The translations under genes were made by a program, and so were the position numbers. From Arthrobacter sp. V1I9 (GTDB taxonomy: Bacteria > Actinomycetota > Actinomycetes > Actinomycetales > Micrococcaceae), in contig NZ_JAUSYU010000001.1 of NCBI RefSeq assembly GCF_030817075.1, positions 248,001-312,000 on the forward strand: a stretch of 64,000 bases of DNA. The letters are read 5' to 3'. Under the pieces are notes generated by a model that was given only the letters and a program-made list of their open reading frames with translations, made no database searches and was not told where the DNA came from. The first letter of the stretch is position 1; each line of letters starts with the position of its first letter. Shown one piece after another: positions 1 through 64,000 of the stretch.

Positions 1-1107
1 GCCGTCGAGCTGGTGCTGGGTTGCAGCAAGGTTGCCCGTCCGCACCGGGCTGCTTCCTGCATAACCGGGCCAGGCGGGCAGGTTCCGCTCCTTCGGGACG
101 TGTCCGCCGGCCAGGGTGAGAAGAGCGGGAAGGTGCGGCCGCTGCAGCCGGCTGGCATGCAGGAGCCAGCCGAGGAAGTCTTCTGCTTCCTGCGTCTTGC
201 CCGCATGCAGGAAGGCGCCGACGCCGATGCTTGCGTCGCGCGGCCAGGCGTACCGGTAGTCCCAGTTGCGGATGCCTCCGGGATCCTCCGGCAGGGAAGT
301 GGTGGGCGCAGCCACTGGGGCGCCCGAAGGGGAGTAGGTCAGCAGCCGGAGCGTGAGCAGGCTCCGCACCACCTCGTCGCGGTACGGGAGGGAGCCGTCG
401 ATTTCCTCCGTCCAGGCCTGCCACCGGGACTCATCCCTCTTCACAAGATCCCAGGCTGCTGCAGGGTCGATGTGGATCAGCGGTTCACCGTAGGCCAAAG
501 CCAGGACAAGCGTGAGGGGTTTGCCGGGAACGACGGTGACGGTAAGGGGGCGCCCCGGCTCGACGTCGAGGTACGGGCTCGTACCCAGTGAGGCTGCGAG
601 CGGACCCCAGTCGCAGACGAGGTCCTGTCCGCGGCGCACGCGGGGACGGCGGTGCAGCTCCCCAACCCTCGGATCGAAAAGTACAGTCACGCGGACAGGC
701 GAACCTTCCGCGGCCAGGCGCCTGATCAGGACAGTTGTGGGCAGCAGCCCGCCCGCCACTTCTGCGATCATGGCCTCGCTAAGAATGAGCCGGCCGTCTC
801 CTTGCGCCCATACCGTCTCCAGGGTTGCGGTCGCCAGGCGGTACCGGCGGGATATCAGGGGAGCGGGCTCGGCGGGCCCGGCGAGGAACCTGCCCGCCTC
901 CGGTCCTCCCAGCAAGGCACCGAAGACAGGGTCGCCGTCGAACGCGGGAGCGCAAAGCCAGTCCACTGACCCGGCGGAGACGAGCGCGGCGGTCCGGGTG
1001 TCACCAAGCAACCCGTAGTCAGCGATGGGCGCGGCACGCGGTTGCTGCGCCCGGAATGGAGCGGGTTGCTCGCGCTGCTGCGCCCGATCCAGGTGACGCA
1101 CGCTCAT
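1..1107 (-). CDS. GH15 family glycosidase (glucoamylase/trehalase-like), 3' end outside window
   Basis: The reading frame is open for 369 codons from the ATG and runs off the left edge, so the C-terminal part is missing. The family signature NWDYRYAWPRDAS lies at residues 281-293. It follows the N-terminal domain that opens with IADYGLLGDTRTAALV, typical of bacterial GH15 proteins. The segment GYAGSSPVRTGN near the window edge matches the conserved substrate-pocket stretch before the catalytic domain continues. GH15 enzymes hydrolyse alpha-glucosidic bonds of dextrins or trehalose, usually in the cytoplasm in Actinobacteria, and no signal peptide is seen. The start overlaps the stop of the upstream membrane-protein gene as ATGA, so the two are probably translationally coupled. 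The exact substrate is not determinable. Confidence 0.88.
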   Translation of the reverse strand, partial: MSVRHLDRAQQREQPAPFRAQQPRAAPIADYGLLGDTRTAALVSAGSVDWLCAPAFDGDPVFGALLGGPEAGRFLAGPAEPAPLISRRYRLATATLETVWAQGDGRLILSEAMIAEVAGGLLPTTVLIRRLAAEGSPVRVTVLFDPRVGELHRRPRVRRGQDLVCDWGPLAASLGTSPYLDVEPGRPLTVTVVPGKPLTLVLALAYGEPLIHIDPAAAWDLVKRDESRWQAWTEEIDGSLPYRDEVVRSLLTLRLLTYSPSGAPVAAPTTSLPEDPGGIRNWDYRYAWPRDASIGVGAFLHAGKTQEAEDFLGWLLHASRLQRPHLPALLTLAGGHVPKERNLPAWPGYAGSSPVRTGNLAATQHQLDG

Positions 1108-1580
1108 CGTGCCCCCAAAAGCAGACCAAGCACCGCGCCGTAGATCACGTGGGCGATCACGGCAACGGCCGGCGTCTGGATGCCGTAGTTCAGGCCAAGG
1201 AGGCCCGGTGGTTCCAGCACCGCCGTCGTGGACGGTCCCGCCCTGGTGGAGGCCATGCGCGGATGGATTCCAGGGAGCAGTGGCAGGATGACCGTGAGTG
1301 CAATGGCGACGTGCAGGACTCCCAGCAGAGCTCCGATCCACCACGTCGCCTGCCCCAGGAGCGCGAAGACCGCGGCGTAGCCCAGCGCGAAGCCCTGCCC
1401 CACGGCGAGGTGGATGAAGAAGCCCGCCACCCGTGCCTTGTCGGGATCAGGCGTTACCAGGGTCCCCAGCACCAGCGGGAGATCCAGCCGGGTCAGGCCT
1501 GCCATTTGCGCGGCGATCATCACCGCTGTCAGCACGGAGGTTGCCACCAGCCCGAACAGTGCCCAACCCTGCCAATCCAT
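1104..1580 (-). CDS. Small integral membrane protein of unknown function
   Basis: This 158-residue protein is almost entirely hydrophobic. About four membrane spans can be drawn, near residues 5-27, 50-75, 80-103 and 125-157, and it has no recognised catalytic motif. It lies directly upstream of the GH15 glycosidase with an ATGA overlap, so it should be co-transcribed with it. A long dyad (1662-1692) sits about 80 bases upstream of its start and may control the pair. I do not recognise the family. A membrane accessory role near the glycosidase is only inference. Confidence 0.7.
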   Translation of the reverse strand: MDWQGWALFGLVATSVLTAVMIAAQMAGLTRLDLPLVLGTLVTPDPDKARVAGFFIHLAVGQGFALGYAAVFALLGQATWWIGALLGVLHVAIALTVILPLLPGIHPRMASTRAGPSTTAVLEPPGLLGLNYGIQTPAVAVIAHVIYGAVLGLLLGAR

Positions 1581-1661
1581 CTCAGATCACTGCCCAGAGA
1601 GGTTGAGCGCACAATCGCGCGCAACCCTGCCCAGTGTTCCTGACCACCGCATCGTGGACCC

Positions 1662-1692
1662 CTTCTAAAAGTAGGTCTACTAACTTTAGAAG
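1662..1692. promoter_or_regulatory. 31-bp interrupted palindrome, probable operator
   Basis: The outer arms CTTCTAAA and TTTAGAAG are perfect inverted repeats, and an inner GTAG..CTAC pair sits between them. The element is AT-rich in a GC-rich setting and lies about 80 bases upstream of the membrane-protein/GH15 operon. There is no T-run typical of a terminator. A dimeric repressor site is the likeliest reading; the regulator is unknown. Confidence 0.5.
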
Positions 1693-1768
1693 GGGCTTGG
1701 GGTTTAAACAAGGGATGTTATTTTAGAAAAAGGGGGACGGGCTGCGGCGGCTGCGCTAGAAGCCGCGC

Positions 1769-2318
1769 TCAGGCCGGTAGGAGTCCCCGCTCCTGCAGGT
1801 CCTGCCACAGCTCATCCGGAACCTGGGCGGACATGCGCTTGGCGCTTTCGCTGATTTGCTCCGGCTTGCTGGCTCCGACCGTGACGTTGACGACGGCGGG
1901 GTGGCGGAAGGGGAATTGGATGGCGGCGGTGGGAAGTTCCACGCCGTGTTCTTTGCAGATGTTGGCCAGCTGGCGGGCGCGTTCCAGGATCTCTTCGGGA
2001 GCCTGGGAGTAGTTGTAGTGCGCATCGGCGGGCAGCTCGGGTTTGCGCTGGCGACGGCACGAGGACCCGGCCTACCTTTGCGGAGAGGACGAACTCTTCC
2101 CGAGGTTTGCTTCCGAGGACTTCGCCGATGCGCCGCTCAGACAGGCCCAGCCCGTAGTGGGGCGCCGTATCAAAGTAGCGGATCCCGGCATCCCAGGCTG
2201 CTTCCGCCGTTGCCGCAGCTTGCTCATCGGAAATTGCACGGTACAGGTTGCCGACCCCTGTGCCGCCAAAGCCCAGGAGGCCAAGATGCTCCCGTGACTG
2301 CCCCTTGCCCTGGTCCAC
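1769..2318 (-). pseudogene. Aldo/keto reductase with internal deletion and frameshift
   Basis: From the GTG start (ribosome site GAAAGGA), the frame begins LGLLGFGGTGVGNLYRAISD and carries the AKR active-site region YFDTAPHYGLGLSERRIGE. After AKVGRVLVPSP it shifts frame near position 2045. The other frame then resumes with the normal C-terminal part (PADAHYNYSQAPEEILERA, FPFRHPAVVNVTVGASKPEQ) and stops at 1769-1771. Together only about 183 residues remain of the usual 320-340. Roughly 130 residues of the barrel, including the catalytic Lys and His region, are missing. The family is the D-threo-aldose/L-fucose dehydrogenase branch of AKRs. It is almost certainly non-functional. Confidence 0.85.
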
Positions 2319-2522
2319 AACACTGTCCTTTCGATTCGTTCTGGCTCGTGCTGGCTGACGCTGGCAGGAGCCTAGGTGCGGGAGCTGGGGGTGTCAACGA
2401 CCAGCCGCCCATGTACATGGGACACGGCATTTGCGCGGGCACCACAGAGCGCCCAGGGTTGCGCTATTCCGGGATGGCTGTAATTCTGCTTCCAAATCCC
2501 ATTTGGTAGGGAAGGAGCGACC

Positions 2523-2903
2523 ATGACGAGGGAAATCGTGAAGTCGGCCAAGGCGCCCAGTTCGCCGCTCTTCAGCCAGGGCGTCAAGGCTGGGCCGTTC
2601 GTGTTTGTCTCCGGGATCGTTGGCAGCGACCCGAGCAACGGCCACCTCGCGGGTGACAGTATTCAGGAACAGACGCGCCAAGCTCTCGCGAACTGCGAGG
2701 CGGTCCTCCACGCAGCGGGTGCTGACTTGGGAGACGTGGTCGAGGTGGGCGTGCTGCTTACACGCCCTTCGGACTTCGCAGGATTGAATGAGGAGTACGC
2801 ACGGTGGTTTCCGACTGACCCTCCCACACGCTATGTTGCTCGGCTTGGTGTCGACCTGCCCGGACTTCTCGTTTCGATTCGCATGACAGCCTTCATCAGC
2901 TGA
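2523..2903 (+). CDS. RidA/YjgF-family protein (enamine/imine deaminase-like)
   Basis: The 126-residue length and the fold landmarks (FSQGVKAGPFVFVSGIVG, QTRQALANCEAVLHAAGADL, VEVGVLLTRPSDF) are those of the RidA superfamily. Classical RidA removes reactive 2-aminoacrylate-type enamines made by PLP enzymes. The pocket arginine of that group may correspond to the Arg in PPTRYVARLG. The C-terminal VSIRMTAFIS differs from the usual VEIEAIA, so a catabolic paralogue (Rid2-7 type) is as likely as true RidA. The ribosome site GGAAGGAG lies just upstream. It stands alone, divergent from the broken aldo/keto reductase gene. Confidence 0.85.
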   Translation: MTREIVKSAKAPSSPLFSQGVKAGPFVFVSGIVGSDPSNGHLAGDSIQEQTRQALANCEAVLHAAGADLGDVVEVGVLLTRPSDFAGLNEEYARWFPTDPPTRYVARLGVDLPGLLVSIRMTAFIS

Positions 2904-3156
2904 AACACCTTCAGCAGGTTCACATTCGCCGTCGCGGCGGACTAGCGAGCACCGCTGCCGGCCGCGGGGATCGTACGACTGCGGCCGCATTCTTCGATTC
3001 TTTGTTTGCCTTCGTGACCCTACCGAAGCTGTCAGTATGACACCTAAGACGTTCCAGAACGTATGTCGAGAAATGGAACTTTCGGTCCTAACCTGACAGC
3101 CGGTACACGCATGCCTGACGTCAGGTTGGGGTGTACCCGCCGGACAACGCCATTTC

Positions 3157-3310
3157 TTAGGCCCATGGCGAGTGGCGGCCGAACAGGGTTATGAACCAAA
3201 GCGCCGCCGGTGGCCACCACCACCTGCTCAGGGTAATTCGGGTTCTCGATGTGAGGGGCGCAGAGATCGTCGTAACTGTGCCGCAACGTCCGTTCGAGGG
3301 TAGCGGCCCG
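3157..3310 (-). pseudogene. Glycogen debranching enzyme (amylo-alpha-1,6-glucosidase-type) fragment
   Basis: A short stretch reads TLERTLRHSYDDLCAPHIE followed by NPNYPEQVVVATGG, then after a frame change WFITLFGRHSPWA and a stop. This matches the segment of debranching-type glucosidases ending in APWFMTLFGRDSL. An in-frame stop precedes it and the rest of the gene is absent. A second fragment of the same family is at about 39.8-40.2 kb and begins at the WFMTLFGRDSLWA motif where this one ends. Confidence 0.6.
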
Positions 3311-3568
3311 CTACCCTGAGCACGAGGCCGCCAATCGGGTTGCTGCCAGAACAGCCAGGTCACCGATGACCTGATGGACCGCCTCGGCTCGAACTGACCT
3401 TGAATTGGCCCTTTCGCCCTGTTTCCGCCGCCGTGCAACGGCAAGCTTTGGGAGTCGAGTGTGGGCAGTGCGTGACGCGGTTTCCTGCTGCGCCAAGGGA
3501 TCGTAGAAAACCACGTGGAGCCCACTGGTCGTGCTGTCGTCTGATGGTTTCTTCGCCAATTCATTCAT
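3311..3568 (-). CDS. Hypothetical 85-residue protein, possibly non-genuine
   Basis: An ATG with a good ribosome site (GGGGAAGAAAGG) opens an 85-residue frame beginning MNELAKKPSDDSTTSGLHVV and ending before the debranching-enzyme scrap. The protein is basic in the middle (AVARRRKQGERANSR) and shows no motif I recognise. It may be a broken gene end in decayed DNA rather than a functional gene. The start signal is the main argument in its favour. Confidence 0.3.
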   Translation of the reverse strand: MNELAKKPSDDSTTSGLHVVFYDPLAQQETASRTAHTRLPKLAVARRRKQGERANSRSVRAEAVHQVIGDLAVLAATRLAASCSG

Positions 3569-4247
3569 CCTTTCTTCCCCGCAAGAGCATGCATTCCTAA
3601 GGCTGTTCCCGTCACGAGCGGCGACCCCTGGCAGTCGACGCAGCAAGAGAATTGCAGAAGGACTGGGGGAGGAGAGGAATTGGTTTGTAAGGGGGGACCC
3701 CACTTCCGGTAAAACTGAAGAATTGCTTGGCCTACATCCAGTTCGTTCCGCAGGGCGGTTGTATGACAAGTCCCGGTTTGGGCGCCTCAGATCTGCCATA
3801 TCCTAACTGTCGATCACCATGCGCGGAGGTTTCCAGTTCCGTACTGCTTCGGCTACGGCTTGGTCCCTTGCCTGCTACCTTGCGGTTTTGTTTTGTTGTG
3901 GCCAAGGCCACCCAGTTGCGAGAGTGGGTGGCCTTGGCGGCTTTGATGCTCCTGGAGTGGGGTCCCGGCGGCCACGACTCAGTTCCTGTCGATAGTGAGG
4001 TCATTGCTACTGCAGAAGCAAGTTATTCTCAAGTACGTACACCCGGAGGTCGGCCGGCCCGATGCCCAAAGCTGCTCCGAGCGGTTAGATGCTCGTTCTA
4101 CGCTCGGTACTTGTGCCTGAATGAGTAACTAGGGTGAGAGGCATTTCCGCGGAATCGAGGAGGATGTTGGTGTCCTGGGTATCAACGAGCTGTTGAGCCT
4201 CTTCCTTTGTCTCCACATTGGGCATGGACCCATTCAGGGGTTTCCTA
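3569..4247. other. Intergenic stretch without a supported gene
   Basis: Frames here are short, on both strands, and show no family motif. The only clear structure is the 14-bp-stem hairpin at 3901-3938. The stretch borders debris of a debranching enzyme and is probably degraded DNA plus the region downstream of the leftward MHS transporter gene. Confidence 0.5.
3901..3938. repeat. Perfect 14-bp inverted repeat (hairpin)
   Basis: GCCAAGGCCACCCA pairs with TGGGTGGCCTTGGC across a 10-base loop. No T-run follows on either strand: T-rich sequence precedes it on the plus strand, which reads as A-rich on the minus strand. It is therefore not a canonical intrinsic terminator, though it may end transcription of the leftward transporter gene. 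Confidence 0.6.
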
Positions 4248-5606
4248 CTAGTTTCCTTGATAAAAAAAGACGGAAATTAGTCCCAGAACGGCAGCAGCCA
4301 TGAGGTAGTAGGCAGGCACCATCTTGTTCCCGGTAACTCCGATAAGCGCTGCAACAACCAGTGGAGCTGTGCCGCCAAAGGCAGCATTTCCCACATTGTA
4401 TGCGAGCCCAAGAGCGCTGGAACGCGAGGGGGTCGGGAACTGCTCGGGCAGCGAGGAAGCGTAGCTCGACGAAAAGAGAGTTGCGCAGATCATAATGAAA
4501 AGTGTCCCGAGCTGTGCGCCCCAGACCTGTCCGGATCCCATCATCATGAACGCCGGAATCGGAAGCACGACGCCGAGGATGGCTCCGGTGTACAAGATCC
4601 GCTTCCTGCCTATCTTGTCCGAGAGCGAGGCAAAGAACTGGGTTGCAAAGGCTGCGAGGACGAACAGGGGAAAGATCACGAGGGTGCCGAGGGCTCCTTG
4701 GAACCCGAGCGTCTGGTTTAGATACGTGGGAGTGAAAGAGGTCATGGTGTAGGCAATGACGTTGCCGGCGGCTGCGACGCCCATTACGGGCAGAATGAAG
4801 CGCCCGTGGGTCCGAATGACCTGCACGATACCCGGGTTTTTTGCCAACTCACCGGTTTTCCGGGATTCCTCAGCCCGCTCTTTCAAGACGGCACTGAAGG
4901 TGGGTGACTCTTCGATCCGATAGCGGAAATACAGAGCTATGACGGCAAGCGGCCCAGCAATGAGAAACGGAATACGCCAGCCGAAGGACTGCATCGCGTC
5001 TTGGCTTAAGCTCAGCTGTAGAACGGCTACCAAACCGGCTCCAAAGGCGAACCCGAGGTAACTGGAGCCCATGAATCCAACATAGAAACCTCGTCGCCTA
5101 TCCGGAGCGTATTCGCTCAGGAAAGTCGCACCACCGGTGTATTCTCCGCTGGCCGAGAACCCTTGCAGCAGTTTCAGGAACACGAGAAGCGCCGGGGCCC
5201 ATAGACCGATGACGGCGTAGCCCGGGAGCAGTCCGGTAGCAAACGTGGCGACGGACATCAGGAGAAGCGTGAACGTGAGGACCTTCCGTCGCCCGATCCG
5301 GTCTCCCAGCCATCCGAAGAATACGCCCCCCAGAGGTCGGGCAACGAACGTTACTGCGAATGTGCCATATAGGTACAGAGCCTGGACTGTCGGGTCGGCC
5401 TGCGGCAGGAAAACAGGGCCCATTATGGTTATGAGGTAGGCAAATACTCCGAACTCATACCACTCGATGATGTTTCCGACGACTGTTCCGGCGACAGCGC
5501 GCCTTAGGGCGGCCTTGTTGACAATGCGGATGTCGCTTACTTTCAAACGCCGCTTGCCAAGATGGGCACCGGTGGCACTCCCAGATCTTTGGTCTCCAGT
5601 GGACAT
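4248..5606 (-). CDS. MHS-family (ProP/ShiA-like) proton symporter
   Basis: The 452-residue protein starts at the ATG after GAAGGATACCA; an upstream in-frame extension has no ribosome site. Near the N-terminus is [15 protein letters not shown], the hallmark of the metabolite:H+ symporter branch of the MFS (ProP, KgtP, ShiA). The loop motif [13 protein letters not shown] lies between spans 2 and 3, and [20 protein letters not shown] in the fourth span region. Twelve membrane spans are expected. These proteins import carboxylates, betaines or aromatic acids with protons. It faces the molybdoenzyme gene, also leftward, about 690 bases upstream, and may import that enzyme's substrate; this is inference. 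Confidence 0.9.
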
Positions 5607-6298
5607 TGGTATCCTTCGTTGATTCACTGATGGTCGCAATGGACTGCATCTAAGGCCTAACGGCCGAGGTCTTGCATCTCTAGGGATACTCAAACAGTTA
5701 TATCCAAAGTGATCCATAAGACATTTGCCAGCGGAACGCTTGCAAACTTGTACAGCCCCCAATCCTGGCAATGGCGCCAAGTGGGTCTCACCTTGTTTCC
5801 AGCTCCGATTGTGCCCCGCTCCCGCTGTGGCTGCCGGGGAGGTAGCCGCCTGCCAATTTGACGGGGGAGCCAGATAGCGAAGTGACTTCGGATAGAACGA
5901 GAAGAGGGGTAGTGCTTGGAGAGGTGACGCCTGCTGCCCGGTTCATGTATTCCGCGAACTTCTGATGTCTGGTCTGCTATCGACGAAATCCGAAACCATA
6001 CCTTCAATGCACAGAGCGTGACGAAAAATTGATTGCACTATGTCCCAAAGCACTAGCTCGCAGTGCGTCGTTCGTCAGTCTCGACCCGCAGCCCATGGAC
6101 GGTGTCGGTGACGGTGGAAAAGTGAGCCATTGTGACTGCAAGTCTTGCCCCTATTCGGACTCTCCCGCTGCCTGAACCCTGAACCGCACGGACAATTCCG
6201 CAGGTCCTGCGCGAGAGTATCTAGATCGCTGGCGGCCGAACGCATTGTGTTGCTAAGCCGGGCAGGAGCGGTGTTGCCTCCTGTGCGTGATGAAGATG
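5607..6298. other. Intergenic stretch upstream of the MHS transporter gene
   Basis: No reading frame on either strand shows a family motif or a convincing start. The stretch separates the leftward molybdoenzyme gene from the leftward transporter gene and should contain the transporter promoter. I see no terminator hairpin or operator that stands out. Confidence 0.5.
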
Positions 6299-8590
6299 CT
6301 ATTCCTCCCGGATCAGTACGGGTGGAGCCGTCACCGTGAGCTCGGGGATCTCACCCGACCAGGCTTCGACCTGGACGAGCGCGTGCTGTGCCGTTGTAGC
6401 CTGTGAAAGGCTTGAGGATGGTCTGTCTGCTGTAAGCACGTTGGGGTTCCCGTGTCGGCAGAAGGAAGGGTCATCCGGTGCAGGGTCGTACCAGGCCCCG
6501 GCTGAAAGCTGAACGACGCCCCGTCGTAGGGAAGCAGTGATCGCCAAGCCGGCCAAGCAACTACCGCGGTCATTCCGCACCAGTACAACCTGTCCGTCTT
6601 CAAGGCCACGCGCTGCGGCATCATCAGGGTTCATTCGAATTGGTTCTCGTCCTTGGATTTTGGATTTCTGACTGGTAGCGCCGATATCGAGTTGGCTGTG
6701 AAGCTTTGTCTTTGGCTGGTTAGCGATTAGGTGCAAGGGGTAAGGGCCGGGCGAGCCGAGCCATTCGTCAGGTTCGATCCACACGGGGTGCCCTGGGCAG
6801 TCGGCATAACCGAAGCCGGCTATTGTCGAGGAAAAAATTTCTATTTTGCCGCTAGGCGTGGCGAGCGGGTGCATCTCAGGATCGCGCCGGAAGTCGGAAA
6901 ACAGGACCTGGCGAGGCTCAATAATCGGGATTTCAATCTTTTCTGTTTCCCAAAAGGTGTCGAAATCAACGACATCGACGCCCCGTTCACCAAGCCTTTT
7001 TCTCCACGCTTCATACAGATGGCGAAGCCACCCCATCGTGTCCCGCTTCTCCGTGAAAGCGTCGCCCCGTCCGAGCTTGTCCGCTATGGCGGCGAAAATG
7101 TCGTAGTCGTCCCGTGCGCTGCCGGTAGGTGCCGTTAGAGCACGCATCGGGAAAAATGAGGGGTCGTTACGCCCGGCTCCATAATCATTCCGCTCAAATG
7201 ACATCGTTGCTGGAAGCACTATGTCAGCATGCCTTGCCGTGCTGGTCCAGAACTGTTCATTCACGATGACAGTTCCTGGTTGGGACCAAGCCTTCCGGAA
7301 TCTTGCCAAATCCTGATGATGATGGAACGGGTTACCGCCGGCCCAGTAGATCAACTCGATCTTCGGCAGGGTGATTCTCTGGCCGTTGAAGTCGATCTGG
7401 GTGCCTGGTTCGAGCAGCATGTCAGATATTCGTGCCACCGGAATAAACGACGTCTCGGGGTTGCGGCCCTGAGGGAATGAGGGCGCGCTGGAAACTCGCA
7501 AGGGCAGTCCTACATCTGCGGAGGCACCATATCCGTGCTGGAAACCTCCACCGGGCAGTCCTATCTGACCAAGCATTGCGGCGAGCGTGACCCCAAGCCA
7601 GATCGGTTGCTCACCGTGCTGCTGCCGCTGCATGGACCAACTGAGGTTGATCATGGTCCGGGAGGCAGCCATGTCACGCGCCAATTGAGCAATTCGAGTC
7701 GCAGGAATGGTTGTGAGATTCTCGGCCCACCGTGGATCTTTTGGAATGCCGTCAACCTCACCCCGGAGGTACGGCAGGAATTTGTCCAGACCAACACAGT
7801 GCCGAGAAAGGAAATTCCGATCAGCAAGGTTTTCAGAATCCAGCACGTACGCGAGGGCGAGCATCAGGGCCGCGTCGCTACCGGGTAGCGGCGCAATCCA
7901 CTCTGCGTCGGCTTCTTTGTATGTATCGTCAGCGATGGGCGTCACATCAATGAATCGGCATCCTCGGGCCACTGCCTGCCGGATCGCGTCTCTGGCGACA
8001 TGGCGCCCAATTCCGCCAGGGCCAATTCCGCTGTTCTTCTCGGAAATTCCACCGAAGGCGATGAAAAGTTCTGTTTTTTCGCTTACAACTTCCCACGAGG
8101 TTGCACGGGCCATGATTTGGTCGGGGGTGGCTCCGATGATGTGTGGCAGAAGCACCCCGGAGGCGCCATAGCTGTAGTCCGTTACGCCGGCGACATATCC
8201 CCCCAATGAGTTGAGGAATCGGTGGATCTGACTTTGCGCATGATGAAATCGACCTGCACTGGCCCAACCGTATGAACATCCGTAGACAGCCGAGGGGCCT
8301 TTTTCAGAGTAGACGCGTCCCAGTTCTGCGCTGACCAGCTCAATGGCACGGTCCCATGAAACCTCTACAAAGGGTTCATTCCCCCGGCCGGAACCGGTTC
8401 CCGGCCCATGTTCCAACCACCCGGCACGAACTGCCGGGCGCAATACACGGGTCGGATGGTGTTGTGCAGAAGCTACGTTGTCCAGAAGGTCGCGCGGGTC
8501 CGGGTCCTGCGACCAGGGCCTAACAGACCGCAAAGCCTTTCCATCGCTCTCGGCTTCGAAGACTCCCCAGTGTGTCAAATGCGTGCGCAT
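6299..8590 (-). CDS. Molybdopterin oxidoreductase, DMSO/TMAO/biotin sulfoxide reductase family
   Basis: The 763-residue length and sequence fit the BisC/TorA/DorA group. CSYGWASAGRFHHAQSQIHR at about 105-124 and GVTDYSYGASGVLLPHI near 135-151 place a Ser (about residue 140) where this group has its serine molybdenum ligand. No N-terminal Cys motif for a 4Fe-4S cluster and no twin-arginine signal are present, so it should be cytoplasmic like BisC. Later landmarks are WAGGNPFHHHQDL, PATMSFERNDYGAG and, near the end, HSQLDIGATSQKSKI. A good ribosome site (AAGGAAACGGAAGC) precedes the ATG. The likely reaction is reduction of an S-oxide or N-oxide, but hydroxylating roles exist in the wider family. 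Confidence 0.88.
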   Translation of the reverse strand: MRTHLTHWGVFEAESDGKALRSVRPWSQDPDPRDLLDNVASAQHHPTRVLRPAVRAGWLEHGPGTGSGRGNEPFVEVSWDRAIELVSAELGRVYSEKGPSAVYGCSYGWASAGRFHHAQSQIHRFLNSLGGYVAGVTDYSYGASGVLLPHIIGATPDQIMARATSWEVVSEKTELFIAFGGISEKNSGIGPGGIGRHVARDAIRQAVARGCRFIDVTPIADDTYKEADAEWIAPLPGSDAALMLALAYVLDSENLADRNFLSRHCVGLDKFLPYLRGEVDGIPKDPRWAENLTTIPATRIAQLARDMAASRTMINLSWSMQRQQHGEQPIWLGVTLAAMLGQIGLPGGGFQHGYGASADVGLPLRVSSAPSFPQGRNPETSFIPVARISDMLLEPGTQIDFNGQRITLPKIELIYWAGGNPFHHHQDLARFRKAWSQPGTVIVNEQFWTSTARHADIVLPATMSFERNDYGAGRNDPSFFPMRALTAPTGSARDDYDIFAAIADKLGRGDAFTEKRDTMGWLRHLYEAWRKRLGERGVDVVDFDTFWETEKIEIPIIEPRQVLFSDFRRDPEMHPLATPSGKIEIFSSTIAGFGYADCPGHPVWIEPDEWLGSPGPYPLHLIANQPKTKLHSQLDIGATSQKSKIQGREPIRMNPDDAAARGLEDGQVVLVRNDRGSCLAGLAITASLRRGVVQLSAGAWYDPAPDDPSFCRHGNPNVLTADRPSSSLSQATTAQHALVQVEAWSGEIPELTVTAPPVLIREE

Positions 8591-9376
8591 GCTTCCGTTT
8601 CCTTGGGTGCTGTCCTAGTGACTGCCGCTGATTGGCTGTTGCCCCAGCCCGTCCGTGCCAGGAGCGCTCATCAGGCGGTTCAGGAGATTTGCACCAACAT
8701 TAGGAAATGGCCCTTGATGGGAGAATTGGAGAAGGGCCGACACTGCCATGCTGTGATCGTAGGAACTCCAAGAACTGTAATGGATTCCCCGGAGGGGTGG
8801 AGGCAGTTCGCCTTGCGGGCCAAGGCTGCTGACCTCACTAAGGAAGACAACCAGCAGCAGCTGGTCAGTGCGCAGACATCGCATTACTCCGAAAGGTGCG
8901 TCAATTCCGACGCGCCCTTCCATGCTCTCTATCTGCCTCTTCCCCGCAAGCCGTTGCTGAACAGCATGCGCGAGCACGACTGAGCCAATTGGCAGTACCC
9001 GGGGGCACCGTCGCGTCTCGGCGCCTTCTCCGCTCTCTCCCTTGCACCGTGACATGCGAAAGGCTGTGACGCGGCCAACATGTCTAAGGGCTCTTGGTGA
9101 AATGGCCAATACCGTGGGGGCTGCGGTGAGGGCACCATGGTTATTGCCCTAAATCCCGGGCGTCGGACGGCTGCAGCAGCCGCGCCTGGAGAGCCAGCTC
9201 CAAACAGTCTGGCGCCCTAGCGTTGCCGGGCTTTGCTACTGGCAGATATGCGAGTCTCACGTGCCCCAGGAACCGCCTTAAAACGAACCGCCGAGTTTAG
9301 GTTCCAGGCATTGGTGATGGATGGGCCGTAACTGGCCGTTGTTACGACGACCAGCTTTTCAACTTAGAAGGGAACG
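8591..9376. other. Intergenic stretch, no supported gene
   Basis: A 164-codon leftward frame and a 191-codon rightward frame overlap here, but neither has a recognisable motif or a convincing ribosome site. It should contain divergent promoters for the molybdoenzyme (leftward) and the APC permease (rightward). A decayed regulator gene is possible but I could not support one. Confidence 0.4.
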
Positions 9377-10837
9377 ATGATGGAAACAACGATTCCGACA
9401 GCGACAGAGCGACCGCCTCAGTCGAAGCCCCACCTCAAGGGCAATATGGGCTTTTTCCAGCTGATTTTCAGCGTGATGGCTTACAACGCCCCAATGGTGG
9501 TCGTGATCGGCGTCATCCCCATCATGGTGATGGAGGGCGCCGGGCTGGGAACACCCCTGTCATTCATCGGAGCCGGGCTCATCCTTGCGTTGTTCTCTGT
9601 AGGTTTCACGAGGATGGCGAGGGTCCTCCCCAATCCTGGCGGTTTTTACGCCCTCATTACTGCCGGTCTTGGACGTGCGGTTGGCCTGGGGTCGGGTTTC
9701 GTCGCGCTGCTTGCCTACTTCGGTGTGTACGCCGGGACGTTCTCCTTCGGAGGTATCGTCGTAAGCGAACTCGTGACCAACACCCTGAATGGCCCGGAAC
9801 TGCCTTGGTACGTTTGGGGAGCGGCATTCTGGCTAGCTTCGGGAGTTCTCGGCTATCTTAAGGTTGAACTGTCGGCGAAAGTGCTGGCACTGTTCCTTTT
9901 CGCCGAAATTCTCATCATCGTTGCTTATGATTTGCTTGTCTTTGTCAACGGAGGCGCCGACGGATCCGGCATCTCCCTTGAACCCCTCAGCCCCGCACAT
10001 TGGTTCGACGGCAACTTCAGCTTGGGACTTCTGCTTGCTATCGGCATGTACGGAGGGTTTGAAGTCACTGTTCTGTTTCGTGAAGAAGTGCGCAATCCAG
10101 TCCGTGTCATCCCGCGCGCCACATTCGCGGTCATTGCCATTGCGATGACGATTTACGCCTTGTCATCACTGATGTTCGCGAACTCGTTGGGCATCGACAA
10201 AGTAGTCGGGCTGGCGCAGGCGGACCCCACCGGTGCAATGAACACCAGCATTGAGAGTTTCGGCGGGTCGTTGCTGTTTGAGCTGGCGACTGTCATGGTC
10301 ATCACGAGCACGTTCGCGGTGATCCTGGCTGCGCATAACATCACCGCACGCTACGTCTTCAATCTCAGCGCAGACAAGATCCTGCCAAAACGGATGTCCT
10401 CAGTACACAAGCGCCATGGATCCCCTCATGTAGCTTCTGTTGCGACAAGCGGCGCTGCCCTGGTCCTGAACGCGGTTATCGCTGTGCTAGGAGTGGACCC
10501 TCTCGCCTTTTACACCGCAGTGCTTGGGATGACCAGCATGATCGCGCTGCTGATAATCTTCATTTGCAATGTTGCCGTCTTCCTATACATGCGCCGCAAC
10601 GGCGGCCAACTGGCTTCCACCTGGGCGACGGTAGTCTGCCCGATCCTCGCGGCCGTAGGTCTCGGAATCGCCCTAGTGCTGGCAGCAATAAACTTCCCGA
10701 TGTTGGTAGGAGGCTCAAACGAGGTTGCCGCGGCACTCCTGACGGTAATTTTTGGGCTATTCGTCCTCGGTGTTGCAGCAGCCCTGGTGTACCGCAGCCG
10801 GAAACCCCACATCTATAGCTGCATTGGACGGCAGTAA
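9377..10837 (+). CDS. APC-superfamily amino acid/amine permease
   Basis: A GAAGGGAACG ribosome site precedes the ATG. The 486-residue protein starts with KPHLKGNMGFFQLIFSVMAY and has about 12 membrane spans. It carries APC features such as FIGAGLILALFSVGFTRMAR, NPGGFYALITAGLG and EVRNPVRVIPRA. It is a close paralogue of the permease at 53998-55440, and a decayed third copy lies at about 40.35 kb. All three end in the same tail, KPxxYxxIGRQ. Members import amino acids, polyamines or related amines. The substrate is unknown; the nearby amine-oxidase and nitrilase genes suggest a nitrogenous compound. Confidence 0.9.
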   Translation: MMETTIPTATERPPQSKPHLKGNMGFFQLIFSVMAYNAPMVVVIGVIPIMVMEGAGLGTPLSFIGAGLILALFSVGFTRMARVLPNPGGFYALITAGLGRAVGLGSGFVALLAYFGVYAGTFSFGGIVVSELVTNTLNGPELPWYVWGAAFWLASGVLGYLKVELSAKVLALFLFAEILIIVAYDLLVFVNGGADGSGISLEPLSPAHWFDGNFSLGLLLAIGMYGGFEVTVLFREEVRNPVRVIPRATFAVIAIAMTIYALSSLMFANSLGIDKVVGLAQADPTGAMNTSIESFGGSLLFELATVMVITSTFAVILAAHNITARYVFNLSADKILPKRMSSVHKRHGSPHVASVATSGAALVLNAVIAVLGVDPLAFYTAVLGMTSMIALLIIFICNVAVFLYMRRNGGQLASTWATVVCPILAAVGLGIALVLAAINFPMLVGGSNEVAAALLTVIFGLFVLGVAAALVYRSRKPHIYSCIGRQ

Positions 10838-11061
10838 TGCACTGAGTAACACGAACGTACGCAGGGCCTTAAGACCAAGATAGTCCTAGCTAAAGAGCCG
10901 GCGTGCTTCTTCTCGGTGGCCCCGCCGGGAAGCTGGGCCCCATTCCGTGTTTGCCAAAGCTCTTGCGGCCTCTGAACAACCCTTACAGTTGGCGACTAGT
11001 ACCTAAGCCTTGGAAAACGACCATAATTCCGGAAGAAACATCAGGGGACTGAGCAGGGCTG

Positions 11062-11314
11062 GCAGAAACACCACCGCGGGTGCCATCGCCGGTCCTACAA
11101 CCCGCATCGACCTCCGCGACCTTATCTACAAGGACCTCGAAATGTACGGCATCACGAACCCACGGCTTCCACGTTTGCGCGCCTGGTGGAGCTCATTCAG
11201 AGCGGACAGCTGAAGCCGCTGCTTGAGGAAACCTTCGGAATTCAGGACCTAGCCAAAACACGGGCGCGGCTGCGCAAGCGGACGCACGTCGGCAAGATCG
11301 TCGTCACGCCTTAG
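11062..11314 (+). pseudogene. C-terminal fragment of a zinc-less quinone oxidoreductase/alcohol dehydrogenase
   Basis: The stretch reads TTAGAIAGPTTRIDLRDLIY then KDLEMYGITNP, shifts frame near 11165, and continues TFARLVELIQSGQLKPLLEE and ends KRTHVGKIVVTP with a stop. This aligns with the last 85 or so residues of the intact enzyme at 35007-36155 (GAIGGPVSRIDLRELIYKDL, RRTHIGKIVVVP). The N-terminal three quarters are missing. It is a dead paralogue of that gene. Confidence 0.85.
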
Positions 11315-11714
11315 CTGAACTTTTCAAATGCAATCGCGGTCGACCGAAAGCACTTCGGCCGGCCGCGGTTCGCTGCTTAAAGCTAGCTGGCTTCCCGCCG
11401 TCTTCGCTGCGCAAGGAAAGCGGGTGTCCGCAAGGAGGCTCCGGCTTCGTCGGTGGCCCGGAACCAACGGCGGTACGCGCCAGGGAATACGTGACGGCAC
11501 AGGCGGCGACGGGGGCGACTTGGCTCTTATGGGGCGGCCATAGCCGTCCGAAAACCCGGGCGTGATGAAGTAGGCATAGTCCTCCAGCTAATGTGTTCGA
11601 CTGGATCCGTTTGTTCCCTCGGGTTGCGACGACAGGGCCGAGAATCCCGAATCCTTTGTTCGAGAATCCGAGAAGGGTGCCCACCCATTAGATACTGGAT
11701 GAAGAGAGGAAATT
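11315..11714. other. Intergenic stretch, no supported gene
   Basis: Nothing recognisable on either strand between the dead oxidoreductase fragment and the MmcQ/YjbR gene. The promoter of the latter should be in the last 100 bases. Confidence 0.45.
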
Positions 11715-12098
11715 TTGGACGGCGAGAACTTGCAGGAACGCGCCGCTGCCCGGACCCAAGACCTTCCGGGAGCGGAACTGACACACCCCTTCGGGGATGA
11801 CTGGGACGTGTATAAGGTGCGCGGGAAGGTCTTCATGCTTCAGACCGCAGTCCTGGGGCAACCGATCGTCATCCTCAAAGCCACACCTTCTGACGGGCTG
11901 GCCTTGCGGACGGCGTACGAGGACATCACTCCGGGTTACCACATGAACAAAAGGCACTGGATCACTCTGCACCCGGATGGCGCCCTCGACCCGCTTTTCG
12001 TCGACGACCTCGTCACCGAGTCCTATTTGCTGGTCGTGGAAAACCTGCCGAAGAACCAGCGGCCGGTCGACCCCGAAGTATTCGGGCAGCACGCATGA
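11715..12098 (+). CDS. MmcQ/YjbR-family protein
   Basis: The TTG start follows a good ribosome site (GAGAGGAAA). The 127-residue protein has the family layout: HPFGDDWDVYKVRGKVFMLQ near residue 25, then ILKATPSD, then PGYHMNKRHWITL near residue 75-88, and a C-terminal LVTESYLLVVENLP. This fold (CyaY-like) is widespread and called a DNA-binding protein in some annotations, but its biochemical role is poorly known. It stands alone between non-coding stretches. Family membership is firm; function is not. Confidence 0.85.
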   Translation: MDGENLQERAAARTQDLPGAELTHPFGDDWDVYKVRGKVFMLQTAVLGQPIVILKATPSDGLALRTAYEDITPGYHMNKRHWITLHPDGALDPLFVDDLVTESYLLVVENLPKNQRPVDPEVFGQHA

Positions 12099-12210
12099 TC
12101 CTGTGCGGCCGCTGGTCAGGACAGGCGAAGGATGTAACCAGCATCGTCTCCTCCTACTAACCACGGCCGCCACCAGGACGTGGACAATCAGACGATGGCC
12201 GAATACTTTT

Positions 12211-12234
12211 GGCACTGGCACTGGCACTGGCACT
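12211..12234. repeat. Four tandem copies of GGCACT
   Basis: The hexamer GGCACT is repeated four times without interruption in the intergenic stretch 12099-12370, which otherwise holds no supported gene. The sequence could vary in copy number by slippage. No function is evident. Confidence 0.8.
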
Positions 12235-12370
12235 ATACGTGGACGGCGGGGCGCTTGGATTTGTCTTGGAATCGCAGCGCTGCGTCAAAAAAGGGCCGAT
12301 GCCGCCCCCTGCGCCGATACTGCCCCTAAAGTAGGCAGAATCCTAAATGGCCGTGCACAGCTCACGCTGC

Positions 12371-12622
12371 CTAAGAAGGCTCGGGCAGTGCAGTGAAGAG
12401 GGCGTAACCGTCGTCGATATGAAACAGGCGCCTTTCCCCCGTCGAGGAGATGATCCAGAGGATATGCCCATCCTCCGTCAAGGCGTCGATGCTACCGGTG
12501 ATGCGATGGTTGCACTTCTCGAGGGTCACGACCTGTCCCGGTTCGAGGCTTCCCCACGACGTACCTTTTATCGCGCTTTTTGTCCCACCTTTGGGCAGGG
12601 CTTCAGGGGTTGGGGCTTTCAT
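12371..12622 (-). CDS. Hypothetical 83-residue protein, last gene of the nitrilase operon
   Basis: The protein begins MKAPTPEALPKGGTKSAIKG and has a beta-rich core: EPGQVVTLEKCNHRITGSID, ILWIISSTGERRLFHIDDGY. This reads like a small barrel domain. It starts 14 bases after the cupin stop on the same strand, so it is probably the fourth gene of the nitrilase-thioesterase-cupin operon. I do not recognise the family. The spacing and the codon pattern support it as a real gene. Confidence 0.6.
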   Translation of the reverse strand: MKAPTPEALPKGGTKSAIKGTSWGSLEPGQVVTLEKCNHRITGSIDALTEDGHILWIISSTGERRLFHIDDGYALFTALPEPS

Positions 12623-12636
12623 GATCCCACCACAGC

Positions 12637-13035
12637 CTATGCGCCCGCATTGCGCCAGTTAACCGGCGTAATGGACAAGAGGAGACGGGTTCCTGGGACG
12701 GCTCCGTACCGGACGGTGGTTCCTTTGGGAAGAACGATTAGCTCGTCGCGGTCGCCGATCAAAGACTCCTCGTTTTCACCATCGATGACGAGGAGGCGGG
12801 CCTGCCCTTCAATCACGTAAATGGTTTCTTCGTACTGTACGGTCCAGGGGTCGCTGAACCCTGTCCCGTCGAAGGTCATGAAGTAGGTGCCCAGCTGCGT
12901 CAGCTGGGAAGCGGCTGTTCGGTGCTCGATTTTCGCCGGGCCGAAGTCTTTGACGTTGTTCGGGTCGAATGCTGGTTTGTAGCTCAAAGTTACCGACACA
13001 AGGTCTCCTAGGTGTTGAGTTGGCGGTGGGGTCAT
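12637..13035 (-). CDS. EutQ-like cupin-domain protein
   Basis: This 132-residue protein has one cupin barrel. Residues about 60-80 read FSDPWTVQYEETIYVIEGQA, the pattern of the EutQ cupin group, followed by LIGDRDELIVLPKGTTVRYG. Conserved EutQ-type cupins have been linked to ethanolamine use as acetate kinase-like or scaffold proteins, but the group also contains stand-alone small-molecule-binding cupins. Here no other eut gene is present, so a role in the catabolism run by the neighbouring nitrilase/thioesterase genes is more likely. It starts 27 bases after the thioesterase stop. Confidence 0.8.
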   Translation of the reverse strand: MTPPPTQHLGDLVSVTLSYKPAFDPNNVKDFGPAKIEHRTAASQLTQLGTYFMTFDGTGFSDPWTVQYEETIYVIEGQARLLVIDGENEESLIGDRDELIVLPKGTTVRYGAVPGTRLLLSITPVNWRNAGA

Positions 13036-13062
13036 GGTAAGGAGCTCTCCGTGGTGGAGAGA

Positions 13063-13512
13063 CTAGGCGTGCTGGCTTTGGGGCAGGAACCCGGCGCGAC
13101 CTTGCTGCGGATTGCCCTTCAAGGCAGCACGTAGCGCCAGGGCAACGGCTTCCGGCAGTGGTCGGGATCTCGCTTTCGCGGGATCGACGTTGACATAGGT
13201 GAGTTCGACATCTGCCAGCTCGGTGTCGTCACGGCTAATTAGAACATTCAGGACGAAGCTCGAGGTTCCGACCTTGTGGCAGTCGACATCAATGTCGAGG
13301 GTTTCGTCGAAATAGGCCGGGGCCTTGAATGTGAGGACTGCGTTGACTACGGAGGGATCAGTGCCTTCGGCTACGAGCTTGGGATAGGGCCAGCCGATGC
13401 TGCGGAAGAATTCGGTCATCGCTACGTCAGCAACTTCAAGGTAGCGACTGTTGAACAGAAACCCCTGCGAATCAACTTCATGATTTCTGACCCGGTGCTG
13501 GTAAAGAGGCAT
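13063..13512 (-). CDS. Hotdog-fold acyl-CoA thioesterase (4HBT family)
   Basis: The 149-residue length and HEVDSQGFLFNSRYLEVADV near residues 11-30 match the 4-hydroxybenzoyl-CoA thioesterase family. The Asp at about residue 14 sits at the catalytic position of that group. A further match is AYFDETLDIDVDCHKVGTSS. It should hydrolyse an acyl-CoA in the cytoplasm. The ATG overlaps the nitrilase stop as TAATG, so translation is coupled. This is the second gene of the nitrilase operon. Confidence 0.87.
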   Translation of the reverse strand: MPLYQHRVRNHEVDSQGFLFNSRYLEVADVAMTEFFRSIGWPYPKLVAEGTDPSVVNAVLTFKAPAYFDETLDIDVDCHKVGTSSFVLNVLISRDDTELADVELTYVNVDPAKARSRPLPEAVALALRAALKGNPQQGRAGFLPQSQHA

Positions 13513-14417
13513 TACGCTCCCATTTCCGCCTGAAGCTTCGCATAGAGATCCAATCTGCGCAGTGCGAGACCGGGAGCTTCTGGATTGGCTCTTGAGGCGA
13601 GCAGTAGGTCGTGATCGAGGTCAACAATCAGCACTTGTTCTTCAGTTGATTCCGTCGTTGCCAGGATCCCGTCGTTGATGCCCACGGTCCTGTCCACCGG
13701 TCCGGATACGAGTGCTTTACCCACGGCGTACATGGGCGAATCAGTCGGAAGTCCGCTGGTACCGAAAAGGGGGGACATTACGACGTACAGCTGGTTTTCT
13801 ATAGCCCGTGCCTGGCATCCGGTGCGAACCCGGTGCACCCCTCGACGGTTCCAGGTAAGGGAGGGGCATAGGATCAGATCCACTCCTTTATGCACGAGGT
13901 ACCGTGTCAGTTCGGGGAATTGGATATCGGCGCAGATCAAGAGTCCCACCGTGAAGGGTCCGATCTTTGTTACGAGCAGTTCGTCGCCCCCTCTGGCGCC
14001 CAGGGAATGCTCTTGGGGCGTCAGGTGAATTTTGTCTTGGGATTCGACTCGCCCATCAGGGTGTGCGATGAACGCGGTGTTCCTCAGGGATCCGTCCTCG
14101 GCGACGCGGTTATGGCTTCCGCCGACAACGACAACGTTGTTCTCCCTGGCCATCCTGACTGTGCCGGCAACGATGTCCTCCGTAAATTTCGGCAGGGAGT
14201 GCCAATAGTCGGAGGTGATGGAGGCAGTCGTGACCTCGTGATCATCAATTGCAGCAAGAAGTCCGGTGCTTGCAAGCTCAGGGAACAGCACAAGTTCGGC
14301 ACCTTGTTCCGCGGCGCGCTTCACAAGTGTCTCCATGTGCTGCAAGTATTCGTGGAGGCTGTTCTCCTGTCGAAGTTCGAACTGAATGGTGGCTACCTTC
14401 AATGACGCCGTGGTCAT
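13512..14417 (-). CDS. Carbon-nitrogen hydrolase (nitrilase superfamily)
   Basis: The 301-residue protein starts at ATG after GACAGGAGTTTCTT; the longer upstream frame lacks a ribosome site. The catalytic triad is visible: Glu in LVLFPELASTG, Lys in DKIHLTPQE and Cys in VGLLICADIQFPE. Such enzymes hydrolyse amides, N-carbamoyl groups or, less often, nitriles. It heads a leftward operon with a thioesterase, an EutQ-like cupin and a small protein. It could release ammonia from an amide intermediate made by the flavin oxidases nearby; that is inference. An omega-amidase or N-carbamoyl hydrolase is a reasonable alternative. Confidence 0.9.
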   Translation of the reverse strand: MTTASLKVATIQFELRQENSLHEYLQHMETLVKRAAEQGAELVLFPELASTGLLAAIDDHEVTTASITSDYWHSLPKFTEDIVAGTVRMARENNVVVVGGSHNRVAEDGSLRNTAFIAHPDGRVESQDKIHLTPQEHSLGARGGDELLVTKIGPFTVGLLICADIQFPELTRYLVHKGVDLILCPSLTWNRRGVHRVRTGCQARAIENQLYVVMSPLFGTSGLPTDSPMYAVGKALVSGPVDRTVGINDGILATTESTEEQVLIVDLDHDLLLASRANPEAPGLALRRLDLYAKLQAEMGA

Positions 14418-14811
14418 AAGAAACTCCTGTCTAGAATCGGCCGCGTGGACGGCGATTCTTCTCCTCACTTGCATTCCCGCCGGTCACGCGGATGATGGCA
14501 GATGAACGATCGAGGTCGAGCGTGGTTGGTGAAACCGTTCCCGGAATGGCCGGGCCGACTTGTGACTCTGACGGTACTGGAGCCCCAGGGGGGTGAACAT
14601 TGGGAGGATTCTCAAAAGTCTGGCCGGACATTGGTTCCCTTGCCAACGCTGGACCCCTGCCACGGCCGGCATGGGACGGCTGAGGGGTAACTCAGTCAGC
14701 TCGGAGGGAGCTTTCCTGGAAAGTGCTACAGAAGAGGGCTAATGAGAGCGATGCCGTGTAGCCGTGCCGCCACGGAGGACCCTCCTGGCGGCTGACGTAT
14801 GAAGGAGGGGG
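14418..14811. other. Intergenic stretch between the FAD oxidase and nitrilase operon
   Basis: No supported gene. It should contain the promoter of the leftward nitrilase operon, and near its right end the hairpin at 14766-14792 that probably ends the FAD oxidase transcript. Confidence 0.5.
14766..14792 (-). terminator. Strong hairpin after the FAD oxidase gene
   Basis: GCCGCCA and TGGCGGC flank an inner GGAGG/CCTCC pair with a two-base loop and one mismatched base. It lies 20 bases beyond the stop of the leftward oxidase. No T-run follows, so it is a terminator-like hairpin rather than a classical one. Confidence 0.5.
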
Positions 14812-16014
14812 CTAGGAGTCGGTCCCAGCGGGTAGCGCCGGCCTATTCATCTTCAAAGCTTTGGCGAAGCTGCTCGCTTCACCGGCGATGACCTCAGCCA
14901 TTACCTGACCGCAAATAGGACCGCTGGCGATACCCCAAGCGTGTCCGACGTTGATATATGCGCCATCAGCACGATCAACGATTGGCAGGTGGTCGGAGGT
15001 CTCACTCCCCAATCCGGCCCAGAGGCCGGTAACGCCGTAATCCGCGAGCCCTTGATACCTGTCCAACGTTGTCGAAACCATTGCGTTTGTGGCGTTAATG
15101 CTGATGTGAGGGTTGAGGGAGCCGCGACCGTCAAAGCTGTTGCCAATAAATATTGAACCGCCGCGATTTTGGGCGATTGAGTCGTCATAGTTGACGGACA
15201 AAGTGCTTGGGGGAGCAAAAATTGCAGGATCGTAAGTGGCAAGGTCCGTAAGTGCCCCACACCCGTAGACGCCCCGGGGACCGTGCATTATCGCGTTTGA
15301 CTGTGCGTCTACGGGCTGCGTTAGCATTTGGCCCACCCGGGCAGTGTCGATGGGAACGTCGATGCCCTCTGCCCGGAGGTTCGTAGACCAGGCGCCTGTT
15401 GCCCATACCACACCCGGAGCGTGGATTTCACCCCTGACCGTGCGTACACCTGTAACGGTCTCTCCGTGGCGCAAAGTAGAAAGCACAGATGTATTTTCAA
15501 ATGTCCGGATGCCGGCCCGAACGCAGGCAGCGGCCAGGGAGTTAACGAACTGAACGCCGTCGATCTGCACGTCGTCTGCGCAGAACACAGCGCCCACGGC
15601 ACTGTCTGGAAGGATAGACGAGTGTTTCAGCGCCTCATCCCGGCTGATCATGCTTATGTCCAAACCGGCCTCCCGCCGGTTAAGGACATAGTCCTCCAAA
15701 ACTTTGCCCTGTTCGTCGGTCTCAAAGAAGAAAAGCCCACCCTGATTGCGATAGTCGAACACGTCACCGAGCTCGCCAAGAAACTCCTGGTATTTCTCTT
15801 TGCCCGCCTTGGCGAGTGCCAACTCAGTGCCTGTACGCCGAGTTTGCAGCCACAAGGAACCAGGATTTCTCCCTGACGCGCCGTATGTAGGAAACCGCTG
15901 TTCAACAACGACAACATCGAAGCCCCTTTTGCGCAGCTCCCAGGCCGTGCAAAGGCCTACGATTCCTGCTCCTACGACCACAATGTCGCCGGCCGCGAGG
16001 GTGTCAGCGCCCAT
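14812..16014 (-). CDS. FAD-dependent amine/amino-acid oxidoreductase (DAO family)
   Basis: The 400-residue protein has the dinucleotide-binding motif VVVGAGIVGL at about 12-21, then EQRFPTYGASGRNPGSLWLQ, a pattern of the glycine/sarcosine oxidase-like DAO fold. The C-terminal FAD contact GLWAGLGSETSDHLPIVD precedes GHAWGIASGPICGQ. It should oxidise an amine or N-methyl amino acid with release of an imine. Ribosome site GGAAGGAAA lies upstream of the ATG. It diverges from the PucR-type regulator, which probably controls it. A paralogue (20281-21507) sits in the CoA-ligase operon and shares the same motif order. Confidence 0.87.
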   Translation of the reverse strand: MGADTLAAGDIVVVGAGIVGLCTAWELRKRGFDVVVVEQRFPTYGASGRNPGSLWLQTRRTGTELALAKAGKEKYQEFLGELGDVFDYRNQGGLFFFETDEQGKVLEDYVLNRREAGLDISMISRDEALKHSSILPDSAVGAVFCADDVQIDGVQFVNSLAAACVRAGIRTFENTSVLSTLRHGETVTGVRTVRGEIHAPGVVWATGAWSTNLRAEGIDVPIDTARVGQMLTQPVDAQSNAIMHGPRGVYGCGALTDLATYDPAIFAPPSTLSVNYDDSIAQNRGGSIFIGNSFDGRGSLNPHISINATNAMVSTTLDRYQGLADYGVTGLWAGLGSETSDHLPIVDRADGAYINVGHAWGIASGPICGQVMAEVIAGEASSFAKALKMNRPALPAGTDS

Positions 16015-16370
16015 AGCACGTTTCCTTCCTGCTGGGAGTGCTTCTGTAAAGCCCTACCCTTAGTCTTCCAGATCACCCGGGCCGAAAGCACGATCGGACT
16101 ACTTAATGCCGGGACCATGCCCCATTGCCTGGTTAACAGCCCTTCAGCGAGCCAGGCCCCTGGCTTTGATTGTCCATGTACTTCAAATGAGTGGTCTGCA
16201 GGTGACGTTAGAAGGCCTTAGACGAGACAGTAATTGGTACTCCTCCAAAGGGTCGCGAATGGAGTTAGAATTCCTACAATGGTTCGGTGGCGTTCCTCGT
16301 TTAGTCTGGGGCAAAAGCGACGGCGGGAGGGCGTCCGTCCGTTCCGGTTCTGTTCCAAGAGAGTTCCCTT
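16015..16370. promoter_or_regulatory. Divergent promoter region between FAD oxidase and PucR regulator
   Basis: This 356-base stretch separates two divergent genes and has no supported reading frame. It is where PucR-family operators would lie, but I cannot identify a repeated motif with confidence. Confidence 0.45.
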
Positions 16371-18044
16371 ATGAACCATGATTCGATTTCCGTTCCGTTG
16401 GGAACGGTACTGACGGATTTGGGTGCGGCTGCCACGTTGCTGGCCGGCGAAGACTCCCAACTGTCCAGGCAGGTCAGGGGCGCTACGGTCTTCTTAAAGC
16501 CAGAAGATCTCCCGGATGACACGGACATCGTCATAGTCTGTCCTCGTCTGGAAACCTATGCTGATCTAAAGGGGTTTCTAGCTCAACTTGGTGGAGCAGG
16601 CCGGGTGCTCTTTGTATCCTCCACGGTGGCAGCCACCGTGGAGGAGGTGCAAGCCGTTGCCAGCGGTCACCTTGTTGTCGCCGTTGACGCCAGCTTAAAC
16701 GTTGCCGACATCATTGTTTCCATTTCACGGTCGATGGAGGTACCGGAGGAATCAGTATCAAGAAGACTGTCCTCCTTGCAGCGGGCACTCAGCCAGGCCA
16801 TGACTGAACCCGATCCGATACCAGCGCTCCTGAACCGCCTTGCGCATGTATGCAACGCCACAGCAGTACTGGTGGACAGGTCCGGTCTTACGGTACAAGC
16901 GACAGGCCCCGTACCCATGTCCCTGCTATTCGGAGAGATTGCCCGTACCGAAGCCGATTCGCAGAAGGTGGACATTGACGGGTGGCGGGGCGTGGCGGCG
17001 AGAATTTCCGCTCCGATCCAAGACGAATCACATTTCGGGTGGCTGCTCGTTACGACACGGCGCCCAAATTTTCCTGACGCCTACTCAACGTCGGCAGCTC
17101 ATGTTGCAGCAACACTGGTTGAGGCCAGTCAACGGATGGCAGTGGCAGCCAGGCAGCAGGAGCGCGCTATACGGACAGCAGTGCTGGAGGAGGCCCTTGC
17201 CTTACGCCGGGAGCCACACAATCCAGAACTGGCCGGCCGAATCTCCGCCTTTGGACTGTCCTTCGCCGAAGAGTTGCGCACCATTGTCTTCCGTCCGATT
17301 CGTTCTTCGGTTGCGTCCCGGCCTCTGCCCCCCATCGACGAGCTTTCCGAACTTTTGGGCATGGCGCTGGAGTCGCAGTCAGTTTCGTATCTTATGACCG
17401 CGAGGGACAAGACGGTCACCATAACTGCGCAATGCAGCATTCAGACTCTGCGCAGGATCGTCATAGCCGAAGGCAACAAACTCCCGAACGCGCATATTGG
17501 CATCGGCCGCAAAGTGCACGCGCTTGGGGACATCTTGGACTCCTATCAAGACGCACAGCTCGCCGTCAGAACGCTTCGCAGGAACTCCCGCGGTCCGAAA
17601 ATCATGGCCTATGAGGATTTCAGCTACGCCACGCGGCTATTTGCGGATGTTGGCTTTGACAAAATGATCACCTGGGCTCAGGAGTTTCTCAAGCCACTTG
17701 AAGGGCGGGAGCTTCTTGTTGAGGGCCTTCAGACTTACTTTGAGCATGCGCAGAATATCAATGCGGCGGCGGACGCCCTCGAAATCCACCACAACTCGCT
17801 GCGATACCGCTTAGCAAAAGCTGAAGAGATTCTTGAAATTAACTTGAGGGAGCCGGGAGCCGTTTCTTCGGTCTTCCTGGCCCTAACAGCTTTGGAGCTC
17901 GGGCGGCTCCAGCAGCCACGGCCCAAGTCATCGGGCGAGACGGCGGGGAACCGTAAGCCGTCCGACGTCGAAGCAACGGATGTGCTGCCCTACGCTAGGC
18001 CTCCGGCGCAAAGAGGCGGGGTTGTACAGGCCCCTGGCCGATAA
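16371..18044 (+). CDS. PucR-family transcriptional regulator
   Basis: The 557-residue protein has an N-terminal PucR-like domain starting SVPLGTVLTDLGAAATLLAG, a GGDEF-like middle region and a C-terminal helix-turn-helix. The HTH reads YFEHAQNINAAADALEIHHN then SLRYRLAKAEEIL near residues 465-500, the diagnostic PucR C-terminus. Such proteins activate purine, amino-acid or polyamine degradation genes upon sensing a pathway compound. It diverges from the FAD oxidase and is the best candidate regulator for that gene, and possibly for the catabolic operons on both sides. It ends at a strong terminator shared with the convergent adenylate kinase gene. Confidence 0.92.
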   Translation: MNHDSISVPLGTVLTDLGAAATLLAGEDSQLSRQVRGATVFLKPEDLPDDTDIVIVCPRLETYADLKGFLAQLGGAGRVLFVSSTVAATVEEVQAVASGHLVVAVDASLNVADIIVSISRSMEVPEESVSRRLSSLQRALSQAMTEPDPIPALLNRLAHVCNATAVLVDRSGLTVQATGPVPMSLLFGEIARTEADSQKVDIDGWRGVAARISAPIQDESHFGWLLVTTRRPNFPDAYSTSAAHVAATLVEASQRMAVAARQQERAIRTAVLEEALALRREPHNPELAGRISAFGLSFAEELRTIVFRPIRSSVASRPLPPIDELSELLGMALESQSVSYLMTARDKTVTITAQCSIQTLRRIVIAEGNKLPNAHIGIGRKVHALGDILDSYQDAQLAVRTLRRNSRGPKIMAYEDFSYATRLFADVGFDKMITWAQEFLKPLEGRELLVEGLQTYFEHAQNINAAADALEIHHNSLRYRLAKAEEILEINLREPGAVSSVFLALTALELGRLQQPRPKSSGETAGNRKPSDVEATDVLPYARPPAQRGGVVQAPGR

Positions 18045-18068
18045 GTTACCTGCGGTTCGCGTGAAATG

Positions 18069-18107
18069 CGAGTAGGGTCGGTCTTCCTGGAAGACCGACC
18101 CTACTCG
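18069..18107. terminator. Bidirectional terminator between convergent pucR-like and adk genes
   Basis: CGAGTAGGGTCGGTCTT pairs perfectly with its reverse complement across the five-base loop CCTGG, giving a 17-bp stem. It lies between the convergent regulator and adenylate kinase genes and can serve both directions. A TTGCC stretch follows on the plus strand, so the T-run is weak. Confidence 0.75.
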
Positions 18108-18164
18108 TTGCCAGGCTACAAAGCGAGAGCCGAACGCCTCCTTGCGCTGCTACGCCGCGACCCG

Positions 18165-18755
18165 TTAGAGCGTCAAGGACGCTCCCAATTTAACGTCCAG
18201 AGCGGTTGCAACCCTCTGGGCGACGTGGGAGACCGTGCCGATTCCTTCGACCTTGGTAAGGAGGCCGCGTTGGCTGTACAGGGATGTCACGGAGGTTGTT
18301 TGCTCGAAATAGAGGGCCATTCTTTCCCGTATGACCTCGGCTGTGTCGTCGGTACGGTTTTCGCTGACAGCCCGCCTGAGCAGCCTTTGGACCAATTCGT
18401 CCCTGTCAACGACGAGTTGAAGTACTACATCAAGTTTGTGACCCATGCCAGCCAGCGCCTCGTCGAGAAAGCCGACCTGAGCTGCCGTGCGAGGGTACCC
18501 GTCCAGCAAGAAACCGTCCTGCGCGTCAGGCTGATTCAGACGATCACGCACCATTTCGTTCGTGATCGTATCGGGGACGAATTTGCCTGCGTTCATGTAA
18601 GACTCTGCGGCCCGGCCGAGCGGAGACTGGCTCTTCACGTTATGCCGGAAGATATCTCCAGTCGAGATGGCGACGATTCCGTGCTTTTCGGTGATGTGCC
18701 TGGCCTGGGTGCCTTTTCCAGCGCCAGGGGGGCCTATCAGGAGCATCCTGATCAT
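18165..18755 (-). CDS. adk: Adenylate kinase (second, catabolic-cluster copy)
   Basis: The protein shows the P-loop GPPGAGKGT at residues 8-16, STGDIFRHNVKSQSPLGRAA, and GFLLDGYPRTAAQ, all canonical for adenylate kinase. At 196 residues it is the short form lacking the zinc-LID insert, usual in Actinobacteria. It converts AMP and ATP to two ADP. The ATG overlaps the upstream deacetylase stop as ATGA. The housekeeping adk normally sits beside secY/map, so this is probably an extra copy. It lies in the same operon as an AMP-forming acyl-CoA ligase, and may recycle the AMP made by that step. Confidence 0.9.
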   Translation of the reverse strand: MIRMLLIGPPGAGKGTQARHITEKHGIVAISTGDIFRHNVKSQSPLGRAAESYMNAGKFVPDTITNEMVRDRLNQPDAQDGFLLDGYPRTAAQVGFLDEALAGMGHKLDVVLQLVVDRDELVQRLLRRAVSENRTDDTAEVIRERMALYFEQTTSVTSLYSQRGLLTKVEGIGTVSHVAQRVATALDVKLGASLTL

Positions 18756-19678
18756 GGGGTTGTCCTTTCAAGATAAATGGGGGCATGACGGGCACGTTCG
18801 ATGACCGGGATGGCAGCGGCGGTAGCCTGGCCGCTGCCGTCGTCACGCCAGCAGTCGAAGAGCTCGGAGAGTGTGGGAAACCACACACCGTCGAAGGAAG
18901 ATATATGGTCGAGGAATTTCTCAAGCATGAGGAGGTTGTGCGCTCTTCCGATCGTCTGCGGGTGCAGAGTCCAGGTCATTGCGCCGCCTTGGCACCGTTC
19001 ATAGGCGAAGTTAAAACTGTCGATCCAACGCGCGAGCACCGCCTCGTTGCTTTGCATGAGGGGGCTGCCCTTAAAGGACTCCAGTTCGGGGAAGTCATCA
19101 AGAAACCAGGAAACTGGAAACTCCAGGAGCTTGCTCTCAGGGCCGAATGTGTTGCCCTTCTCCAGGCTGATATCGACGACCATACGGGGTCGATATGGCT
19201 CAAAGTCGCGACCCATCAGCGATGAATCCCAATCAAAGCCAAACTCTTCCAAGAGTTCAAGGGTGTTGTCGGTGACGTCTAGCGCGGGAGAGCGGTAGCC
19301 TCGCGGACGTTTCCCAATAAACTCTTCGTGTTGCCTGATCTGTAGTTCCAGCAGGCGCCGTTCCTCGTCCCGTTCCAATTTGGGCACATACTCGTGATAA
19401 ACGCCGTGAGCCCCTATTTCATGGCCCGACTCGACGATCGCTTCCACGGAGCGGGGGAAGGTTTGCATTGTGTGTGTAGGTACACACCACGTCGTTGTTA
19501 TTCCGTAGCGTTGAAACACCTCTAGAAGCCGCGGTGCGCCAACGACGGCACCGAACTCACCCCGTGACAGCTGAGTCTGAGAGGTCGAGCGAAACGTCCC
19601 CAGCCAGACACTTTGAGCATCAAAATCCGGGCTGAGCGAAACGGCAAGCCGTTTGCCTTCAGGTAGTTGGAGAGGCAC
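18752..19678 (-). CDS. NodB-fold polysaccharide deacetylase/imidase-like hydrolase
   Basis: The 308-residue protein has the NodB-homology metal pattern: SLSPDFDAQ (Asp at 18 and 20), SGHEIGAHGVYHE (His at 86, 91 and 95) and RPRGYRSPALDV. The last third holds FEFPVSWFLDD-like and TWTLHPQTIGR segments typical of the cyclic-imidase/PuuE allantoinase branch rather than peptidoglycan deacetylases. There is no signal peptide, so it should be cytoplasmic. In this operon, hydrolysis of a cyclic amide, imide or N-acyl group is a reasonable guess. The GTG start has only a weak ribosome site (GAAAG). Confidence 0.82.
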   Translation of the reverse strand: MPLQLPEGKRLAVSLSPDFDAQSVWLGTFRSTSQTQLSRGEFGAVVGAPRLLEVFQRYGITTTWCVPTHTMQTFPRSVEAIVESGHEIGAHGVYHEYVPKLERDEERRLLELQIRQHEEFIGKRPRGYRSPALDVTDNTLELLEEFGFDWDSSLMGRDFEPYRPRMVVDISLEKGNTFGPESKLLEFPVSWFLDDFPELESFKGSPLMQSNEAVLARWIDSFNFAYERCQGGAMTWTLHPQTIGRAHNLLMLEKFLDHISSFDGVWFPTLSELFDCWRDDGSGQATAAAIPVIERARHAPIYLERTTP

Positions 19679-19738
19679 AACAATCAGCTTTCTTTAGGCC
19701 AAATTCGGAGGTGGTCAACGATTGAGGGGCCGCGCCCC

Positions 19739-20224
19739 TTATCCTGGCCGGCGTGATAGGAGGACGACCCAGTCGCCTTCCTGGCAAACAACCCCGTTCT
19801 GGTTCAAAATCTGAACACGGGTCGTAACAATGCCCCGGTCCGGCTTGCTGCTGGATGGCCTGATGCCAATCACTTCTTCGCGAACGGTGATGGTGTCACC
19901 GATTCGTATCGGGGCGCACATTTTCCAGTTGTCGATGCCCAAGAATGCTATGGCCGACCCGTTCTTCCATCCCAAAGCCATTTCAAGCCCGAATGCAAGG
20001 GACAGGGCGCCAGGGCCGTGGAAAAGCCTGGTCCCGAATTCAGTCGTTTTCGCATACTCTTCATTTGTGTGCAACGGGTGCATGTCCCCCGACCATGTGC
20101 CGAAAGTGACGACGTCGAATTCGGTGACGGTACGGCCGGCGGAGATCCATTCTTGGCCGAGCTCAAGGTCGTCAAGATACCGGACAGCGGAAGAGCTGGT
20201 CGTGCCCAGGAGGTTGGTAGTCAA
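19739..20224 (-). CDS. MaoC-like (R)-specific enoyl-CoA hydratase
   Basis: The 161-residue hotdog protein has GTWSGDMHPLHTNEEYAKTT, the MaoC active-site segment in which an Asp and a His act on water. It is followed by RLFHGPGALSLAFGLEMAL and IRIGDTITVREEVIGIRPSS. These enzymes hydrate enoyl-CoA to 3-hydroxyacyl-CoA or dehydrate it. It is 63 bases from the neighbouring oxidase stop within the seven-gene leftward operon. A paralogue at 29622-30131 is in the divergent, rightward arm and has nearly the same active-site sequence. Confidence 0.87.
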   Translation of the reverse strand: MTTNLLGTTSSSAVRYLDDLELGQEWISAGRTVTEFDVVTFGTWSGDMHPLHTNEEYAKTTEFGTRLFHGPGALSLAFGLEMALGWKNGSAIAFLGIDNWKMCAPIRIGDTITVREEVIGIRPSSSKPDRGIVTTRVQILNQNGVVCQEGDWVVLLSRRPG

Positions 20225-20280
20225 AGCGTGCTCCAGTTCTCAAGTATTCGTTAGATGCTGTAGACGGTGAACCAGCTGGT

Positions 20281-21507
20281 TCAGTACCTGATGACCCCGT
20301 CAACGGGGGCGGCAAGGGACGGCCGGTAGAGAGACAACTCGTCGAGGGACAAGCTGGTCTGCTCGCCCGAAATTAGCTCGGCCACCAGACGTCCCGTGAT
20401 CGGCCCGGCGAGATTGCCGTAGACATGGCCTGTGGCGAGGACCAGCCCGGGAAGTTCCTCTACTTCATCAACGATTGGCAGGGAATCGGCCGTGGCAGGC
20501 ACCAGGCCGGCCCAGGCGCTCTCGATGCCGAGAGCCCTGTAGTTGGGAAAAGTACGGAGCAAGGAGTCGATCGCAAGCTTCAGCCCGGCGGCGGGCATCC
20601 TGTCATCGAGCTGGTCAGGGTAATCCATGGGGCACCCTATGAACAGATTGCCGTTTTCTGTTTTGGCCACACACTCCATGTGTTCCAGGGCGTGCGTCTG
20701 GTCCTCGGAAGGCGAGGTGAAGTATTCATCCCGATAGCTTGGAAGGTTGCGGATGTGGGCGTACTGCTTGGCCGCCAGCGGTCCGTTGAGAATCTTGTCG
20801 AGTTTCTCTTCGACGGGCGCGAGCATTACAGCTCCAAGCCTGTGTGCCTTTATGGGTACGCTAATGCCTTCCGCTTCAAGCATTGTTGACCAGATGCCCG
20901 TCGCCCACACCACTTTGTCCGCGGAGACATCGCCCCCAACTGTCCTGACACCTACGACCTTCGAACCACGTCGCAGCGGGCCAAGGACCGGTGTGTTCTC
21001 GTGGATGCGAACACCGAGTCTGCGGCATTCCTGGGCCAGGGCGCGGACGAACTTGGGCGTTCGAATTTGGCCGTCCTCCGGGCTGAAGGTGGCTCCTATG
21101 ACGTCGGGTGGCAAGATCGGTGCGGCTTCGTGAGCAGCCTGGTCGTCAAGCAGCTCCGCTTTGAATCCGTCGGCAATGCGGGCTTCGACGAATTCCTTGT
21201 AGACGCGGCGCTGGTCGTCCGTATAAAAGAACGTCATGGCGCCATTGCTTCTGTACTCGAAGGTCGGCCCGAGGATATCTGCAAAGTCGTCATAAAGAGC
21301 TCTGCCGGCGCGTGTCAGCTCCACTGCGTAGTCGCCGTGGCGATTTTGCATATGCAGGAATCCCAGGTTACGCCCAGAGGCTCCGTGGCCAAGTTCCCGC
21401 TGTTCGAGGAGCACAACGTCATGGCCTTTTGTCGCGAGGAAGTACGCCGTTGTTACGCCAACTATCCCGCCGCCTACGACCACAACTCCGGCCTTGTCGA
21501 GGTTCAT
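20281..21507 (-). CDS. FAD-dependent amine/amino-acid oxidoreductase (DAO family)
   Basis: The 408-residue protein begins AGVVVVGGGIVGVTTAYFL with the Rossmann motif at about 12-17, then ELGHGASGRNLGFLHMQNR. The C-terminal FAD contact is AWAGLVPATADSLPIVDEVE. It is a paralogue of the enzyme at 14812-16014 and shares the GASGRN segment. Expected chemistry is oxidation of an amine or N-methyl amino acid, with electrons passed to O2 or a quinone. It lies between the MaoC hydratase (downstream) and the acyl-CoA ligase (upstream) in one operon. Confidence 0.88.
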   Translation of the reverse strand: MNLDKAGVVVVGGGIVGVTTAYFLATKGHDVVLLEQRELGHGASGRNLGFLHMQNRHGDYAVELTRAGRALYDDFADILGPTFEYRSNGAMTFFYTDDQRRVYKEFVEARIADGFKAELLDDQAAHEAAPILPPDVIGATFSPEDGQIRTPKFVRALAQECRRLGVRIHENTPVLGPLRRGSKVVGVRTVGGDVSADKVVWATGIWSTMLEAEGISVPIKAHRLGAVMLAPVEEKLDKILNGPLAAKQYAHIRNLPSYRDEYFTSPSEDQTHALEHMECVAKTENGNLFIGCPMDYPDQLDDRMPAAGLKLAIDSLLRTFPNYRALGIESAWAGLVPATADSLPIVDEVEELPGLVLATGHVYGNLAGPITGRLVAELISGEQTSLSLDELSLYRPSLAAPVDGVIRY

Positions 21508-21591
21508 TTTCTTCCTGTCCTAACTCTTCTTGTCTGGCAGCATGTCTAGGAGCGCTGCCCCCTAAATGTGATGGCGGGTGTAGTTACGCCG

Positions 21592-23133
21592 TTATGAGCT
21601 ACTTTGACGTGCTTCTGCCGACAGGAGCGCTGCCACGTCCCGCCGGCTGACCTTTCCGGTCGTCAAGTTCACTGGAAGTGCATCAACGGTGACGAACTGG
21701 CTGGGAACCTTATACGACGAGAGACGGGCGGCAGTGAACGTTTTAAGCTCGTCGTGGTCAAGGGGTGACCCTCCCTGGGCCACAATGGCAGCCACGACGC
21801 GCTGGCCGTAGATGTCATCCGGGATGCCCACGACGGCAGCTTCAGCAACAGATGGGTGTTGCTGAAGGACTCGTTCGATTTCTGCCGGAGAGATATTTGT
21901 GCCGCCGCGGATGATGACGTCGGATAGGCGGCCAACAACGTAAACGAAGCCGTTTTCGTCTACCCTTACGAGGTCTTTGGTGCGATACCAGCCATCTTCG
22001 GTAATGACGGCGCGCGTTTGTTCCTCGTCTCGCCAATATCCAAGCATCAGACCAGGGCCTGTAGAGTATGCCTCCCCAGTCTCGCCTTCCGGGACTTCCT
22101 GTCCCTGGGCGTCGAGAACCTTCAGCCTCGAGCGGGGCACCAGCTTGCCGGCGGATCCCGGTTTGGGTGTCGGGTTGGCGACCGGGTCGTACGTCACCAG
22201 CGGTAGGCATTCGGAGGCGCAGTAGGCGTCCAGGACGGGCAGCCCGGTTTGTGCTTGCCAACGACTGAAGGCGGCTTCATTTCTGGGCTCTCCACCTGAT
22301 ATGCAGAGCCGAAGTGAAGGAAACGCGGGATGGCCGGTGTTGGTCTGCTCTGCGTATTGCGCCAATTTCCCGAACGTTGCAGTGACGCCTGCCAGGAATG
22401 TGGCTGAGTGCTTCTCAATGGCTGGCGCTATCAGTTCCGGACGGGCCCTGCGGACCACCACGACAGTCCCGCCGCGCAGCAGGACGGCCAATGAGGTGCT
22501 GGCCAGCCCGTAGAGCCAGGCCATTGGTAGACAGATGATGGCCGTGTCTTCGGGGCCGAGGTGCCAAACCTCGCCGTAGGTATCCGCGCAGTTGTAAATG
22601 GCTGTTGCGGAGAGCATGATTGCCTTCGGCCGGCTTGTGGTGCCTGACGAGAAGCAGATCATGGCGAGCGGTTCGCGAAGACCCTCCGGGTTCGGCGACG
22701 CGTCATGCCGCACGGTGGTAACCCGGAAGTCAGCAATATCGACAATGGGCGCGTTACGTGCCGCGGTAGTAATCGATGCACCATCGACGCCTTCAGAGGT
22801 GACGATCAGCGCAGGGTCACTCGTATCAATGGCATATTCCAGGTCGCCGGGCCCGGAGGAAGGGTAGACGGTGACCAGGACGCCGCCGCTTCGCCATACA
22901 GCCAAAGCGGTTGCCAGGTAGTCGGCCGAGCTTTCAGCTACGAGGGCCACTCGGTAACCGGGTTTGAGTCCGGCTTTGAGCAGTATCCCGGCGCGCCGCT
23001 CGATTGACGCCTGCAGGTCCCCATAGGTGATAGTGGTATCGCCGTCGATGATGGCCGCGTGGTCGGGGTTTCGACCCGCGACCTTCTCGAGTGCTGAAAC
23101 ACAGCCCATTTGCTCGGTTGACGAGTTATTCAT
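21592..23133 (-). CDS. AMP-forming acyl-CoA synthetase/ligase
   Basis: The 513-residue protein, starting at the ATG after GGAGCGGAT, has the adenylate-forming signature. The ATP loop MICFSSGTTSRPKAIML is near residues 158-174. YSTGPGLMLGYWRD, EDGWYRTKDLVRVDENG and VYVVGRLSDVIIRGGTNISP follow, and the catalytic Lys is in LTTGKVSRRD near residue 494. It activates a carboxylic acid to acyl-CoA, releasing AMP and PPi. The acid specificity cannot be read. It heads the CoA-handling part of the leftward operon, and the downstream adenylate kinase would deal with AMP. Confidence 0.92.
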   Translation of the reverse strand: MNNSSTEQMGCVSALEKVAGRNPDHAAIIDGDTTITYGDLQASIERRAGILLKAGLKPGYRVALVAESSADYLATALAVWRSGGVLVTVYPSSGPGDLEYAIDTSDPALIVTSEGVDGASITTAARNAPIVDIADFRVTTVRHDASPNPEGLREPLAMICFSSGTTSRPKAIMLSATAIYNCADTYGEVWHLGPEDTAIICLPMAWLYGLASTSLAVLLRGGTVVVVRRARPELIAPAIEKHSATFLAGVTATFGKLAQYAEQTNTGHPAFPSLRLCISGGEPRNEAAFSRWQAQTGLPVLDAYCASECLPLVTYDPVANPTPKPGSAGKLVPRSRLKVLDAQGQEVPEGETGEAYSTGPGLMLGYWRDEEQTRAVITEDGWYRTKDLVRVDENGFVYVVGRLSDVIIRGGTNISPAEIERVLQQHPSVAEAAVVGIPDDIYGQRVVAAIVAQGGSPLDHDELKTFTAARLSSYKVPSQFVTVDALPVNLTTGKVSRRDVAALLSAEARQSSS

Positions 23134-23244
23134 ATCCGCTCCACATTGATTTTGAGGTTGGAACACGCTGTAGGCCAGCTAACCTGCCGCAGGGCATCAA
23201 CAACGTTGGGCTGGTGGGGCCTTTGAACCGGCGTGCGGTTAGTT

Positions 23245-24291
23245 TCAGACCGCAAGCCCTTTGAGGATCTTCTCCGCCTCCGAGCCCATGTTCTCTACGA
23301 TCTGGCCGGCCGGAAGAATCTCATGAACCAGCTGCATTGTCTGTCCGACCGGCATCATTCCGAAGTCCATGTCACCGTCCTGATACCCGGTCTCGACACG
23401 GGTGCCTGCGACTGCGTATTGGCCAGGGAACCCTGCCGGCTTCTTCTCGGTCGATTCCCATTCCGAGGTCCATTTGTTCTCGAAAGCGCGCATGCGCTTA
23501 CCGCTGTACGAGTAGGTAATGGTGCTGTCCTTGAAGGTACCTTCGACCACACGGTTCTTGAAGTTTTCATGGCCGTAAGCCTCGGGGCTGGCAATAAATC
23601 GGGTTCCGACCCAAACACCTGCCGCACCCAAAGCGAGAGAGGCCGCCAGCCCTCGTCCGTCGGCGATGCCTCCGGCAGCCAGAACCGGCTGATCTACAAC
23701 ATCTGCGACGGCTGGGACGAGGGTCATGGTTGATGCGTAGCCAGTGTGACCGCCAGCCTCTGTTCCCTGCGCCACAATGAAGTCAACGCCTGCGGCGCTG
23801 GCTTCCTTTGCCTTGCCCACGGAGCCGACAAGTGAGAAGACAGTTATCCCGCGGTCCTTGCATTCCTTGATGAACCAGTCGGGAGTGGCGAAGGTCAGGA
23901 CGATGGCAGCGGGTGCCGCGTCCAGGACGATCTGGACTTGGTCTGCTACGGCGCCAGGGGTCAAAAGAGCTTCCACGCCCGCCAGTTTTTCCTGATCAGC
24001 TCCGGACAGTGATCCCCACAGCTCACGCACCGGTGCCCACTGTGCTTCATCCTCAGTGGTAAGCGAATCCGGGAGCAGCAAATTAATCGCGTAGGGTTTG
24101 TCGGTGCCAGCCTGGATCTTCTTGATTTCGGCGCGGAGGTTATCAGGCATGAAGCTGACACCACCGAGGCATCCCATGCCGCCAGCGTTGCTAACGGCGG
24201 TGACAAGCTCGGCTTGTGCCACCCGGGCCATGCCTGCGGAGCAGATGGGGTACTGGAGACCGAGGGCCTCGGTCAATGCTGTCCTGATCAC
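23245..24291 (-). CDS. Nitronate monooxygenase (2-nitropropane dioxygenase) family
   Basis: I chose the GTG at 24291 (ribosome site AAAGG, 7-base spacer); a longer GTG start at 24306 lacks one. The TIM-barrel flavoprotein shows YPICSAGMARVAQAELVTAV, AVSNAGGMGCLGG and FIVAQGTEAGGHTGYAS, whose His is the catalytic residue of the class I enzymes. The later VLAAGGIADGRGLAASLALG binds FMN. The family oxidises nitronates such as propionate 3-nitronate. Members are also often annotated as enoyl-ACP reductase-like. In this operon, either detoxification of a nitro compound or an FMN redox step is possible. Confidence 0.85.
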   Translation of the reverse strand: MIRTALTEALGLQYPICSAGMARVAQAELVTAVSNAGGMGCLGGVSFMPDNLRAEIKKIQAGTDKPYAINLLLPDSLTTEDEAQWAPVRELWGSLSGADQEKLAGVEALLTPGAVADQVQIVLDAAPAAIVLTFATPDWFIKECKDRGITVFSLVGSVGKAKEASAAGVDFIVAQGTEAGGHTGYASTMTLVPAVADVVDQPVLAAGGIADGRGLAASLALGAAGVWVGTRFIASPEAYGHENFKNRVVEGTFKDSTITYSYSGKRMRAFENKWTSEWESTEKKPAGFPGQYAVAGTRVETGYQDGDMDFGMMPVGQTMQLVHEILPAGQIVENMGSEAEKILKGLAV

Positions 24292-24402
24292 TGATACACC
24301 TTTCACGTCCCGGAGTTCAGATTCTGCTTTGCTCCGGCTGTTTATGTTGTCCCGCGTTGGGGCCTGGTTGATGGTTTTTTAGCCCGACGTAGCCCGGCAG
24401 GT

Positions 24403-25182
24403 TTAGGTGGCGTTCCAGCCGCCATCGACCTGAATGGTCTGACCGTTGACATAGCTGGCGGCGTCGGAAGCGAGGAAGAGGACGACACTCGCGACTTCTG
24501 ATGGTTCACCTGACCGTTTTGCGGGGATGAGGAAGTCCATGATTTCGGGCGAAACGCCAATGCCGCGTTGCTGGGTCGAGACGAGATCGCCCAGGATTTC
24601 CTCCGACGTCGCGCGGAGGTTGGTTTTGATAACGCCGGGAGCGACGACGTTGGCGGTCACGCCGTGTGGGGCAACATCGATGGCAAGCCGCCGGGTCAGG
24701 CCTTCCAGGCCGGCCTTGGAGGCGACATACGAGATTCCGTCTGCCGCGCCCCGCTGGCCTGCGACTGAACCAATAGTGATGATGCGACCGGAGTTCTGCT
24801 TTGTCATCACCTGTGCAGCGGCGCGGCAGCCGTAAAAGGCTCCTGTCAGGTTGACCCCGATGATCTTGGCCCATAGCTCCGGGGTCGTTTCAAGCACGTC
24901 GGCGTATCCGTCAAATACACCTGCGCTGTTAACAAAGACGTCCAGCTTCCCGGTCTTGTCCACGACCTCGTCTACGAGTGCGGATACCGATTGGTAATCA
25001 CTGACGTCCACAACCCTTGTGTGAAGTGACTCCGGAGAGCCGAGTTCGCTGCGGGTCTCTGCGAGGCGTTCCTCTGAGAGGTCGCTGGCATAGACCTCAT
25101 ACCCTGCTTCGACAAATGCCTGGGCAATGCCTCGGCCGATACCCGATCCGGATCCTGTGATAATTACGCTTTTGCTTCCCAT
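24403..25182 (-). CDS. Short-chain dehydrogenase/reductase (SDR)
   Basis: A classical 259-residue SDR: the cofactor motif TGSGSGIGRGIAQA at about 8-21, NSAGVF near residue 85, and the catalytic GSVAGQRGAADGISYVASKA with Ser, Tyr and Lys. The C-terminus QTIQVDGGWNAT is typical of FabG-type enzymes. It should interconvert a 3-hydroxyacyl-CoA or similar alcohol with its ketone using NAD(P)H. The weak upstream site leaves the start uncertain: TTG at 25191 is possible. It is the first gene of the leftward operon and diverges from the FAD/Fe-S dehydrogenase. Confidence 0.9.
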   Translation of the reverse strand: MGSKSVIITGSGSGIGRGIAQAFVEAGYEVYASDLSEERLAETRSELGSPESLHTRVVDVSDYQSVSALVDEVVDKTGKLDVFVNSAGVFDGYADVLETTPELWAKIIGVNLTGAFYGCRAAAQVMTKQNSGRIITIGSVAGQRGAADGISYVASKAGLEGLTRRLAIDVAPHGVTANVVAPGVIKTNLRATSEEILGDLVSTQQRGIGVSPEIMDFLIPAKRSGEPSEVASVVLFLASDAASYVNGQTIQVDGGWNAT

Positions 25183-25191
25183 GCCATTCAA

Positions 25192-25561
25192 ACTACGGGG
25201 GTGATTGCTGGTGCGAAACTGGCAACTTCACGGCATTGGGCCGTTCTCTTCGTGGAAGCTACAGGTAGTGCCCGCAGAAGCTCCACATCCTGCGATGATC
25301 TGCCCCGTCCCGTACCGGTAGGGCACGACAGGGTTTGTCCCCCGGATTTAGGTGGAGAGTTGAGGCAGCAGCACAGGGGGCCCTCGGAAAAGGACCAAGG
25401 TACCGTTCTTTCTTTCGAAGAAATTATGGCGGCTGCTTCCCCGGAGACCACCCTAAGATCTCAGAACGTATTCCATCGCGAAGGTAACGCCCTCGACAGG
25501 GCAGATCCGCCACCAGTCTTAGATAGGCCCGACAGGCCACCTTACGGAAAGTTTCAGCACC
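25192..25561. promoter_or_regulatory. Divergent promoter region at the centre of the catabolic cluster
   Basis: This 370-base stretch separates the leftward seven-gene operon from the rightward dehydrogenase gene. It holds no supported reading frame. Both arms are most likely controlled from here. I could not identify a clear operator motif by eye. Confidence 0.5.
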
Positions 25562-28453
25562 ATGAGCTCAGACATCACCGAAGCGCTTGTTCGTGATCTT
25601 AAAGGCGCTGGCATAGAGGTGGACAGCAGTAGTCGGCGACGGACGGAGTACTCGTTTGATGCCTCCAACTACCGTGTCCGGCCACAAGCAGTCGCCTTTC
25701 CCCGCAGCAGCCACGACGTCAGATCGATTATTCGAGTTTGCCGGCTGCACGGATGCCCTGTGACAAGTCGGGGTGGTGGGACCAGCATGGCGGGCAACGC
25801 CATCGGAACTGGCCTCGTCATGGATTTTTCCCGTTACATGAACCGCTTGCTGGAATTGGACCTGGAGTCACGGACTGTCACGGTTGAACCTGGGATCATC
25901 CTGACTACCCTGCAAAAGGAAATACAAGCAGCAACAGGTGGGACCTATACCTTCGCTCCCGACCCGTCATCGATGGGGCGCGTAACTGTGGCAGGGGCGA
26001 TAGGCAACGATGCATGCGGCAACCACTCGGTCAGGGACGGCAGGACCGCCGACCATATCGTTTCAGTAGACCTGGTGACGGCATCGGGTCACCTGGTGAC
26101 TGCTGAAGCAGGCGGAGTCAGGGCCCTCGATCCCTCGGACGCCGAGTCAGCGGCCGAGGCCGCTCGCATCCAGGAAGGACTGAAGCATCTTGCTGACTCC
26201 AACCTCGCCGTTTTCAGGACTGAGTTCGGTCGACTTGCACGGCAAGTTTCCGGATACCAGTTGGCGAACCTCCTCCCTGAGAACGGGTTCGACACGGCCA
26301 AGGCTCTGGCCGGCAGCGAAGGTACCTGCGCCGTCATTGTCTCTGCCACCGTCAAGTTGGCAAAGGTCGCACCCTCCGCGCTTCTCGTTTGCCTGGGCTA
26401 TCCCGACGTCGTTGCCGCAGCGTCAGATGTACCCGAGATTCTGCGTTTTAATCCTGCAGCCGTTGAAGGTATCGATGATGCCATCGTCCAGACAGTCCGC
26501 CATCGCCGGGGGGACGCGGCAGTCGGGGCCCTGCCAAAGGGCAATGCCTACCTGTATGTCGACCTGGATGGTGAAAACCCTGAAGACGTTCGTCGGCAGG
26601 CGGAGAATCTTCTTCAAAGCTTGGCTGAGCGCGGAAATCTCCTGGAGGGATTGGCCGTACCCGATCCGAGTGACCGGGCGAACCTGTGGCGTGTAAGGGA
26701 AGACGGTGCGGGTCTGTCATCCCGGCTGGCTGACGGCGAGCAGTCATGGGCCGGGTGGGAGGACGCAGCAGTTTCTCCCGAAAATCTTGCGGCCTATCTT
26801 TCGGACTTCACTGCCTTGCTGGAAGAACATCAACTTCGCGGCGTTATGTACGGGCACTTCGGAGCAGGCTGCACTCATGTACGAATAACCTTTGACCCAC
26901 GAAGCGCGTCGGGCCGGGATGTCATGGAACGGTTTCTCCGGGAGGCCGCGGCTTTGGTAAGCCGCCACGGCGGCTCCCTTTCCGGTGAACATGGGGATGG
27001 CAGGGCCCGTTCCGAACTCCTTCCGATTATGTATAGCCCTGCAGCAATCACAGCCTTTACTCACTACAAGGCCATCTGGGATCCGCACGAACTTCTAAAC
27101 CCAGGAATCATCACCAAACCCGCCCCAATCATGTCCGATCTCGCTCTTGCTGGCGCCCCTGCACGCGGTTTCCGGACTTCCTTTGCCCTCGAGCCGACGT
27201 TGAAAGGCCGGGAAGGGTTTCCGGACGCCGTTCAATCCTGTATCGGGGTTGGACGATGCCGCACTACGGCTGGAGCGGGAGTTATGTGTCCCAGCTACCG
27301 GGCCACTCGGGACGAAAAAGACTCAACCAGGGCCCGAGCCCGTGTGCTGCAGGAAATGGTCATGGGGTCCAGAACGGCGCAGGAGGGGTGGAAATCAAAA
27401 GACGTTCGAGAGTCCTTGGACCTCTGCCTTTCCTGCAAGGCATGTTCAAGTGACTGTCCTGCAGGAGTCGACATGGCTTCGTATAAATCCGAGTTCTTCC
27501 ACCACTTCTACCAGAGGCGTCTGCGTCCCCTGTCGCACTACAGCCTGGGTTGGCTGCCGACGTGGCTGAAGGTCACCGGCCGCATCGCCCCATTGATCAA
27601 CATGACCCTTCGCAGCCCTCTTGCTGGGGTTATCGCCCGTGCCGCAGGAATTACAACGAAACGCAAGATGCCTGACTTCGCGTCCCGTGGCCAGCTTGAA
27701 AGGGAAATCGGCACCGCCCGGCCAACTGATGCGGACACGGTACTCTTCGTTGACAGTTTCACCCGCGGCTTCCGGCCCGCAGTTGCGGGTGCAGCGAAAC
27801 GGGTACTCGAGGACGCCCAGAAATCGGTTGAGTGCAGCGCGGACCAGTGCTGCGGCTTGACCTGGATCTCAACAGGTCAATTGGATACCGCCCGGAAGCT
27901 CCTAAGGAAGACCGCCGCAGCCCTGGATGACGGTACGGATCGTCCAATTGTCGTCATCGAGCCCAGCTGCGCAGCAGCACTGCGAAAAGACCTGCCTGAG
28001 CTCGTGCCAACAGAGTCCGCCCGCCGCGTTGCAAGTCGAATCCAGAACTTTGCGGGCGCGGTCCTGGAACAGGCAAACGCAGGCTGGCGTCCCCAGACCA
28101 TCCCCACCGCAGTAACTGTTCAAACTCATTGCCACGAATACGCCACCTTTGGCTCGGCATCACAAACTTCTGCGCTGGCTGCTCTAGGAGTGAGCAGTAT
28201 CAACCAAGCCACCGGATGCTGCGGCGTTGCTGGAAACTTCGGTTTCGAACACCAGCACTTTGACGTCAGCATGGCAGTGGCCGAACAGTCGCTGGTTCCC
28301 GCGCTACGGGAGACGTCGGAAGGGACTCCAATCCTGACGGACGGATTCAGCTGCCACATGCAGGTCCGGCAAATCTTGGAAAACCACACAGACCAGGCGT
28401 CAAGGCATCTGGCTGAAATCATCGATCCGGGACCTGCACATCATCGGCAGTAG
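25562..28453 (+). CDS. YdiJ-like FAD/4Fe-4S dehydrogenase (D-2-hydroxyacid type)
   Basis: This 963-residue fusion has a vanillyl-alcohol-oxidase-type FAD domain (TSRGGGTSMAGNAIGTG at about 68-84, and PDPSSMGRVTVAGAIGNDAC). A C-terminal GlpC-like part has two 4Fe-4S motifs: CIGVGRCRTTAGAGVMCPSY from about residue 560 and CLSCKACSSDCPAGVDMAS from about residue 622. Two cysteine-rich CCG segments (SADQCCGLTWIS and ATGCCGVAGNFGFEH) complete the typical architecture. E. coli YdiJ of the same layout oxidises D-2-hydroxyglutarate. Related proteins take D-lactate or glycolate. A 2-hydroxy acid from this cluster is the likely substrate. A hairpin at 28510 follows, so it may be a separate transcript from the lyase genes. 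Confidence 0.9.
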   Translation: MSSDITEALVRDLKGAGIEVDSSSRRRTEYSFDASNYRVRPQAVAFPRSSHDVRSIIRVCRLHGCPVTSRGGGTSMAGNAIGTGLVMDFSRYMNRLLELDLESRTVTVEPGIILTTLQKEIQAATGGTYTFAPDPSSMGRVTVAGAIGNDACGNHSVRDGRTADHIVSVDLVTASGHLVTAEAGGVRALDPSDAESAAEAARIQEGLKHLADSNLAVFRTEFGRLARQVSGYQLANLLPENGFDTAKALAGSEGTCAVIVSATVKLAKVAPSALLVCLGYPDVVAAASDVPEILRFNPAAVEGIDDAIVQTVRHRRGDAAVGALPKGNAYLYVDLDGENPEDVRRQAENLLQSLAERGNLLEGLAVPDPSDRANLWRVREDGAGLSSRLADGEQSWAGWEDAAVSPENLAAYLSDFTALLEEHQLRGVMYGHFGAGCTHVRITFDPRSASGRDVMERFLREAAALVSRHGGSLSGEHGDGRARSELLPIMYSPAAITAFTHYKAIWDPHELLNPGIITKPAPIMSDLALAGAPARGFRTSFALEPTLKGREGFPDAVQSCIGVGRCRTTAGAGVMCPSYRATRDEKDSTRARARVLQEMVMGSRTAQEGWKSKDVRESLDLCLSCKACSSDCPAGVDMASYKSEFFHHFYQRRLRPLSHYSLGWLPTWLKVTGRIAPLINMTLRSPLAGVIARAAGITTKRKMPDFASRGQLEREIGTARPTDADTVLFVDSFTRGFRPAVAGAAKRVLEDAQKSVECSADQCCGLTWISTGQLDTARKLLRKTAAALDDGTDRPIVVIEPSCAAALRKDLPELVPTESARRVASRIQNFAGAVLEQANAGWRPQTIPTAVTVQTHCHEYATFGSASQTSALAALGVSSINQATGCCGVAGNFGFEHQHFDVSMAVAEQSLVPALRETSEGTPILTDGFSCHMQVRQILENHTDQASRHLAEIIDPGPAHHRQ

Positions 28454-28760
28454 GTTCTGCAGGTCTCAAGTCATCGAGTAAACGCACTCCAGTGCGCCCT
28501 CAAAGACCCCCGGGTCCTCCAGCTGCTGCGGGCGTTGGAGGACCCGGAACCATTCATGTTGCAGCAACCACGGATGGATAGGTGTGATGCCATTGGAATC
28601 TTTACCCCTGCGGGACACAGCCTTGTTGAAACTCCAATGCCGGCAACGCCAAATGGGACCTACAGTTCCTTCTATTAGCGCAGATTTGTCCAGAAGTACG
28701 CCCTAAGGGTACGGGCCCCATCCGCCCTTCTTAAGACACTTATCGGTTCGGGAGACTACA
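28454..28760. other. Intergenic stretch with terminator and new promoter
   Basis: Contains the hairpin 28510-28547. The remaining 210 bases, including the final AT-richer stretch, should carry the promoter of the lyase-MaoC-ADH-Nudix-hydrolase gene string. No gene is seen. Confidence 0.5.
28510..28547 (+). terminator. 12-bp-stem hairpin after the YdiJ-like gene
   Basis: CCGGGTCCTCCA pairs with TGGAGGACCCGG over a 14-base loop, 57 bases after the dehydrogenase stop. No T-run follows, but the position suggests a transcription end before the lyase gene. Confidence 0.6.
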
Positions 28761-29603
28761 TTGGAAGCGGAAATCGCGGAGCAATCAACGGACTATTGGT
28801 CATCGGCTGTCAGCCAAGTCACCGATACCAAGGTGTACGTGCGTGGGTACGACCTTGAAGATCTCATTGGGCAAATCCCATTTACTGCAGCCATATTCCT
28901 GCTGATTCGCGGTCGCGTTCCCACCCCGCACGAGGTGCGGTGTTTGGACGCTGTGCTCAGCGGCGTACTGGACTACGCCCTTGAAAAGCCAGGAACACTG
29001 GCTGCCCGGTTTGCCGTCTCCGCCAATCCCAGTATGGCTATCGGCATGTCCGCTGCCTGCTTGTCTGTCGGTAAGCACACGCTTTCGACCGAAGAGACGG
29101 GCCGCTTCATCCTTGCGACTCATGCCGAGTACCGAAGCTCGGGGCTGCCGCTGGAAGAATTCGCGGATGCAAAGGTGAGCGCGATGCGGCAGATAAAGGA
29201 GAGGATCCCCGGTCTCGGTCATCCGGTCTTCAAGAAGATTGACCCCCGTGGCGAACGTCTTAAAGAAATAGCAGTGAAGGAGGGAGTCTGGGGAGAACCG
29301 GCTGAAGTGTACGAGGCCGTTCACAGGGCCTTCACTGAACTCCCAGGCAAGTCAGACATTCCGATCAACGATGTGGGGGTCATGGCAGCGATACTGCTTG
29401 GGTTGGGCTTCACGCCAGAAGAGGGCACGGGCATAGCTGTACTCTCCACACTTCCCGGAGTCATCGCCCACGTATCCGAAGAACTTTCCGCCGGTAAGCC
29501 AATCCGCATTGTTCCGCGTGACGCTGCGCGCTATAACGGCGTCACAGACAGAGACTTTAATGCGGATCGAGCCAAAGCCGGCTGGAAATCACCTTCCACC
29601 TAG
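28761..29603 (+). CDS. Citrate-synthase-fold lyase (citryl-CoA lyase-like)
   Basis: The 280-residue protein is shorter than citrate synthase (about 380-430) but keeps the catalytic core. SVGKHTLSTEE holds a His (about 106) at the position of the first catalytic His. PGLGHPVFKKIDPR at 150-163 is the second His motif (His 154). PINDVGVMAAIL holds an Asp near the third. Family members of this size are annotated as citryl-CoA lyases. They cleave a 3-hydroxy-3-carboxyacyl-CoA to acetyl-CoA plus a keto acid. A TTG start follows GGGAGA. A MaoC hydratase gene is 18 bases downstream, so hydration followed by cleavage is a natural order. Confidence 0.8.
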   Translation: MEAEIAEQSTDYWSSAVSQVTDTKVYVRGYDLEDLIGQIPFTAAIFLLIRGRVPTPHEVRCLDAVLSGVLDYALEKPGTLAARFAVSANPSMAIGMSAACLSVGKHTLSTEETGRFILATHAEYRSSGLPLEEFADAKVSAMRQIKERIPGLGHPVFKKIDPRGERLKEIAVKEGVWGEPAEVYEAVHRAFTELPGKSDIPINDVGVMAAILLGLGFTPEEGTGIAVLSTLPGVIAHVSEELSAGKPIRIVPRDAARYNGVTDRDFNADRAKAGWKSPST

Positions 29604-29621
29604 CCGGCACTGAAAGGAGCC

Positions 29622-30131
29622 ATGATGGCCCCCTCGATAGACAATCGTCTTATCCCGTCGGCAACCAGGTTCCTCGAGGACCTGGAAATTGGTGATTCCT
29701 GGCTTTCGCAAGGCCGCACCATCACCGAAACGGATCTTGTCACCTTCGCCACCTGGTCAGGTGACATGCACCCTTTGCATACCAACGAGGAATATGCCAA
29801 AGCAACCGAATTCGGTGGACGGATATTTCACGGCCCCGGCGCCTTAGCCATCGCCTTTGGCTTGGAAATGGCCGTCGGTTGGAAAGAACAATCCGCTATA
29901 GCTTTCCTCGGCATCCAGGACTGGAAGCTGGCTGCACCCGTCCGGGTCGGGGACACTATCTCAGTGCGGGAAGAAGTAACGGAGCTCCGACCCTCGGCAA
30001 CCAAGGCGGATCGCGGCATCGTCAGAACCAAAGTTGAGGTGCTCAATCAACGAGGCGAGACTTGTCAGAGCGGCTTTTGGGTGGTCCTCTTGTACCGGTC
30101 ATCCGCGCATGCCCCCAGCGGCACAGCGTAG
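29622..30131 (+). CDS. MaoC-like enoyl-CoA hydratase (second copy)
   Basis: The 169-residue hotdog protein carries ATWSGDMHPLHTNEEYAKAT, RIFHGPGALAIAFGLEMAVG and VRVGDTISVREEVTELRPSA. It aligns with the paralogue at 19739-20224 along its full length with most residues identical in the active-site region. The start ATG follows GAAAGGAGCC, only 18 bases after the lyase stop. Together with the lyase it could hydrate and split a branched enoyl-CoA, as in itaconyl-CoA metabolism, where a MaoC hydratase and a lyase act in sequence. The specific substrate is not known. Confidence 0.87.
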   Translation: MMAPSIDNRLIPSATRFLEDLEIGDSWLSQGRTITETDLVTFATWSGDMHPLHTNEEYAKATEFGGRIFHGPGALAIAFGLEMAVGWKEQSAIAFLGIQDWKLAAPVRVGDTISVREEVTELRPSATKADRGIVRTKVEVLNQRGETCQSGFWVVLLYRSSAHAPSGTA

Positions 30132-30171
30132 GCCGCGTCGGATGGTGAGTAGCCGAGTCACCCCGGAGACC

Positions 30172-31182
30172 ATGGTCGCCTTCCCCCTTTTAGCATTCGG
30201 TGGCAGTGAAGTTCTCCACGCGCGTTCTCGAGATGTCCCGGTCCCAGGATGGGGCCAAGTCCTTGTGAAAGTAGAAGCGTGCGGCGTTTGCGGCCAGGAC
30301 ATCATGAGAAGAAGCGGCAAGGTCGATCGCGTCCTTGGGACGACCATCGGACATGAAATTGCCGGCACAGTCGCCGTCACTGGCCCCGGCCTGACCAAAC
30401 TCGGAGTTGGGGACCGGGTTGCCTCGACACAACGCCGGTCCTGTCATCGATGCCGGGACTGCTTAGGTGGACGGGAAGTTCTCTGTATGGAGGGGCTCCT
30501 CTACGGAGAGGGCTTGGATGGTGGTTACGCCGAGTACTGCCTTATGGATGAACTCAGCCTTGCCCACATCCCTGATGAAGTTTCCTCTGAAGCTGCCGCC
30601 ATTGCTGCATGCGCGATTGGGACCGGATATCATGCGCTGACTCTCGCTGGCGTAAAACCAGGGCAGCGCGTGCTGGTAACAGGGGCGAGCGGGGGAATCG
30701 GCATACATGCCTTACAGCTGGCCCGCAGTATGGGAGCTGAGGTTGTGGCGGTCACGTCTAGTGAGCGAAAAGTCGATCGGCTGCGGTTGTATGCCGACGA
30801 GGTTATCGTTGCTGCGGGAGGAAGGTTCGACAGCGAGGTTCGACAACGAAATATCCAACCTGACATTGTTCTTGAGATGACTGCCTACGCAACCCTGGAC
30901 AGCAGTCTCCGCTCTGTCCGGCGTGGTGGCACTGTCGCCGTTGTTGGGAATTTAGAAAACAAGGCAGTCGGGATTTTGCCGGGGGCGCTGATCCTCCGAG
31001 AGATACGCCTCATAGGCTCAAAGGCGTGCAGCCTTGCCGAACTGGAGGATTGCCTGCGATTCCTACAACGCAACATGGTGCAGGCTGAGATACAGGAAAT
31101 CCTGTCTTTGGATTCCGCTCCGGCCGCCCATGACCTTCTCGAATCCGGCGGCGTTTACGGCAGAGTCGTGCTGAAACCGTGA
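30172..31182 (+). CDS. Zinc-dependent alcohol dehydrogenase (MDR family)
   Basis: The start is set at the ATG with CGGAGA just upstream, giving 336 residues; the open frame upstream overlaps the MaoC gene and lacks a ribosome site. ACGVCGQDIMRR holds the catalytic Zn Cys, TTIGHEIAG the His-Glu pair. CHRCRDCLGGREVLC supplies four structural-zinc cysteines, and TGASGGIGIHALQLAR is the cofactor fold. Expected function is NAD(P)-linked alcohol oxidation or 3-hydroxyacyl interconversion. It continues the rightward catabolic string after the second MaoC gene. Confidence 0.88.
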   Translation: MVAFPLLAFGGSEVLHARSRDVPVPGWGQVLVKVEACGVCGQDIMRRSGKVDRVLGTTIGHEIAGTVAVTGPGLTKLGVGDRVASTQRRSCHRCRDCLGGREVLCMEGLLYGEGLDGGYAEYCLMDELSLAHIPDEVSSEAAAIAACAIGTGYHALTLAGVKPGQRVLVTGASGGIGIHALQLARSMGAEVVAVTSSERKVDRLRLYADEVIVAAGGRFDSEVRQRNIQPDIVLEMTAYATLDSSLRSVRRGGTVAVVGNLENKAVGILPGALILREIRLIGSKACSLAELEDCLRFLQRNMVQAEIQEILSLDSAPAAHDLLESGGVYGRVVLKP

Positions 31183-31226
31183 GACCCAAACCACGCAAGT
31201 TGACCAGCCTCAGGAAAGGGGCAAGA

Positions 31227-31922
31227 GTGACACGGGTACCCCAAGCACAGCCAGGACCTTTGGTTAGTCCGCGCCTTGCGGTGAGCGTCGTTCTGCTTAG
31301 GGACTCACCGGCTGGACTCGAAGTGTTTGTTCAGCATAGGGCCTCGACCATGGATTTTGCTGCCGACGTCATCGCATTTCCCGGGGGGCGGGTTGACGAG
31401 ATTGACTCCTCACACCTGCAATTCAGCGCTTCCCTGCTGGAGGCGCACGTTGATGCTTGGAAGCGCACCAGCATTGGAGAGAACTTGTCTCAGGCACGGC
31501 GTGAGGCTGGCCGGCTGATTGCTGCAGCGACCCGGGAGGTGTCGGAGGAGTGCAACATAGCCTTAGACCCAGAGGCGCTTAGACCATGGGCTAACTGGAT
31601 AACGCCGGAAGGTTCGCCGAAACGATTTGATACTTACTTTTTTGTCAGTGCGGTGATGCCGGGCGTGGAACCGCGTCACGCTACTACTGAGGCATCGCAA
31701 TCGCAGTGGTCGCCGGTACAGGAACTCCTGGACGGGGAAAGTGCCGGGAATCTCAGGTTTTTGCCGCCTACGCTTGCCATCTTGGATGACCTCCTTAACC
31801 TCGCTGCTACAGAGCAGGTATTCGTATGTCAGCGAACGATTGAACCCGTACGTCTACGTCCTGATGGTTTAGAAGATTTTTTTCGGGCTCGCCGTGCCAG
31901 AAAAAACAGCGCCGAGGCCTAG
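31227..31922 (+). CDS. Nudix hydrolase, possible acyl-CoA/CoA diphosphatase type
   Basis: I chose the GTG at 31227 because AGGAAAGG precedes it at ideal spacing; a longer GTG start at 31179 overlaps the dehydrogenase stop. The Nudix box is visible: FPGGRVDEID and, after an insertion, AATREVSEECNIALDP, with the required Arg-Glu and Glu-Glu positions. The length, about 231 residues, and the long gap between the GG and RE parts fit the RNF/CoA-type Nudix enzymes (NUDT7/19-like). It may trim CoA or acyl-CoA esters, controlling CoA pools in this pathway. Confidence 0.82.
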   Translation: MTRVPQAQPGPLVSPRLAVSVVLLRDSPAGLEVFVQHRASTMDFAADVIAFPGGRVDEIDSSHLQFSASLLEAHVDAWKRTSIGENLSQARREAGRLIAAATREVSEECNIALDPEALRPWANWITPEGSPKRFDTYFFVSAVMPGVEPRHATTEASQSQWSPVQELLDGESAGNLRFLPPTLAILDDLLNLAATEQVFVCQRTIEPVRLRPDGLEDFFRARRARKNSAEA

Positions 31923-31953
31923 CATCAGTCAGAACAATTGAAAGGGAATTTGC

Positions 31954-32769
31954 GTGAGCGGTACTAACTTGGCCTTCGAAACCTCTGATGGAGTGACACT
32001 CCGCTACGACGATGAGGGCGAAGGGCGCCCGGTTGTCTTCTCCTCCGGCTTCCAAGCGCAAAGCGCACACTTCGTGTGGCAGCGCGATGCTCTGGTGCAA
32101 GCTGGATACCGTGTGATCAGATATGACCACAGGTGCCACGGGCGCTCTGACCTCCCGGAGCACGGACAGAGGATGAGCCGCCTCGCTCTGGATCTCGGCG
32201 AGCTGTTGACCGCCTTGGACCTCCGTGACGTTGTTCTCGTCGGTCACTCGATGGGAGCGAATGTCAGCCTGGCTCACTTTTCCATCGCCACTAATCCCTG
32301 GGAGCGCACAACGGCATTCGTCGCAGTTGACCAGTCCCCGAAGATCGTCAACGGCGAGGACTGGCAATGGGGTCTCCGTGGCATCACGGAGCAAAACGTC
32401 TTCGATGCGGCCCATTTTCGGTTCGAATGGTTCGATAATGCCCGTGAACCGGCTATGCCCGACTTCGTGAAAGAGTTGGTCGATTCGATCGAGCCCTCTT
32501 GGGAGACGTTCCCGTTCGACAAGGCACGCCGCCTGCTCATCGATCACATGGTCTCCGATTGGCGCGACGTCGTGCCGCGGATCGCGGTCCCGACACTGGT
32601 CATCACCGGCCGGCATACCCCGTTCTACGAGCTTGAGGGAATGCGCTGGTTTGCCGACACTGTGCCCGACGGCCGCCTAAGTGTATTTGAGCACAGCGGC
32701 CACGACCCCTACCTGAACGAATATCCTGAGTTCAACGCTCAACTCCTGGAGTTCATCGCGCAGCACTGA
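31954..32769 (+). CDS. Alpha/beta-fold hydrolase
   Basis: A GTG start with GAAAGGGAATTTGC. The 271-residue protein has the nucleophile elbow VLVGHSMGANVSL and the C-terminal catalytic His in EHSGHDPYLNEY. RYDHRCHGRSDLP is the oxyanion-hole loop. The usual acidic residue after the sixth strand is not an Asp in the expected GxxD spot: the segment reads VITGRHTPFYELEG, so the acid is either one of the Glu residues or elsewhere. Possible roles are lactone, ester or acyl-CoA hydrolysis. It ends the rightward catabolic string and converges on the MFS gene. Confidence 0.87.
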   Translation: MSGTNLAFETSDGVTLRYDDEGEGRPVVFSSGFQAQSAHFVWQRDALVQAGYRVIRYDHRCHGRSDLPEHGQRMSRLALDLGELLTALDLRDVVLVGHSMGANVSLAHFSIATNPWERTTAFVAVDQSPKIVNGEDWQWGLRGITEQNVFDAAHFRFEWFDNAREPAMPDFVKELVDSIEPSWETFPFDKARRLLIDHMVSDWRDVVPRIAVPTLVITGRHTPFYELEGMRWFADTVPDGRLSVFEHSGHDPYLNEYPEFNAQLLEFIAQH

Positions 32770-33060
32770 ACCCGCAGACGTTGACCCCGGGACGTGGCGG
32801 GGAGACGACCGGCCAGAACGCGAACGGGTATTTCCTTCCGGGCGGCTCCTTGCCCTCCCCTTTTCCTTTCCGGACCTCTGCTTTCCCCTGCGGGCGGATG
32901 CAACCGGCCAGCCCGATCTAGACACAGCTTTGGGCGCCACCTTCGTCCACGTAGGCCGTCTTAGGGCGTGGCTGCGTCACATAGCCGCAGACTCTCGCGT
33001 GGAATCTTCGCGGTCGAATTGGTTGAGCTTCAAGACATTTGCATGACCAACTTGTGTGGC

Positions 33061-34308
33061 TTATTCGGCTCCTCGGGCTTGCCGGTGATGCACCAGGCAG
33101 ACGCCGGCGATGATAAGAACGCATCCTGAAGCGCCCAGCAGGAACGTGTTGACTGCGGCCGCGGCGCCCCAATAATCCATGCCATACCCAAGACCAAGAA
33201 CCGGCAGGGCGCTACCCAGATAGGTGATGACATACATGAGGCTTACGCTCTGGGCAGCGGCTCCTGGCGGGAGTTCTGAGTTAAGTGCGCCGAAGAGTGT
33301 CCGGAAACCCAAACCCTGGCTCAGTCCAGTGAGGGTTACAGCAATCAGAAGCATCCCCGGGAGTTGCTGAATTTGGGCGGACACGATCAGCACAAGGCTT
33401 CCTGCCATAACCATCAGGCTGACCGCGGCTCTTTGACGGCCATGAATCGGTAGTAACTGCGCGCATGCTGAGGCGCCCAGTATCAGCGCCCCTGTGAGCC
33501 CGCCCATGATCCTGGCTCCGCCTAGCATAGGGGCAAAGAACGCCGGGGCGACGGAGAGAAAAAAACCAAACACGGCAAATGATACAAAACCAGTACCCGA
33601 GGTGATAAAGAACGACCTTGAGGCAGCTCTGGGTAACGATGGGCGGGGCGGGCGCAGACTCTCGAAGAAGCCATGCGGTCTGGGAGCAAGAACTGGAGGA
33701 TTCGCACGCACCGCGGCCAGCAAGATGACGACCACCGCTAAAGTCACGAGATACACCGAGAACGGCACTCCAACCGGATCGCCGAGCTCCGATAACCATC
33801 CACCGACAAGGGGGCCGGCGGCGCCGCCTCCCACGGACGCAAGGAGGATGATCCTCGCGCAAAGATCCGGTTCGCCCGGCAATAGGTCCCTAAGTGCTGC
33901 TGCGCCAGCCCCGAACGACAGAGCAACTGCCAGTCCGTGAAGTGCCCGCCCTGCCAGTAGTCCGGGGAGGCCCGAAGCCGTGAGGACAACTACTGCCGCA
34001 AGGATGCCAAGCGTCAAGCTTGTCACGAGCACAACCCGTCGGCCCATGTACTCGGACCAGTGGCCAAAAAGGGGTAATCCAATTACGACCGGCAAGATAT
34101 AGGCTACGAACGCTGCCGTAACGGCGCCGTTGCCCAGTGACATACGTTCCTGGAACACTGGGAAAAGAGGGGTTATTAGATTGGTCCCCAAGGGGAGTAA
34201 TCCGAGGCTGGAAGTGGCAAGACCAATTCGCACGGCGGGCGGCGCGTCCCAGCCTCTGCGCGCGGGGATGGGGCGGAGCAGGAACTCCCTGACGAGGTTC
34301 AACAGCAT
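33061..34308 (-). CDS. MFS transporter, probable drug or metabolite exporter
   Basis: A 415-residue protein with about 12 spans. It carries the GHWSEYMGRRVVLVTSLTLG motif after span 2 and RALHGLAVALSFGAGAAALR in span 4, as in DHA1-type MFS efflux proteins. The gene is convergent with the alpha/beta hydrolase, with a 291-base intergenic stretch (32770-33060) in which I see no gene. Substrate is unknown; it may export a by-product of the catabolic cluster. Confidence 0.85.
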   Translation of the reverse strand: MLLNLVREFLLRPIPARRGWDAPPAVRIGLATSSLGLLPLGTNLITPLFPVFQERMSLGNGAVTAAFVAYILPVVIGLPLFGHWSEYMGRRVVLVTSLTLGILAAVVVLTASGLPGLLAGRALHGLAVALSFGAGAAALRDLLPGEPDLCARIILLASVGGGAAGPLVGGWLSELGDPVGVPFSVYLVTLAVVVILLAAVRANPPVLAPRPHGFFESLRPPRPSLPRAASRSFFITSGTGFVSFAVFGFFLSVAPAFFAPMLGGARIMGGLTGALILGASACAQLLPIHGRQRAAVSLMVMAGSLVLIVSAQIQQLPGMLLIAVTLTGLSQGLGFRTLFGALNSELPPGAAAQSVSLMYVITYLGSALPVLGLGYGMDYWGAAAAVNTFLLGASGCVLIIAGVCLVHHRQARGAE

Positions 34309-34648
34309 AGTCTTTCCTCCAGATCAGGCTGTGAAGGCTCAAGTGGCACGACAGGCGTGGCAGCAGCGGCCAGCACCAATGTCGACATCTCTCTCATTGA
34401 CGTATAAAGGTTCAGCACAAAGATGCGGCATCCACCCCCGAAGGTCTCAGCCCAAGAGCCGCAGCTCCATTAAGGACAGAGCCCCCGTATCCACTGCTCG
34501 TGGATCAATTTCTCCAACAATCTGTCGTCGGCGGTAGAATTTTCACCGTATGAAGAACCGGTGCGTTTTCTACTCCGTCAAATTATGGGCAGGTACGACT
34601 TGGGGACCCACCGGTAGAGTGGGCCCCCAAACGCGACTCTTTAGTTTT
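34309..34648. other. Intergenic stretch with hairpin
   Basis: No gene is supported. It contains the hairpin at 34600-34630 and upstream sequence of the leftward MFS gene. Confidence 0.45.
34600..34630. terminator. Hairpin with one mismatch, TTGGGG/CCCCAA stem
   Basis: TTGGGGACCCAC pairs with GTGGGCCCCCAA over a seven-base loop with one A:C mismatch. It lies about 20 bases past the stop of the broken leftward aldehyde dehydrogenase and was probably that gene's terminator. Confidence 0.5.
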
Positions 34649-34972
34649 AGGCGGTGATGTCTGGCTTGACCATCACATGCTTGAGCTGCGAGTACTCGTC
34701 TATTCCGTTGGCAGAGAGTTCGCGCCCCATCCCGGGACTCGCCGTACCCGCCAAGGGCATTTCGGACGCTGGGAATATGTGCTGGTTTACCCAGGCAGTA
34801 CCGAACTGCAGTTCCTTTGAGAAGCGGAGTGTGCGGGGGAGAGGTTTGTGGTCCAGACTCCCGCAGACAACCCCACGAAGTTAACATCGTTCGCGAGCCT
34901 GTGCAATTCATCATGGCCCTTGGCCGACTGGATCGTGACGACAGGGCCGAATCCTTCTAGCGGTGAGTTCTC
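34649..34972 (-). pseudogene. C-terminal fragment of an aldehyde dehydrogenase
   Basis: Pieced together over several frame changes, it reads GFGPVVTIQSAKGHDELHRL then ANDVNF, SAGVWTTNL, VNQHIFPASEMPL and RELSANGIDEYSQLKHVMVK with a stop at 34649. Each piece matches the corresponding last 100 residues of the intact enzyme at 36189-37640 (FGPVVSIQSAQSDDEMLQFA, DEYSQLKHVMVKPG). The rest of the gene is missing. It is a dead paralogue lying on the far side of the quinone oxidoreductase from the intact one. Confidence 0.83.
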
Positions 34973-35006
34973 GGGCTACTGAACCAGGTCCAAGAAGTTC
35001 CTCTTT

Positions 35007-36155
35007 TCAATTGTGGGTACTTGAGTAGGAACTCATAGAACCGTCAGGCACCACGACAATCTTGCCGATATGGGTTCTCCTAAGCAACGTCTCCTGAGCT
35101 TCTCCGACCTTAGAGAGCGGAAAGACTTCCTCTACGAGAGGCTTGATCTTTCCCTCCTCGATGAGACCGACGAGACGAGCGAACGTTTCAGGCGTCGGGT
35201 TCGTGATCCCGTGCAAGTCCAGGTCCTTATAGATGAGTTCCCGAAGGTCGATACGACTCACCGGTCCACCGATAGCGCCTGCTGTTGCGTACCGACCCCC
35301 GCGCCGAAGCATGAGAAGCAAACTCTCGAACATGCTGCCACCGACAACGTCGATGACAACGTCGGCGCCGCGTTCACCGATGATATCTGCAACAGCACGC
35401 ACTAGGTCCGGTTCCTCCCGTGCGACAAATCCGTCGACGCCGAGTTCCCTCAGCCGGGCCTCTTTCCCCGCACTCGCAATTGCGACAACGCGGGCGCCAC
35501 GTGCCTGGGCCAGCTGGATAGTTGCAGTACCCACGCCGCCGGCCGCACCTGTTACGACGACGGTCTCGCCCTCACTAAGCTCGGTCCGAGCCAGCATCTC
35601 TTCGGCGGTGTCGTAAGAGCACGGGAAAGTGGCGAGTTCCGCATCACTGAGGTCAGTGCTCACCCTGTGCGCGTTCACGGACGGCACGTTTACATATTCC
35701 GCGAATCCGCCGTCTCGGTCACCGCCCAAGTACTCGACAATCTGAGCACGGCGAGGCAGCTTTGGATCCCGAACAGACGGGTCGACGACAACTCGGGTAC
35801 CGATCCGGCTTTCATCCACTCCCTCCCCGACTGCCACGATCGTTCCAGCCACCGAAGCCCCCTGAACCCGAGGAAACGACATTTTCGTGCTATTCCAGGT
35901 GGCACCGGCCCCGTCCTCGCGCCCAGACAGACCAAGCTCCTCCGAGACCGACTCCTCCACCACCCGGTCGTACCATCCTGTGCGGGTGTTGATCTCGGTA
36001 TTGTTGAGCGCACACGCACCAACCTTGACCAGGACTCCTCCCGGCTCCGCAACAGGGGTCGGCACATCGGTCCGGTACACCAGCTGGTCGAGCCCTCCGT
36101 GCCCGACCAGTTGAACCGCAGCCATCATTACGGGAATTTTCGTCATCGTGGTCAT
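35007..36155 (-). CDS. Zinc-less quinone oxidoreductase-like MDR enzyme
   Basis: The ATG after AGGGAGATCA gives 382 residues. VVVTGAAGGVGTATIQLAQA is the cofactor fold, GGDRDGGFAEYVNVPS the substrate-domain edge and RRTHIGKIVVVP the end motif. No structural-zinc cysteine cluster is seen, matching the quinone oxidoreductase/crotonyl-CoA reductase branch. The N-terminal region contains an insertion (about residues 60-90) relative to plain quinone oxidoreductases. The gene begins 33 bases after the aldehyde dehydrogenase stop, so the two are probably co-transcribed. A dead C-terminal copy lies at 11062-11314. Confidence 0.85.
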   Translation of the reverse strand: MTTMTKIPVMMAAVQLVGHGGLDQLVYRTDVPTPVAEPGGVLVKVGACALNNTEINTRTGWYDRVVEESVSEELGLSGREDGAGATWNSTKMSFPRVQGASVAGTIVAVGEGVDESRIGTRVVVDPSVRDPKLPRRAQIVEYLGGDRDGGFAEYVNVPSVNAHRVSTDLSDAELATFPCSYDTAEEMLARTELSEGETVVVTGAAGGVGTATIQLAQARGARVVAIASAGKEARLRELGVDGFVAREEPDLVRAVADIIGERGADVVIDVVGGSMFESLLLMLRRGGRYATAGAIGGPVSRIDLRELIYKDLDLHGITNPTPETFARLVGLIEEGKIKPLVEEVFPLSKVGEAQETLLRRTHIGKIVVVPDGSMSSYSSTHN

Positions 36156-36188
36156 TGATCTCCCTGTCATCTCTTAGTTGTCTCAGTT

Positions 36189-37640
36189 CTAGAGGTCCAG
36201 CCCAGGCTTGACCATGACGTGCTTCAGCTGGGAGTACTCGTCCAATCCGTGCAGCGATAGCTCGCGGCCGTAGCCCGACTCGCCGTATCCGCCGAAAGGC
36301 ATCTCAGAGACGTTCGGTGTGTGTTGGTTCACCCAGACTGTGCCGAAGCGAAGTTCTCTGGTGAAGCGCAGGGTGCGCGCAAGGTTGGTCGTCCAGACGC
36401 TGGCTGACAGGCCGTAGTTGACGTCATTCGCGAACTGCAGCATTTCGTCATCACTTTGTGCCGACTGGATACTCACCACCGGGCCGAACACCTCGCTCTG
36501 AACGATCTCATCTGTCTGCTTCACGTCTGTGATCACAGTGGGTTCGATGAACCAGCCCGGACGATTTGCCTGTTTTCCGCCCATCTTGATGGTGTTGCCG
36601 GCTTCCCGGGCGCGTTCGATGAACCCGAGTACCGACTTCAGTTGCTTTTCCGAAATCACCGGGCCCAGCGTCGTGGCAGGATCTGATGGGTCACCGAGGA
36701 TAAGCTCGCTGACTGCCCTGCAATATTCATCAACGAATTCCTCGTACACAGATTCTTCGACGATGATGCGGCACGCAGCTGTGCAATCCTGGCCAGCCCC
36801 GGAAAACCCAAAGGTCACGAGGTCTTTGGCCGTCTTGCGGATTGGACTATCAGCGAAGACCAGCACCGGTGCTTTGCCACCGAGCTCCAGGCCCACTTTC
36901 TTGACGGTCTCTGCAGCAGTTGCTGCCACAAACTTGCCAGTCGAAGTTGCACCGGTGAAGGCGATCTTTCGAATTCCAGGGTGCTTAGCCATAGCGGTCC
37001 CCGCCGTTCCGCTACCAAGAATCAGGTTGATCACTCCTTCAGGAAGGAAGCGGTTGGCGATCTGGACCAGCTTGATGGTGCTGAGCGGCGTCACGGTCGC
37101 CGGCTTGATCAGCATAGTGTTGCCGGCGGCGAGTGCCGGTGCGATCTTCCAGGCACCCATCAGTAGGGGGTAGTTCCAGGGTGTGATGAGTCCGACGACA
37201 CCGAGCGGCTCCCGCCGAACCCATGAAGTGCTCTCGCTGTCGTACTCATCGGCTGATGGCGCCGTGGAGATGCGAGCAGCGCCTGCGAAGAATCGGAGAA
37301 CATCGACAATTGTCGGCACCACGAACTCGCGCACATCTTCAAGGGGAAGCCCTACGTTCTCACTTTCGATCCGCGCGAATTCATCGCTCTCCTGCTCGAC
37401 CGCGTCAGCAATTTTAAGCAGCACGGCCGCGCGCTCAGCCGGGGAGGTGCTTCCCCAAGTCTTGAACGCCTCCGAAGCTCGCTGCACGGCCGCATCTACA
37501 TCGGCATCAGATGCAATCGGGAACCTGGCGATCACTTCTCCGGTCGCCGGGTTGAACACCTTTGAAGCGTTTTCATCACTCTTGTTAGCGAGGTACGTTT
37601 CCGCAAAGGCTGTAAGGTCCATGCTGTCCAGGGTCATCAT
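36189..37640 (-). CDS. NAD(P)-dependent aldehyde dehydrogenase, betaine/aminoaldehyde type
   Basis: The chosen ATG follows AGAAGGAATTG, giving 483 residues. The general base Glu (about 252) is in LELGGKAPVL, and the catalytic Cys (about 286) in GAGQDCTAACRI, a variant common in aminobutyraldehyde and betaine-aldehyde dehydrogenases. SFTGATSTGKFVAAT-like NAD contact and TTNLARTLRFTREL are family landmarks. It is first in a leftward pair with the quinone oxidoreductase. It diverges from the choline-dehydrogenase-like gene, so betaine aldehyde is a plausible substrate, but aminoaldehydes fit equally. Confidence 0.85.
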   Translation of the reverse strand: MMTLDSMDLTAFAETYLANKSDENASKVFNPATGEVIARFPIASDADVDAAVQRASEAFKTWGSTSPAERAAVLLKIADAVEQESDEFARIESENVGLPLEDVREFVVPTIVDVLRFFAGAARISTAPSADEYDSESTSWVRREPLGVVGLITPWNYPLLMGAWKIAPALAAGNTMLIKPATVTPLSTIKLVQIANRFLPEGVINLILGSGTAGTAMAKHPGIRKIAFTGATSTGKFVAATAAETVKKVGLELGGKAPVLVFADSPIRKTAKDLVTFGFSGAGQDCTAACRIIVEESVYEEFVDEYCRAVSELILGDPSDPATTLGPVISEKQLKSVLGFIERAREAGNTIKMGGKQANRPGWFIEPTVITDVKQTDEIVQSEVFGPVVSIQSAQSDDEMLQFANDVNYGLSASVWTTNLARTLRFTRELRFGTVWVNQHTPNVSEMPFGGYGESGYGRELSLHGLDEYSQLKHVMVKPGLDL

Positions 37641-37995
37641 CAATTCCTTCTGTGGTCGTCGTCCGAGGTAGGTCATCGTCCGTGCTCAATCATCGCTTGC
37701 CGGTAAGGGACACCGCCTCGGAAATTCTCTGAAACAGCCACGAAAAAGTGAGACATGGCACAACTGGACGAGGATTCAAGCTATCCGCTCAGCTTCTGGG
37801 CTACTGCCTCCGGAAACATTTAGATCTGCAAGCCTGTCATCAATCACAAAACGCCGTCTGCCAGTTCGTAATCCTTCCTATCCCGTCCTCCCAGAAACTT
37901 AGGAAGGATGTGAGCAAGGCCACGGCGCTTGCTCGGATCAGTCCGCTCGGATTGGCCCGCTCGAAGAACGCCACTTACCAAGTGAGGATAACGGG
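37641..37995. promoter_or_regulatory. Divergent promoter region, aldehyde dehydrogenase/GMC oxidoreductase
   Basis: This 355-base stretch has no supported gene and must hold promoters of both divergent genes. A GATCAGTCC-type repeat is not evident. I see no confident operator. Confidence 0.45.
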
Positions 37996-39678
37996 ATGAA
38001 GCTTGACGGTTACGACTACATCATTGTTGGGGGAGGATCCGCTGGTTGTGTTCTCGCGAACCGGCTGAGCGAAGATCCGGGAAACCAGGTACTAGTCCTT
38101 GAAGCCGGTCACAGGCACTCCTTATTGGACATTCCCGTGCGAGTGCCCGCAGCATTCCTGTTCCTCATGGGCCACCCCCTCTATGATTGGCGCACCAAGT
38201 CGGAGCCGGAGGCCGAACTTCGTGGGCGCAGAATTGACCACTATCACGGCAGGGTCATGGGTGGAAGCAGCTCAATCAACGGGATGTTTTATCAGCGCGC
38301 CAACCCACTCGTCTACGAGCGGTGGGCTCAAGAAACCGGAACCGAAGAATGGGACTACGCGCACGTTCTTCCGTATTTCAAGCGGATCGAGAAGTTCAAA
38401 GGGTCGGATCCGACCGGTGAGTACCGAGGTCGATCGGGACCCATTCCAGTTAACCAGCATCACTACAACGGTAAGCGAAACCCACTGTTTGATGCGCTCT
38501 TCGAAGCGGCCAAGCAATCGGGCTACGAGCTAGTTAACAACGTAAACGGCTACCGCCAAGAGGGATTCTCATCGTTCGATTCAAACATCGAGAACGGCGA
38601 ACGCTACAACGCTGCACGCACCTACTTCGAGCCGGCGAAGAAGCGCAAGAACCTCCATGTCATCACCGGCGCCCGAGCAACACGGGTGGTCTTCGAGGGA
38701 ACACGCGCAGTCGGCGTCGAGTTTGCCACCCGGCGTCGCAGGCGAACCATCGCGAGGGGCACGGAAGTTATTCTGAGCGGCGGTGCGTACAACTCGCCAC
38801 AACTGCTGCAACTCTCGGGCGTTGGTAACGCCGCAGAGCTAAGGCAGCACGGCATCGACGTCGTTGCCGATCTGCCTGGCGTCGGCGAGAACCTGCAGGA
38901 TCATCTTGAAGCGTTCATCAACTACAAGTGCAAGCAGCCCGTCACCAACCAGAGCATCGTCAAAAAGTACACCTATCCGATGACTGGTCTGAAGTGGCTG
39001 TTTAGTAGGACCGGGCCGGGCGCGTCCAATCACTTCGAGGGCGGCGGCTTCATCCGCTCGTTCGATGACGCCCCAATGCCGAACCTCATGCTCACAATGC
39101 TCACGCTTGGGGTACGGAACGACGGTTCACCTGCTCCGGCCCCTCACGCATATCAAATCAATCTCGGTCCGCAGCAGCCACAGTCAAAGGGGCACATCAA
39201 ACTGCGGAACAGGGATCCTTTCGAGCAACCGGTGGCAACCTTTAACTATCTTTCCACGGACCGTGATAGGCAGGAATGGATTGACGGTGTTCGGGCTACA
39301 CGAGCCCTCATGAATCAGCCCGCCTTCGCACCCTTCAACGGCGGCGAGCTCTCGCCCGGCCCCGAAGTAGAGACCGACAAGGAGATCCTCGATTGGGTCT
39401 CCGAGGATGCCGAGACGACCTATCATCCCTGCGGAACCTGCAAGATGGGGAACGACGACCAGTCCGTCGTTGATCCCCGCAGCTTCCGAGTACACGGAGT
39501 TCAAGGCATTCGAGTCGTCGATGCCTCCGTGATGCCCTCTATCCCTAACGCCAACCTCTACGCACCGGTCATGATGATCGCCGAAAAAGCCGCCGACGTC
39601 ATCCTCAACAACGATCCACTTCCTGCTGAATATGTCGATTTCTACCGGCATGCTGCACCGGAAGGTATCAGCCTCTAA
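37996..39678 (+). CDS. GMC oxidoreductase, choline dehydrogenase-like
   Basis: The 560-residue flavoprotein begins DYIIVGGGSAGCVLANRLSE, and has GRVMGGSSSINGMFYQRANP, SGGAYNSPQLLQLSGVGNA and the active-site HPCGTCKMG characteristic of BetA-type choline dehydrogenases and related alcohol dehydrogenases. The C-terminal HPxN equivalent is in SIPNANLYAPVMMIAEKAAD. It would oxidise choline to betaine aldehyde or another alcohol to an aldehyde. It diverges from an aldehyde dehydrogenase and lies 3 kb from a betaine-type ABC importer, which supports the choline hypothesis, but PEG-dehydrogenase relatives share these motifs. Confidence 0.87.
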   Translation: MKLDGYDYIIVGGGSAGCVLANRLSEDPGNQVLVLEAGHRHSLLDIPVRVPAAFLFLMGHPLYDWRTKSEPEAELRGRRIDHYHGRVMGGSSSINGMFYQRANPLVYERWAQETGTEEWDYAHVLPYFKRIEKFKGSDPTGEYRGRSGPIPVNQHHYNGKRNPLFDALFEAAKQSGYELVNNVNGYRQEGFSSFDSNIENGERYNAARTYFEPAKKRKNLHVITGARATRVVFEGTRAVGVEFATRRRRRTIARGTEVILSGGAYNSPQLLQLSGVGNAAELRQHGIDVVADLPGVGENLQDHLEAFINYKCKQPVTNQSIVKKYTYPMTGLKWLFSRTGPGASNHFEGGGFIRSFDDAPMPNLMLTMLTLGVRNDGSPAPAPHAYQINLGPQQPQSKGHIKLRNRDPFEQPVATFNYLSTDRDRQEWIDGVRATRALMNQPAFAPFNGGELSPGPEVETDKEILDWVSEDAETTYHPCGTCKMGNDDQSVVDPRSFRVHGVQGIRVVDASVMPSIPNANLYAPVMMIAEKAADVILNNDPLPAEYVDFYRHAAPEGISL

Positions 39679-39766
39679 CACGAGAATTCGACCGACTGAG
39701 CGCCTATGAGCCGTCCAGGCCGTCTGCCTCTTCGCCACGCTCGGCTTGGACACGAGCCGAGCGTGG

Positions 39767-40219
39767 CTTGACTAATGTCGTTGTCCAGGTAAGAGTCCTT
39801 CCGCCCTTGGTTGGTGAGGCTCTGATCGTTGAGACGCTCGTATTCGACGACTCCGTCAGCGTCCTGTCCCCGTAGTTCCGGATCGAATCGAGTGCTCTGT
39901 CGGCGTGGGGGAGCAGGGCAGCGATGGTGTCCCTGGCAAAGCCCCAGCGGCTCACCGATCCCAAGGTGGACCCCAATAGCGGTGTGGTGTCGACGCTGCC
40001 GTAGTAGGCGGACCTGCAGCCCAGCGCAAGCCCGCTTGAGACGCCGGACCTGACCTCGTGCAGGATCTTGCCCGGCTCCTCCTCGCTCTCGGGATCCACC
40101 ACGCTGCCTTGACGGTCAGCCAGAGTCTGCAAGATGCCGAGCGCCGAAGAGGGATCTACCCCCGACGCCATTTTCGAGGCCCAAAGGGAGTCCCGGCCGA
40201 AGAGCGTCATGAACCATGC
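39767..40219 (-). pseudogene. Glycogen debranching enzyme fragment (3' part)
   Basis: The open frame reads CAWFMTLFGRDSLWASKMAS, ALGILQTLADRQGSVVDPES, GCRSAYYGSVDTTPLLGSTL and IRNYGDR, all matching bacterial amylo-alpha-1,6-glucosidases. It then shifts frame near 39845 and continues GVVEYERLNDQSLTNQGRKD before decaying. The N-terminal half and the C-terminus are absent. The 5' family segment is found at 3157-3310. The gene cannot be functional. Confidence 0.85.
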
Positions 40220-40352
40220 GCACCGGCCGCCACTACGATCCGCTCCGGATGGCCCCGAGGTCACTCAACTGCGTCAAAGGGCAGCTCGAAGGAGCGGTCC
40301 CCCATGTGTAGCTTCGGCATCTTCGTCACCCATTCCTGGCGCCGCCGGTCCC

Positions 40353-40457
40353 GCTCTAATGGCTTTGATTGTGGACCTGTTTGTTCTAGGTATCGTAATG
40401 GCCGTCGTTTATTGCAAAGCGAAGCCAGAAACGTACAGTAGCATCGGCCGACAGTGA
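40353..40457 (+). pseudogene. C-terminal fragment of an APC permease
   Basis: Thirty-four residues ending LFVLGIVMAVVYCKAKPETY then SSIGRQ match the last span and tail of the permeases at 9377-10837 and 53998-55440. No upstream permease frame remains. It is a dead third paralogue. Confidence 0.85.
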
Positions 40458-40893
40458 CGGAGCCTTGGATGACGTAGCCCTTCGCCAAAGGTGCGAGCGG
40501 GGGAGTTGATCGGATCCCAGGTGGCTGGCCGTAGGTGGCCGGCCACTTGGGATCTTCTGCCGCATGACACTTCTTGCGCTGCTTCTCACCGCCCACGCAC
40601 CCCTTCGCCAAATGCGGCCTGGTCCGGAGTTCTCGCATCCACTTTTACTCCCGTGCTTTGAAGGCCGATAAGGGAACTTCCGTCAAGCTACGGCGGCTAT
40701 GGGACCACAATGGCGCCGGCAGGGGAGCGGTTCACTCTAGCGTGGCGTGGCGAAGTACTGGCAGACCGCTCCCGGCTGATGCGTGATTACGGGCAAGGAC
40801 GGCTTTCGGAATACCGCTGCCCGGCCGCTTGACCAGCTCGGCGGAATCTTCGGCAACATACATCAAAGAATGTGAAGTTAGTGACACGTATTT
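40458..40893. other. Intergenic junk zone with hairpin
   Basis: No supported gene. It contains the stable 18-bp hairpin at 40513-40554. The area sits amid broken genes of at least four families. Confidence 0.5.
40513..40554 (+). terminator. 18-bp-stem hairpin after the permease remnant
   Basis: GATCCCAGGTGGCTGGCC pairs with GGCCGGCCACTTGGGATC over a 6-base loop, with two G:U pairs in RNA. It lies 55 bases after the dead permease stop and was probably its terminator. Confidence 0.6.
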
Positions 40894-41112
40894 GGCATTG
40901 TGGCCGAGTTGATCCGCGAGAAGAGAGTGGCGGCGATGCCGGTCACCGTCAGACAGTTGTTGGGGTTGGGCTACGAGGTTGTGGTCGAGAAGGGTGCGGG
41001 GGAGTCCGCCTCGTTCCGTGATGAGGATTACGTTGCCGCGGGCGCCAACGTTGTGGGTGCTGATGAGGCGTGGGGCAGCGACGTGGTCCTGCGGATTAAT
41101 CCGCCCGTTTAG
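40894..41112 (+). pseudogene. NAD(P) transhydrogenase alpha/alanine dehydrogenase N-terminal fragment
   Basis: The frame reads GIVAELIREKRVAAMPVTVR and QLLGLGYEVVVEKGAGESAS, then DVVLRINPPV and a stop. It matches the N-terminus of PntA-type transhydrogenases (VxEKRVAATPxTVxQLLxLGY). Only about 73 of about 380 residues remain, and an in-frame stop lies just upstream. It is non-functional. Confidence 0.8.
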
Positions 41113-41230
41113 CGTCGACGCAGACGCGCCTTCGTCCCGCCGCCGGCAGTAAACACCCTCAGCCGGAGGTATCAGAGGGCCTATTTCAGACCTCTCCCCG
41201 GCCATTGAGCTGGAAGAAGTAACCCCTTAG

Positions 41231-41624
41231 CCGGAGCTCTTCTACCCGGACGTGGTCAGCTTCGTCCAGGAACACCTCTCCCCGTCCTACCGGCGCAGCC
41301 TCAGCGGAACCAATCGAACATGGGGCCCGTCCTGGTGGAAACACGAAGAAGCCATCAGTCGACCGGAAGCACTATGGAGAGCTTGGGAATTCCTCCGCCT
41401 CGACGGACCCACTGCGCATGGGCGTGTGGTGGAGGAACCACGCAGACCACCAAGTAGCCCACGAGCTGGATCAGGAAGGGATACCCATCGGTGGCCTCGG
41501 CTGCCAAGGGTCCGTGTCATCATCCTTGGGCGGTTCCCACCCGGATTCAGGCTCTCGCGGACCCACGCCTCTCCCCACAAGAGAGTTCCGCCCGTTGCGC
41601 CAACTCCACCGACTCCTCGGCTGA
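41231..41624 (+). pseudogene. DUF4913-family protein, frameshifted
   Basis: After an in-frame stop it reads PELFYPDVVSFVQEHLSPSY then WWKHEEAISRPEALWRAWEF and LRLDG, then shifts frame near 41415 to MGVWWRNHADHQ. These are DUF4913 landmarks, a family common on actinobacterial plasmids and mobile regions. Both a leading stop and an internal frameshift mark it as dead. Confidence 0.75.
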
Positions 41625-41658
41625 AAAGGGTCAAAGCTGCAGCTTAAGTTAGCCGCTC

Positions 41659-41847
41659 TCATGGCGTCTCGTCGGCGGGACGCCAGGTAGCGGCTTTACC
41701 GTTGTAAGCCGGAAAGACGTGTCCTTCCGCGAACGGCTGGACCACTTGCGGTTCCCCTTCCGGGCTCCAGAGCCCCGTGGCAGGGCAATGGGAGCCGGTG
41801 GCGCCGGAGCGGCCGGCATGCTTCAAAAGCAGTGTGATGCGCTTCAT
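41659..41847 (-). CDS. Hypothetical 62-residue protein
   Basis: A GAGG ribosome site 8 bases upstream of the ATG and an even codon pattern suggest a real gene. The protein reads MKRITLLLKHAGRSGATGSH then CPATGLWSPEGEPQVVQPFA and ends KAATWRPADETP. It has one Cys and no motif I recognise. It is convergent with the DUF4913 remnant in a region of plasmid-like debris. Confidence 0.5.
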   Translation of the reverse strand: MKRITLLLKHAGRSGATGSHCPATGLWSPEGEPQVVQPFAEGHVFPAYNGKAATWRPADETP

Positions 41848-41983
41848 CGTTGAACCTCATCTTTGTGTGGTGCAGAACAAACGTATGGGACAAGATTACG
41901 AAGCGCTCGAACTGCCCCCAATGGGCACAAGAACAAAACCTTAGCGACTAATAATGCACACGGACAGGGGCTGTCAGGGAACT

Positions 41984-42300
41984 ATGTCCGAGTCCAGGTA
42001 CCCGCGAAGCTGGCCCCTCACCGCAATCTGGGTGCTGCTCATTGTTGCCTCCGTTGCTCTGATTGCTATGGGGCTGTGGCAGACCACCTCCGCTACAGCG
42101 CTGACGGAGGGGACCCCGGAACGCATTCCCGCCCAGACCTTCGCAGCGCTCTGCGACATCTCGAATGCACACCCACGACCTGTTCGAACCCTACGTCCAA
42201 ATGCGGGCCGCCAAGAGCGCCAATGCCCCAAGAGGCCAGAAGATCTGGGAATCCAGCCCGGTTCCCCGGTCGCGCGCCGGATCCGCGTCCTGCCACGTGA
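41984..42300 (+). pseudogene. Membrane-anchored protein fragment, truncated at an IS remnant
   Basis: The frame begins MSESRYPRSWPLTAIWVLLI and has one clear membrane span (about residues 13-33), followed by TSATALTEGTPERIPAQTF and then low-similarity, Arg-rich sequence running into the IS256-type remnant. I do not recognise the family. It is probably the 5' end of a gene cut by the insertion. Confidence 0.35.
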
Positions 42301-42560
42301 CTGTCTGAATAACGGTGTGTGAGGGTCCGGCCTGACCCGAAAGGAGACGGCCGTGTCGGAATCCACGACCGAGATGACAGAGGTGATGATCGATCCTGTG
42401 ACGGGAGAGATCATCGATCAGAAGGAGCTTGCGGAGCGTTGCTCACGCATGCCAAGGAGCAGGGCGTGAGCCAGGTAGGCCCGGGCGGGCTGCTGAACCA
42501 GTTCACGAGGAATGTGCTGGAGACCGCGCTGAAAGCGGAACTGTTACCACGAGCACCCCG
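42301..42560 (+). mobile_element. IS256-family insertion sequence remnant (5' end of transposase)
   Basis: A GTG at 42353 with AAGGAG starts TEVMIDPVTGEIIDQKELAE, then shifts frame near 42440 and continues AKEQGVSQVGPGGLLNQFTR and NVLETALKAEL. This matches the N-terminus of IS256-type (mutator) transposases. The catalytic DDE part is missing. The preceding 50 bases, starting ACTGTCTGAATAACGGTG, may hold the left terminal inverted repeat. It is a dead element. Confidence 0.8.
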
Positions 42561-42937
42561 ATGCGGATTTTGTTCCGGATTGCTTCTGAACATGAATCAA
42601 ACTTCCTACGAACAGGTCCCATCCGGTTCTTGGGAGGTTTACGAAGCTCTGGCCAGAATCTAGGCGGCTGAATAAGAGCGAACCATTGCTAAGCCATGGT
42701 CTTGTCAAAAGGTTCTACGTCGGCGTTACGGGGGACGTGGCGTTTTCTGCTACACGCTCACCTATTTGGGACAGCTATCCATGCTCAACGCCGAACCCTC
42801 CGTTTCGTGACCCCCACAAATAGTCGGCGAATCACTGGAATTTTCCCAGTGTCGTGACGCACATCATAGTTCTTCACTAGTGGTGAGACAGGTGACTTCC
42901 CAGATCGCCTTCCAATACCGAAAGTCTAGGAGGCAAC
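42561..42937. promoter_or_regulatory. Upstream region of the betaine-type ABC importer
   Basis: No supported gene. The final 100 bases share short blocks (GGCGAATCAC, CGCCTTCCA) with the stretch upstream of the duplicated binding-protein gene at 47937, so they probably include the promoter and leader. Confidence 0.5.
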
Positions 42938-43960
42938 ATGACCAAGATATCCTTTTGGGCAAATAAGCGATGGCCAATGGCCGTCGTCGCCGGGCTGTGC
43001 ACGATTGGCCTTATAAGCGGCTGCACCCCACAAGAGGCAGCTGGTCCCGGCTCGGAAGCGGTGGATTCCGCAATTGCTTCCGCGCTGAAGGACGAAGGCA
43101 AAGTTCAGTTCACCACCGTAGGAGACCTGGAACAGGACATCCAGGCAAACCTGATGGTCGCCGTGGTCAACGAACTGGGGGGTCAGGCTGAAGTACTCCA
43201 GGGTGCCGTGACCGAGACCATGGCGGCTGCCTCCAAGGGGCAGCCCATTGTCGGAATGGCGTATTGGAAATGGCAGACACCCGAACTGTGGGACAAGTAT
43301 GCCGGCGAAGGGGGCGTCGTAGAGGTCGGCACCACCGATTACCCGGGGGAAGAAGGATGGTATGTCCCGACCTACGTCATTAAGGGAGACGAAAAGCGAG
43401 GCATCGAGCCTGCATGTCCTGGGTTGCCGAATTGGGAGGCGCTGAACGACTGTGCTTCCGCCTTTGCGACCGCGAAGACGGGCACTAAAGGACAGTTCAT
43501 GTCGGGCGCGGAGTCCTGGGCGTTTGCCTACGGTGATCCTCAGCGCATCGAGAACCTCAAACTCAACTACGAAATGGTGTTCGCCGGTTCAGAAGCTGCC
43601 TTGTACGCCGATCTGACACGAGCGTATGAACAGGGCAAACCGTGGCTCGGTTTGATGTGGCGCCCGAACTACATGACGCAGAAGTACGACCTCACCCGCG
43701 TTGAGTTCCCCGAACACACCAAAGAATGCTGGGGCACGACGTACGCGTGCCAGTGGCCTGAAACTGTCATCTATCAGTGGGCTTCTTCCGTGGTCGAGAA
43801 GGACCACCCAGCGCTTTGGCAGATCCTCAAAAACTACGATCTGAACAACGATCAGCTGCAGGAACTGCAGGCAAAAGTGATCGATGACGGCCTGTCACCC
43901 CAAGAGGCCGTCAAGGAATGGATGAAAGACAACCGGGACGTTTGGACCAGTTGGGCGTGA
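42938..43960 (+). CDS. ABC importer substrate-binding lipoprotein, glycine betaine/choline type
   Basis: The 340-residue protein has a lipoprotein signal ending LISGC (Cys 29), with ribosome site CTAGGAGGCAAC. It carries OpuAC-type features: LMVAVVNELGG, VTETMAAASKGQPIVGMAYW, and an aromatic-rich pocket including WKWQTPELWDKY and WLGLMWRPNYMTQKYDL. It should capture a quaternary amine outside the membrane for the double permease (44096-46126) and ATPase (46074-47324) just downstream. A near copy follows the ATPase gene at 47937 and is frameshifted. Choline or betaine fits with the nearby choline-dehydrogenase-like gene. Confidence 0.88.
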   Translation: MTKISFWANKRWPMAVVAGLCTIGLISGCTPQEAAGPGSEAVDSAIASALKDEGKVQFTTVGDLEQDIQANLMVAVVNELGGQAEVLQGAVTETMAAASKGQPIVGMAYWKWQTPELWDKYAGEGGVVEVGTTDYPGEEGWYVPTYVIKGDEKRGIEPACPGLPNWEALNDCASAFATAKTGTKGQFMSGAESWAFAYGDPQRIENLKLNYEMVFAGSEAALYADLTRAYEQGKPWLGLMWRPNYMTQKYDLTRVEFPEHTKECWGTTYACQWPETVIYQWASSVVEKDHPALWQILKNYDLNNDQLQELQAKVIDDGLSPQEAVKEWMKDNRDVWTSWA

Positions 43961-44095
43961 AGTACAACCGAGAACTGAGCGTGCGCCCGCAAAGGCAGCT
44001 TGGGGCGATGAGTTACCGGATGAATCGGTGGACTGATCACGCGGCCCTGACTACACAATTCAGCCAAGAGCGTGCTAATTACGAGAAAGGAGGCC

Positions 44096-46126
44096 ATGGT
44101 GGCGATCCGGATTAGTCCTGCTAGGGGCAGCAGCCTTCTTTCGAACTACGGTCTTGTTGCCCTGGTGGGTATTGTTGCAGTCGCCGCCGTGATCTGGGGA
44201 CCTAAGAGCTTCCCTGAAGCCCTGCGTCTACCAGTAGGGAATGCCTTCGAAACAGGATTCTCTTCTTTTGCAGAGAGTGCCCCCTGGGCCTACGAGCCAT
44301 TCGCGGCTGTCTTGGAGCAAACGTTCGAGGGCCTTCTGACCATACTGAGTTCTATATCGCCGGTTATCCTCGCTTCAGGAGTAGTGCTCGCGGTTGCCCA
44401 CTTTCGGGGGCTTAAGCTCGCAGGACTTACCGCGCTCCTGTTCGCATGGGTTGTCCTCGGTGGGTTCTGGGACTACACAGTAGAGACGATAGCGTTCATG
44501 CTTGTTGCTGTTTCAGCCGCATTTGTGTTGGGCATTCTCGTCGGTCTTATAGGATCGTTGGGTCCTCGAACCAGCGCGATGGTGCGGTTGCTGCTCGATG
44601 CCATGCAGGCGTTCCCGGCATTCGCTTATCTTGTTCCTGTCGTCTTCCTCTTCGGTATGGGCAATGCCGCAGCGCTGGTAGTGACGGTAATCTGGGCGCT
44701 GCCACCGCTTGCCAGAATGACAAGCGTTGGGCTTCGCAACGTCTCGCCTGAGGTGCTCGAAGCGGCAACGTCACTTGGTACGACCCGGCGTCAACTCTTG
44801 TTCGGCGTGAAGTTACCGATGGCTGAACCCAGTATCCGGGCGGGCAGCAACCAGATGATCATGTACGCAATTGCCATGGCTACCATGGCAGCCATGGTTG
44901 GCGCCGCAGGTCTCGGGGCTCCGATCTGGAGCGGGCTGAACCGTCTCGCATTCGGTGACGCCCTGCAAGCCGGCGTTGCATTGGTGCTGGTCGCGGTTAT
45001 CATTGATCGCGCTACCGCTCCCCGTGAGGTTGAGCGGAGCTTCAAATCACACCGCGATGGATCCTCAAGCTGGCTCCAACGGTTTATCGGGTTCTTCCGC
45101 GCCCCGTACGGTTCGGCTCACGTCTGCCTGGCGCTGTTTCTGCTGACCGTACTTGCTTCCCAGGTTCTTCGCGGTCGGTGGCAGTACTTCTCGGATCCTC
45201 CCTGGGGAGTGCCACTACGACTTCGAGAACCGGTGGAGGTAGCTGTCCTCTGGGCAACTACCACCTGGGGGCCTTTTCTGGACTCAGTCAGCGGGGTGAT
45301 CCAAACTTACGGCCTTAATCTGCTCGGTAGTTTCTTTGCCGCGACTCCGTGGGCACTTGTTGTCGGGATCACTGCGGCAGTTGGCATACTGACCGTTGGT
45401 AGAATCCAAGGCCTGGTTCTAGGGCTTGGCGTCGCATTCATCGGTTGCCTCGGTATGTGGGAAGCAACGGTACTGACCATGACAGTGGTCACCGTGGCAT
45501 TGGTCCTCGTGATACTGATCGGGTTCCCCCTTGGTGTGCTGATGGCTATGAACGACACGGCAGCGGCAATCATCCGGCCTGTGCTGGATATTATGCAGAC
45601 TTTGCCGATTTATCTGCTGGTTATCCCCGCTGTCATGCTCCTTGGAGTAGGCGAAGTAGCTGCAGTGCTTGCCACCTTCATCGCTGCAGTTCCCCCAATG
45701 ATCAGGTTTACCAACGCGGGCCTTCGGGGAGCCGACCACGAGGTGATCGAGGCAGCGCAGATTTTCGGGGCTAGGCCGGGCCAAATCCTCCGCCAGATCC
45801 GTATTCCAATGGGACTGCAGACGATGATGGTCGGTCTCAACCAGGCCTTGCTCTTGGCTCTTGCGATGGCAGTCGTCAGTGCCATGATCGGGGCACCTGG
45901 TCTCGGCGCCAACATCCTGACGTCAGTTAACCGCGCCTTGTTGGGTACCGGGATGGAGGCGGGTCTTGCAATGTTCCTGCTGGGCGTGGTTCTGGACCGT
46001 CTCTTCAACGGATGCGCACAATTCATCGCATCCGCTCAGCATGCATCAATGACCAAAGTAGCTAGGAAGCCAAATGACGAAACAAGTTCTGTCCCCGCAA
46101 GCAGGGCGACTGCACCTTCGCACTGA
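44096..46126 (+). CDS. Fused double permease of a betaine-type ABC importer (ProW/OpuAB-like)
   Basis: The ATG follows an excellent site (GAAAGGAGGCC), giving 676 residues. Two ABC permease domains lie in tandem. Each carries the permease signature region: EVLEAATSLGTTRRQLLFGV (first) and EVIEAAQIFGARPGQILRQI (second). QAFPAFAYLVPVVFLFGMGN and QTLPIYLLVIPAVMLLGVGE are matching channel helices. One chain therefore supplies both halves of the pore. It lies between the binding-protein and ATPase genes and overlaps the ATPase gene by 53 bases. Confidence 0.9.
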   Translation: MVAIRISPARGSSLLSNYGLVALVGIVAVAAVIWGPKSFPEALRLPVGNAFETGFSSFAESAPWAYEPFAAVLEQTFEGLLTILSSISPVILASGVVLAVAHFRGLKLAGLTALLFAWVVLGGFWDYTVETIAFMLVAVSAAFVLGILVGLIGSLGPRTSAMVRLLLDAMQAFPAFAYLVPVVFLFGMGNAAALVVTVIWALPPLARMTSVGLRNVSPEVLEAATSLGTTRRQLLFGVKLPMAEPSIRAGSNQMIMYAIAMATMAAMVGAAGLGAPIWSGLNRLAFGDALQAGVALVLVAVIIDRATAPREVERSFKSHRDGSSSWLQRFIGFFRAPYGSAHVCLALFLLTVLASQVLRGRWQYFSDPPWGVPLRLREPVEVAVLWATTTWGPFLDSVSGVIQTYGLNLLGSFFAATPWALVVGITAAVGILTVGRIQGLVLGLGVAFIGCLGMWEATVLTMTVVTVALVLVILIGFPLGVLMAMNDTAAAIIRPVLDIMQTLPIYLLVIPAVMLLGVGEVAAVLATFIAAVPPMIRFTNAGLRGADHEVIEAAQIFGARPGQILRQIRIPMGLQTMMVGLNQALLLALAMAVVSAMIGAPGLGANILTSVNRALLGTGMEAGLAMFLLGVVLDRLFNGCAQFIASAQHASMTKVARKPNDETSSVPASRATAPSH

Positions 46127-47324
46127 GCAGACACGCATCCCTGAAAGCGATCCTTCCACCGCCGGCTCCACCATTGAAGTGGATGATCTTTGGAAGATCT
46201 ATGGTCCGAATCCCAAACGTGCGCTGCAGGAATACCGCGACGGCGCGACCTACGTTCCGGGTCACATGACAGCGGTACGCGGCGTTTCATTCCAGGTCCG
46301 TCCTTGCGAGACGTTCGTTGTGATGGGGCTTTCGGGCAGCGGAAAATCGACGCTTATCCGCTGTCTCACCAGACTCATCGAGCCGACGGCAGGCCGGGTG
46401 GACATCGACGGCAGCCACGTGCTGACGTTATCGAATTCGCAGCTGTCGGAGCAGCGGAGGCGCGATTGGGCCATGGTATTCCAGCACTTCGGGTTGCTCC
46501 CTCATCGCCGAGTGCTCCAGAATGTCGCGTATGGGCTGGAAATTTCTGGAGTTCCACGCCGAGAGCGGGAAGAACGGGCGCACCGAATGGTCGAGCTGGT
46601 CGGACTTTCCGGGACAGAAAGCAAGTACCCCAGTGAGCTCAGCGGCGGTATGCGTCAGCGTGTGGGGCTTGCCCGCGCTCTTGTTCAAAACCCTCGGCTT
46701 CTGCTGCTGGACGAGCCATTCAGCGCACTTGATCCGCTAATCCGAGCCGACCTGCAGGACGAACTAGTGCGGCTTGCTCGTGGCGGCAGCCAGACGTCGG
46801 TATTCATTACGCATGATCTGACCGAGGCTCTAAAGGTAGGTGATCGCATCGCGATTATGCGTGACGGTGTTCTAGTCCAGGTAGGGACACCGGAGGAAAT
46901 CGTATTGAATCCTGCTGATGACTATGTCCGCCGCTTTGCTGTGGAGGCTCCGCGCGCCAAGGTCGTTCGTGCTGCGACCATCGCGCAAGCTCTCCCTGAG
47001 CTGTCCGCCGAATTGGCCGTTGAGGCTGCCCTGACCGCCCTTGCCCAGAATGGAGGCGGCTCAGCACTGGTCCGTCCCGATGCGCGTGCACCTTTCGTCA
47101 TCACGGCGCAGGACCTCCTCAAATCGGACGGCTCAAGCCGAACTTTGGGTTCCTTGCAGCTCCGAACTTCCACCGTGACCGGCGACGAGCTTCTGGCAGG
47201 TGTTATGCAAAAACTCATCGACACTGGGCGCCCTGTGCTCGTCGAATCGCCTTCAGGTGGCTTACTCGGAGCCATCGATGATTCCCTGGCTGTGCGAGCA
47301 CTTTCGGTGCAAAGCTCCTCGTAG
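46074..47324 (+). CDS. ABC importer ATPase, glycine betaine/proline type (ProV/OpuAA)
   Basis: The 416-residue ATPase has the Walker A GLSGSGKST at 85-93, the ABC signature LSGGMRQRVGLARAL, Walker B RLLLLDEPFSALDP and the switch His in FITHDLTEAL. The N-terminal KIYGPNPKRALQEYRDG and the long C-terminal extension, with a CBS-like arrangement, are typical of ProV-type proteins, where this part senses ionic strength. It starts inside the permease gene (site TAGGAAGCC). It powers uptake of the ligand bound by the lipoprotein. Confidence 0.92.
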   Translation: MTKQVLSPQAGRLHLRTEQTRIPESDPSTAGSTIEVDDLWKIYGPNPKRALQEYRDGATYVPGHMTAVRGVSFQVRPCETFVVMGLSGSGKSTLIRCLTRLIEPTAGRVDIDGSHVLTLSNSQLSEQRRRDWAMVFQHFGLLPHRRVLQNVAYGLEISGVPRREREERAHRMVELVGLSGTESKYPSELSGGMRQRVGLARALVQNPRLLLLDEPFSALDPLIRADLQDELVRLARGGSQTSVFITHDLTEALKVGDRIAIMRDGVLVQVGTPEEIVLNPADDYVRRFAVEAPRAKVVRAATIAQALPELSAELAVEAALTALAQNGGGSALVRPDARAPFVITAQDLLKSDGSSRTLGSLQLRTSTVTGDELLAGVMQKLIDTGRPVLVESPSGGLLGAIDDSLAVRALSVQSSS

Positions 47325-47936
47325 CCTACGTTGGCAGTCAATTTCCAGAGCACATGCACAATTCAGAGTATTGCCCCTACCTCTGATTCGGTTCGCTCAC
47401 GCCACAGATGAACCGGCCCTTCACGCCCGTGCTTACAACACGGGTGTGAAGGGCGGGCTCGTGGTGCTGGCCATGGCCGACGAACCGCCGTTGAGACGCC
47501 TGGCGCATTGGCGGAAGGCAGACGTCCGAGAAATCCAGGGAGCATAAATTGGCGCGGTTCCGTGGACCGCAGGGAAGGGGCTGTGGCGTCACGATCAACA
47601 TCTCTTAGGGCCCATGCCCTGCAATACGACACGGCAGTGCTCAGAAGGCCCCAATACACGCGTAGCCGCATTGGCTGCCGAATTCCGACAAAGCGTTGAG
47701 TTGAACATTTGTCAGATACTGCTTAACAAGCTGACGCCTCACCTGGACCGCCAAGGCGGCTCATCGACGAAGTATGGCTCACCCGAGCGAGCCCTCCTCG
47801 GCGGTGCCCATCACTTTCATGGCTCCGGCAAACAGACGGCGAATCACCCAAAATTTCACAACTGTGATGCCAATCAATTTTTGCTGTCGTAAAAGGGCGC
47901 AAGAACGCCTTCCACATCGAGTGCCTAGGAGGCAAC
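47325..47936. other. Intergenic stretch between ATPase and second binding-protein gene
   Basis: Contains the hairpin at 47416-47454. No other gene is supported over 600 bases. The last 100 bases are partly similar to the region upstream of the first binding-protein gene, showing that the duplication included leader sequence. Confidence 0.5.
47416..47454 (+). terminator. 16-bp-stem hairpin after the ATPase gene
   Basis: GCCCTTCACGCCCGTG pairs with CACGGGTGTGAAGGGC over loop CTTACAA, with one G:U pair. It lies about 90 bases past the ATPase stop. It probably ends the importer operon before the duplicated gene. Confidence 0.65.
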
Positions 47937-48963
47937 ATGACCAAGATTTCTTTTCTGGCAAATAAGCGATGGCCGATGGCGGTCGCCGCCGGGCTGTGCA
48001 CTATTGGGCTCATCAGCGGATGTACCCCACCGGAAGCATCCGGCCCTGGCTCGGAAGCAGTGGATTCGGCAGTAGCATCTGCGCTGAAGGAGGAAGGCGA
48101 GGTTCAGTTCACGACATTGGGAAATATCGAACAGGATATCCAGGCAAACCTGATGGTCGCGGTGGTCAACGAACTGGGGGGTAAGGCTGAAGTACTCCAG
48201 GGTGCCGTGACCGAAACGATGGCAGCAGCCTCCAAAGGTCAGCCGATTGTCGGAATGGCGTACTGGAGGTGGCAGACACCCGAACTGTGGGACAAGTACG
48301 TCATTCGGGAAGGGGGCGTCGTAGAAGTCGGCACCACGGATTATCCCGGAGAGGAAGGATGGTACGTCCCGACCTACGTCCTCAAGGGAGACGAAAAGCG
48401 AGGCATCGCCCCCGCATGTCCTGGGTTGCCGAACTGGGAAGCACTGAATGAATGTGTGTCCACGTTTGCGACGGCGAAGACGGGCAACACAGGACAGTAC
48501 ATGTCGGGTGCGGAGTCCTGGGCGTTTGCATACGGTGATCCACAGCGCATCGAGAACCTTGACCTCAATTACGAGATGGTGTTTGCCGGTTCAGAAGCTG
48601 CTTTGTACGCAGACCTGACACGCGCGTATGAACAGGGCAAACCGTGGCTCGGTTTGATGTGGCGCCCGAACTACATGACGCAGAAGTACGACCTCACCCG
48701 CGTTGAGTTCCCCGAACACACCAAAGAATGCTGGGGCACGACGTACGCGTGCCAGTGGCCTGAAACTGTCATCTATCAGTGGGGCTTCTTCCGTGATCGA
48801 GAAGGACCACCCAGCGCTCTGGAGGATTCTTCAGAACTACGATCTGAACAACGATCAGCTGCAGGAACTGCAGGCGAAGGTGATAGATGGCGGGCTTTCT
48901 CCCCAAGATGCCGTCAAGGACTGGATGCAGGACAACCGCGACGTGTGGACCAGCTGGGCGTGA
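47937..48963 (+). pseudogene. Duplicated binding-lipoprotein gene, one-base frameshift near the 3' end
   Basis: Up to about residue 283 it parallels the lipoprotein at 42938, starting MTKISFLANKRWPMAVAAGL with lipobox LISGC. At 48781-48784 it has GGGG where the first copy has GGG, so the frame shifts after VIYQW. The last 60 codons (VIEKDHPALWRILQNYDLN ... DNRDVWTSWA) remain intact in the other frame up to the stop at 48961-48963. A single-base slip in a G run, or a sequencing error there, would explain it. The two copies are identical over a 160-base stretch just before this point. If the extra G is real the protein is truncated or altered. Confidence 0.85.
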
Positions 48964-49305
48964 AACCCAAGGGAGAACTGATAGCTCCCTTGATCCAGCC
49001 TGTCATGCCTTATGGCTTACAGCGGAGTTCCACTCGTCTTTGAACTAACCTCTCAGATGTCAGCCGTTCCTTGCCGCCTGTGGGCACAACACGGGGCGGG
49101 AAGGAACGGCTCTTTGGCGGGCGGGTTAGCAGTCCTCTATGCGAGGTGCTTGTGCTGAGCTCGTCCCACAGCCGGCCCTGTTACAGCTGTACCAAGCGTC
49201 CCAGCGAGGTACGGTTACAGGCGCCGGGTTTGGGTACTCGATTCGGCCCAACTTGTGCCGCCTGCTGCTCCCCATTGGTACCGGACCTTCCTTCTCCTAA
49301 CTCAA
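48964..49305. other. Intergenic stretch with terminator
   Basis: Holds the hairpin at 49062-49111 and no supported gene. The duplicated lipoprotein gene and the leftward GH3 gene converge here. Confidence 0.5.
49062..49111 (+). terminator. Long hairpin after the duplicated lipoprotein gene
   Basis: AGCCGTTCCTT pairs with AAGGAACGGCT, and an inner CCGCC/GGCGG extends the stem around a one-base bulge. CTTT follows. It is placed to terminate the rightward gene. Confidence 0.65.
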
Positions 49306-51069
49306 TTAGAGCTTGACGTGTGTAAGCGAATCAGCCGTGCGCCTACTGCGCTTGAGGCCGAATCCCGCTCGGAATCGGGGAGACGCCGTGTCGAATGGGA
49401 CGTCCTCACGCGAAGCCTCGACAGCTTCCATGGACGAGGGGATGTCAAAAGGCAGTTGTCCGCTAATCGGCGTACGCTCACAGAATGCATCGAGCACGAC
49501 TCGATCACTCGCCCCAAATTCGGCTATAACGGTTGCCCCGAGGTCAACTAACGGGCCCACGATCGCGGGACGCTCGAGGAACACCGAGATATAAAGCGGG
49601 GCTTGTGCCGCATATGCGGCCAAGCGGTCGAGGGTTTCTGGAGGAAACGCGAGAGTGCCCCCGTGGAAGTACTCGCCGATGACAGACCCCCGCCCCTTTT
49701 CGAATGGTGCTTCCAGGCGAACCAGGATGGCGTCGGCAGCTGCCGGGTCAGTCACGGTTTCGAACCCGTCAACGTCCTCCATGCCTTCGACGAACAGTCG
49801 GGCGTTGTCGAGGATTGGTGCCGCGCCGTCAGAGAGAAGGACGAGGGACGCCTGCTGCGCTGCCATGCCCTTTTCGGAGTAGCTCGGCGAACCGCATAGC
49901 TTCCGTGCTTGGTCGACCTCCACCCGCCGGTTCTCGAACAAGCTGAGACGGAACTTCTCGCGCAGCAGGCGGCGTGCGGACTTGTCGATGCGTGACTCGG
50001 GGACTGCGCCGCTGTTGACGAGGTCCTCGATAAGTGCGGGGTTGCGGTCGCCGCCGAACTGGTCGACGCCGACGTCGATGGCAATGCGGGCCCGTTCTAC
50101 CGGGGTGAGGTGCTCAAGGCCCCACCCGTTCGGACCGAACGTCAAATCACCGAATTGCTCGCTTTCCAGCAGGTTCCAGTCCGTCACCACAATGCCATTG
50201 AAAGCCAGATGACGCCGGAGGATATCGCGGACGACGGGAGCGTTGAATGCGAAACCAACTTCCTCCCAGTCAGTGCCGACAGGCTTGCCGTAGTAGGTCA
50301 TCACCTGTGTAGCTCCGGCCGCGAACGCCCGCTCGAACGGGCGGATATGGAGCGCCTGCATCCCGCCCGGGTAGACCTGTTCGGGGTATCGCGGGTCGTG
50401 CGCATCATCGCCGTTCATCTGCGGTCCGCCGCCCGGGAAGTGTTTGACGACGGCCGCTACGGCCTCGGGGCCGAGATCGGTACTGCCGCGAAGCCCCTCG
50501 ATGAACGCCACCGTGAGCTCCGCAACCCTTTGTGGGTCCTCGCCGAAGGTTCCAAAACCGCGGGACCAACGCGGCTCACTAAAAATATCAGCCATGGGGC
50601 CGAGATAGACGCGAATGCCCATCGCCAGGAACTCCTGGCGGATGACGTCACCGTACTCCCTGGCGGCGTCCACTCCGCTGATCGCGGCAATGCCGGTCGT
50701 CTCCGGCCAGCGGGACAGGCTGTCAAGGGCCTGTCCCGTGAACGGATTGCTTCGGAACCCATGCCGTGGGTCTGAAGAAAGCGTGACGGGGATGCCCAGT
50801 CGCGTGCTTTCCGCAAGTTCCTGCAGAGTATTGTGCCATTGCGCGACAGCGGCGCTGTCCTCACCACCGAGGACATTGAAGTGTGTGATGCCACGCTCGA
50901 CGACGTTGCGTTCAGCAGCGGACATCGCCTGCGTATGAGTGAGGGCGCCCCCGCCTGGCTCTGTGGACGGGTGGAACATGAGGGCAGCCTTTTCGGCGAC
51001 AGTCATGCGGCGCAGGAGGTCATCAACACGGCGCTCAATGGGCAGTGAGGAGTCAAGATAGTCGTTCAC
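49306..51069 (-). CDS. GH3 family glycosidase (beta-glucosidase/hexosaminidase-like)
   Basis: The 587-residue protein has VVKHFPGGGPQMNGDDAHD near 207-225 and the nucleophile Asp (about residue 297) in GIVVTDWN, both GH3 hallmarks. TLSSDPRHGFRSN and PRWSRGFGTFGEDPQRVAEL are substrate-site segments. No signal peptide is seen, so it is probably cytoplasmic and works on sugars imported by the MFS transporter whose gene is 78 bases upstream. The GTG start follows GAAGGAACCTA. The fibronectin-type C-terminal domain of many GH3 enzymes is absent or short here. Confidence 0.9.
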   Translation of the reverse strand: MNDYLDSSLPIERRVDDLLRRMTVAEKAALMFHPSTEPGGGALTHTQAMSAAERNVVERGITHFNVLGGEDSAAVAQWHNTLQELAESTRLGIPVTLSSDPRHGFRSNPFTGQALDSLSRWPETTGIAAISGVDAAREYGDVIRQEFLAMGIRVYLGPMADIFSEPRWSRGFGTFGEDPQRVAELTVAFIEGLRGSTDLGPEAVAAVVKHFPGGGPQMNGDDAHDPRYPEQVYPGGMQALHIRPFERAFAAGATQVMTYYGKPVGTDWEEVGFAFNAPVVRDILRRHLAFNGIVVTDWNLLESEQFGDLTFGPNGWGLEHLTPVERARIAIDVGVDQFGGDRNPALIEDLVNSGAVPESRIDKSARRLLREKFRLSLFENRRVEVDQARKLCGSPSYSEKGMAAQQASLVLLSDGAAPILDNARLFVEGMEDVDGFETVTDPAAADAILVRLEAPFEKGRGSVIGEYFHGGTLAFPPETLDRLAAYAAQAPLYISVFLERPAIVGPLVDLGATVIAEFGASDRVVLDAFCERTPISGQLPFDIPSSMEAVEASREDVPFDTASPRFRAGFGLKRSRRTADSLTHVKL

Positions 51070-51147
51070 TAGGTTCCTTCGATGGAGGTGGGTAATTCGG
51101 TTGTCGCCGTAGAACTGAACGCCCGGAGAGGGCGGAAGCGCGGGGCG

Positions 51148-52410
51148 TCAGCGCGTGGAACGGATTCCGAGGAGCGGGATTGCTCCGAGAAGAGTGAGCG
51201 CGGCGCCGAAGAGGACAAGCGCTACGTAGTTCGCGGTCCCGCCTCCGATGCTGAGCAGCGCCGGAGCGACAAACGGCACTACCGAGAACGGCAGGGTGAG
51301 CGCGATGTTGACCACGCCAAGGTTGCGTGCCGACGCGAGTTTGTCCCGCATTGTGGCGATGCCGAATGCAATGTATGTGCCCATCATGATGCCCGCCGAG
51401 ACGCCGGTAACAAGGGTTACGCCGACCAAAAATTGACCGATCGTCGTGGACGTTGCGATGACGACCATTCCCGCGACACCCGATATGGCACTCATCATGA
51501 GGAGTGGCTTCCGGCGACCGAGTCGGTCGCCGACCCAGCCGGCAATTGGACCGATCACAAAGGCAACCACACCGGGGATGACATAAGCCATCGTGATGGC
51601 ATTGGCCAGCTCGGGTTCCGGCGTGCCGATCTGGTCCTGTAGGAGATACACGGTGTAGGTCGAGACCACGCCGAACCCGCACGATAGGAGGAACAAGGCC
51701 AGGAGGAGCCAGGAAAAATCGGGTTCCTGCCGGGGGCTTATGAAGAACGATCCGAAGAATTCTTTAGCACCGAAGGGAGGGAGTGGCTCCGCGGCCGGGG
51801 CGTCGTCCTTGAATACGGTAAGCAAAGCGCCGGCGAAGACGAGGGCCATGGCAACGGGAAGGCCGATCTGCGCCAGGATGCTGGTCGGGAACGCCTGAAT
51901 GAAGATCACGCCGATGACCATGGACGCGGATGCGGCAGCACCGGAAAGTGAACCGACTAGGCCTTGCTGGGAGTCCGGGACACGGTCGGCCACGATGGCG
52001 AGCGTGGCCGCGATCGCCGCGTTGACGAACGCTTGCATGAGCACCCAGCCGATCAGGAGCATCGGGAAAGTGTTGGAGAAGGCGATTACGGCGGCGCCGA
52101 GGCTGGTTCCAATAAGCCCGACGACGATCCATGGGCGGCGACGCCCGAACCGGCTGCGTGTCCGGTCGCTCAGCCGCCCGAAGAATGGGTTCGCTAGCAC
52201 GGCGGTGAGGGTGCCCACGCCCGCAGCAATCGAATAGCTCGTTGTCTTCCCCTCGGGGTCAATTTCAGAGATCCGCAGAGCCAGAGTTACGGATGCTGGC
52301 AGGTTGATGGCCATCCAAATGCCGAACATGGCAAGCGCGTATACCGCGATGAAAAGGGGCCCGACCTTTGCCCGGGGGCTGCTGAGCGTGGCCGCTGTGG
52401 TTATCGACAT
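51148..52410 (-). CDS. MFS transporter, probable glycoside/sugar importer
   Basis: A 420-residue, about 12-span protein with LSDRTRSRFGRRRPWIVVGL at the loop after span 2 and AGWVGDRLGRRKPLLMMSAI after span 8, the arrangement of GPH-like sugar cation symporters. It starts after GAGGAATCCC and lies in one unit with the GH3 gene. It faces a LacI-type regulator gene with tandem operators between them. Uptake of a beta-glycoside or oligosaccharide later split by the GH3 enzyme is likely. Confidence 0.87.
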   Translation of the reverse strand: MSITTAATLSSPRAKVGPLFIAVYALAMFGIWMAINLPASVTLALRISEIDPEGKTTSYSIAAGVGTLTAVLANPFFGRLSDRTRSRFGRRRPWIVVGLIGTSLGAAVIAFSNTFPMLLIGWVLMQAFVNAAIAATLAIVADRVPDSQQGLVGSLSGAAASASMVIGVIFIQAFPTSILAQIGLPVAMALVFAGALLTVFKDDAPAAEPLPPFGAKEFFGSFFISPRQEPDFSWLLLALFLLSCGFGVVSTYTVYLLQDQIGTPEPELANAITMAYVIPGVVAFVIGPIAGWVGDRLGRRKPLLMMSAISGVAGMVVIATSTTIGQFLVGVTLVTGVSAGIMMGTYIAFGIATMRDKLASARNLGVVNIALTLPFSVVPFVAPALLSIGGGTANYVALVLFGAALTLLGAIPLLGIRSTR

Positions 52411-52453
52411 GGGATTCCTCGTCGTTGAGTACTGAAAGTTGATGGAGGCGACC

Positions 52454-52477
52454 GGTAACGTTTCCGGTGACGTTTCC
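52454..52477. promoter_or_regulatory. Two adjacent 12-bp LacI-type operators
   Basis: GGTAACGTTTCC and GGTGACGTTTCC are adjacent direct repeats, and each resembles the LacI-family consensus palindrome around ACGTT. They lie between the divergent MFS/GH3 genes and the LacI regulator gene, where autoregulation and repression of the glycoside genes would both be served. Confidence 0.75.
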
Positions 52478-52536
52478 GATAAAGTTAGACCACCCCGTTT
52501 GGTTTGGTCAAGACCTCAATCCCTGGAGAAACGACG

Positions 52537-53604
52537 ATGGCGCAAAAAGTGACCTTGGCTGATGTGTCCCGGGAGGCCGGTGTAGGCATCGCAACGGTGT
52601 CCCGGGCAATGGGTGACCACAAAGACGTGAGCCCCGCCACGCGGGACCGCATCCGGACAGTCGCCCGCCAGCTTGGCTATCGCCCCTCTGCGGCAGCGCG
52701 CGCGCTTCGACGGGGTGGGTTCCATGTGATCAGCGTGATTGTTCCCGACAACGCCTGGGGCTGGTGGGAACCTGTTGTCCGCAGCGCTTTCGAAACGGCG
52801 TCGGCAGCTGGCTACCAGGTGCTGGTCCACCCTGTAGCGGGAGTCGACGGCGGGCTTGCTGCAGTCATCGAAGGGCTCTCCAACGTTCCAACCGAGGGGG
52901 TCATCGTTATTAGCGCTCCGGACCAGAAAGCTGTTCGAGAAGCCTGTGATCGCATTGGTATTCCCGGCATCGCAATCGACGACTCCAGCCATGACATTCA
53001 TTTCCCGTCGATATCGGCTGCCAACTACTCGGGCGCCGCAGACATTACCCGGCACCTCCTTTCGCTGGGAAGATCCCGCATCGCATTCCTTCGTACGCCA
53101 GCGGGAAAAACCCGCTCGACACCTGATGGGGAACTCTTTATCCGGGAGCGCGAGCAGGCCTACCGTGATGTTCAGGCCGAGGCGGGCATCCCGATTGATA
53201 AAAAACTCATCGTTGAAACCGTCTACGACGAGACCGCCAGCGGTTGTCCCGAACTCGGCCACCTGCTCGACACCAACCAGAGCATTGATGCACTTTTCTG
53301 CGCCTTTGACGGGCTTGCCGCGCCAGCCATGCGCGAACTGGCGGCCCGAGGACTCCGTGTTCCCGAAGACGTCGCAGTCGCCGGCTTCGACGACGAGCGA
53401 GCCGCCTTGCTCGTCAGTCCCCAACTGAGCACCGTGAGGCAACCCTATGCCGAAATGGGCAGGGCATCTGTCGAACTACTCCTGCAATCACTCGCTGGTG
53501 AAAGACCAGAACTCAAGCGCTACGAGTTCGCTACGCGGCTCATCGAACGTGCATCCACTCGATCGCAGCCCCTCTCCGACAGCAAACGTTTCCCCAGGAG
53601 ATAG
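52537..53604 (+). CDS. LacI-family transcriptional regulator
   Basis: The ATG after CTGGAGAAACGACG gives a 355-residue protein. The helix-turn-helix occupies residues 5-25 (VTLADVSREAGVGIATVSRA). The hinge PSAAARALRRGG follows. The ligand-binding domain has NVPTEGVIVISAP, EVCDRIGIPGIAIDDSSH-like and ALFCAFDGLAAPAMRELAAR, as in PurR/LacI sugar sensors. It probably represses the divergent MFS-GH3 unit through the tandem sites at 52454-52477. Gene order and operators make this assignment solid. Confidence 0.93.
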   Translation: MAQKVTLADVSREAGVGIATVSRAMGDHKDVSPATRDRIRTVARQLGYRPSAAARALRRGGFHVISVIVPDNAWGWWEPVVRSAFETASAAGYQVLVHPVAGVDGGLAAVIEGLSNVPTEGVIVISAPDQKAVREACDRIGIPGIAIDDSSHDIHFPSISAANYSGAADITRHLLSLGRSRIAFLRTPAGKTRSTPDGELFIREREQAYRDVQAEAGIPIDKKLIVETVYDETASGCPELGHLLDTNQSIDALFCAFDGLAAPAMRELAARGLRVPEDVAVAGFDDERAALLVSPQLSTVRQPYAEMGRASVELLLQSLAGERPELKRYEFATRLIERASTRSQPLSDSKRFPRR

Positions 53605-53997
53605 CCGGGCGCCGATAGGGAGAATTGGCACTGGCCAGGCGCAGGTATGGGCAGCGGCCCCTGATGAGGGAGCTCTCACGCAGCCTGTCGCCCGCCCCTA
53701 CGACGGAGAAGCATGGTTGAGCAATAGCCCCCCTTTATGTGTCACGGACATGATGCTGAGCCTCACCCGGGGGCGCAGCGCGGCGTCACGCCCCAGTCCG
53801 GCGTTGAGGACAGTGCTGTCCCGCTGTCCCAATAGCTTGTGGAGTTCACGGGCGCTGGGGCAGTACATAGTAAAAGCGCCTATGTGACCATCGCCACAAA
53901 GTGCATAACTTGGCAGGGTGTGGATCAAGAAGGCCTTGTTGGAGCCAGCTTGCCGACCCACATGGACCAACTGACATCCACCAGATAGGACGACCTC
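53605..53997. other. Intergenic stretch upstream of the second APC permease
   Basis: No supported gene or RNA element. Small frames lack recognisable motifs. The permease promoter should lie near its right end. Confidence 0.5.
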
Positions 53998-55440
53998 ATG
54001 GCCACAATTACGAAAGAGGCTGCGAACGTTCAGGCGGACCTCAAGGGCAATCTTGGTTTATTTCACCTGTTCTTCACCGTGATGGCCTGGAATGCTCCGC
54101 TCGTGATCGTGTTTGCGGCAATCCCAATCGTTGTGGGATACGGAAACGGGATCGGGGCCGCCGGCGCGTTTATTATCGCCGGTGTGACAATCGGCTTGTT
54201 CGCATTGGGATTTACCCGCATGACAAAGATACTGCCGACGCCCGGGGCCTTCTACGCGTACATCACTGCCGGGTTGGGAAAGAAGCTTGGCCTAGGCTCC
54301 GGGCTGCTGACCCTTATCGGCTACTTTGCAGCTTATGCCGGGACGTTCGCCTTCGGAGGTGTCGTATCGAATCAGTTGTTCCACGACACCCTCGGACTCC
54401 CCGAACTGCCCTGGTATCTTTGGGGGGTCATCCTATGGTTCCTCGTGGCCATACTCGGTCTCCTGAAGTTCTCACTTTCGGCGACCCTCCTCACCGTGTT
54501 CCTCGGGCTTGAGATACTCGTCATCGTCATCTATAACATTGCGGTGTTTATGCAGGGTGGCGCTACTGGGGTCATCTCTGCAGATCCTCTGATTCCCGCC
54601 AACTGGGTCAACGGCTCCGTCGCAATGGCGATGCTGTTCGCTATCGGTATGTTCGGCGGGTTCGAGATCACAGCGCTGTTCCGTTCCGAGGTTCGGAACC
54701 CATCTCGGACGGTACCGGTTGCGACCTACATGGTGGTTATTGTTGCGACGCTCATGTATGCGGTCACGTCTTGGGCATTTGTGAACGCGGCCGGAATCAA
54801 TGACGCTGTTGTGCAGGCCGCAGGTGACCCCACTGGAACAATGCACGCGACCTTCCTGACCTTCGGCGGGAAGCTACTGTCCGATATCTCCTCGGTACTC
54901 GTCTTCACGAGCACGTTCGCCGTGATTCTCGCGGGGCACAACATCGTCTCCCGCTATCTCTTCAATCTCGGCGCCGATGGCATCCTGCCCAAGCAACTGA
55001 GCATGGTTCACGCTAAGCAGGGTTCTCCCTACCGGGCTTCGCTTGCGGCCAGCCTCGCCTGTTTGGTGGTCAATATTGCGGCGGTCTTGGCGAACGTAGA
55101 TCCGGTGGCGTTTTACGCGGCGATGTTAGGCATGACCAGCCTCGTGCTGATTGTGATCCTCTTAATCTGTGATGGTGCCATCCTCGTCTACCTGCATCGA
55201 CATGGCCGCGACCAGTTCTCCGTCTTCCCGCGGGTAATTGCTCCCAGCGTGGCGGCGGTGGGACTCGGGATTTGCGCGTACCTCGCCATCACGAACTTCA
55301 ACGCATTGACCGGTGGGTCACAAGCACTATCTACGGCACTTATGGTCTTCCTCGGCGTCGTATTCCTAGGAGGGATCCTGCTTGCCAGTGCGTTTAAGCG
55401 GACTAAACCCCAGGTGTACGCCCGGATTGGGCGCCAATAG
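53998..55440 (+). CDS. APC-superfamily amino acid/amine permease
   Basis: The ribosome site AGGACGACCTC precedes the ATG. The 480-residue protein starts with ADLKGNLGLFHLFFTVMAWN and shows TPGAFYAYITAGLGKKLGLG, GMFGGFEITALFRSEVRNPS and TSTFAVILAGHNIVSRYLFN. About 12 spans are expected. It is a close paralogue of the permease at 9377-10837 and shares its tail (KPQVYARIGRQ). It probably imports an amino acid or polyamine. The intervening 45 kb includes a dead third copy at 40353-40457. Confidence 0.9.
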   Translation: MATITKEAANVQADLKGNLGLFHLFFTVMAWNAPLVIVFAAIPIVVGYGNGIGAAGAFIIAGVTIGLFALGFTRMTKILPTPGAFYAYITAGLGKKLGLGSGLLTLIGYFAAYAGTFAFGGVVSNQLFHDTLGLPELPWYLWGVILWFLVAILGLLKFSLSATLLTVFLGLEILVIVIYNIAVFMQGGATGVISADPLIPANWVNGSVAMAMLFAIGMFGGFEITALFRSEVRNPSRTVPVATYMVVIVATLMYAVTSWAFVNAAGINDAVVQAAGDPTGTMHATFLTFGGKLLSDISSVLVFTSTFAVILAGHNIVSRYLFNLGADGILPKQLSMVHAKQGSPYRASLAASLACLVVNIAAVLANVDPVAFYAAMLGMTSLVLIVILLICDGAILVYLHRHGRDQFSVFPRVIAPSVAAVGLGICAYLAITNFNALTGGSQALSTALMVFLGVVFLGGILLASAFKRTKPQVYARIGRQ

Positions 55441-55496
55441 TCCGTCCCGCGAAGAACCCTATTTTCTCGCCTACGACAGGCTCCCCGGGACGGACT
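55439..55496 (+). terminator. Hairpin overlapping the end of the APC permease gene
   Basis: AGTCCGTCCCG (including the stop codon end) pairs with CGGGACGGACT across a 36-base loop. It lies at the permease 3' end and is followed by GGGAA. The long loop makes it a less typical terminator. Confidence 0.5.
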
Positions 55497-55734
55497 GGGA
55501 AGTGTGCGAGAGTACTGGTCATCGTGCTTTGTAGCAATTCTCCCGGGGGTGCATGCGGCCCGCCGTGCCGGCACGGAAATAAGCCCTCCCCGAAGGAGCT
55601 GCAACAGCTGTCCCCTGATCGGGCGGCGGCTCCCGGAAAGGCCCGCTAAGCGTTCCTTTTCCGGGAGCCACAAACAGGAGAAGAACACACCAAGACGGCT
55701 GGACTTAGGCATGGTGGTGATGTGGGGGAGGGTT

Positions 55735-55960
55735 GCTGGCGCAGTTCGATGTCCCGAGCCTGGAACTCATCCACGGAATTCCGGCCCACGATCATCCGGA
55801 ATGTACCCGGCTCAAACTGCCAACCGCCGTCGTAATGCCCAAAGGACTTCGCGGGAACCCGGACTTCAACGCTCTCGGAGCCGCCGGGGCCAGGTGCGTT
55901 TCCTGATAACCGGCCAGCCAGCGGACGGGTCGTTTCACCACTGACTCGGGCCGCTCCACG
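55735..55960 (-). pseudogene. GH3 C-terminal (fibronectin III-like) fragment
   Basis: A frame reads ESVVKRPVRWLAGYQETHLA, then shifts near 55880 to SESVEVRVPAKSFGHYDGGW and QFEPGTFRMIVGRNSVDEFQ. This matches the fibronectin type III-like domain that ends GH3 beta-glucosidases. No N-terminal GH3 sequence lies upstream. It is a relic of a second GH3 gene. Confidence 0.8.
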
Positions 55961-56463
55961 GATGGTGTTTCACCTCTTACGACGTCGTCGTCTAGGGGAC
56001 GCGGAAGATCGGACGCATCGACTGCCGTCGAACACGGCCACTCGAACGACTAACCGTTAACCAGCCGCGGGTAGTACCGACTAAAAACGGTGGTCCAGGA
56101 GAACCTCACCTTTCACACATCTGTGCGCTGATCCGCGACTCAACGGGAGACTCTCCAGAGCTGACGCCGTACGGCAGATTACGGACTATGCACGGACACT
56201 GGAACTATTCCGGATGAACCTTGAGAGAGCAAGGAAATTTCCAATTCTACGGGCCCGCGTCGCGGCCTACAGTCTTCTGCTACTAGCAATGTGAGCAATC
56301 CCATTCGGTAGGTCCCGAAGCAAAGCGGCTTTCGCAGTTATTCCAGTCGCGGGACCCGTGAGCTTTGTGAGCCTACGGTTTTGCTCATCAATACCACTAC
56401 CGGCACTGGGCAAGGTGAAGGCGAAAGAACTTACCAGGGCCAAGGTTCAGAGAGTAGACATCA
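55961..56463. other. Intergenic stretch upstream of the amino-acid ABC importer
   Basis: No supported gene. It should carry the promoter of the four-gene importer operon. I see no clear hairpin or operator. Confidence 0.45.
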
Positions 56464-57264
56464 GTGACCAAGCAGGTACCCGTAACCATGAGAGACTCGT
56501 CCGCGGCGGCCACCGGTCCCGCAATCAAACTCGAGAGTGTTGAGAAACGATTTGGCGACCACGTCGTCCTGAAGCAGGTGTCCCTTACTGTTGATGAGGG
56601 TCAGGTGCTTGCCTTGATCGGCCCCAGCGGTGCAGGCAAGAGCACGCTCCTCAGGTGCATCAACTTGCTTGAGCGACCAACGGCAGGAACGATCACGGTT
56701 GACGGCGTGACGGTTCGGACTGACCACAAGATCAGCGCCAGGGAGCTAGCGGCGCTGCGCTCCCGTGTCGGCATGGTTTTCCAGTCATTCAACCTTTTTC
56801 CTCACATGACGGCCCTTCGCAACATAGCGCTCCCGCAACAGCGGGTGCTTGGGCGAAGTAAAGAAGAGGCAGAGGAACGAGCACACACGTTGCTCAAACG
56901 TGTGGGGCTTGCTGATAAAGCCTTACAGTATCCAGGCCGTTGCTCTGGAGGCCAGCAGCAGCGCATCGCGATTGCCCGAGCCCTGGCACTCGACCCGAAG
57001 GTCATGCTCTTCGATGAGCCAACATCGGCCCTCGACCCGGAGCTTGGCCTTGAGGTCCTGAAGGTTATGCGGGAGTTGGCAGACGAGGGTATGACGATGG
57101 CTATCGTGACCCACGAGATGCAGTTCGCACGGGACGTAAGCGATCATTTGGTGGTGATGAGTGACGGAGGCATCACAGAGGAAGGCGATCCCCAGGACAT
57201 CTTCGCTGCTCCTCAGCAGCAGCGAACGCGGGACTTTCTCCGGGCAGTATTGGACCGTCGATGA
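56464..57264 (+). CDS. Polar amino-acid ABC importer ATPase (GlnQ-type)
   Basis: The 266-residue ATPase has the Walker A GPSGAGKST at 53-61, QSFNLFPHMTALRNIAL in the Q-loop region, the signature CSGGQQQRIAIARALALDP and Walker B VMLFDEPTSALDPE. Switch His is in IVTHEMQFARDVSD. These are hallmarks of amino-acid-uptake ATPases. The GTG start follows GAGAG. Its ORF overlaps the first permease gene as ATGA. It is the first gene of a compact four-gene operon. Confidence 0.93.
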   Translation: MTKQVPVTMRDSSAAATGPAIKLESVEKRFGDHVVLKQVSLTVDEGQVLALIGPSGAGKSTLLRCINLLERPTAGTITVDGVTVRTDHKISARELAALRSRVGMVFQSFNLFPHMTALRNIALPQQRVLGRSKEEAEERAHTLLKRVGLADKALQYPGRCSGGQQQRIAIARALALDPKVMLFDEPTSALDPELGLEVLKVMRELADEGMTMAIVTHEMQFARDVSDHLVVMSDGGITEEGDPQDIFAAPQQQRTRDFLRAVLDRR

Positions 57265-57914
57265 CGGGGAACGTCTGGTCATTCGTGGCCCAGGGAGTGT
57301 TTGCCACGGCCCAACTCACGGTCATTGGCTTTGCCCTAGGCGCCGTATTGGGTCTTCCTTTGGTTGTTTTGCGGGCTTCCCAGATAGGTCCCGTCCGCTG
57401 GATAGGCAGAGCATTCATTGAGCTGGTTCGGGGTGTCCCCTTGGTTGTCTGGCTTTTTCTCATTTACAACGGCCCGACTCAGTTTGACCCGCGCCTCGGC
57501 TCGGTCTTCACTTCCGGTGCTTCCGCCATTGCGGCAATCGGGTTGGTATCAGCCGCTCATATGGCTGAAATTTACCGTGGATCGCTAAAAGCTGTCAGTC
57601 AATCCCAGTGGGAAGCTGGTGACGCATTGGGAATGCCCCGGATGGACACAGCAACAAGAGTCATTGGCCCGCAAATGATCCGGGTTGCGGTACCAGCCTC
57701 TGCTGCATATGCAGTTGGCCTCATCAAGGACTCATCATTGGCGTCCACCATCGGCGTCTTCGAAATCACCTATTACGCAAACACCGCAGCCGGCTCGACG
57801 AGCTCGGCACTGCCGTTCTTTATCGCGGGCGCTTACTACATCGCCCTTACGATCCCTTCAGCATGGGCCGCGCGCCGCCTTGATAACCGGCTTCGTAGAA
57901 AGGTTGCCCGATGA
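57261..57914 (+). CDS. Amino-acid ABC importer permease (first)
   Basis: A 217-residue permease of the HisMQ/GlnP type. ELVRGVPLVVWLFLIYNG is the typical early helix, and EAGDALGMPRMDTATRVIGP the EAA loop that contacts the ATPase. About five spans are expected. It starts in ATGA overlap with the ATPase stop and ends in ATGA overlap with the second permease, so the three are co-translated. Confidence 0.9.
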   Translation: MTGNVWSFVAQGVFATAQLTVIGFALGAVLGLPLVVLRASQIGPVRWIGRAFIELVRGVPLVVWLFLIYNGPTQFDPRLGSVFTSGASAIAAIGLVSAAHMAEIYRGSLKAVSQSQWEAGDALGMPRMDTATRVIGPQMIRVAVPASAAYAVGLIKDSSLASTIGVFEITYYANTAAGSTSSALPFFIAGAYYIALTIPSAWAARRLDNRLRRKVAR

Positions 57915-58567
57915 ATGAGATCTGGAGTGACTTCATGACACACCGTCTCGAACTCATTGATGGCCTCAGCATGAGTATCCGTCTGGCACTTTTGACCTTT
58001 GCCATAGGGCTTCCCGCCGGACTCCTGCTGGCGGTCGCTAGTTTCAGCCCAGCCAAGGCAGTCCGCATCATCTCTATCCTTTTGGTCGAGATCGGCCGTG
58101 GAACGCCCGCGCTGGTAATGCTGCAGCTCGTTTACTACGGGATCCCCGTCACTTTGACAGGATTCCTCTCAGCAGGAATCGCTCTGGCGCTCACAACTGC
58201 CGCTTACACCAGCGAAATCATCCGAGGTGGCCTCCAAGCTGTTCCCGAGGCGGAGATTGAAGCTGGTCATGCCCTTGGTCTCAAAAATTTCCATGTCATG
58301 CGTGACATTGTGATTCCTCAAGGCCTTCGAATCGCCGTCCCGCCCCTGCTGGGCTTCTGCATCATCATGTTCCAGGCTACGTCCCTGGCGTTCACGATAG
58401 CCGTCCCAGAACTTCTGGCTCAAGCAAGGGCCATCGCGAATGTCAATTTCCACTACTTCAACGTTTTCGTGATCGCCGGCCTTCTCTATGCCGTGATCAC
58501 GATCCCGGCAAGCCTTCTGACAGACCGGTTGGAACGGAAAATGTCCCGTCATCTTCAACTGCAATAA
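57911..58567 (+). CDS. Amino-acid ABC importer permease (second)
   Basis: The 218-residue partner permease has EIGRGTPALVMLQLVYYG and the EAA loop EAGHALGLKNFHVMRDIVIP. The two permeases differ and probably form a heterodimer. ATGA overlap with the preceding gene makes the pairing clear. Confidence 0.9.
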   Translation: MNEIWSDFMTHRLELIDGLSMSIRLALLTFAIGLPAGLLLAVASFSPAKAVRIISILLVEIGRGTPALVMLQLVYYGIPVTLTGFLSAGIALALTTAAYTSEIIRGGLQAVPEAEIEAGHALGLKNFHVMRDIVIPQGLRIAVPPLLGFCIIMFQATSLAFTIAVPELLAQARAIANVNFHYFNVFVIAGLLYAVITIPASLLTDRLERKMSRHLQLQ

Positions 58568-58601
58568 CCCACATACACTGCTAACCCAAGGAGATACACA
58601 C

Positions 58602-59450
58602 ATGCGTAAAATCACCGCCATTGCAGGGGCCACGCTTCTTGCCGCAACCGCCCTAGCTGGATGTTCCCTGGACTCCAGCAACTCATCAGCGAAAGCCGAC
58701 TGCACGCCCGCTCATCCAGATCTATCGACCGTCACCAAGGGCGTACTCTCAGTATCCGCAGCTACCCTGCCGCCTTTCACACAGGTGGACGGTACGAAAC
58801 TTGCAGGAGCAGAAGGCAAGATCTTGGAAAAGATCGCAGCCATGGAATGCCTGACCCTTGCTGCCCAGCCGCTCGACACGGCGTCGGTTATCTCAGCAGC
58901 ACAAAACGGACGAGTGGATGTCGCGGCCGGCAACTGGTATTGCACGGCAGAACGCGCCAATGCCATGTCGCTGGCGGGCCCCGCCTACGGCGACCAGATC
59001 GGAATCCTCTCCTCCACCGGCGCGAAGACCTTCTCGGAGCTCGAAGGAAAAACCGTCGGAACAGTAGACGGCTATCATTGGAACGCCGAGTTCAAGGCCA
59101 TCTACGGCGCTGGCCTAAAAATTTACCCCAATGCAACGGCAATGATCAGCGATCTCAAGGCCGCGCGTATCGATGTGGCCGTGGACTCCTATGGTTCGGC
59201 CAAATACTCCAACGCCCAACACGGTGATAAGTGGACGGTCGAGGTCCCTGAACCCGATGACCGGGTAGCGTCCAGCGTAAATCCTGCCCAAGTTTGCTTC
59301 CCCGTTCCGAAGGGGAACGCGGCGTTAGCCAAAGCGATAAAGGAAGATCTCGAGACGCTTCGTTCCGACGGAAGCCTGGCAAATATTTTGGGAGAAAATG
59401 GACTGGACCGTTCAGCTGCAGATGTCCAAGAACTCAAATTGATTAGCTGA
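58602..59450 (+). CDS. Amino-acid ABC importer substrate-binding lipoprotein
   Basis: The 282-residue protein has a lipobox ALAGC (Cys 21) and a family-3 binding-protein fold: TLPPFTQVDGTKLAGAEGKI, NGRVDVAAGNWYCTAERANA, and ELEGKTVGTVDGYHWNAEFK. The gene is 34 bases after the second permease, with AAGGAG upstream. The binding pocket probably accepts a polar or aromatic amine or amino acid. Cysteines at GNWYCTAER and QVCFPVP may form a disulphide; this is inference. Confidence 0.9.
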   Translation: MRKITAIAGATLLAATALAGCSLDSSNSSAKADCTPAHPDLSTVTKGVLSVSAATLPPFTQVDGTKLAGAEGKILEKIAAMECLTLAAQPLDTASVISAAQNGRVDVAAGNWYCTAERANAMSLAGPAYGDQIGILSSTGAKTFSELEGKTVGTVDGYHWNAEFKAIYGAGLKIYPNATAMISDLKAARIDVAVDSYGSAKYSNAQHGDKWTVEVPEPDDRVASSVNPAQVCFPVPKGNAALAKAIKEDLETLRSDGSLANILGENGLDRSAADVQELKLIS

Positions 59451-59528
59451 TCTGCCAGGCTGCGACAAATGCTTCTTACGGCGGCGGCGAGGGCGATGAG
59501 GGCATCTAGCTAGTTGACACTGCACCAA

Positions 59529-59561
59529 GTGCCCTGCCGACGCTCGCGGCCAGCAGGGCAC
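59529..59561 (+). terminator. 9-bp-stem hairpin after the amino-acid importer operon
   Basis: GTGCCCTGC pairs with GCAGGGCAC over a GC-rich 15-base loop, 78 bases after the binding-protein stop. It is followed by GTCTGC rather than T's. Confidence 0.5.
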
Positions 59562-59629
59562 GTCTGCATCAGAACACAATGAGAAAGCCGCTCCCAGCTC
59601 GTTTTCAACTGGCCGATAAGGAGATTTCG

Positions 59630-60010
59630 TCAAGATAGGCGACAGACGCAGGGGGATCCTGAGTCGCTCCTCCAGGTCAGCCCGAGCATCCGAAAGGTGT
59701 CGCGGATGGCGTCGCTGTCGTGATGGATTTCCTCGGACCTGTTTCCCGGAGCTGGGCTGACGGGTGGGTTACCTGGCCGTTCGAAGATTGCCCAGAGCTG
59801 TAGGTCATCGCCGTGGCGGGAGCGAATGTAACTCCGTCGAGGTCTGTCGCTTCGTAGATCCAGGCGGCGATTGCCTGGGTCAGTTGGCGCGGCCGGGCGT
59901 CCTTTAGGGCAGCGGCGTCCAGGTCTGCCAAGCCGAGACTGAGGGCTGTTCCAATGAAGTGCGGTTACAGGACTGCGATGGAGCTGGAGTCGGTGACGGC
60001 GCGGCAGGTG
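59630..60010 (-). pseudogene. RES-domain protein (NAD-degrading toxin-like), frameshifted
   Basis: Upstream frame: LGLADLDAAALKDARPRQLT then QAIAAWIYEATDLDGVTF. After a shift near 59823 the other frame reads SRHGDDLQLWAIFERPGNPP and EAIRDTFRMLGLTWR-like sequence to a stop at 59630. Both parts match RES-domain proteins (RES-Xre toxin family, NAD+ phosphorylases). An in-frame stop lies before the first part (near 59995). No Xre antitoxin is recognisable next to it. It is a broken toxin-like gene. Confidence 0.65.
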
Positions 60011-60398
60011 CCGCTCAGTTCGGCTGAGGTCGCAGCGCGGGCGTCGAGCCATCCCCGGGGACCTGTCCGGCAGAGACGGTGGGGTGCAGTACTGCGTCTT
60101 CATCGTCTTCAACGATCTCGTCCAGCTCCATGGCAAGCCTGGCGTCGCGGCGAAACCGGCCCGCACCTAGAGCAGGCATGCCTGCAGCGATGGCAGGAAA
60201 GAGTTCTTTGCAGGCACTCCCCTGCCTATTTTCGTTCGCCGATAACCGGCCTTCTGTAAAGTTCAAGCGGGCTCGGCCTAGTGCTCTGCTTCCTGATCTC
60301 GTTCAGGTTGGTTGTATTCCAACTGCAGTGTCATCTTCGAGGCCAGCTCTCCGGGGACCGGTATGATCCCGAGGAAGTCTTAACGATCTGGGGGTTCA

Positions 60399-61625
60399 AT
60401 GACAAGTGCAGCAGGACGGTTAACTTTCAGCAATGACATCAGCCGTGACCTCGAACTGCTGGAGTACGGCCTCGACCCGTCCCTGGACACCCCACTGCTG
60501 CCCAACGCGGCCGTGATGAATGCACTCCAGAATCTGGTCCGGTTGGCCACGCAGCTGTGCGGTGCCCCGTTTGGCGTCGTTAACATCATCAGCGCCGGGC
60601 ACCAGCATCAGATCGGGGCGTGGGGAGTGAACCCCGGAGTATGCTCCCGCGAGGATTCCATGTGCGCCAAAGTCTTCCTGTCCCGGGAAAAGACGGTCGT
60701 CCCGGACGCTTCCCGGGATCCCCGTTTTGCGGACAGTCCCTTTGTGACCGGTGAGATCGGCAGGGTGCGTTTCTACGCCTCGGTTCCCCTGGAAACCGAG
60801 TCCGGGTTCGTGCCTGGCACACTGTGTGTCTTTTCCGAAACTGCCCAAGAGCTGAACCCTGCGCAGGTGGACATGCTGGAGGTCCTGGCAAGGCAGGTCG
60901 TGGAGCTGTTGGAGCTGCAGCACCGGACCGCCCAGCTCGACAGGGCATACGTCGAGCTGGAAGAGAGCAACGCCCGGCTCGCTGGTTTCGCCGGCCGGGT
61001 CAGTCATGACCTGCGCAGTCCGTTGACCACGATGCTCGGCTATCTGGAATTGCTGCAGGACGACCCCAAGATAAATGCTGTCCCAGGCGCCGCCGAAGAT
61101 CTGGACATGATTGGCGCGTCCGGGCGCCGAATGCTCGCGATGCTCGAAGACGTCCTGACCTATTCCCGTGTCGGTGGCCGCGTCCAGCCGGAAAACGTTT
61201 CGCTCCAGGCGGCGGCCGATGAAGCAATGTGGGATCTTGGCATCGCCGACCAAAACATCGTTGAGGTGCAGGAGCTAACCGTTTACGCCGACCGGGTGCA
61301 GTTGCGCGCGCTGTTGCAGAACCTGCTGTCCAATGCGATGAACTACCGCAGCGACCACCGGGGCCTTCAGATTCGTATCAGTGGAGTCTCCAACTACCAC
61401 GGTTCCACTGTCTTAGTCGCAGACAATGGCAAGGGCATCGCACCGGAAGACCGGTCGAAAGTCCTGGAGCCACTGGTTCGGCTCCATCGTGACGGCGACG
61501 GTCCCGGCACCGGCCTGGGTCTGGCTACATGCAGCACCATTGCCAAAGCCCACGGCGGTGACCTCATGCTTTCCGAAACCCCGGGAGGCGGAACCACCGT
61601 CGCTGTCAGCTTTCCTGCCGCCTAA
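60399..61625 (+). CDS. Cytoplasmic GAF-domain sensor histidine kinase
   Basis: The 408-residue protein has an N-terminal GAF domain (about residues 30-175, with MCAKVFLSREKTVVPDASRD). The phospho-acceptor His (about 203) is in GRVSHDLRSPLTTMLGYLEL. The ATP-binding N, G1 and G2 boxes are NLLSNAMNYRSDH, VLVADNGKGIAPEDR and GTGLGLATCSTIAKAHGG. No membrane span is present, so it senses an internal or light/redox cue. No response regulator gene adjoins it. The start lies after GGGGG. Confidence 0.9.
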   Translation: MTSAAGRLTFSNDISRDLELLEYGLDPSLDTPLLPNAAVMNALQNLVRLATQLCGAPFGVVNIISAGHQHQIGAWGVNPGVCSREDSMCAKVFLSREKTVVPDASRDPRFADSPFVTGEIGRVRFYASVPLETESGFVPGTLCVFSETAQELNPAQVDMLEVLARQVVELLELQHRTAQLDRAYVELEESNARLAGFAGRVSHDLRSPLTTMLGYLELLQDDPKINAVPGAAEDLDMIGASGRRMLAMLEDVLTYSRVGGRVQPENVSLQAAADEAMWDLGIADQNIVEVQELTVYADRVQLRALLQNLLSNAMNYRSDHRGLQIRISGVSNYHGSTVLVADNGKGIAPEDRSKVLEPLVRLHRDGDGPGTGLGLATCSTIAKAHGGDLMLSETPGGGTTVAVSFPAA

Positions 61626-61849
61626 TCCTCAAGTTTTGGAAGAAAAGCAGTAAGCGGAACACCCCTAGGTTCTTTCCAAAACCGCACTCGAGGTCAGGCT
61701 GCCGCAACCTCGTGTGGCCGCCCTCCGGGAGTCCCGCCTTTGACCATCCTCTTGCCCGCCCCACTGCTGCCACATAGGCTCATGGGGTGAGTGGCGGGGA
61801 CGGCAATCTGAAAAGCGGATCCGGCCCGCGACCCTTGAAGGAAACAAGC
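61626..61849 (+). promoter_or_regulatory. Promoter and leader region of the cold-shock gene
   Basis: The stretch between the kinase stop and the cold-shock ATG is 224 bases long. Cold-shock genes usually have long regulatory leaders, and a structured 5' region is expected here. No specific element could be identified by eye. Confidence 0.4.
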
Positions 61850-62053
61850 ATGGCAACAGGTACAGTCAAGTGGTTCAACGCCGAGAAGGGCTTTGGTTTC
61901 ATCGCCCCCGACGACGGAAGCGCTGACGTGTTCGCACACTTTTCGGCAATCGCATCCAGTGGTTACCGCTCCCTCGACGAGAACCAGAAGGTTCAGTTCG
62001 ACGTCACCCAGGGCCCTAAGGGTCCGCAGGCGGAGAACATTCAGCCGCTCTAA
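61850..62053 (+). CDS. cspA: Cold-shock protein (CspA family)
   Basis: The chosen ATG follows GAAGGAAACAAGC and opens a 67-residue CspA-type protein. [20 protein letters not shown] holds the RNP1-like KGFGFI, and DVFAHFSAI the RNP2. It is a single-stranded nucleic acid chaperone, expressed on cold or stress. A strong terminator follows immediately. The gene is highly conserved in this group. Confidence 0.97.
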
Positions 62054-62063
62054 GCGGTTGTCG

Positions 62064-62095
62064 AAAAGCTGACCGGCACAAGCCGGTCAGCTTTT
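62064..62095 (+). terminator. Intrinsic terminator of the cold-shock gene
   Basis: AAAAGCTGACCGGC pairs with GCCGGTCAGCTTTT over the 4-base loop ACAA, and the 3' arm runs into TTTTTT. It is a textbook intrinsic terminator 11 bases past the cspA stop. Confidence 0.93.
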
Positions 62096-62461
62096 TTGTT
62101 CCCACAATCCATGGCAGCTAAGGCCGCAGTACTTTGCCTATGGCGGTTCAAAGCGTACCTGCACGGCATGTATGAGTTGAGCTCATTTCACCTGGATATT
62201 TTCGCCGTGGCAGTTGACGAAACACCCCCTGAGCGGACCCAACGGCTTTGAACAGATGCCTTTTGAGGCTCCAGGCAGACCTACTCCTGTTGGGGGTGGC
62301 GTCAGGAGGCGCCCCGCAGCGCCCGCCAAACACTGCACACGTGGACATTTCCTCCCCCAAATACGAAGGAAATGCATTTTAGTGCCATTCGGCAAAGAGT
62401 GGTTCGGGGCATGCGCGGTCCTAGCCGACATCGGCGCTACCCCAAGGGACGCAGGGCCCGG
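62096..62461. other. Intergenic stretch, no supported gene
   Basis: No recognisable gene on either strand between cspA and the convergent hypothetical gene. No hairpin other than the cspA terminator stands out. Confidence 0.5.
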
Positions 62462-62941
62462 CTACCGATACCAGCCCACGGAGCGGTCGAAACTCGTAGC
62501 CAAGGCTCCTGTCCCTGGGGCGTCGCCCCCGCCTGCCGGAAAGAAGATGGCCCCAAATTGAGCACCTTGGGCTTCGATCCGTTCCCGCGCCCAAACCTTG
62601 GCGTCCTCTATGTCCTTCGATGGGATGCTTTCCCGGGTGGTGCTACCGGGGCTGTGACGGATGTCCAACTGGTAAGCACCTGCTTGGGAAGCCCCGGCAT
62701 GGCGGCCCGGGTCGCCCTCGTCCCTCCTGCTGATCATTACCTGCGCCGAGGCATGGAGAATCGATGGGTCCTTGGTATCACCGCCGTCTGCCTGCTGTTC
62801 TATACGCAGGCGTGAGACCACGCTTTCCACGGTGTCGTCAGGAGTGAGCACGTAAGTGGATCCGCTGACATCAGCTTCTGAACCCCCGAGACTCTTCAAG
62901 TAACGCATAAATTGTTCGGAGCTGGACTGCCTGGAGTTCAT
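62462..62941 (-). CDS. Hypothetical 159-residue protein
   Basis: The ATG with CAGGGAGGGTGC upstream begins MNSRQSSSEQFMRYLKSLGG. The middle has TPDDTVESVVSRLRIEQQAD and the C-terminus KVWARERIEAQGAQFGAIF. It shows no motif I recognise. Good start signal and length favour a real gene. It is convergent with cspA and probably monocistronic. Confidence 0.6.
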   Translation of the reverse strand: MNSRQSSSEQFMRYLKSLGGSEADVSGSTYVLTPDDTVESVVSRLRIEQQADGGDTKDPSILHASAQVMISRRDEGDPGRHAGASQAGAYQLDIRHSPGSTTRESIPSKDIEDAKVWARERIEAQGAQFGAIFFPAGGGDAPGTGALATSFDRSVGWYR

Positions 62942-63074
62942 GCACCCTCCCTGAGGGTAATTGCGCGGCGGATGCCGACCCACCCAACACTAGACCCCAG
63001 GACGCATTTGCGCCGGGGCCGGCCTGAAGTATTTAAGCACACCTGCTAATGGGTAGTTGTGGGCCACCAGATTT

Positions 63075-63300
63075 ACTTCTCGACGCCGGTGCCTGAACCA
63101 ATTCCAAACGCTGCGGGGAACTGAAGGTCAGGTCCAGGTCCCCAACGACCGGGTGATGAACTTGTTTTTGATCCGGAGAGGGTGGAGCCGTACGTCGTGT
63201 CCAGAGCGTGCGGAAGTCGTCACTACGGGAGGCGAGTTCTCCGATACGGTCGCTGAGGTCCCGGTCATAGGGTGCCCGGCCTGCAGCGCTGCGAAGTAGC
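63075..63300 (-). pseudogene. MmyB-type transcriptional regulator C-terminal fragment
   Basis: The frame reads YDRDLSDRIGELASRSDDFR then TLWTRR, later KQVHHPVVGDLDLTFSSPQR. This matches the ligand-binding part (LxxRSxEFRxLWxxH, HPxVGELxLxY) of the MmyB-like XRE regulators common in Actinobacteria. A frame change near 63290 and absence of the N-terminal HTH mark it as a remnant. Confidence 0.7.
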
Positions 63301-63432
63301 GCTGTCGTTGGTCGGGCTGAGTCGTCCCAGTTTCGGTATAAGTTCCTGGAACGGGCTTTTCGCCCTTTCCGCCGCTGTGACCCCGGTAGGACGGCCCTAC
63401 TGTAGAGATGGTCCTGTGTGTAGGCTCAGCCC

Positions 63433-63918
63433 ATGGATACTGCAGAGCCAGGACCAATAACTGACAATCTCAGCGTGCATGATTGCTGGAAGTACCTTCG
63501 CTCGGTGTCTGTCTGCCGGGTCGCTGTGCTGAGCGGGGACAGGCCGGACATCTTTCCCGTGAATTACGTGCCCAACTACGGGACCATCATCTTCCGGACG
63601 GGCCCGGGAACCAAGCTGGATGCGCTGCTGGCATCACCTGTGATCGTGTTGGAAGCGGACGGGCTGAACCGTTACGGCACGATCGCTTGGAGTGTTGTGA
63701 TCAAGGGACAGGCTGAGGTCGTATCCGAACGCGAAGAGCTTCAGGAAGCTGTCGAGGCAGGCTTGTCACCGTGGCAGCCGGGCGTCAAAGACAACCTCGT
63801 CCGGGTGACTCCGGTAGAAGTCAGTGGCCGCCGATTTGTTATCAGCTCGCCATCAGAGTGGTGGCCACCCCTTGCCTCAATTTCTTCCGAGCACGAAGAC
63901 GTCGGTGAAACGAGGTGA
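63433..63918 (+). CDS. PNPOx-like FMN-binding protein (pyridoxamine 5'-phosphate oxidase family)
   Basis: The 161-residue split-barrel protein has SVCRVAVLSGDRPDIFPVNY near 26-45 and IIFRTGPGTKLDALL, which are the FMN-binding landmarks of the small PNPOx-like group. These bind FMN or F420 and many have unknown substrates. A basic SGRRFVISSP segment lies near residue 130. It is on the window's right edge side and has no clear operon partner. Confidence 0.87.
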   Translation: MDTAEPGPITDNLSVHDCWKYLRSVSVCRVAVLSGDRPDIFPVNYVPNYGTIIFRTGPGTKLDALLASPVIVLEADGLNRYGTIAWSVVIKGQAEVVSEREELQEAVEAGLSPWQPGVKDNLVRVTPVEVSGRRFVISSPSEWWPPLASISSEHEDVGETR

Positions 63919-64000
63919 GGTGTCAGGTCAGAGGCGTCTGCTTCTCGGCTCGGTAAGTTCCACTTGCGTCGCACACGCTTATTTGTCCAGTACTCGACGT

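Follow-up and report, generated by a model that had tools for sequence, protein, structure and literature searches.

A recurrent gene island of Arthrobacter sp. V1I9 as a candidate catabolic route for a saturated N-heterocyclic amino-alcohol

In fungal nicotinate catabolism, as described in an excerpt of PMC9304392, the HxnM/HxnN module joins a polysaccharide-deacetylase-fold hydrolase proposed for a cyclic imide to an amidase for the resulting half-amide, and 3qbu is named there as the nearest structural homologue of HxnM, a cyclic imidase. Citryl-CoA lyase of the 6hxp type shares with the lyase described below the citrate-synthase fold, the size, the conserved second His, and the DPR Arg. 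Genes for relatives of both enzymes are found together in Arthrobacter sp. V1I9, in a window (the whole stretch of 64,000 nucleotides analyzed, to which all coordinates refer) where they may form part of a catabolic island that spreads horizontally and would break down a saturated N-heterocyclic amino-alcohol, often encountered as its N-oxide, a reading that we hold at about even chances.

The original prediction had described a divergent thirteen-gene set at 18165..32769 as a route that acts on a nitrogenous acid through CoA and includes amine oxidation and the opening of a ring or amide. The thirteen genes are all present there as open frames, seven leftward and six rightward, with family support from Pfam and NCBIfam models (for some at the superfamily level only), and the outline of the route, for a nitrogenous compound, is supported. 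The limits were wrong. The catabolic island exceeds the box, as relatives keep genes from ~4.2 kb to ~59.5 kb (Table 1), and the amidase, thioesterase, second amine oxidase, PucR regulator, GMC–aldehyde dehydrogenase–MDR set, S/N-oxide reductase, and importers are conserved outside it. The zinc ADH and Nudix genes, found in Arthrobacter loci only, are passengers within the box, as probably is the alpha/beta hydrolase gene, which is at no conserved position. GC content is 0.56–0.63 from 4 kb onward and 0.61–0.65 in the flanks.

Table 1. Genes of the island and its surroundings in the window (bit scores are given against model cut-offs)
Feature	Coordinates	Strand	Support
ProP-like MFS importer (glycine betaine/proline type)	4248..5780	-	ProP model 378 vs 544
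BisC-family molybdenum S/N-oxide reductase	6299..8590	-	TIGR00509 947.4 vs 1017.55
APC amino acid/amine permease	9377..10837	+	Pfam; 52-54% in Nocardioides and Pedococcus islands
Small EutQ-like cupin protein	12637..13035	-	PF06249 40.8 bits; 50-78% in 6 fetched stretches
4HBT acyl-CoA thioesterase	13063..13512	-	Pfam; TIGR00051 70.4 vs 68.7; 10/45 loci (clustering)
CN hydrolase (nitrilase superfamily), proposed half-amidase	13512..14474	-	PF00795
DAO2, FAD amine oxidase	14812..16014	-	PF01266; 14/46 loci (tblastn)
PucR-type regulator	16371..18044	+	PF13556; 17/46 loci (tblastn)
Adenylate kinase, proposed AMP recycling for ligase	18165..18755	-	Model support
NodB-fold hydrolase, proposed cyclic imide hydrolase	18752..19678	-	3qbu 5.7e-52; 34/45 loci
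MaoC1 hydratase	19739..20224	-	Pfam/NCBIfam; MaoC in 30/45 loci
DAO1, FAD amine oxidase	20281..21507	-	PF01266; DAO in 33/45 loci
Acyl-CoA ligase (AMP-forming)	21592..23166	-	Pfam/NCBIfam; 33/45 loci
NMO/FabK-like FMN enzyme	23245..24306	-	Pfam/NCBIfam; 28/45 loci
SDR dehydrogenase	24403..25191	-	Pfam/NCBIfam; 38/45 loci
YdiJ-like FAD/Fe-S 2-hydroxyacid dehydrogenase	25562..28453	+	Pfam/NCBIfam; 7/45 loci
Citrate-synthase-fold lyase with altered active site	28761..29603	+	NCBIfam, profile, residues; bait of locus scan
MaoC2 hydratase, MaoC1 paralogue	29622..30131	+	Pfam/NCBIfam
Zinc ADH	30034..31182	+	Family match; poorly conserved among relatives
Nudix protein	31179..31922	+	PF00293 36.1 bits; in Arthrobacter loci only
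Alpha/beta hydrolase, probably passenger	31954..32769	+	Family match; not conserved
MDR oxidoreductase	35007..36170	-	51-92% in 11 fetched stretches
Aldehyde dehydrogenase (aminobutyraldehyde/betaine-aldehyde type)	36189..37676	-	NF010000 611.8 vs 615
GMC oxidoreductase, choline-dehydrogenase-like	37996..39678	+	NF002550 739.5 vs 605
OpuAC-type ABC importer (two binding proteins, permease, ATPase)	42938..49043	+	Pfam
Second APC permease	53998..55440	+	Pfam; 85% in Brevibacterium island
SBP_bac_3-type ABC importer	56464..59450	+	Pfam; binding protein 59% in Planosporangium L049/L081

The zinc ADH coordinates are those of the first ATG/GTG/TTG frame, which overlaps MaoC2, and the true start is probably later. 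DAO1 and DAO2 are 38% identical, and the MaoC1 and MaoC2 genes share 72% of their DNA over 266 bases. For the protein first called a nitronate monooxygenase, FabK is the nearest model (243.8 against a cut-off of 453.1), and the YdiJ-like protein scores 455.8 bits on the YdiJ model against 1350. Relatives of the adenylate kinase occur in five Arthrobacter loci (65–69%) and on three Rhizobium plasmids (39–42%), and those of the ProP-like importer in L036, L037, and L046 (32–34%) and in L079 (65%). The amidase partner and the S/N-oxide reductase, the most informative parts, were absent from the original prediction.

A scan baited with the lyase returned 42 loci from Actinobacteria and from alpha-, beta-, and gammaproteobacteria, 41 of them at 47–80% identity and one at 31%. 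Synteny, the check proposed with the original prediction, was seen: both arms remain together in relatives, and their separation did not occur. Gene content was mapped in 45 loci, the window included, after exclusion of L067 (31% identity) and replacement of L038 and L054 by the longer L014/L015 and L016/L017 from the same contigs. The counts, taken locus by locus inside the fetched flanks with close relatives included (five Arthrobacter; L059/L060), come from a simple ORF caller and clustering that splits families by subclade: lyase 45, SDR 38, NodB 34, ligase 33, DAO 33, MaoC 30, NMO 28, ETF 17, RidA 16, CN hydrolase 15, acyl-CoA dehydrogenase 14, AS amidase 13, and TartDH 6, with carboxylesterase also in 6 loci. 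The Asp/Glu racemase count of 13 loci excludes another seven-locus cluster, whose one scored member is of the same family. In the host family, strong lyase matches were found in the own genome and two others (52–54% identity) and weak ones in four (33–35%) among 395 genomes, the NodB protein in 4 of 390 genomes, own genome counted, and BisC in 2 of 390. For this set, recurrence across phyla together with rarity in the host family goes beyond chance. A megablast of the 14.6-kb region against plasmids found nothing beyond 1% matches in two Rhodococcus plasmids, and protein searches were therefore used. The similarity matrices of NodB, ligase, SDR, MaoC, and NMO track that of the lyase (r 0.52–0.78, with 0 of 2000 permutations as high; near-duplicates L027–L030 and L060 left out), a pattern that shared descent would also produce. 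As the original prediction held, no described pathway with this set was found in the open-access literature, which is weak evidence of absence because subscription papers lay mostly outside the search.

The NodB-fold protein finds its best solved relative in 3qbu (5.7e-52), with the allantoinase PuuE (3cl6) at 1.1e-12. Its PDFD, GHEIGAHGVYHE, and TLHP motifs align with VDID, GHEVGAHGYSHE, and TIHP of 3qbu, and Asp12, Asp14, and His247 of 3qbu, named in an excerpt of PMC3084791, would fall on these motifs in our own alignment. According to that excerpt, the 3qbu protein showed no activity toward allantoin or the tested peptidoglycan components, a result that concerns those substrates. An HxnM-like role as a cyclic imide hydrolase is proposed for the NodB-type protein. 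Allantoin or purine use, entertained because of the PucR regulator and the PuuE-like fold, was set aside, as the protein falls far under the cut-off of the PuuE model (77 against 424.6). Within the fetched flanks, an amidase lies near the NodB gene in 26 of the 34 loci that have one: a CN hydrolase only in 13, an AS amidase only in 13, both in none, and neither in 8. These unrelated enzymes substitute for each other beside the NodB gene. A search for farther-out CN hydrolases, which, like that for aldehyde dehydrogenase, took in 15 loci, found one on the lyase contig for six of the eight, namely the five Arthrobacter loci (83–84%) and L055 (34%); none was found farther out for L042 and L065 in this search, which covered CN hydrolase only. 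NodB is absent in 11 of the 45 loci.

The lyase scores above the citryl-CoA lyase subfamily model (NF004869, 271.2 against a cut-off of 212) and matches 6hxp by profile at 1.9e-53; it differs from that enzyme in its active site. At the position of the first-motif His (..IDHG.. in 6hxp), which we take to be catalytic by analogy with citrate synthase, Tyr is found in 43 of 45 loci and Phe in 2, and all 8 usable controls have His (L009 excluded). The citrate-binding Arg (..GRVPG..) is replaced by Thr in all 45, with Arg in 7 of the 8 controls and Val in L088. In place of the NVDG Asp, an acid precedes that position by one residue (Asp in 36 loci, Glu in 9), and at least three controls also lack NVDG. 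These residues suggest another substrate for this "citryl-CoA lyase" clade, and citryl-CoA cleavage was set aside despite the NCBIfam label. Because His and Arg are replaced, the retro-Claisen release of acetyl-CoA that had been predicted is doubtful as a citryl-CoA-type step, although the NCBIfam subfamily model continues to assign the protein to citryl-CoA lyase; C–C cleavage by the lyase itself is put forward conditionally, since the clade lacks the citrate-synthase residues.

After import of the substrate, BisC could convert the N-oxide to the tertiary amine, the GMC oxidoreductase and aldehyde dehydrogenase could take a primary alcohol to the acid, and an amine oxidase with the SDR may turn the ring carbon beside nitrogen into a lactam carbonyl. 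The ligase would then form the CoA thioester, with adenylate kinase clearing AMP, and a 2,3-double bond may be introduced by an acyl-CoA dehydrogenase or another flavoenzyme, followed by MaoC-catalyzed addition of water onto the N-bearing carbon. Next, the lyase would cut a C–C bond to leave a cyclic imide, a thioesterase would release the acid, the NodB-type hydrolase would open the imide, and the amidase would convert the half-amide to a dicarboxylate plus an amine; in Rhizobium the amine could pass onward through GABA transaminase and succinate-semialdehyde dehydrogenase (SSADH). Acyl-CoA dehydrogenase, described earlier as absent, is indeed missing among the window genes examined, and the counterparts of the cluster type in the host genome are remote (25–30% identity), but it is present in 14 of the 45 related loci. 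Its absence from the window and an NMO/FabK-like enzyme that takes no step in the scheme count against the reading. In the comparison with fatty-acid beta-oxidation, thiolase was found neither among the window proteins examined nor among the named gene clusters of relatives (not all clusters are named). Monocyclic acids could pass through the same chemistry, for example pyrrolidine- or piperidine-2-acetate derived from alkaloids of the hygrine, tropane, or pelletierine type, with the lyase giving acetyl-CoA and succinimide or glutarimide and the imidase and half-amidase giving a dicarboxylate and ammonia or methylamine. This alternative, which accounts for the ligase, acyl-CoA dehydrogenase, MaoC, lyase, NodB, amidase, DAO, and SDR and fits an acetyl-CoA-releasing fold, leaves the thioesterase, GABA transaminase, and GMC–aldehyde dehydrogenase set unneeded and has no transport or esterase clue of its own; we consider it unlikely.

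BisC (1e-50 or better) was found in 20 of 38 genomes or plasmids and is missing in the other 18; in 16 of the 20 it shares a contig with the lyase and lies no more than 40 kb away (neighborhood searches took 35 of the 42 scan loci, without L033, L038, L039, L047, L052, L054, and L067). On the TorA model TIGR02164 the window protein scores 639.6 against 1465. OpuAC-type importer genes also adjoin BisC in Nocardioides and Brevibacterium. The aldehyde dehydrogenase has relatives in five Arthrobacter (89–92%) and in Leucobacter and Brevibacterium genomes (80–83%), and the GMC oxidoreductase in two Arthrobacter (91%), Leucobacter (84%), and Pedococcus (72%). Choline-to-betaine catabolism shares with the island a choline-dehydrogenase-like GMC enzyme, an aldehyde dehydrogenase, betaine-type importers, and a sarcosine-oxidase-like DAO. 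Accordingly, several neighboring systems (choline or trimethylamine N-oxide use, an imide system, and a CoA lyase system) might merely share one island, as the placement of the GMC enzyme within the choline dehydrogenase subfamily, the importers, and the fact that not all modules are in every locus would allow. However, the equivalog cut-offs of betA (691.6 against 732.1) and betaine-aldehyde dehydrogenase (442.1 against 668.6) are missed, choline catabolism leaves over the ligase, MaoC, lyase, and NodB, and the modules are found together again on Rhizobium plasmids and across genera that are not related; we rate this explanation as quite unlikely.

For the single catabolic route, pyrrolizidine alkaloids and their necine bases are the favored, unproven candidate substrates because of their ester, N-oxide, primary alcohol, and two C4 halves leading to GABA and succinate (malate if 7-hydroxylated). 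A dedicated mobile pathway could degrade pyrrolizidine N-oxides fully, with the N-oxide reduced, the necine CH2OH oxidized to an acid that is loaded onto CoA, the lyase breaking an N-acyl carbinolamine in place of citryl-CoA, and the N-substituted succinimide yielding GABA and succinate or malate; this version is tentative and on balance rather improbable. Clover, lentil, and Mimosa, to our knowledge, are not classical pyrrolizidine plants, which counts against these substrates, and the open-access literature offered no characterized gene reference for pyrrolizidine alkaloid catabolism. Also against them, two pyrrolizidine N-oxides withstood biological removal in filter sand according to an excerpt of PMC8556162. 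Patchy NodB, BisC, carboxylesterase, and TartDH speak against the proposed route as a whole, as does the finding of GABA transaminase and SSADH in the fetched flanks of three Rhizobium plasmids only. On one Rhizobium plasmid, the two enzymes score 849 against 724 and 714.2 against 646.35 on C4 models, which conflicts with quinolizidine amino-alcohols of the lupinine type, for which the same steps would give C5 halves (5-aminovalerate and glutarate); the primary alcohol and N-oxide agree with lupinine and the names of several carriers mark them as legume symbionts, but no glutarate pathway genes are among the named families, and we rate this as very unlikely. Least probable, with only a slender chance, is elimination of the amine from a beta-amino-acyl-CoA by a hot-dog-fold enzyme (MaoC/4HBT), with no imide and NodB acting on an unrelated amide, since the NodB–amidase pairing would be left unexplained, although hot-dog-fold beta-amino-acyl-CoA ammonia-lyases exist and each locus has two to three MaoC/4HBT genes. 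Spermidine-derived lactams, heme-derived maleimides, and isonicotinate were set aside by reasoning.

Rarely carried and shared by distantly related bacteria of soil and roots, this large block seems to encode an apparently undescribed route by which a ring-nitrogen compound, perhaps a plant alkaloid, would be loaded onto coenzyme A and broken down to ordinary nutrients, a catabolic pathway without a known assignment in Actinobacteria and three classes of Proteobacteria. It marks a "citryl-CoA lyase" clade whose residues hint at a different substrate and suggests that a large protein group labeled polysaccharide or peptidoglycan deacetylase may hydrolyze cyclic imides or amides. If a plant alkaloid is the substrate, the island would provide genes and strains for clearing food, feed, and water of toxins and would explain why conjugative Rhizobium plasmids bear the set.

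Among known systems, nicotine catabolism in Arthrobacter shares an N-heterocycle, amine oxidases, and a GABA-type end product, and it is not known to involve a CoA ligase, a MaoC, an imidase, or a lyase of the citrate-synthase fold. Itaconate degradation (CoA transfer, RipB/Ich, and lyase) shares CoA activation, MaoC hydration, and a C–C lyase, the last of another fold; the amine and imide genes of the island are extra to it, and it was set aside because the two MaoC proteins score 56.8 and 51.4 on the RipB/Ich model against 340. In comparison with the HxnM/HxnN module, as far as the excerpt of PMC9304392 describes it, the NodB-type hydrolase of the island sits in a CoA-dependent cluster with a ligase, hydratases, and a C–C lyase, and its proposed half-amidase partner is of the nitrilase type in the window and of the AS type in other loci.

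All 13 genes of the original prediction are open reading frames of the families assigned to them, as judged by family model scores, and their two arms stay together in relatives. The gene order of both arms around the citrate-synthase-fold lyase is kept in the closest Arthrobacter; these loci differ from the window in that YdiJ lies behind the Nudix gene and the ADH is absent. The genome is a single contig of 4.05 Mb, of which the window covers bases 248001–312000, and no tRNA genes were found in the window. The first 2 kb of the window have a GC content of 0.67, compared with 0.56–0.63 from 4 kb on and 0.61–0.65 in the 20 kb on each side, a profile that suits an acquired block without proving one. 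A set of genes between two importers of the window (Table) is probably a separate sugar-use set.

A scan with six lyase sequences yielded 42 loci, in actinobacterial genera including Arthrobacter, Nocardioides, Pedococcus, Brevibacterium, Leucobacter, Microbacterium, Planosporangium and Planktophila, and in other genera including Rhizobium, Ensifer, Mesorhizobium, Shinella, Ancylobacter, Paraburkholderia, Ralstonia and Pseudomonas. Plasmid searches added three conjugative Rhizobium plasmids that share much of the gene set. A map of 45 loci combined the window and these plasmids with 41 loci from the scan, with family names of clusters taken from scored members. The core consists of the lyase (45), SDR (38), NodB-type hydrolase (34), CoA ligase (33), FAD amine oxidase (33), MaoC (30) and nitronate-monooxygenase-like protein (28), followed by ETF (17), RidA (16), CN hydrolase (15), acyl-CoA dehydrogenase (ACAD, 14), AS amidase (13), Asp/Glu racemase family (13), 4HBT (10), YdiJ (7), AminoOx (7) and TartDH (6). 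The similarity matrices of five families correlate with that of the lyase (r 0.52–0.78, 23–33 loci, none of 2000 permutations as high), a correlation that includes a contribution from the shared ancestry of the genomes. In the host family, the lyase was detected at 1e-30 in seven of 395 genomes including its own, with two of the others at 52–54% identity (taken to be Arthrobacter mobilis E918 and Rothia santali AR01) and four at 33–35%. The NodB-type protein and the BisC-type reductase were found in four and two of 390 host-family genomes, respectively, including their own, and neither these nor the lyase appeared in any of the 20 same-genus genomes among those listed per search.

The lyase was compared with eight controls, namely 6hxp and seven homologues (four plasmid-borne and annotated as citryl-CoA lyase, three genomic), at positions whose catalytic and citrate-binding roles we assume from citrate synthase. 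The catalytic His, present in all controls, is replaced by Tyr in 43 and Phe in two of the 45 lyases, and the citrate-binding Arg, kept in seven of eight controls, is Thr in all 45. The acid of the NVDG motif is shifted one residue earlier in the clade, and the second His and the Arg of DPR are kept in all 45. These altered residues suggest that the product is probably not oxaloacetate. Release of acetyl-CoA, as originally predicted, is thus not assured; on the other hand, an NCBIfam subfamily model identifies the lyase as citryl-CoA lyase above its cut-off, which counts against this reading.

Based on gene content, a possible route was proposed in which an acid bearing a ring nitrogen on its beta carbon would be activated by the ligase, desaturated, hydrated by MaoC and cleaved by the lyase. 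Hydration at the nitrogen-bearing beta carbon would give a carbinolamine, or a carbinolamide if the amine oxidase and SDR first form a lactam; C–C cleavage by the putative lyase could then leave a lactam or cyclic imide, which the NodB-type hydrolase and subsequently an amidase may split into amine and dicarboxylic acid. Starting from pyrrolizidine-1-carboxylate, the halves would be GABA and succinate. GABA transaminase and succinate-semialdehyde dehydrogenase are annotated on the Rhizobium plasmids NZLR1, Mim1 and WSM2304, and the NZLR1 pair was also scored. The tartrate/D-malate-type dehydrogenase of six loci (one scored, above cut-off) would fit a 7-hydroxylated base, and carboxylesterases in six loci (one scored) could cleave ester alkaloids. 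Two points count against the route: the ACADs of the Arthrobacter sp. V1I9 genome share only 25–30% identity with the cluster-type ACAD, and the nitronate-monooxygenase/FabK-like enzyme fits none of the steps clearly. The whole mechanism, substrate included, is a proposal, and its rivals each keep part of the evidence. No such pathway came up in searches of an open-access literature library. OYE-like flavoproteins also occur near the core (Table); the one at locus L016 scored under the cut-offs of the bilirubin reductase and mycofactocin OYE models, and these proteins may possibly be N-demethylases.

An outer module comprises BisC, a molybdenum S/N-oxide reductase, with an MDR oxidoreductase, an aldehyde dehydrogenase (ALDH) and a choline-dehydrogenase-like GMC oxidoreductase, in this order in Arthrobacter sp. 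ISL-65. The ALDH is 89–92% identical in five Arthrobacter relatives and shares the lyase contig in four. BisC accompanies members of this group in Nocardioides astragali, Pedococcus and Brevibacterium (with an OpuAC importer in two of the three), and ALDH, BisC, a GlcD-like oxidase, MDR and GMC are adjacent in Rhizobium Mim1, with a thioesterase and adenylate kinase nearby. BisC was detected at 1e-100 in 17 of 35 genomes, and also on all three plasmids, lying within 40 kb of the lyase on one contig in 13 of the 17 and in every plasmid. It is on another contig in the other four: two Arthrobacter drafts whose island reaches the contig end, a very fragmented Leucobacter MAG, and locus L051. Since BisC is rare in the host family, its presence in the island by chance is unlikely, and this suggests that the natural substrate can come as an N-oxide (or S-oxide); however, its lack in 18 of 38 genomes and plasmids counts against the proposed route. 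According to an excerpt of PMC8556162, N-oxide forms of pyrrolizidine alkaloids are more often detected in the environment, and two pyrrolizidine N-oxides underwent no biological removal by filter sand.

In the fetched flanks of the 34 NodB loci, a CN hydrolase occurs in 13, an AS amidase in 13, both in none and neither in eight; for these eight, a CN hydrolase was also sought further out, the AS amidase counts being those of the flanks. Five of the eight are Arthrobacter whose lyase contig does carry a CN hydrolase (83–84% identity) at a greater distance; in L055 the one detected is 34% identical, and none was found at 1e-20 in the genomes of L042 and L065. The interchange of unrelated nitrilase-type and AS-type amidases beside one NodB-type hydrolase argues for two successive C–N hydrolyses. 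Absence of NodB from 11 of 45 loci counts against the route. NodB-type genes were also seen elsewhere (Table). The hosts of L024, L021 and L022 are Salmonella, Agrobacterium and Paracoccus, and these stretches gave no match to the ligase, MaoC or lyase; the Agrobacterium locus carries additional hydantoinases, glnT and an FMN glutamate synthase, and the Paracoccus NodB-type frame, unannotated, matched as two pieces.

Coordinates of features in the window and in fetched loci
Locus	Source	Position	Feature
Window	Arthrobacter sp. V1I9	49306–53604	GH3 glycosidase, MFS transporter, LacI-type regulator
L016		2759–4951	OYE-like flavoprotein, 710–730 aa
L044		12156–14288	OYE-like flavoprotein, 710–730 aa
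L062		2209–4365	OYE-like flavoprotein, 710–730 aa
L031	Actinobacterial	5297–5896	CoxG-like protein, ~200 aa, adjoining amine oxidase gene
L032	Actinobacterial	6969–7613	As L031
L034	Actinobacterial	6475–7074	As L031
L024		13075–14915	NodB-type (46–50% to the window's) adjoining CN hydrolase; nearby FAD oxidoreductase, cupin, aldehyde or succinate-semialdehyde dehydrogenase
L021		13027–14918	As L024
L022		13100–14832	As L024
L023	Rhizobium WSM2304 plasmid	11449–17343	Second NodB-type gene (51%) adjoining Rieske protein, PDR/VanB reductase, enoyl-CoA hydratase, AMP-binding protein
L020	pYJND-2 (Paenarthrobacter sp. YJN-D)	11104–15693	Nitrilase-related hydrolase, NodB-type (~40%), primary-amine oxidase; adjoining conjugation genes

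Among proteins of solved structure, 3qbu is the best match to the NodB-type protein. The named entries in the best 120 of 1024 NodB-type relatives (1e-30) are deacetylases of some kind, none an imidase, and in an excerpt of PMC3084791 the 3qbu protein is reported to show no activity on the peptidoglycan components tested, nor on allantoin. HxnM, the cyclic imidase of Aspergillus, is described in part of PMC9304392 as 64% identical to a P. putida imide hydrolase homologue and as resembling 3qbu, with the amidase HxnN acting next.
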